A stretch of DNA of 21,253 nucleotides from a virus, in the IMG/VR virus record IMGVR_UViG_3300046318_000500, positions 1-21,253 of that record; one strand, given 5' to 3'. Below the pieces are notes generated by a model that was not told the origin of the DNA, ran no database searches, and worked only from the letters and a program-made list of their open reading frames with translations. The translations under genes were made by a program, and so were the position numbers. Numbering within the stretch: the first letter of the stretch is position 1; each line of letters starts with the position of its first letter. This document shows positions 1 to 21,253 of the stretch, in pieces.

Positions 1-196
1 CTTAGATTCTATAGAAATTTTCTCATTTAAGGGTTCTGATTTTATAGTTACACTCAATGGTGATTGCTTTTTAGAAAATGTAGAAAATATTTATAAGTTT
101 TATGTTGACGAAGAAAAATACGAACTCTGTAATAGAGTAAAACGTGTTAATTTGAAATTACTAAAAAAGTATGAAAAACAAAAACCGTCGGAATAA
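1..196 (+). CDS. Conserved small phage protein, C-terminal part (5' end outside window)
   Basis: An open frame enters from the left edge (first complete codon at 2) and ends with TAA at 194-196, giving 64 visible residues. The visible part is rich in Lys, Glu and aromatic residues, with the core FKGSDFIVTLNGDCFLENV followed by a Tyr/Lys-rich helix ending KYEKQKPSE. I recognise the general look of short uncharacterised proteins of T4-like phages but cannot name a function. The last 26 bases overlap the start of the PhoH-like gene in another frame, so the two are probably translated from one mRNA. There is no membrane segment or catalytic motif in the visible part. Confidence 0.7.
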   Translation, partial: LDSIEIFSFKGSDFIVTLNGDCFLENVENIYKFYVDEEKYELCNRVKRVNLKLLKKYEKQKPSE

Positions 197-908
197 ACCA
201 GACACAAGCCCAGTGGTTCCACAAAAATCTAAAATACGGAACGGTCTTACAATTTTAGAAAAACAACCTCTTACAGAAAAACAGAAGGAATTTTTGTCTC
301 TCGCTTTGAATAGAGATGTGAAAATGATTTTTGTATCTGGTCCAGCAGGAACAGCAAAAACATATCTATCCGTGTTGGCTTCGTTGAAACTGATGAACGA
401 AAAAAGAGTCAGCGATTTGATGTATATAAGAAGCGCTGTCGAAAGTAGCGATAGTAAGCTCGGATTCCTTCCGGGCGAATGTAACGAAAAGATGGCTCCG
501 TATTTACAACCATTAATAGATAAGTTAGATGAACTCCTCCCCGCATCTGAGGTTCGTTCTCTCCAACTGGAAGGTAGAGTTGAATCTGTCCCCGTTGGGT
601 TCCTTCGGGGATTGAGTTGGAATGCCAAAGCAGTGATAGCCGACGAGGCACAAAACATGACATCAAAAGAACTCCTCACTCTCATTACAAGGGTTGGTGA
701 ATTTAGTAAAATTTTTGTCCTCGGAGACACCGATCAGACCGATATTGGCGTTAAAAGTGGTTTCCAAAAGATGTTCAATACATTCGCCGATGTGGAGAGT
801 AAAGAGAACGGAATTTATACGTTCACTTTCAATGAAGACGACATCGTGAGGTCTAAGTTGGTCAAGTTTATCATCAAAAAGATCAAAAAAGAATCCAAAA
901 AGGACTGA
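171..908 (+). CDS. phoH: PhoH-like P-loop ATPase
   Basis: This 245-residue protein has the full PhoH signature. A basic N-terminal tail (1-25) is followed by a Gln/Lys-rich entry helix, the Walker A loop GPAGTAKT (57-64), a conserved YIRSAVESSDSKLGFLPG segment (85-102), the Walker B stretch AVIADEAQN (154-162) and the sensor-like LGDTDQTDIG (184-193). PhoH proteins are cytoplasmic ATPases related to the N-terminal domain of superfamily 1 helicases; some have RNA helicase or nuclease-linked activity. They are very common in marine and T4-like phages, where their role is unproven, and the phosphate-stress link comes from the E. coli name only. ATG 171 lies inside the end of the upstream gene (26-base overlap) with no clear Shine-Dalgarno site. 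The gene ends just before a promoter-like hairpin at 916-934. Confidence 0.93.
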   Translation: MKNKNRRNKPDTSPVVPQKSKIRNGLTILEKQPLTEKQKEFLSLALNRDVKMIFVSGPAGTAKTYLSVLASLKLMNEKRVSDLMYIRSAVESSDSKLGFLPGECNEKMAPYLQPLIDKLDELLPASEVRSLQLEGRVESVPVGFLRGLSWNAKAVIADEAQNMTSKELLTLITRVGEFSKIFVLGDTDQTDIGVKSGFQKMFNTFADVESKENGIYTFTFNEDDIVRSKLVKFIIKKIKKESKKD

Positions 909-914
909 GATTTC

Positions 915-922
915 ATACTTAT
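915..922 (+). promoter_or_regulatory. Putative late promoter motif ATACTTAT upstream of fibre gene 1
   Basis: ATACTTAT ends 12 bases before ATG 935, in the gap after phoH. It is one of ten copies of the ATANTTAT family in this window. Here the motif is also the left arm of a perfect inverted repeat, TACTTAT (916-922) and ATAAGTA (928-934), with a 5-base spacer. The right arm touches the start codon. The late-promoter role is inferred from repetition and from the gp55-like sigma gene in the window. Confidence 0.6.
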
Positions 923-934
923 CAGTAATAAGTA
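916..934. repeat. Inverted repeat (7-bp arms, 5-base loop) directly before ATG 935
   Basis: Arms TACTTAT (916-922) and ATAAGTA (928-934) are perfectly complementary around CAGTA. The repeat starts eight bases after the phoH stop codon and ends at the base before the fibre start codon. It has no G/C-rich stem or T-tract, so it is a poor terminator. It could be a protein-binding site or a consequence of the promoter motif. Confidence 0.5.
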
Positions 935-2209
935 ATGTCAAATCGCCAGCTTCACAATTTAACGTCGATAAGCAATTCCATAGACTCTGCGGATTTATTC
1001 GTAGTGGTGGATAAAAGTGAGCTTACAACTAATACCATTTCTCTTGGAGTGTTGTCTGATGTACTTGATGATATTGTATTCTTATCTTCGAGTTATTCAT
1101 TAACGAGTTCGCTCACGGCAGGAACAACTTTATCGTGCAGTTTATCGGAATATGTTTCAGCGTCATCATTCGCGTCGGCGGCAAGCGGATCTGGAGTCAT
1201 CGCAACTTCCAGCAGTTATTCTGTGTCGTCGAGTTATTGTTACACCCATACAGACACATTTGAGGTCACGTCGAGCAGTGATACGTTGAATATATTAACG
1301 TCTCCTCGTGGAGACGGTGTAATATACATAAAACCACGGGCACCGTTCGGTAACATATACGTTATTAAACCAACAAGCTTCTCGGAAATATTAGGGTCTA
1401 AAACGATAAACGCGTTATCTGGGTCAATAACTTATAGTGGGCTGCCTTCAAATTTATATGAATTTGAAGTATCTAAATTGGATTCCGTTGATAGGCCTCT
1501 AAAATTCGGTGTAAAAGTAGATTATAAGGTTCCGGCAACATCTGGTTTTAGAGAATTTGTATATTTTTCCCCAGGAGGAGCACAGTATGCAGTCGGCGAT
1601 AGAGTTTTTTCTATATCATCAAGTTTTGCTTCAACATCATCGGTTTTTTCAAAAAATTCTTTAAATTCCATATCCACTTCAGTTTCAACTTTTACAGACA
1701 ATTGTACAGGATCAGGAGTATTCTCTATTTCCGCATCTTTATCTGCTCGGGTGACTCTATCGGAAAGATGTAGACTTTCACACACATCTTCAAATGGTCC
1801 CCTTCCTGGGATGATACTCATATACGCGGGGGTATTTTTAAGCGGATCTAAGAATTGGTATAATTGTGATGGAAGAACTTATACTTCTTCTTTAGAACCA
1901 GGGTTGGCCGCCGCGCTTGGTCAAAAGTTCGCAACTGGTTCCCCCTGGCCGTCAGGCCCAGTGGTTATAAATCGTCTACCGAAAATCTCGACAAATCTTC
2001 CGACATCTTCCGGTGGAACGGGTCCATATAACTCTTCGATAAATACCACGAACACTGAAAGGACTTCATCCGGCCCAATGAATTCTCATATAAGTCAATC
2101 CTATGGAGTAACGTCGTATATAACAGGATCATATTCTGACGGCACTATCGTTTATGGGATTAATATGGGTCCGTCTGGGAGTGCATTTTATTACAACATC
2201 AAACGGTGA
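935..2209 (+). CDS. Tail fibre protein with Ser-rich shaft and tail-collar domain (paralogue 1)
   Basis: 424 residues, probably a receptor-binding or tail-tip fibre. The N-terminus (1-60, with DSADLFVVVDKSEL) matches the attachment-like N-terminus of the next gene (SNEDLFLVQDVS). Two Ser/Tyr-rich blocks with ASGSGVIATSSSYSVSSSY-type modules (about 51-102 and 225-275) flank a mixed segment (110-225) that I do not recognise. Residues 290-356 look like a phage tail-collar domain: GMILIYAG, then NWYNCDGR, GQKFATG and INRLPKIST. The C-terminus (357-424) is Gly/Ser/Thr-rich, as in fibre tips. Fibres of this kind are trimeric and bind host-surface receptors; this is known for the class and not shown here. 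Start ATG 935 follows the ATACTTAT motif by 12 bases. Confidence 0.8.
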   Translation: MSNRQLHNLTSISNSIDSADLFVVVDKSELTTNTISLGVLSDVLDDIVFLSSSYSLTSSLTAGTTLSCSLSEYVSASSFASAASGSGVIATSSSYSVSSSYCYTHTDTFEVTSSSDTLNILTSPRGDGVIYIKPRAPFGNIYVIKPTSFSEILGSKTINALSGSITYSGLPSNLYEFEVSKLDSVDRPLKFGVKVDYKVPATSGFREFVYFSPGGAQYAVGDRVFSISSSFASTSSVFSKNSLNSISTSVSTFTDNCTGSGVFSISASLSARVTLSERCRLSHTSSNGPLPGMILIYAGVFLSGSKNWYNCDGRTYTSSLEPGLAAALGQKFATGSPWPSGPVVINRLPKISTNLPTSSGGTGPYNSSINTTNTERTSSGPMNSHISQSYGVTSYITGSYSDGTIVYGINMGPSGSAFYYNIKR

Positions 2210-2217
2210 TTAACCTC

Positions 2218-2225
2218 ATACTTAT
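2218..2225 (+). promoter_or_regulatory. Putative late promoter motif ATACTTAT upstream of fibre gene 2
   Basis: An exact ATACTTAT copy sits in the 26-base gap between the two fibre genes, 10 bases before ATG 2236. It gives the second fibre its own predicted promoter. Evidence is recurrence at ten gene starts. Confidence 0.6.
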
Positions 2226-2235
2226 TTAAAGATAC

Positions 2236-3750
2236 ATGGCAAACAAGAGAATTTCAGAACTTAACAGTCTTGACGGACAAATTTCAAACGAAGATTTGTT
2301 TTTGGTTCAAGACGTCTCGCCGATTTCTGAGTCAAAGAGTGTCTCGTGGGGATATCTCATGGGCGTCATAGCTGCCTCCGCTTCAGTGGAATCTGCTAGT
2401 TATTCTATAACATCTTCGTTTTCACATAAAATAATAAGTGCCAGTTGGGCATCTTCAAGTATAACTTCAAGTTTTTCTTATGCTGCCAGTGGAAGTCAAG
2501 TATTTGCTGCATCAAGCGATTGGTCTTTTAGTTCTTCATACGCACTGACAGCCAGTTATGCGTCTGGATCTGGGATATTTGCTGTATCGAGTTCGTATTC
2601 GATTTCAAGCAGTTATTCTCTTAATAGTTCGTCCTCGTTAAGTTCATCATACGCCATATCAGCATCATCTGCGTCCGGTAGCGGAGTGTTTGCTATTAGC
2701 AGTTCTTATGCTTTAAGCTCCAGTTTCGCATCCACCGCATCCATATCAGAATATTCGTCAAACGGAATCGAAACGGGATACATGATATTGTATGCGGGCG
2801 AAGATACTGATCAATTAGAAGCCACATCGGAATACTTAGTCTGTGATGGTAGGGATGTATTGGTGTCTGAATATGGTGATTTGTATAATTCATTAGGAAG
2901 AAAATTTGGCTATTATCCTCCGCTCACCATTACTGCCACACGAACTGCTTTCAATGAATTAATGTCTGTTTACGTTGATGCCGAAACTTACCATATAGCA
3001 ATAGAGGGTGCAGATTGGTTCTCCGACGGAAGAGATGTGATATATTATCATGGGAACGGTAGAATAAGATTTTTGCCACAGTCGGGCACAGCTTATGGCG
3101 TTTATACAATAACGGGATTATTTAACGGCGTCACAACTTCTTCCGTTAAAGTGGTATCCAGCGCATCGCCAACAGCGTCGTTTGAGAATTTATCGCGAGG
3201 AGATTATAGATTTATTATATTTGAATCAAATACAAATTCCAACTTCACATTTGATGTGACAGTCGGACTTTCCGTGTCACCTGTGACACTTTCTACTTCG
3301 TTTGGAAATTACACTTCTATACAATTTGCGCCCAGTTCTAATGTAGCATATAATTCCAAATTTAAAGTGGTGGACAATGTGACACACCAAACGTCTATCG
3401 GATATCTAAAACAATCGTCTCCTGCATCTATCACACACCAAACGTCTGTAAATCTTGTTTTTGCCGATGAGGCTCCATTCACATGCAGCGTGATAAGATA
3501 TAGTGGTTCTTATAATGATATGCCGTCAGCATCTCTACATGAATCTACCGTTCAGTTAGAATTCGCTGGGTATAACACCTCGGGTTTGAATCTGACGCAG
3601 ACATTTTCGGCTTCATTTTTTATACCAAACATGGGGGAAATAGCAGGAAGAACTCCGGTCGAAAATATTCCTAGAAACCTTAACCCCACGAATGCAGATA
3701 TTTCTTCGTCTGGATACGATTATACGTTTAGATATTTAATCAAAACGTAA
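2236..3750 (+). CDS. Tail fibre protein with Ser-rich repeats and an interrupted tail-collar domain (paralogue 2)
   Basis: 504 residues, paralogous to the gene before it. Residues 1-60 are the shared attachment-like N-terminus (KRISELNSL, then SNEDLFLVQDVS). Residues 84-169 hold three copies of a roughly 24-residue module, ASGSxVFAxSSSYxxSSSY (starting at 84, 109 and 146), a likely trimeric shaft. The collar domain starts at 180 (GYMILYAG, then YLVCDGRD and LGRKFGY to about 226). Its usual continuation, FFIPNMGEIAGRTP, appears only at 461-474. The 229-457 stretch between them is beta-rich (EGADWFSDGRDVIYYHGNGRIRFLP and following) and looks like an inserted, possibly ligand-binding domain. It contains two in-frame THQTS repeats. 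A receptor-binding function is inferred from family and architecture. ATG 2236 follows ATACTTAT by 10 bases. Confidence 0.8.
   Translation: MANKRISELNSLDGQISNEDLFLVQDVSPISESKSVSWGYLMGVIAASASVESASYSITSSFSHKIISASWASSSITSSFSYAASGSQVFAASSDWSFSSSYALTASYASGSGIFAVSSSYSISSSYSLNSSSSLSSSYAISASSASGSGVFAISSSYALSSSFASTASISEYSSNGIETGYMILYAGEDTDQLEATSEYLVCDGRDVLVSEYGDLYNSLGRKFGYYPPLTITATRTAFNELMSVYVDAETYHIAIEGADWFSDGRDVIYYHGNGRIRFLPQSGTAYGVYTITGLFNGVTTSSVKVVSSASPTASFENLSRGDYRFIIFESNTNSNFTFDVTVGLSVSPVTLSTSFGNYTSIQFAPSSNVAYNSKFKVVDNVTHQTSIGYLKQSSPASITHQTSVNLVFADEAPFTCSVIRYSGSYNDMPSASLHESTVQLEFAGYNTSGLNLTQTFSASFFIPNMGEIAGRTPVENIPRNLNPTNADISSSGYDYTFRYLIKT
3382..3447 (+). repeat. Pair of 15-bp direct repeats inside fibre gene 2
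   Basis: ACACACCAAACGTCT occurs at 3382-3396 and again at 3433-3447, 51 bases apart, so the copies are in frame and both encode THQTS. They lie inside the domain inserted in the collar region. They may mark a short duplication; the sequence between them has otherwise diverged. Confidence 0.6.
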
Positions 3751-3788
3751 ACGTTCACAAATAAACGTTGAGTATTCCGGTGTGTTCA

Positions 3789-3796
3789 GTACTTAT
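3789..3796 (+). promoter_or_regulatory. Putative late promoter motif GTACTTAT
   Basis: GTACTTAT differs from the consensus at one base and ends 12 bases before ATG 3809. It overlaps codons of a possible GTG start at 3782, which argues for the ATG as the true start. Just upstream, AACGTT occurs at 3750-3755 and 3764-3769 and could form a weak 6-bp hairpin. Confidence 0.5.
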
Positions 3797-3808
3797 AGGG
3801 ACAACACT

Positions 3809-3976
3809 ATGAAAGACTATGTTCAAGTAAAAGAGACTGCTGAAGAAGGTATTAAAAGAAACCTTGAAGAAATCCTTTCTCTATCATTTCCTCACGCAGA
3901 ATACGACCTCACAATGGCAAAGATAAATGCCAAAGCAGATGAATGTATTAAACTCGTGGATTCCATTCGTAAATAA
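3809..3976 (+). CDS. Small hypothetical protein (55 aa)
   Basis: The protein MKDYVQVKETAEEGIKRNLEE... is mostly helical, charged, and has no membrane segment or known motif. The frame can be extended to a GTG at 3782, but that would put the ATACTTAT-type motif (3789-3796) inside the gene. ATG 3809 sits 12 bases after the motif, the same spacing as at 935, and an AGGGA lies at 3797-3801. I therefore chose 3809. It sits between the fibre genes and the HD-domain gene; the function is unknown. Confidence 0.65.
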   Translation: MKDYVQVKETAEEGIKRNLEEILSLSFPHAEYDLTMAKINAKADECIKLVDSIRK

Positions 3977-4013
3977 ACTTGTGTAACAGAAAATGTCGGT
4001 GTATATTTCTTAG

Positions 4014-4679
4014 ATGAAAGAATACACTGAATCAGATCTCCAAAAGCTCTACGATAAGTTCATGGCGTTGGTCGAAAAGACCTTCACTGGAGAACGTTTG
4101 GATAAACTCCGAAAACTCTACTCTGAGGAAGCCTATGGTGTAAGGTTAGTTATGGCTCCTGCTTCAGCTAAAGCACATTTTCATAATGCTTATGTAGGTG
4201 GTTATATCGATCACATTATGAATGTCTATAAGGCAGCGGTAGGAACAAAGAAGTTGTGGGAAGCAATGGGAGCAACCATAGATTTCACAGACGAGGAGAT
4301 GATTTTTTCAGCATTACATCACGATTTGGGTAAATTGGGAGACTTGGAACAGGGGGAATACTACCTCCCACAGACGAGCGACTGGCACCAAAAAAACAGA
4401 GGAGAGTTGTATAAATTCAACGCCAATTTACAGTATATGGACGTCACAGACAGAGCGTTGTATATTCTCCAACAGCATCAAATCGTATGTAGTTGGAAAG
4501 AAACTCTCGCTATAAAATTGTCAGACGGCCTTTACCATGACGCCTGTTCGTCGTATTTAAAGAGTTATAACCCTGACAATGAGTTGAAAACAAATTTGCC
4601 AAGGGTTGTCCATGCTGCCGATTATCTCGCTTGCAGGTCGGAATATGATGGATGGAAAAGAGAACAGAAATCCTTTTGA
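4014..4679 (+). CDS. HD-domain phosphohydrolase
   Basis: 221 residues with the residues expected of a metal-dependent HD hydrolase. These are FHNAYVGGYIDH (56-67, candidate metal ligand His67), ALHHDLGKLG (100-109, the His103-Asp104 doublet), His155 in QQHQ, and a late Asp in HAADYLACR (200-208, Asp203). The HNAYVGGYIDH pattern resembles the HD part of YhaM-type 3'-5' exonucleases and other nucleotide or nucleic-acid phosphohydrolases. HD proteins hydrolyse phosphoester bonds in nucleotides, cyclic nucleotides or RNA; the substrate here cannot be read from sequence. No OB-fold or other partner domain is attached. A cytoplasmic role in nucleotide or RNA turnover during infection is inference. 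The start is ATG 4014, with only an imperfect motif (ATATTTCT, 3 bases away) in front. Confidence 0.82.
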   Translation: MKEYTESDLQKLYDKFMALVEKTFTGERLDKLRKLYSEEAYGVRLVMAPASAKAHFHNAYVGGYIDHIMNVYKAAVGTKKLWEAMGATIDFTDEEMIFSALHHDLGKLGDLEQGEYYLPQTSDWHQKNRGELYKFNANLQYMDVTDRALYILQQHQIVCSWKETLAIKLSDGLYHDACSSYLKSYNPDNELKTNLPRVVHAADYLACRSEYDGWKREQKSF

Positions 4680-4706
4680 ATGAGGGTTTTTTCGGTTGCT
4701 GTGTCA

Positions 4707-4714
4707 ATAGTTAT
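4707..4714 (+). promoter_or_regulatory. Putative late promoter motif ATAGTTAT
   Basis: ATAGTTAT matches the ATANTTAT consensus and ends 11 bases before ATG 4726. It lies inside an inverted repeat, TCAATA (4704-4709) and TATTGA (4714-4719), so this site and the one at 915 both coincide with short palindromes. Confidence 0.45.
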
Positions 4715-4725
4715 ATTGATACAGT

Positions 4726-5544
4726 ATGAAACATTTCACATTTAAACGATTAGTTGCTTTCACGTCATTTTTTATCGCAGCTTGTGCTGCGTATTTTTCC
4801 ATCGTCGGCATAGCTATGTTGTTTTCTGGGTCTAAGGCAGCAGCTATGGTAATGGCAGCTTCTTTAGAACTAGGAAAACTCGTCGCGACGAGCTTCTTAT
4901 TCAAATACTGGAAATCCACAAAAACATATCTTAAAACATATCTCACTCTGAGCGTGTTTGTGTTGATGTTTATAACATCTTTAGGTATTTTTGGATATCT
5001 GACGTCTTCTTATCAGAGGTCATCTCTTGATAATAAACTTTCCCTCGAAAAGATTTCAATTTTAGAGTTGAAGAAGTCGGATATAAATAAAAAAATTGAC
5101 ACGTCTAAATCAAGAATTGTATCTATAAGCGACCTTCGTGTTTCACAGGAATCCCGATTGAGTCAGACCATGACAAATTCTTTGGTCACAAGGAATCCGA
5201 TTCAATTACAAGAACTCCAGGCCCAGACGGTAGAGTTAATATCAAAAAGTGAATCCAATATAGAATCTGAAAATAAGAAGGTTGAGACTGCATATCAGGA
5301 GATAGATTCTGTAAATAAATCTATAGCGGATATCAAAATATCTGAGATGGGTAAGAACGATATAATTACATTTAAGTTCGTGGCCGACGAATCTGGTTTC
5401 ACAATGGATAAAATTGTTAAGTGGTTCATAGTATTGATAATAACGGTGTTCGACCCATTAGCTATATGTTTGTTATTGGCATATAATACTGCTGACGATG
5501 AAGAGGAATCTGTTCTTGAAAAAAAAAGACAATCGGTGAACTGA
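4726..5544 (+). CDS. Phage membrane protein with coiled-coil domain, possible frameshifted C-terminus
   Basis: 272 residues. Three hydrophobic helices lie near the N-terminus (about 10-33, 36-58 and 71-93), then a long polar helical region rich in Lys, Glu, Ser and Gln (95-215, likely coiled coil), then a fourth helix (about 231-252, KWFIVLIITVFDPLAICLLL) and an acidic tail. With an even number of helices, both ends would lie on one side and the coiled coil between helices 3 and 4 on that same side. Proteins of this shape occur in T4-like marine phages without known function; a role at the host inner membrane is all that can be inferred. Nine A residues at 5519-5527 near the end could allow a -1 shift into a 43-codon open frame ending at 5657. 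ATG 4726 follows ATAGTTAT by 11 bases. Confidence 0.78.
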   Translation: MKHFTFKRLVAFTSFFIAACAAYFSIVGIAMLFSGSKAAAMVMAASLELGKLVATSFLFKYWKSTKTYLKTYLTLSVFVLMFITSLGIFGYLTSSYQRSSLDNKLSLEKISILELKKSDINKKIDTSKSRIVSISDLRVSQESRLSQTMTNSLVTRNPIQLQELQAQTVELISKSESNIESENKKVETAYQEIDSVNKSIADIKISEMGKNDIITFKFVADESGFTMDKIVKWFIVLIITVFDPLAICLLLAYNTADDEEESVLEKKRQSVN

Positions 5545-5657
5545 TTTGTCCGGTAGAAAATACTTCAAAAAAGAATTTGACAATTAGTGATACGAATAGT
5601 AAAGTTATCACGAAACGAAGACGTCACGATTATTTTGCTAGACTATTTAGGAATTAA
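5518..5657 (+). other. Possible -1 frameshift site and C-terminal extension of the membrane protein
   Basis: In the 0 frame the gene reads GAA AAA AAA AGA and stops at 5542-5544. The heptamer A AAA AAA (5520-5526) would allow a -1 slip, after which the frame stays open from 5526 to TAA 5655-5657 and encodes a basic tail (KTIGELICPVENTSK..., ending HDYFARLFRN). This covers most of the otherwise gene-free 5545-5696 gap in a genome with almost no other gaps. The alternatives are a one-base homopolymer sequencing error or chance. No pseudoknot was established. Confidence 0.4.
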
Positions 5658-5696
5658 ACCACTCTTTTCAAATTTTCTTGATATGTAAATCATATT

Positions 5697-5828
5697 ATGA
5701 ATGAAACAGAAATAGAAGAGGTTTTAAGATTACTTAAAAAAGGTATTAAGAATTCCAACTGGGATATGATAATTGAAGCAGAAGAGTTCTTAGAAGAATT
5801 TTCTGCCGAAGTCGACGAAGATGTATGA
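5697..5828 (+). CDS. Small acidic hypothetical protein (43 aa)
   Basis: ATG 5697 opens a 43-codon frame (MNETEIEEVLRLLKKGIKNS...) that ends at TGA 5826-5828. The product is strongly helical and acidic at its C-terminus (EEFLEEFSAEVDEDV). Its stop overlaps the start of the next gene as ATGTATGA (ATG 5825 inside GTATGA), typical of translational coupling, which supports it being real despite its length. No ATANTTAT motif or clear Shine-Dalgarno site precedes it. The function is unknown. Confidence 0.6.
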   Translation: MNETEIEEVLRLLKKGIKNSNWDMIIEAEEFLEEFSAEVDEDV

Positions 5829-6178
5829 CAATAATTGTATTATCATTGGTTTTGGTTGTATCCGTGGGTATTAACATTTTTCTTGTAAAAGCAACGCACG
5901 TTGCTTCGGATAAGATAGATGAATATGAATCGTGGATATTAGGTTATCAGAAGACGGTGAAAGAAACCTACTCAATGCTTAAAACAATTGATGAGAGGGA
6001 AATCTTCGAGCGAGATGATGAAGTCGGATTCGTATTCTCAAATATCGTATCCATCGTGAACGATCTAAAAGAAAAAACTTATGTCGAAACTACAGAAGAA
6101 ATCAAAAAAGACCAAGACCGTCGCGAAGAAGCCCTTAAAAAAAGAGAGCTCGCCACAAGTGGCAGGCTCCCAGTCTAA
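5825..6178 (+). CDS. Small membrane-anchored phage protein
   Basis: 117 residues, with one hydrophobic N-terminal helix (2-22) and then a helical cytosolic or periplasmic domain. Residues 55-85 (IDEREIFERDDEVGFVFSNIVSIVNDLKEKT) resemble a conserved patch I associate with uncharacterised small proteins of T4-like marine phages. The C-terminus is highly charged. Start and stop overlap neighbours: ATG overlaps the previous stop by 4 bases, and the last 98 bases overlap the long form of the sigma-factor gene in another frame. A strong G/C-rich hairpin (6146-6169) lies near its 3' end. No enzymatic motif is visible. Confidence 0.72.
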   Translation: MTIIVLSLVLVVSVGINIFLVKATHVASDKIDEYESWILGYQKTVKETYSMLKTIDEREIFERDDEVGFVFSNIVSIVNDLKEKTYVETTEEIKKDQDRREEALKKRELATSGRLPV

Positions 6179-6968
6179 GAAATCTAGGCCCGCTTTAGCG
6201 GTCAAGATGACATCTGTCCCGTCGGTGAATCCGTCCGCCACTAAAGATATACCTAAACCCTTGGTTGTGGAGGAACCGAAGGTCAAAAAGATCTCGTTAG
6301 AAAAGATGTATTTCACGAAAGATACCGAGGATGCTATCATTCGTTTCAACAAGGAAGAAAATCAAGACATTAGAAATCACATATATGAGACGTGTATTCA
6401 AAGGTCATTTGAGAAGTTGGTTGAGAACGTATTTAATACATTCAAGTTCAGTTATTTCGATGTCGGTCCGCTAGAGGTTCAAAAGGAAACGCTTTCACAC
6501 CTGGTAGCTAACATCCATAAGTTCGAGGAGGGGAAGGGGAAGGCGTTCTCATATTTCAGTATAGTAGCGAAGAACTATTTAATATTCAATAATAACTCAA
6601 ACTACAAGAGATTTAACCAGCAAGTTGATATAAGTGAAGAAAATGATGAAAACACCGTCCGTCTTCAGACAACCGACACTTATCAGAAGGATAAGGAGAA
6701 CGAAGAGTTTATAAGAATGATGGTGGAATACTGGGATAAGAATATCAAGGACATTTTCCCTAAAGCTCGGGACCTTAAAATTGCTGAAGCGGTGGTTGAA
6801 TTGTTCAGAAACAGCGATAGGTTAGATTATTTCAATAAGAAAGCATTGTATCTCTATATAAGAGAAATTTCATCGTGCAAAACGCAGGCTATTACAAAAA
6901 TCATCAATAAGATGAAAGAATACCAACAAAAGATTACAAAAAAATATGTAGAAGAAGGGGTAATCTGA
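6081..6968 (+). CDS. 55: T4 gp55-like late-transcription sigma factor
   Basis: 295 residues from ATG 6081. Residues 1-70 are Lys/Pro/Ser-rich and look disordered. About 71-180 resembles sigma-70 region 2: ISLEKMYFTKDTEDAI, the helix around IQRSFEKLVENVFNTFKF (107-124), and FEEGKGKAFSYFSIVAKNYLI (148-168), the pattern seen in gp55 relatives. The rest is helical and may contact promoter or core polymerase. In T4, gp55 (185 residues) joins host RNA polymerase to read late promoters with the sliding clamp and gp33. Here the gene sits just before the baseplate module, whose genes carry the ATANTTAT motif. The first 98 bases overlap the upstream gene; an internal ATG at 6207 would avoid the overlap and still keep the conserved domain, so the start is uncertain. 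Confidence 0.75.
   Translation: MSKLQKKSKKTKTVAKKPLKKESSPQVAGSQSKKSRPALAVKMTSVPSVNPSATKDIPKPLVVEEPKVKKISLEKMYFTKDTEDAIIRFNKEENQDIRNHIYETCIQRSFEKLVENVFNTFKFSYFDVGPLEVQKETLSHLVANIHKFEEGKGKAFSYFSIVAKNYLIFNNNSNYKRFNQQVDISEENDENTVRLQTTDTYQKDKENEEFIRMMVEYWDKNIKDIFPKARDLKIAEAVVELFRNSDRLDYFNKKALYLYIREISSCKTQAITKIINKMKEYQQKITKKYVEEGVI
6137..6169 (-). terminator. Terminator-like hairpin on the minus strand
   Basis: Bases 6146-6155 and 6160-6169 form a 10-position stem (one wobble, one mismatch) around the loop CAAG, unusually G/C-rich for this genome. On the minus strand the stem is followed two bases later by seven T residues (the A-tract at 6137-6143), the layout of an intrinsic terminator for antisense transcripts. 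It lies inside coding sequence on the + strand, so coincidence is possible. Confidence 0.4.
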
Positions 6969-7019
6969 TTACTGACGGTGGTATTGTGTAGATGGATTGG
7001 AAAAGTCTTCCAAATGTTG

Positions 7020-7027
7020 ATACTTAT
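7020..7027 (+). promoter_or_regulatory. Putative late promoter motif ATACTTAT at the head of the baseplate module
   Basis: An exact ATACTTAT copy lies in the gap after the sigma gene. It ends 5 bases before ATG 7033 and 11 bases before ATG 7039. It would drive the run of abutting genes from 7039 to 9020. Confidence 0.6.
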
Positions 7028-7038
7028 TGGATATGAGC

Positions 7039-7425
7039 ATGGAACTTCACGAATTTGAGATATATAAAGGAAAGTCGTTTGCTTCTCTTTGTAAGGAAAT
7101 TGTTGTAAATCAAAACGAAAAAAAGGACCAATTAGACATTCTCATCAGCGAACTTCGTTCCTTAATAAAAGGTGTAAATGATGCTATCGTTATAGTTCCT
7201 TTGATACGAGATTACTTGGATGTTGGTGTAAAAAATGACGACCAATTGGTTAAGCTCGCTGCTATAATTCAACGGATCATATCCAAACAAAATGATGACG
7301 CAGCAGCAGGCGCGAACGGGTTTTCTATAACAGATGACGAACGCAAACAATTGATGGAAGAGGTCGAAAAACTTCAGTCGGCTAATCCCAAATCGACATC
7401 TATTTCTGTCAAGGATATTAAATGA
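7039..7425 (+). CDS. Small hypothetical protein preceding the spike gene
   Basis: About 128 residues from ATG 7039 (MELHEFEIYKGKSFASL...). In-frame alternatives are ATG 7033 and a TTG at 7027, but the TTG overlaps the ATACTTAT motif. The 7039 start has the same 10-12 base spacing from the motif as several other genes; 7033 remains possible. The product is helical with a patch of long heptad-like hydrophobics (LDILISELRSLIKGVNDAIVIVPLI) and a low-complexity AAAGANG stretch; no known domain. Its stop overlaps the next start as ATGA (7422-7425), so it is translationally coupled to the spike gene and probably serves tail assembly. That role comes from position only. Confidence 0.7.
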   Translation: MELHEFEIYKGKSFASLCKEIVVNQNEKKDQLDILISELRSLIKGVNDAIVIVPLIRDYLDVGVKNDDQLVKLAAIIQRIISKQNDDAAAGANGFSITDDERKQLMEEVEKLQSANPKSTSISVKDIK

Positions 7426-9020
7426 GTTATAACATAGACCATTCTATATTCGATTCGTCTGTGAACGACGTAGTATTGTTGTCCACTAGAAGGGATAACA
7501 AAGTCCTTCAGAGCGGAAGAAGTGTAATACAGTTTGAGCCCGCCATAGTTTTAGATATAGTAGTTGATGATTCACACCCGATATTTTCTGCCAACGCAGA
7601 TAACCTTGGAAACGTAAGTTCTCCGTTCGAGAATCCACCGGATTTTAATGGGAAACCGTTATCTAAGAATGACCGAGATTATTGTTCAATAGGAATGGCT
7701 CTTATTAGGTTGTGTTACACACACGAAAAATTTGAAAAAGAATCCCTTATATGGGCGGTTCCACTTGATTCCACTTTAATATCACTCCCAGTTCTAAATG
7801 AAATCGTTCATGTGGTTAAGATATTTGACAGGTTCTATTATACATCAAAGGTAAATACTAAGGGGAACTGTAACTCTAATGCGGATTTTAGATATGAACA
7901 GACGTATGGGAAGAAAGAAAAGAATACATCTTATTCCTCTGTGAAGTTGGAGGGGCCGCTCAGCAGATTCGATTGTTATCCAGATGGCAATACAACTGCA
8001 TTCAGCGGCATCTTGGGGAATTACTTCTGGTTTAACAATAAGATACGAAACCTTCGACGATTTGAAGGGGATGTTATTCTCGAAGGAAGATTTGGTCAAA
8101 GCATTCGTATGGGTGCGTATGATTCTAATAGAAAGAATGACGTTGGTGATTACGATAACTATAAAAATGGAACCGAGGATTCCGGTGGAGGAAATCCTAT
8201 GGTTCTTATACGAAATAGGCAACGTCCTATATCTCCACTATCCAAACAATCGTTACATCCATTGTTGCCACCGGTATCCGGATCAATAAGTGAGAAAAGT
8301 TCTACAGGATACATTTCGGAGGATATAAACAACGACGGATCTTCGATACATTTGACATCAGGAAAAACCGTGTCAAATTTCAATACCACTTGTTACAAAT
8401 CATATCTATCGACAAATTCTCCCGAGGAACAGTCTCGTTTTAGCCCACGGGGGTGTACCCAATTCGCGTTCCCAGAATTGAATAGAGACCAGATAGTGAT
8501 TAACAGCGATAGACTTTTATTCTCTTCTCGATTCGGAGAGACTATACACTTTTCAAAGAAGAGGTATATGGTCGTGACCGACAACGAATTTACCGTAGAT
8601 GCGCAAGATCAGATAGTGATGACCACTAATTCAAAGGTAGTTCTAAACTCTCCTGCTATATATTTGGGAGAATACGACGCCACAGGAGAACCTGCGTTGC
8701 TTGGACAGACAACTGTGGATTGGTTGTATGATTTATGTAATTGGTTGATTGCACATACACACTATCACCAACACTCTCATCCAAACGCCGGCGGCAACGC
8801 ATCGCCGGAACAATCTCAATTTTCCGTTCAACTGAAAGCTCTTTATGCACTAAGAGATAAATTACACACTCTTATGAGTCGTAGAGTGTTCCTTACCGGA
8901 GGAGGACATTCTCCGGGATCTAATGGTGGTAGGATTACAGATGGTGTCAATCCTGTGACTATTGATGTATCCAGTGGTGCTGGGGTTCCTGGTGGTTGGA
9001 AGGGAAAAAATCGAAGTTAA
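7422..9020 (+). CDS. 5: Baseplate hub/spike protein, gp5-like
   Basis: 532 residues resembling the central spike (gp5/gpV-type) of contractile tails. Residues 85-140 have beta-rich OB-like character (SLIWAVPLDSTLISLPVLNEIVHVV). EGDVILEGRFGQSIRMG (215-231) is the pattern seen in gp5-type proteins of T4-like phages. About 355-420 is a run of short alternating beta strands (SDRLLFSSRFGETIHFS, then VDAQDQIVMTTNSKVVLNSPAIYLG) expected of a beta-helix spike. Residues 445-453 are HTHYHQHSH; alternating His residues near a spike tip bind iron in P2-type spikes, so metal binding is a fair inference. No lysozyme catalytic domain is evident, unlike T4 gp5. The gene overlaps the previous one by 4 bases and lies two genes before gp25 and gp6, consistent with a baseplate hub role. 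Confidence 0.75.
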   Translation: MSYNIDHSIFDSSVNDVVLLSTRRDNKVLQSGRSVIQFEPAIVLDIVVDDSHPIFSANADNLGNVSSPFENPPDFNGKPLSKNDRDYCSIGMALIRLCYTHEKFEKESLIWAVPLDSTLISLPVLNEIVHVVKIFDRFYYTSKVNTKGNCNSNADFRYEQTYGKKEKNTSYSSVKLEGPLSRFDCYPDGNTTAFSGILGNYFWFNNKIRNLRRFEGDVILEGRFGQSIRMGAYDSNRKNDVGDYDNYKNGTEDSGGGNPMVLIRNRQRPISPLSKQSLHPLLPPVSGSISEKSSTGYISEDINNDGSSIHLTSGKTVSNFNTTCYKSYLSTNSPEEQSRFSPRGCTQFAFPELNRDQIVINSDRLLFSSRFGETIHFSKKRYMVVTDNEFTVDAQDQIVMTTNSKVVLNSPAIYLGEYDATGEPALLGQTTVDWLYDLCNWLIAHTHYHQHSHPNAGGNASPEQSQFSVQLKALYALRDKLHTLMSRRVFLTGGGHSPGSNGGRITDGVNPVTIDVSSGAGVPGGWKGKNRS

Positions 9021-9032
9021 ACTAACTATAGG

Positions 9033-9040
9033 ATATTTAT
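9033..9040 (+). promoter_or_regulatory. Putative late promoter motif ATATTTAT
   Basis: ATATTTAT ends 6 bases before ATG 9047, in the gap after the spike gene. Read on the minus strand, 9034-9041 is TATAAATA, the T4 late-promoter box. All genes here run on the + strand, so + orientation is favoured. Confidence 0.5.
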
Positions 9041-9046
9041 AAGAAT

Positions 9047-9481
9047 ATGAACAGAGAAGATTTTAAAAAAATCATAGGCGAGTCGATAGAATCGAAACTA
9101 CGGGATGTGTTGCCATCTATATTGGATGAATACTTCACATCTATCAAAAAACCCGTGCCACAGACTATCTCGGAGGGATCTCGGAGGAATATGAACGAAT
9201 CACCGTCACTGGCCCGGACTGCTCCTACCGAACCCCTGCAGCCGAAGAAAAAAATCCAATACGTCAAAGATAATTCTGTTTTGAATGATATACTGAACGA
9301 AACCGTTGTAAGGTTAAAACAAGATGGACAGATTGTCTCCGGTGGACCAAGCACGAGCGCGGCGGGTGCTCCATCCGTATTAGATAGGATTTCCGAGGTT
9401 CCTCCGGTGGTCGCTGAGGCTCTGACAAGGGATTATTCTCAACTCTTAAAATTATCCAAGACTAAATCTAATAACAGATAA
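9047..9481 (+). CDS. Hypothetical baseplate-module protein
   Basis: 144 residues. The N-terminal helix (MNREDFKKIIGESIESKLRDVLPSILDEYFTSI, 1-33) is amphipathic; the middle is Pro/Ser/Arg-rich linker; a second helical patch (KIQYVKDNSVLNDILNETVVRLKQD, about 70-94) is followed by a Gly/Ala/Ser linker and a final helix (VVAEALTRDYSQLLKL). This looks like short binding helices joined by flexible linkers, as in assembly or connector proteins. I do not recognise a family. Its TAA overlaps the gp25 ATG by one base (TAATG at 9479-9483), so it is coupled to the baseplate wedge genes. Confidence 0.75.
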   Translation: MNREDFKKIIGESIESKLRDVLPSILDEYFTSIKKPVPQTISEGSRRNMNESPSLARTAPTEPLQPKKKIQYVKDNSVLNDILNETVVRLKQDGQIVSGGPSTSAAGAPSVLDRISEVPPVVAEALTRDYSQLLKLSKTKSNNR

Positions 9482-9900
9482 TGCAGTCAAACATCACATC
9501 CTCTAAATATCCGATAGGGTTGACGCTACCCATAGTCAACGGGTCTTCAGGATATTTTCAACAGTCTTTCGACACCAATACACAGGTGAAGTCAAATCTG
9601 TCGAATTTTTTGAAGACCAAACGTGGAGAACGTCGTATGATGCCCGAGTTCGGAACAAGGTTGTATTCCGTTCTATTTGAACAAAAAGATGAAAATCTGA
9701 AGGAGATTGTCAAAAATCTGCTTCGTGAAGAACTTTCTTATTGGATACCCGAGGCTCGTATCGATGAAATTTCTATTATTAACATGGAAAACTCCACTAA
9801 TGATGATAATTATAAATTGAGAATATCGGTGGAGTTCACTGTGGCACAAACGGGCCAGTCCGACGTCCTTGATTTTGAATTAGAGAACATAAAGATTTGA
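9481..9900 (+). CDS. 25: Baseplate wedge protein, gp25 family
   Basis: 139 residues, close to the size of T4 gp25 (132). The diagnostic GPW/gp25 core is clear: QVKSNLSNFLKTKRGERRMMPEFGTRLYSVLFE (35-67), with the basic RGERRMMPEFGTRL loop. The C-terminal half (SYWIPEARIDEISI, then KLRISVEFTV) has the expected helix-strand layout. gp25 is part of the conserved inner baseplate core and helps start sheath assembly together with gp6 and gp53. It is flanked directly by gp6, as expected. ATG 9481 overlaps the previous stop by one base, and no Shine-Dalgarno site is apparent. Confidence 0.9.
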   Translation: MQSNITSSKYPIGLTLPIVNGSSGYFQQSFDTNTQVKSNLSNFLKTKRGERRMMPEFGTRLYSVLFEQKDENLKEIVKNLLREELSYWIPEARIDEISIINMENSTNDDNYKLRISVEFTVAQTGQSDVLDFELENIKI

Positions 9901-9902
9901 TT

Positions 9903-11867
9903 ATGGGAACAACGATAGATAAAAATTTCAAGCCATTGGCGAGAGAGGTGAGATACCTTGGAAAAGATTTCGATTCTTTGAAGTCAAATCTTATCGATTT
10001 CGCTAAACATTACTATCCTAGAACCTACAAGGATTTTAACAATGCTTCTCCGGGAATGATGTTCATTGACATGGCGTCCTATGTTGGAGACGTGCTCTCA
10101 TTTTACATAGACTATCAATTTAAAGAAGGGTTGATAAATTTTGCAGAAGAGCGGAAAAATGTAATAAACTTGGTTAAATTTCTAGGATATACACCTAGAC
10201 CAAGCAAGCCGTCAACCACGGTTCTCGATCTTTACCAGATAATTCCGTCTAAAAGAAACAGTGACGGAGACTTTGAACCAGATACAAGATATGCCCTTAT
10301 TGTTAGGGAGGGAATGGAAGCTGTCTCTTCTGGACGAGTATCATTTGTAACGTCCGAAACTGTCAACTTTGCTACAAAAAGCGAACTTTATCCCAGGGTG
10401 GATGAGGTTTTTTCACGAAACTCCTCGGGTGAACCGGAATTTTATCTGATAAAAAAATCTGTTAAAGCGTATTCTGGGAAATCTGTCACTAAGGAATTTG
10501 TTGTTTCTGGGCAAACCCCAAATCTTCGTGTAGAACTCGCCGAAGACAATGTTATTAAGATTGTTGATGTCAGAGACGCCGATAACAACAGTTGGTATCA
10601 GGTGGACTTTCTGGCACAGGATCTAATACATCTTCCAGTGGAAAATAACAGATTCAACTTTGAATCGTTTTCAAATTACAGTTCAACCGTTCCTAGCATA
10701 ATAAAATTCTTGAGGACTAACCGTAGATTTATATTGGAGGTGGATGAAAACAACAAGACATTCCTTCAGTTTGGTTCTTCAACCGATAGTCTTGAAGAAG
10801 AAATTTTAGTGCCAAATTCGGAACTATTGGGTGTAGGATTCTCCAATGTGTCCCGATACAATCTCACTTTAGATCCGACGAGTTTCGTTAAGTCAAATTC
10901 ATATGGGTCATCTCCATTTAATACAACATTAACCGTAAAGTATATAATTGGCGGAGGAATTGAATCTAATGCAAACGTGGATGATATAACGTCTATAAGT
11001 AAGATAGAATTTGATGACGCGGTTGAATATCTTCCCGCAGAAAACAATCTAGTTAATACCGTTAAAAGCAGTTTGCGAGTTTCCAACCCAATTCCCGCAA
11101 CAGGCGGATCGTCAGCTGAATCGGTTTTGGAGATGAAACAGAACGCTATGGCAAACTTCTCTGCTCAAGAAAGAATGGTGACTAAAGATGATTATGTAGC
11201 TAGAGTTATGAGTATGCCCGCCGAATATGGTAGGATTTCAAAAGTCTATGTCTCATCTGAATCCGACCTTTTAACCAATGATGTACAAACTGTCTCCGGT
11301 CTGTTAGATGAGAATCATATGTTGATATTGGATAAATCTATGGAGGGTATGAGAAAGGTCAACTTAGATGGTGTAAATCCGTTCGGAATAAATTTGTATG
11401 TTTTAACTTACAATGACAATAAGAATTTGACTCCGGCCAACGAGGCTCTAGTCTATAACCTTAAAAAATACATTTCCAAATACAGAATGATATCTGACAG
11501 AGTTAATATAATTGACGGTTTCATCGTTAATGTGGGGGTAAATTTTACAGTGTTGACATATTCTACATACAATAAGAAAGAAGTTCTTTCTAACTGCATC
11601 TCCGCTGTAAAAAAGTTCTTTGATATAGAACTTTGGCAATTTTCTCAACCAATTAACATAGGACAGTTAGAACTTGAGATAGCAAAGGTAGAAGGCGTCC
11701 AGGCAGTTTCAAATTTAGAATTCACAAATTTAGTAGGGGGAAATTATTCTTTGTGTGAATATGACCTGAAAGCCGCCACAAAACATAAAATTGTATACCC
11801 ACCGATTGACCCGGCTGTATTTGAGGTAAAATACCCTGACGTGGATATACGTGGAAAAGTTCTGTAA
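9903..11867 (+). CDS. 6: Baseplate wedge protein, gp6-like (baseplate J family)
   Basis: 654 residues from ATG 9903, almost the same as T4 gp6 (660). The N-terminal helical region (DFDSLKSNLIDFAKHYYPRT at 22-41, then FNNASPGMMFIDMASYVGDVLSFYIDYQ at 45-72) is the typical start of gp6/gpJ proteins. Later segments, such as the Ser-rich SSAESVLEMKQNAMANFSAQERMVTKDDYVARVMSMP (about 400-436), fit the baseplate J core, where the conserved AxxxxRAVTxxDY pattern occurs. gp6 dimers form the continuous ring at the heart of the baseplate. A TTG at 9897 would extend the frame by two codons; ATG 9903 after the gp25 stop (9898-9900) is more likely. The gene is followed after one base by the next start. Confidence 0.92.
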   Translation: MGTTIDKNFKPLAREVRYLGKDFDSLKSNLIDFAKHYYPRTYKDFNNASPGMMFIDMASYVGDVLSFYIDYQFKEGLINFAEERKNVINLVKFLGYTPRPSKPSTTVLDLYQIIPSKRNSDGDFEPDTRYALIVREGMEAVSSGRVSFVTSETVNFATKSELYPRVDEVFSRNSSGEPEFYLIKKSVKAYSGKSVTKEFVVSGQTPNLRVELAEDNVIKIVDVRDADNNSWYQVDFLAQDLIHLPVENNRFNFESFSNYSSTVPSIIKFLRTNRRFILEVDENNKTFLQFGSSTDSLEEEILVPNSELLGVGFSNVSRYNLTLDPTSFVKSNSYGSSPFNTTLTVKYIIGGGIESNANVDDITSISKIEFDDAVEYLPAENNLVNTVKSSLRVSNPIPATGGSSAESVLEMKQNAMANFSAQERMVTKDDYVARVMSMPAEYGRISKVYVSSESDLLTNDVQTVSGLLDENHMLILDKSMEGMRKVNLDGVNPFGINLYVLTYNDNKNLTPANEALVYNLKKYISKYRMISDRVNIIDGFIVNVGVNFTVLTYSTYNKKEVLSNCISAVKKFFDIELWQFSQPINIGQLELEIAKVEGVQAVSNLEFTNLVGGNYSLCEYDLKAATKHKIVYPPIDPAVFEVKYPDVDIRGKVL

Positions 11868-11868
11868 T

Positions 11869-12156
11869 ATGCACAAGTTTGTATATCCATCATCTGATAC
11901 TTTTTTGGATAGCCACCCAGATTATAGGTCTGATAACTTTGGTCGTGATGAAATATTGGAAATTTCTTCAGAGACGTATACCGTAAAAACTTATGTTTCT
12001 ACATCATCTTTACAATTAACGATGACAGATTATATCGGATTTAGGTTGTTAAGATTTTCGGGAACTATAACTGGTTCAATTACCGGTTCAGCGTCAGATG
12101 TTTCCGGAAGCATTATAGGATGTGGATTGGTGTTGCCACCGGGAGATAATTGTTGA
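11869..12156 (+). CDS. Short structural protein with truncated DNRLRE-type N-terminus and Gly/Ser/Cys tail
   Basis: 95 residues from ATG 11869, one base after the gp6 stop. The frame can be read from 11851, but that part lies inside gp6. MHKFVYPSSDTFLDSHPDYRSDNFGRDEILEI (1-32) has the DTF...NFGxDxxLEI pattern that opens DNRLRE-type beta-sandwich domains of surface and virion proteins. The usual RxLLxFDLS strand appears as FRLLRFSG (57-64) and is then replaced by a repetitive Gly/Ser tail (GTITGSITGS...GSIIGCG) ending in a Cys. Most of a DNRLRE domain is thus missing. It is paralogous to the next gene and related to the one after. Its place between gp6 and the large baseplate protein suggests a virion part; the role is unknown. 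Confidence 0.72.
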   Translation: MHKFVYPSSDTFLDSHPDYRSDNFGRDEILEISSETYTVKTYVSTSSLQLTMTDYIGFRLLRFSGTITGSITGSASDVSGSIIGCGLVLPPGDNC

Positions 12157-12159
12157 TAT

Positions 12160-12546
12160 ATGCACCACTTTATTTTTTGTCAAAAGGATACCTTCATTTA
12201 TAGTGAAGAAACTGCGCGGAGGAGAAACTTCGGTTTGGATGGGTATGTAGAAATAGGGTGTGTCAACAAACTCTCTAGGACATTTAGAACAGCTTCCCAA
12301 TCAAGTACAGTTTTATCAAGTGAACTGATAAACAGATACGTTCAGAACTTTAATGGGAGTTTTAGCGGAAGCATCTACTGTGCAACTGGGAGTGTGAGTG
12401 GTTCTGTGAACTGTGACGGTGCGACTTCACCGGGAGGAATTTGTGCTCCATTAGGAATAGTTGACGAGTTTGGTAATATTATAATGGAGGACGACGGAGA
12501 TCCAGCGTATATATCGGTCGACGAAGATTTCTTTGTTTTCCCATAA
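12160..12546 (+). CDS. Short structural protein, paralogue of the preceding gene
   Basis: 128 residues. MHHFIFCQKDTFIYSEETARRRNFGLDGYVEI (1-32) aligns with the start of the previous gene (MHxF, DTF, R, NFGxD, EI). After a Ser/Thr-rich stretch and NRYVQNFNGSFSGS comes a Gly/Ser region with spaced Cys (IYCATGSVSGSVNCDGATSP, then GICAPLG), and then an acidic tail (EDDGDPAYISVDEDFFVFP) absent from the first copy. The start is ATG 12160, three bases after the previous stop, with a distant GGGAGA. It probably arose by tandem duplication. A virion role is inferred from position and from the DNRLRE-like pattern. Confidence 0.72.
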   Translation: MHHFIFCQKDTFIYSEETARRRNFGLDGYVEIGCVNKLSRTFRTASQSSTVLSSELINRYVQNFNGSFSGSIYCATGSVSGSVNCDGATSPGGICAPLGIVDEFGNIIMEDDGDPAYISVDEDFFVFP

Positions 12547-12561
12547 ATGGTAGAAATAAAC

Positions 12562-12569
12562 ATACTTAT
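12562..12569 (+). promoter_or_regulatory. Putative late promoter motif ATACTTAT
   Basis: An exact ATACTTAT copy lies in the 28-base gap before ATG 12575, with a 5-base spacer. It separates the two short DNRLRE-like genes from the full-length one. Confidence 0.55.
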
Positions 12570-12574
12570 ACGAT

Positions 12575-13819
12575 ATGGCATTATCATTCACAGTTGACAG
12601 TTTCACGGGCATAACAGGAAGCAGTTGTGTATCCGGAACTATGCACGGCAACTTCAGCGGCTCGGCTTGTGGATATACCGGAAGTTTGTCCAGTTTTACA
12701 GGGGTGTTGTCAGGATTCATATCAGGATCTTATTATCTAACAGTCAATAGATACTTAAATGAATATAAGAATTACATAAAGCGGTCACTGTTAAAGTTTG
12801 ATATGTCGGAGGTGAGTAGTTCTATTGCTTCGGGAGATATATCGAATCCAAAGTTTACTTTAACTTTAAAGATAATTGAATCCAAAGAACTCCCTGTAGA
12901 TTATAGCATTTATGCTTTCCCTGTTAGCCAAAGTTGGGCTATGGGCACTGGGTTATATGCGTCGGGAGGGTCTACAGATGGGGTTAGTTGGTTGTATAAA
13001 AATTCACAAAATACGTCTAGCAAGTGGTATGTAAACCAAGATGCCGATATCTCTGTGACGGGTTCAAATTATTTAAATAACGCATCCACAGCCTCATTCC
13101 AACGCGGCGGTGGAACGTGGTATTATTCGGCTCCTCCGAGCTGTTCAAACAATCCAAGTCTAAGTTTTTGTTCAGCTGTATCGGCGTCGAGCTACATCTG
13201 TTCACAGTCATTTAGTTATGCGTCATCTGACATATCGATGGATATAACTTCGATATGTAAGGCGTGGATATGTGGGTGCATCCCAAATGAGGGTATAATT
13301 CTTTTGACATCCGAGGAGTTGAATCCTTCCGCATCGATGAATTTAAAATTCTTTGGAAGAGAAACAAACACTATATATTCTCCATTCATAGACGTAAAGT
13401 GGTCAGATTCGACACTGAATACCTCCAGTCTTGCTCCTGTTACAGCAAGTTTGGGTGTATCCGTCAGCATCAAGGGTATACGCTCCGAATATAAGAGTGG
13501 AAATAAAGTAAGGTTCACCGTGTTTGCTAGAGAACAGAATCCGCTTAAACGGTTTGTATCTGCACAGACAAATTATCTCACACCGAAATTTCTTCCTTCA
13601 AGCAGTTTCTATTCTATAAAAGATAATGAAAGTGAAGAAACGGTCATTGGATTTGATGATTATACACGACTTAGCTGTGATGATTATGGAAACTTCTTCC
13701 ACCTTGATACGACTGGCTTGCCACAGGAGAGATACTATAGAATTTTGATCAAGTCAACGTTTTCCGATGGATCAATACAGATATTTGACGATAAACACAC
13801 ATTTAAGGTGACTCGTTGA
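12575..13819 (+). CDS. DNRLRE-domain virion structural protein
   Basis: 414 residues. The first 52 are a Gly/Ser/Thr stretch with two Cys (GITGSSCVSGTMHGNFSGSACGYTG), like the tails of the two preceding genes. Next is NRYLNEYKNYIKRSLLKFDMSEV (58-80), the RSLLKFD strand of DNRLRE domains. The family's Leu-rich strands follow (FTLTLKIIESKELPVDYSIYAFPVSQSWAMGTG, 94-126), then a Trp-rich patch and SDISMDITSICKAWICGCIPNEGIILL (about 217-245), the typical closing part. The last third (from about 300) is another beta-rich domain. The opening DTF...NFGxD strand is missing here but present in both short genes upstream. DNRLRE domains are beta-sandwiches of secreted or virion surface proteins. ATG 12575 follows ATACTTAT by 5 bases. 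Confidence 0.75.
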   Translation: MALSFTVDSFTGITGSSCVSGTMHGNFSGSACGYTGSLSSFTGVLSGFISGSYYLTVNRYLNEYKNYIKRSLLKFDMSEVSSSIASGDISNPKFTLTLKIIESKELPVDYSIYAFPVSQSWAMGTGLYASGGSTDGVSWLYKNSQNTSSKWYVNQDADISVTGSNYLNNASTASFQRGGGTWYYSAPPSCSNNPSLSFCSAVSASSYICSQSFSYASSDISMDITSICKAWICGCIPNEGIILLTSEELNPSASMNLKFFGRETNTIYSPFIDVKWSDSTLNTSSLAPVTASLGVSVSIKGIRSEYKSGNKVRFTVFAREQNPLKRFVSAQTNYLTPKFLPSSSFYSIKDNESEETVIGFDDYTRLSCDDYGNFFHLDTTGLPQERYYRILIKSTFSDGSIQIFDDKHTFKVTR

Positions 13820-13820
13820 T

Positions 13821-14327
13821 ATGGAAAATATAAACAAATTTGGGTCGGATATCACCAGCTTCAGAAATGGAACTTTGGATTACAAATATAATTTCAATTC
13901 GGCTGGCAACTTGTTTTTTAAAGAGAACTCCGATGTATTTAATGAGAACTTTTTGAAGATATTAGTGAAAAATTCTGGATATGACGTGTCTAAACTTGCT
14001 AAACTCTATAATCTGTCTTTTGAGGAGTTTAAATCATCTGACCAATCATCTGACCAATCACCGTCTAAAGAGACAAATGTATCAGTTTCTTTAGAGAAAA
14101 AATTGGTCGACTCCAGCCGTCTGATAAGTGAACTAAAATCACAAATATCCTCAAGTTCTTCGACAAACTCTGATGATGCCGTGTATAAACTCCGATCCGA
14201 GTTGAAGGCTTCTCGGGACACCATTGTCGAACTGAGAATTTCTGCTGGCGAAGGAGAATCCCCAGAAGATTTTGGTGACGAATTTCCGTTTTATCTAAAA
14301 AAAGATACTACAATTCCTATTAAATAA
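13821..14327 (+). CDS. Coiled-coil protein of the baseplate module
   Basis: 168 residues. The N-terminal 70 residues (MENINKFGSDITSFRNGTLDYKYNFNSAGN...) include a predicted globular helical part. A Ser/Asp/Gln linker with two perfect SSDQ units follows (72-79), then a heptad-like helix (about 88-140, LEKKLVDSSRLISELKSQI and YKLRSELKASRDTIVELRI) and an acidic end (GESPEDFGDEFPFYLKK). This looks like a connector or oligomerisation protein. ATG 13821 lies one base after the previous stop, with AAGGTG upstream. I do not recognise the family. Confidence 0.75.
   Translation: MENINKFGSDITSFRNGTLDYKYNFNSAGNLFFKENSDVFNENFLKILVKNSGYDVSKLAKLYNLSFEEFKSSDQSSDQSPSKETNVSVSLEKKLVDSSRLISELKSQISSSSSTNSDDAVYKLRSELKASRDTIVELRISAGEGESPEDFGDEFPFYLKKDTTIPIK
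14034..14057 (+). repeat. Two perfect 12-bp tandem repeats
   Basis: TCATCTGACCAA occurs twice back to back (14034-14045 and 14046-14057), encoding SSDQ twice in the linker of the coiled-coil protein. Perfect identity suggests a recent slippage duplication and possible length variation between relatives. Confidence 0.85.
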
Positions 14328-14339
14328 CCGTCTCCGGGT

Positions 14340-14347
14340 ATAATTAT
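14340..14347 (+). promoter_or_regulatory. Putative late promoter motif ATAATTAT
   Basis: ATAATTAT matches ATANTTAT and ends 6 bases before ATG 14354, in the 26-base gap before the largest gene. Confidence 0.45.
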
Positions 14348-14353
14348 TGTAGT

Positions 14354-17300
14354 ATGTCATCGTTGTATCTCATCGAAGAGTCAAAAAACACCTTAAATAC
14401 TGTAGGGTATTTGGGGAAGAAAGAACATGAGCTCTTCTTTGTGTCGTCCAGTAAAGAGTATTCTTTTGGAAACTCTTCAAAAGACGTGCTCGAAGTAGGG
14501 ATTTATAACCTACAGAAAGAACTTAGTTCGTATTTTCACATAACAAGTTCTAAACTGGATAAAAAGGTCACGTATAAATATTCAGATGTGGATGGGAATT
14601 CTTTCACAGATTATTATTTTTCAACCAAAAACTCTGCTCTACAGGACTTAGATAAAAATTATTTACTATCCGTTGGAGATGTTATACGTTACGGATCTGT
14701 TACATCGAATAACTTCTATCTGTCGGTAAATCCGATTTCTAATCTTTTCTCTATTGAAGATCCGTTGACCATAAAGGAGATAAGCAATTCTAGGAAAGAG
14801 ATTAAGTTGATTAAATCCTTTAGGTCAGAATCTATTGGAGGGATACATTCTGTAGAGATGGAAAAGAATTCTCTGAGGATAGACGGATCATCCTCAGTAA
14901 AATTTAAGTCTGGTATAGTCCACGTCATAAAGGCTGTGGGGTTGGATGTGAACAAAATCCGATTTAGTAAGGTTCGGGGGGGTGTAAAAAACGGGTCTGT
15001 TGAATATAATTCCAACATAGTCTACCGCCCATCTTCAAGTGAGATAGTCATTGACGCAACAGAAGATTTTCCGAAGGTTTTATTTGCATACCACCGTGAT
15101 ATAAGTTCCGCCGGCGTGGAGATAAATTTATCGGAGTCGGTGTCTGTGGAAGATTTCAAACTAAATACAGAATTTTCTTCTCTGAAACACGATGGGTTTG
15201 TTTATAGAGAAATATCCGACGAACTCACATATGAACTTTCAACTGTAAATTTAACAGAACTCTATGATTCCACTAAACAGTCGTTTTATAGTCAGATAGT
15301 GTCTCTGAGAAATTTATTATCATTCTCAAATGACAGTGAAGTTCTGGAGTTGATTTCTTCGATATACAACGGAGTGACGATATCCGATTCCGTTACAGGA
15401 AAAAATACAAGGTTACTTGGGATACGTGAGTTTATTGATAACCACATCAAATTTAATTTTGAATTTTTGGGGGATTTCAAATCGTTTAGAGAATCCTCTC
15501 AGAACATCATTTCGTCCGTTTGTGAATCTCGTTTGAGGTTTTATAACCCGCACGCTATAGACACTAAATCTAATAAAGAGAATTTTTCACAGGCAGTAAT
15601 TTATCTAAAATCTATTTTGACATCAGCGGTTCAGTCATCTATATCAAATGTCGAATATGGATATAAGTTGAAATTCAAAAGTCCACTAAAATCTGCTCTA
15701 AACTTTGGTAGTGGATCACTCTTTCCTATACTTACATCTAAGATAGAGAATGAATCCGAGTTTTGGGTTAAGTTGAAGGATCCGTTATCTGGAAACTTTT
15801 CCGTTGGGGATAAGACATCTTTATCTAATATATCCATAATACCGACTTTTGAGTTGATATCATGGTTAGCAGAGAATTCTCAGAAGTTCATTAAGTTGAG
15901 GATTCCAAATTTTTCTCTGAACCTTAATGAACCCTCCGATAGAACAATTTCCACAAAATATTACTCGGATAATGATTTGGAAATTTCAAGGGTCGCTGGA
16001 AATAAAATTTCAGTGAACAAAAAATTGATCGACCTAAACATCGATTACAGCGATTTTTCAAATTTCGTAGTCTTCTCCTCAGCAAACCTGAGATTAAAAA
16101 TCTTCAAGAATAAAGTTATCCAATTGACCACTCTGGATGAGGAGATCGCCACACTCTCGTCCGTGGATACAGGCAGTTCGGAAGTAAATGATAGGTTAAG
16201 CGTTTATACTGACCTTGTAAACAAAAGAAATGAATTCGACTCTATTATAGAGGGGTTTGACGGTTATGAATCTTACCTTTACAAATCCGGACAGTTTGTA
16301 TATGACACAAACCAATCCACGTTCGTATATCCATCCGGTAGCTTAAATGTGTCATCGGCTGTGGATGAACTTCTATCTGAGTCGGAGACTTATGATAAAA
16401 ACAATAGAGATTCTCTTCTTAATAACAGTCCTGAATTTATTTATGAAGACACTGAAAATGATGAGTATTTGAAGTTTTTGAGTATGGTCGGCCATCATTT
16501 TGACAATCTTTATCTACACATTTCTAACATAGGAATATACAAGAGAATCGGACACGACCTTGATGATGGGCTTACTGGAAAAATTATAAGTTACATATTG
16601 AATAGCTTTGGGTTTAAACTTCCTCCCGGGTTGTCAGGTTTAATAGAATCATCAGACACCATCGAGAATTATCTTTCATCAGACGAACAATCTGGGCTTG
16701 TTAATAGTATATCTGTGGATGAAAAGACGAAAACTATATGGAAACGGATGTTGATAAACCTTCCATCCGTTTACAAATCCAAAGGAACGGAAGAATGTAT
16801 CCGACAAATATTTTCGATTTATGGTGTCCCGAATAACCTTATAACTTTAAAGGAGTTCGGCGGGGGATATTATGATAATGAGATAAGTTCATCGTATCTT
16901 TCCGAAGAACGTGAGTATCTTTTAGAATTTCAGGGAGAAGAGGATGAATACGTAGAAATAACTGGGTCGTGGCAGCAGTTTAAATCTGTTGATTTTAAGC
17001 TATACATAGAACCGACATCGTATTCATCGTCGAGGATTATAGTTCCTATCCACGAAAAGTTTGGGACCGAGACAAGTTCTACTACACAAGCTTATTCTTT
17101 AGGATTTGTAAAAACCGGTCCTAGTTTGGGCAGATTTTATTTCACAATACGAAACGACTCGTCACACTTCACCACACTAACTGATCCCGTTTATTTGTTT
17201 TCGGATGAACCAATGAGTGTGCTTCTTCGTAAGAATTATGTAAATAAAAGTTTTGGTGTCGAAGAATCCTCTTCAGCTGTTCCGGTAAGGTATGACATAA

Positions 17301-18928
17301 AAATATATAGGTCTTCTGCTGGTGGTAAGAGTATCGATAAGGAAACTTCTTTCTATCTCAGCGGTTCTCTTAATAGAACGTTTGATGCAACAGGATCATT
17401 CGTATTTGGAAACTCCGGTGGTAGCGAGATTGAGATTGTAAGCGAAATATTAGAAATATTAGAAACAGAAGAGTCTGTTTATGACTTTATAAGAGAAGAC
17501 TCCGTTCAACTTTCTGCTGAAAGTTTGCCGAATTATTCTTCGGTTAAGTTCAAGGGGTGTATGGATAGGTTCACTATACAGTCAACTCCTCTATCAGATA
17601 AAGACTTCGTAATAAAGGGGAAAAATTTAGAATCCTATTACCAGGGTGAACCGTCAAGCAGTTATGAGGATCTACTTTTTAGATTTGGAATTGGCATCCC
17701 TGTGGACTTTTCTTCCGCTTCTCTGTCAAGCGGAGGATATCGTGTGGAAAATCTGAACTCCAATTATTCGTCATCTTATGCTTTGTTGTATAACTTCTCA
17801 GGAAGTAACATAACTTCAAGTTTATATACCGGTAGTTGTTTAACACAATCTTATTCATACTTCCCACACCAGACGAAAGAGTTTACTGTAGTCAACGAAC
17901 TTTCCACAGAACATATAGGACCGAGCCGACTGGAAAACAAAAAGGTGAATTACAGTTCCGCAAACATGATAGATTCAAGACTTTCCCACGAAAAGTCTAC
18001 AACATATAAAGAAAAATCAAATCGATATTTTGATTCCAGAAAATTAGGAATATTCGTTTCTCCGATACACGAAAGGAACAAGGATATCTTGAACTTTTTC
18101 GGTGATCACGACATAATATCATCCGTGGCCGAACCATCGGACAGGTATGGTAGGAGATATCTCAAGCTTGACGAGTTCCGTAGGAATTTCTACAAAAAGA
18201 ATCTAGTGTCTAAAATTCTCTTCAATGAACTATTCTCGATCTATAGAATCTTTATAGACAAGAGTATATTTGATACGCTCAAATCTGTTTTGCCCGCTAG
18301 GAATAAGGTTTACGCTGGAATTCTTGTTGAAGGAACAATACTCGAAAGAAGTAGAGTGGAACAAAAGCCTGCATTCGTGTCGGAAATAAAAACCTACAGT
18401 TCTTCAATACCTCTGAACGATTTGATTGGTGACGTCTCCATTTCAACACCTATTACTTCCAGTGTAGATCTTACGTATATAACTTATAATAATATCTCCA
18501 CATCTGATGGTTCTTTTTCGGGATACGAGTGTTTCCGCGATAGGAGGAGTGAATATGATACGAATATATTCTTGGGTGAAGGTGGATATGTTTATCACGA
18601 GGGCCAGACATATAAAGCATATCAAAAGAAATTCACAAAGACAAAGAGTTACGCCGGCGGACGGGTTGTTCGTAGAACAATGTATTCTGTCGATTTAGTT
18701 TTAAGTGGAAGTTCTTTGGAAATACCTAGTTCTTATACGGAACTATCCAATGTTGAAAGGTTTCGTCCTATAAACCGAAAACACCTGCCATTCAGAAATT
18801 CAATCGGTAAGGGTCGTCAAACGGAAAGAACTACTTTAAGTGAAGGAAACAGCGAAGATAGAAGTCCAATTACCAGAATAAGTGTTGGCCCTAACATAAA
18901 AAACACCAACAGTGGACTAAAGGTTTAA
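14354..18928 (+). CDS. Very large baseplate structural protein (gp7 position)
   Basis: 1524 residues, the largest gene here. The N-terminal half is beta-rich and Ser-rich with no recognised domain. Residues about 700-840 hold a helical block (LSMVGHHFDNLYLHISNIGIYKRIG, then LINLPSVYKSKGTEECIRQIFSIYGVP near 790-820). The YKSKGTxxxIRxxxxxYGVP pattern recalls the P2 gpI/gp7-type tail proteins of contractile baseplates. It is followed by a likely jelly-roll, concanavalin-like domain (about 852-972, YLLEFQGEEDEYVEITGSW to SVLLRKN). The C-terminal third is less clear and ends in a basic tail. Its place after gp6 matches gene 7 in T4, but T4 gp7 has 1032 residues, so a gp7 assignment is by position and partial pattern only. 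ATG 14354 follows ATAATTAT by 6 bases. Confidence 0.7.
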   Translation: MSSLYLIEESKNTLNTVGYLGKKEHELFFVSSSKEYSFGNSSKDVLEVGIYNLQKELSSYFHITSSKLDKKVTYKYSDVDGNSFTDYYFSTKNSALQDLDKNYLLSVGDVIRYGSVTSNNFYLSVNPISNLFSIEDPLTIKEISNSRKEIKLIKSFRSESIGGIHSVEMEKNSLRIDGSSSVKFKSGIVHVIKAVGLDVNKIRFSKVRGGVKNGSVEYNSNIVYRPSSSEIVIDATEDFPKVLFAYHRDISSAGVEINLSESVSVEDFKLNTEFSSLKHDGFVYREISDELTYELSTVNLTELYDSTKQSFYSQIVSLRNLLSFSNDSEVLELISSIYNGVTISDSVTGKNTRLLGIREFIDNHIKFNFEFLGDFKSFRESSQNIISSVCESRLRFYNPHAIDTKSNKENFSQAVIYLKSILTSAVQSSISNVEYGYKLKFKSPLKSALNFGSGSLFPILTSKIENESEFWVKLKDPLSGNFSVGDKTSLSNISIIPTFELISWLAENSQKFIKLRIPNFSLNLNEPSDRTISTKYYSDNDLEISRVAGNKISVNKKLIDLNIDYSDFSNFVVFSSANLRLKIFKNKVIQLTTLDEEIATLSSVDTGSSEVNDRLSVYTDLVNKRNEFDSIIEGFDGYESYLYKSGQFVYDTNQSTFVYPSGSLNVSSAVDELLSESETYDKNNRDSLLNNSPEFIYEDTENDEYLKFLSMVGHHFDNLYLHISNIGIYKRIGHDLDDGLTGKIISYILNSFGFKLPPGLSGLIESSDTIENYLSSDEQSGLVNSISVDEKTKTIWKRMLINLPSVYKSKGTEECIRQIFSIYGVPNNLITLKEFGGGYYDNEISSSYLSEEREYLLEFQGEEDEYVEITGSWQQFKSVDFKLYIEPTSYSSSRIIVPIHEKFGTETSSTTQAYSLGFVKTGPSLGRFYFTIRNDSSHFTTLTDPVYLFSDEPMSVLLRKNYVNKSFGVEESSSAVPVRYDIKIYRSSAGGKSIDKETSFYLSGSLNRTFDATGSFVFGNSGGSEIEIVSEILEILETEESVYDFIREDSVQLSAESLPNYSSVKFKGCMDRFTIQSTPLSDKDFVIKGKNLESYYQGEPSSSYEDLLFRFGIGIPVDFSSASLSSGGYRVENLNSNYSSSYALLYNFSGSNITSSLYTGSCLTQSYSYFPHQTKEFTVVNELSTEHIGPSRLENKKVNYSSANMIDSRLSHEKSTTYKEKSNRYFDSRKLGIFVSPIHERNKDILNFFGDHDIISSVAEPSDRYGRRYLKLDEFRRNFYKKNLVSKILFNELFSIYRIFIDKSIFDTLKSVLPARNKVYAGILVEGTILERSRVEQKPAFVSEIKTYSSSIPLNDLIGDVSISTPITSSVDLTYITYNNISTSDGSFSGYECFRDRRSEYDTNIFLGEGGYVYHEGQTYKAYQKKFTKTKSYAGGRVVRRTMYSVDLVLSGSSLEIPSSYTELSNVERFRPINRKHLPFRNSIGKGRQTERTTLSEGNSEDRSPITRISVGPNIKNTNSGLKV

Positions 18929-18955
18929 AATAAAACAGAAAATCGAAATCAAAGA

Positions 18956-18963
18956 CTATTTAT
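18956..18963 (+). promoter_or_regulatory. Putative late promoter motif CTATTTAT
   Basis: CTATTTAT differs from ATANTTAT at the first base and ends 9 bases before ATG 18973, in the 44-base gap after the large baseplate gene. Confidence 0.45.
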
Positions 18964-18972
18964 TAGAAGATT

Positions 18973-19608
18973 ATGGCATATTTAGACAACAAATCCATCG
19001 TAGTTGACGCCGTGCTTACAAAAAAGGGGAGAGAATTGTTAGCAAAAAACGGAAGTCTTAAAATAACTTCATTTGCTCTTGCTGATGATGAGATTGATTA
19101 CGGTCTGTATAACCCGGACGCGGAGACAGAGGATTTGAAGGAAATTGCTCTTGTAAACACCCCAATTTTCGAGCCGAATACAGATGAGACGCAGGTAATG
19201 AAGTATAAGCTCGTAACGTTGGACCAGGGGTCGACGTTTATTCCTACCGTAACGATTTCACAGGAAACAATATCAGTGTTATCCACGTATAATGGTCGGA
19301 TAATTATTTCTCCCGCCACAACACCTTCCAATTATAATGCTAACGGCGGTTATACGGCTATACTCGGAAACAGCAAAGTTGGTAGTTTGGTTGTAACCGT
19401 TGAATCTCCTGTCACAACTTCGCCAGGCACGACACCGACGTTCGGTGGAGATAGATCTGTGGATAGTTCTATCTATGCTGTAGGCCTTGAGTTCGCTTTC
19501 ATACCATCATCTGCGTTAAATAGAACGACGACCACTACATTGACTATCATAGGAAATGAATCGGGCGGCGGCGTCAGTATTCCCGTGACCGTCACAGTAA
19601 CGAATTAA
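18973..19608 (+). CDS. Conserved virion structural protein with Ig-like C-terminus
   Basis: 211 residues. The N-terminus MAYLDNKSIVVDAVLTKKGRELLAKNGSLKITSFALADDEIDYGLYNP (1-48) has the pattern (LTxKGRELLA, FALADDEIDYGLYN) of a structural protein widespread in large T4-like phages. The rest (about 85-211) is Thr/Val/Ser-rich and beta-like, ending in TTTTLTIIGNESGGGVSIPVTVTVTN, which looks like an Ig-type domain. Ig-like domains on phage tails often bind weakly to surfaces; this is inference. The next gene starts after only 5 bases, so the two form a pair. The exact place in the virion is unknown. Confidence 0.75.
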   Translation: MAYLDNKSIVVDAVLTKKGRELLAKNGSLKITSFALADDEIDYGLYNPDAETEDLKEIALVNTPIFEPNTDETQVMKYKLVTLDQGSTFIPTVTISQETISVLSTYNGRIIISPATTPSNYNANGGYTAILGNSKVGSLVVTVESPVTTSPGTTPTFGGDRSVDSSIYAVGLEFAFIPSSALNRTTTTTLTIIGNESGGGVSIPVTVTVTN

Positions 19609-19613
19609 AATTT

Positions 19614-20705
19614 ATGGCGAATAACTTCAAAATATATCAGTCATTCGACTCGTCCGATATTATCTCAGGAAAGAACAATACCGTCTCGAATGGTTATTTC
19701 CCTGGTAATCAAGCAAATTTCTTACAGTCGTTGCTCAGAACTGATTCTGACCAAAAACAACTCACTGGTTCAAATGGTGCTTATGATGTGTTAAATGGTT
19801 TGTATTACACCAATGTATATGATGGTTCAACATCTGCAAAACAACTTCTTTTTTCGATATCTTACGGTGATAAAAACGGAAGGGGAATTAAAACAGGATC
19901 TTTATTTCAAAATACAAAAGCGATATATTCCCAATTTTCAAATACACTGTTAGGAATATCTGACGAGGATGGTTTGTTCAGTTTCAAAACAGGAAGTTCT
20001 AGTTCTAATACTTACATAACGAGTTCAGAAATATTTGTTATGTCATTTTCGTCCAATTTAATGAACGACCAGTTGGATAAAGGGCAGTGGGCCTTTGCTC
20101 TGAACGGGTCGAGTGGAAGTGCGTCTTTATATATGGTGGATGAAACGCCGTTGTTAACGTCTGCTGAGAAAAAGGAACAACGGTTGGTTTACCAAATCGT
20201 CTCCGGAAGTTTTGATGGAGATTTAGGGCGGACGACGGCAGTTGGAGACTATCACGGAATAGGTTTATTTTATCCTAAAAACGGAGTCATGGTTTTAAAC
20301 GCAAGCAAGTTACGTTCAATGTGCGGTCTTAATCACGACACCGGAACCGGATCAGCGTTTCACGTTGACAATAGCGTTAGATTTTACAATGCGATGGTGG
20401 CTGTCAGCAACAGAAACATGAGGGCCCGAAAATCAGAGATTGTTCCATCCACACACTACTTTGTTAGAGTCAAAAATCAAGATTTCAACTTTTCTAACAA
20501 CCCTTCCTTTGTTTATTCTGAAAATATCTCTGGTAGCTACAAGGGGGAAATCATAGATTCTCTTGTAGATGAACCGAAGACATATATCACAACCGTTGGA
20601 CTCTATAATGAACAGAATGAACTTATCGCTGTGGCCAAATTGAGTCAACCAAACAAAAAAGACTTCATATCTGAACTGGGTTTTAAAATCCGTCTTGATT
20701 TCTGA
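19614..20705 (+). CDS. Conserved virion structural protein
   Basis: 363 residues. The protein is rich in Ser, Gly and aromatic residues throughout (for example YFPGNQANFLQSLLRT, 28-43; GIGLFYPKNGVMVLNASKLRSMCG, about 215-240). It ends in YITTVGLYNEQNELIAVAKLSQPNKKDF...FKIRLDF (324-363), a C-terminal signature I associate with structural proteins of T4-like phages. T4 gp8 (334 residues) occupies a similar position, but its FGRSEPW-type features are not seen, so I do not call it gp8. There is no signal peptide or membrane segment. It is probably co-transcribed with the upstream gene (5-base gap). Confidence 0.72.
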   Translation: MANNFKIYQSFDSSDIISGKNNTVSNGYFPGNQANFLQSLLRTDSDQKQLTGSNGAYDVLNGLYYTNVYDGSTSAKQLLFSISYGDKNGRGIKTGSLFQNTKAIYSQFSNTLLGISDEDGLFSFKTGSSSSNTYITSSEIFVMSFSSNLMNDQLDKGQWAFALNGSSGSASLYMVDETPLLTSAEKKEQRLVYQIVSGSFDGDLGRTTAVGDYHGIGLFYPKNGVMVLNASKLRSMCGLNHDTGTGSAFHVDNSVRFYNAMVAVSNRNMRARKSEIVPSTHYFVRVKNQDFNFSNNPSFVYSENISGSYKGEIIDSLVDEPKTYITTVGLYNEQNELIAVAKLSQPNKKDFISELGFKIRLDF

Positions 20706-20717
20706 TGTAATTTGTTC

Positions 20718-20760
20718 AAGAAGTTTAGGTTTTTATATCGACGTATAAAACTAGGTTCTT
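20718..20760. terminator. Long imperfect hairpin in the intergenic gap (possible terminator)
   Basis: Three stacked stems can form: 20718-20722 with 20756-20760 (AAGAA/TTCTT), 20724-20728 with 20751-20755 (two G-U pairs), and 20731-20737 with 20744-20750 (TTTTATA/TATAAAA) around loop TCGACG. It lies 13 bases after the stop at 20705 and one base before the ATATTTAT motif. There is no T-tract after it on either strand, so an intrinsic terminator is not certain; an RNA-processing or 3'-end stability structure is also possible. Confidence 0.35.
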
Positions 20761-20761
20761 C

Positions 20762-20769
20762 ATATTTAT
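20762..20769 (+). promoter_or_regulatory. Putative late promoter motif ATATTTAT
   Basis: ATATTTAT ends 5 bases before ATG 20775, directly after the long hairpin at 20718-20760. As at 9033, the opposite strand reads TATAAATA (20763-20770). Confidence 0.5.
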
Positions 20770-20774
20770 AAGAA

Positions 20775-21253
20775 ATGATTAAGAATCTAAGCAAGGAAGA
20801 TATTTCCTCGGCTCCATTCAGTGTATCTAAAACATGGAGGTCCCCAGGAAGTTCTGTTAATTTTCTCTTAACAGATTCCAACTATACGACAAACTCTATA
20901 GGAGATAATTTTCCTGCAGGAATCAATTACACAGATTTTAAAGAAGGGTTGAGGCCGGCGAATTTTACATCTGGCTCATTCAACTATTATGACAAGTCAT
21001 TTTCCGAGACAAGCAGAAGTCTAGGATATTATCCTTATCCAGGAGAAGTTTACACTCTTTCAACGGTATCAAGCGGTAGAGTGGATGATTTTAATTTGGT
21101 ATTGGAGGAAAGTGGAGATAAGTTCATTAACATCTCAGAGGGTGTGAAGGTTGAAAAATATGTTAGATTCTTACCAATCTCGTCATCCAAAAACGTAGAC
21201 GGAACTTATAAACGACTTGTTTACGATCAGATTAAGAATTCGTATTATAGTGA
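20775..21253 (+). CDS. Virion structural protein, N-terminal part (3' end outside window)
   Basis: ATG 20775 opens a frame without stops to the right edge (159 codons seen). The visible part, MIKNLSKEDISSAPFSVSKTWRSPG..., is Ser/Tyr/Asn-rich, with FNYYDKSFSETSRSLGYYPYPGEVYTLS (about 74-101) and then a mixed helix/strand segment. There is no signal peptide or membrane helix. I do not recognise the family; context (end of a baseplate run, own promoter motif) makes another tail or baseplate part likely. Confidence 0.75.
   Translation, partial: MIKNLSKEDISSAPFSVSKTWRSPGSSVNFLLTDSNYTTNSIGDNFPAGINYTDFKEGLRPANFTSGSFNYYDKSFSETSRSLGYYPYPGEVYTLSTVSSGRVDDFNLVLEESGDKFINISEGVKVEKYVRFLPISSSKNVDGTYKRLVYDQIKNSYYS

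Follow-up and report, generated by a model that had tools for sequence, protein, structure and literature searches.

The stretch of DNA analyzed here (the window, which is the entire 21,253-base record) comes from an uncultured virus of bacteria, whose late, virion-building genes are marked by a short AT-rich box. Ten copies of this box lie on the plus strand shortly upstream of start codons, and all ten were found where the original prediction had placed them. The sequence ATACTTAT accounts for only four of these sites: 915 to 922 (12 nt from the ATG at 935 of a fibre-like gene; 4/4 orthologs boxed), 2218 to 2225 (10 nt from the ATG at 2236; 4/5 orthologs boxed), 7020 to 7027 (5 nt from the ATG at 7033, which heads a baseplate operon; 36/50 orthologs boxed), and 12562 to 12569 (5 nt from the ATG at 12575; 11/41 orthologs boxed). 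ATATTTAT is found at 9033 to 9040, 6 nt from the ATG at 9047 and upstream of the baseplate genes gp25 and gp6 (15 of the 23 orthologs are boxed), and again at 20762 to 20769, 5 nt from the ATG at 20775. ATAGTTAT occupies positions 4707 to 4714, 11 nt from the ATG at 4726 (25/38 orthologs boxed), and the palindromic ATAATTAT occupies positions 14340 to 14347, 6 nt from the ATG at 14354, with a box also present in the related loci L002 and L004. The two remaining copies vary at position 1, as had been predicted. GTACTTAT at 3789 to 3796 (12 nt from the ATG at 3809) begins with G, which is rare in the clade of relatives described below, and is the weakest copy; CTATTTAT at 18956 to 18963 (9 nt from the ATG at 18973) begins with C, which is common in the clade.

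Matches to the pattern [ACG]TANTTAT are present on the sense strand of 10 of the 12 intergenic gaps of at least 20 nt (602 nt in total) and on the antisense strand of one gap, while 5,000 base shuffles of the same gaps gave a mean of 0.58 gaps with a match and a maximum of 4. These gaps make up 2.8% of the window and hold 10 of its 14 sense matches (Fisher test, P = 3e−13, a post hoc value because the pattern had been picked on the same data; the relatives provide the independent test). The original prediction held that the box is present in gaps and absent where genes abut. All six abutting starts that it named are indeed unboxed, but two of the gaps, upstream of 4014 and of 5697, have no box either. 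Its statement that no exact copy was seen inside genes is true of ATACTTAT on both strands and fails for ATANTTAT, which occurs within coding DNA at 87, 9806, and 19300 on the plus strand and at 8155, 9806, 14574, and 19300 on the minus strand. Given that whole-window shuffles lead to an expectation of 7.6 ATANTTAT matches on both strands together, the box could be viewed as a chance AT-rich word in AT-rich gaps. We regard this as extremely improbable in the face of the position, strand, and orthology tests, and the independent relatives already refute it.

The unboxed gap upstream of 4014 contains a putative sigma70-like promoter, read from the sequence as TTGTGT-17 nt-TATATT (positions 3979 to 4007, plus strand, 6 nt from the ATG), which would represent a contrasting, non-late class within the window. 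Only 1 of the 36 orthologs of gene 4014 is boxed, and several of them have a TTGNNN...TATNNT-like pattern upstream. The gap upstream of 5697 carries another conserved element, TTGATATGTAA[A/T]TCATATT (positions 5677 to 5696), immediately before the ATG of a small ORF that heads the sigma operon. This element is also found in L003, L004, L007, and L009 and may serve the sigma gene as a middle promoter. The sigma gene itself, located at 6081 to 6968 on the plus strand, encodes a 295-aa candidate gp55-like late sigma factor, identified by profile alignment and a fold model. No Rfam or tRNA features were detected in the window.

The box in uncultured relatives

Using the window's candidate sigma protein, we retrieved 80 IMG/VR loci and, later, a more distant second set. 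Nonredundant sequences upstream of gapped starts were searched de novo by expectation-maximization, with no seed taken from the original finding. The window and its 15 nearest loci yielded ATA[T/C]TTAT (log likelihood ratio of 135 versus 17 to 19 for shuffled sequences), and the other 65 loci yielded ATATTTAT (85 versus 20 to 23). In the second set, the two next bands gave the same motif, and in the most distant band a Shine-Dalgarno motif comes first. The clade consensus derived from the relatives is ATA[T/C]TTAT(A). The motif, which had been taken for this phage's own, is thus shared by a large clade and, as detailed below, by Immutovirus and Mel-JY01.

The box is also conserved among orthologous genes. 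A box precedes 95 of the 161 orthologs of boxed window genes, compared to 4 of the 349 orthologs of unboxed ones; the former figure comprises only scored orthologs (the last boxed genes had none scored) and leaves out the orthologs of gene 14354, which are truncated or differently placed (0/4 boxed). Among nonredundant starts in Shine-Dalgarno-poor loci, the box precedes 274 of the 952 gapped starts versus 31 of the 725 abutting ones. The boxed fraction of gapped starts is only about 29%, and many of the gapped starts belong to early genes or miscalled ORFs. T4 boxes number 0 to 3 per set of gapped starts, versus 18 to 57 for the new box. A reversed-pattern control was left out because it shares one base with the real box.

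No −35 hexamer was found in 248 aligned clade boxes, whose upstream sequences have only a weak A/T preference. Within the same alignment, weak A/T-rich stretches occur at 14 to 16 and at 25 to 28 nt on the upstream side, a separation of roughly one turn of the helix. Bacterial genomes were also scanned for the sigma in order to find a host, and no match was returned.

Late genes and early promoters

The box is a signal of late genes, and promoters in these genomes are divided between early and late classes. Late boxes are found ahead of the prohead region, of large tail or fibre genes, of the operon encoding the portal and the large terminase subunit, and, in the window, of the baseplate operon with gp25 and gp6. 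There is no box directly upstream of the major capsid gene; the box of that operon sits ahead of the preceding gene, about 90 to 120 nt upstream in three genomes, and is followed by a conserved leader. This leader (oriented positions 73543 to 73673 of G001, in L098, and also seen in G003 and G004) contains a conserved possible hairpin (TTGAAGTTC ... AATAACTTCA) close to the ATG. Some boxes are found in early-type regions, including one ahead of a homing endonuclease gene. The sigma gene is unboxed in all of its 64 orthologs examined (64/64), as expected for a gene needed ahead of late transcription.

In longer contigs, we detected a second, sigma70-like promoter type, TTGAC-N(15-19)-TANNNT, which clusters where ORFs are small. 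G001, for example, has 21 of its 23 promoters of this type within the first 30 kb, and early and late signals coincide at only 1 of its 83 gapped starts. The DNA primase gene has such an early promoter upstream. The −10 element of the early promoters mostly ends 6 to 9 nt from the ATG.

Because host sigma70-like promoters are clearly present in these genomes, and because the box is AT-rich, resembles a −10 element, and lies at a suitable distance for transcription, it could simply be the −10 element of ordinary host housekeeping-sigma promoters, in which case no phage sigma would be needed. We consider this quite unlikely. A TTGACA-like −35 element 16 to 18 nt upstream, typical of sigma70, is found in the early class but not with the box, which is a fixed 8- to 9-nt word unlike TANNNT. 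Moreover, the early promoters form a class of their own, and the same box recurs in phages of Flavobacterium and Microcystis, with early promoters of quite another appearance in immuto.

Cultured relatives

Flavobacterium phage immuto and Microcystis phage Mel-JY01 are relatives of the clade, with sigma proteins 36 to 39% identical and, for the major capsid protein, about 52% identity to clade member L010, and their late box is the same as that of the clade. Within 49 kb of immuto that hold the head and tail genes, a box precedes 15 of the 23 gapped starts (0.5 expected). The immuto early region has boxes at 2 of 30 gapped starts (0.9 expected) and an unrelated motif, TATATTTAGGTAT. In the late region of Mel-JY01, the box precedes 8 of 25 gapped starts (about 0.6 expected). 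A reading of both phages as lacking the box was rejected, since early regions made up most of the stretches first searched and the permitted distance had been set too low. Whole-genome counts of MTATTTAT (in immuto, 51 on one strand versus 9 on the other) mix late and chance sites and were not taken as evidence. In the immuto early region (L082, positions 1 to 16000), the early promoter motif TATATTTAGGTAT is strongly repeated, together with an upstream GTTG element, ahead of many small genes.

The two phages differ from the clade in their early promoter types or Shine-Dalgarno use, as well as in the distance from box to ATG. In contrast to the clade, where it is mostly 4 to 6 nt, this distance is mostly 17 to 27 nt in immuto and 13 to 66 nt, mostly 34 to 40 nt, in Mel-JY01. 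A Shine-Dalgarno sequence often lies between box and ATG in Mel-JY01; immuto, which is without Shine-Dalgarno sequences, nevertheless keeps its leaders. Given that the box stays the same while early promoters and ribosome-binding habits differ, it is probably read by the phage's own sigma.

The Bacteroidota housekeeping promoter, TAnnTTTG, is superficially like the box in having a T/A/TTT word, and the immuto early motif TATATTTAGGTAT resembles it. The late box, however, has neither the following G nor a −33 element, and the TAnnTTTG-like early motif and the late box of immuto mark different classes of genes. Rhodothermus phage RM378 (major capsid protein about 37% identical) also encodes its own sigma, but the annotated protein falls outside the family of 6081 to 6968. 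Several RM378 genes (L197, 81 to 130 kb) have another recurring word, TTATTTAA, a short way upstream.

The candidate sigma factor

The fold model of the protein encoded by 6081 to 6968 indicates a sigma-region-2 fold, and profile comparisons indicate a distant gp55 homolog that falls outside the gp55 profile family. Neither Pfam nor PHROGs provided an annotation for the family; against the gp55 profile (PHROG 234), the window protein has no match at an E value of 10 and its immuto homolog has an E value of 0.62. Searching PDB chain sequences with a profile did not name the sigma either. Using hhalign, the family aligns with the gp55 family collinearly over region 2 (E = 6e−5, probability of 66%), and in a two-sequence test the family HMM gave 1e−5 for T4 gp55 versus 0.09 for the RM378 sigma. 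An AlphaFold2 model based on a 50-sequence alignment has a pLDDT of 83.8 over residues 72 to 295; a first model, based on 9 sequences, was too poor for use (pLDDT of 54). Foldseek searches with the better model retrieved mainly sigma factors, with no match at an E value of 0.001 or better. With VIA-align, the top PDB match is T4 gp55 (7d7c_F; Z of 10.8 over 115 residues), tied with other sigmas (Z of 10.2), in line with the gp55-like sigma that the original prediction had seen in the window.

Toward its C terminus (residues at about 200 to 292), the protein has a conserved helical part, absent from T4 gp55, that includes a stretch resembling a helix-turn-helix (KKALYLYIREISSCKTQQITKVINKMK). 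This part might substitute for sigma region 4 or gp33. T4 gp55, which has a C-terminal clamp-binding motif, works with the sliding clamp gp45 and the coactivator gp33. No T4-like C-terminal motif is obvious in the window protein, and a search for the sliding clamp (PF02916) gave no match in ten relatives, with the positive controls silent too.

Since the homology to gp55 is distant, and since immuto and Mel-JY01 encode many unannotated proteins, the late promoter could be read by another phage factor, either a different sigma or an accessory protein, with 6081 to 6968 doing something else. We think this unlikely, because the bulk of the loci retrieved with this family as bait carry the box, the protein has a predicted sigma-2 fold, and the window showed no further sigma candidate. 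The product of 6081 to 6968 is probably the reader of the box.

Comparison with T4 late promoters

Late promoters are established for T4, and so are variants of them in related phages (PMC2988020, PMC1524935). The T4 late promoter TATAAATA, recognized with gp55, is likewise a single −10-like box of 8 bp that has no −35 element and serves late genes, with separate sigma70 promoters for early genes (PMC2988020, PMC1524935, PMC7892883). Like the clade sigma, T4 gp55 is phage-encoded and has only a sigma-2-type domain that is recognizable. The clade box has the T4 arrangement, in that it stands alone, without a −35 element, ahead of late genes, but it does not match the T4 consensus. In the register TA[T/C]TTATA, 6 of the 8 positions agree with the T4 box, including the deep-pocket adenines A-12 and A-8, and the central A-10 A-9 of T4 are replaced by T T. 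The difference from the T4 late box that had been predicted therefore comes down mainly to two central bases. The Aeh1 late variant CTAAATA provides a precedent for a diverged late box paired with a diverged gp55, although in Aeh1 the changes lie upstream of an intact AAATA, whereas in the clade box the AAA core is changed to TTA (PMC1524935). We conclude that the box is a real, diverged gp55-type late promoter and a new variant. The reading of box and sigma as a diverged pair, already proposed in the original prediction, is supported by the relatives, the late-gene specificity, the separate early class, the lack of a −35 element, and the sigma-2 fold.

In the gp55 complex, three adenines are flipped: −12 is held by Y97, −9 by N13 and H95, and −8 by T99 (PMC7892883). 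In our alignment to gp55, which is weak, Y97 faces Y158 and T99 faces S160, both of which are invariant in the family; N13 faces T79, and H95 faces F156, a position that is also F in cyanophage gp55s. The resulting agreement between box and pocket residues, which depends on the register chosen as well as on this weak alignment, is suggestive but does not amount to proof.

T4 and the clade also differ in the spacing of the box. In the T4 late region, analyzed with the same pipeline, the box lies 14 to 35 nt from the ATG (mode of 27 to 28 nt) with a Shine-Dalgarno sequence in between, whereas the clade box mostly lies 4 to 6 nt from the ATG with no Shine-Dalgarno leader.

Spacing and predicted leaderless expression

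The 4- to 6-nt distance between box and ATG is the most unusual feature of the locus and was overlooked in the original prediction. In Shine-Dalgarno-poor loci, 125 of the 274 boxes lie 4 to 6 nt from the ATG and none lie at 2 to 3 nt. Boxes within 8 nt of the ATG number 157 of 274 in these loci versus 2 of 15 in Shine-Dalgarno-rich loci (Fisher test, P = 9e−4, which serves only as a guide because the lineages are partly dependent). Minor peaks of the distance are seen near 10 to 11 and 15 to 17 nt. A simple link between short spacing and the lack of Shine-Dalgarno sequences was considered and softened in view of the leaders in immuto.

Tight spacing in loci poor in Shine-Dalgarno sequences could also mean that the box is an element of translation initiation, either Kozak-like or an AT-rich binding site for S1. 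This explanation is very unlikely, given that abutting starts are unboxed though they also need translation, and that the spacing reaches 12 to 40 nt and shifts between host types. The long conserved leader between box and pre-capsid gene is likewise something that a promoter tolerates and a translation element would not.

The T4 box spans positions −13 to −6 (PMC1524935), so that the RNA start is predicted about 5 to 7 nt past the clade box. Transcription should then begin at the ATG for half of the window sites and at most about 7 nt upstream for the others. Because the window boxes lie 5 to 12 nt from the ATG, the predicted late leaders are 0 to 7 nt long, and late mRNAs are probably leaderless or nearly so, with the start position deduced from spacing. 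Exact T4 spacing would place the RNA start one or two bases inside the ATG for gaps of 4 to 5 nt, and start choice must therefore be slightly shorter or flexible. The sharp cutoff below 4 nt is consistent with the start site being barred from moving beyond the AUG.

We consider it very likely that the boxes are single-element late promoters read by the gp55-like sigma 6081 to 6968 and giving near-leaderless mRNAs. ATA[T/C]TTAT(A) would act as the −10-like late promoter of a T4-superfamily phage clade, recognized without a −35 element by this sigma on the host RNA polymerase. RNA would start about 5 to 7 nt downstream of the box, so that late mRNAs would begin at, or no more than about 7 nt from, the start codon, and abutting downstream genes would be translated off the same message. 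Early genes would use separate sigma70-like promoters with equally short spacing. The role of 6081 to 6968 as reader is inferred, as are the position of the start site, translation without a leader, and the time at which the genes are expressed.

Phage transcripts are often leaderless, according to a remark in passing (PMC5312081), and Flavobacterium has no Shine-Dalgarno sequences (PMC6847099). Our searches, which covered open-licence papers, turned up no earlier account of this box, nor of T4 relatives that express late genes from leaderless mRNAs. More broadly, we see an even chance that a widespread, mostly uncultured clade of the T4 superfamily has its own gp55-type sigma and distinct late box, with nearly all primary transcripts, early and late, leaderless, and with the box constant across hosts and only its distance to the ATG retuned to the host's translation start. 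Such phages would allow a comparison, set up by nature, between leaders whose length follows the translation style of the host behind one unchanged promoter box, ending in predicted genome-wide leaderless expression. They also appear to provide a second, different gp55-type sigma/promoter pair, whose predicted change of specificity from A-10 A-9 to T T can be compared with residues in the gp55 cryo-EM structure. The box gives a simple rule for locating late operons in many uncultured phage contigs.

Operon-internal genes start 1 to 3 nt past the previous stop codon (TAATATG, TGATATG), as seen in the window at 9900 to 9903, 11867 to 11869, and 13819 to 13821, and the orthologs of abutting genes have a median gap of 1 to 3 nt. 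This stop-to-start spacing suggests translation by termination and restart.
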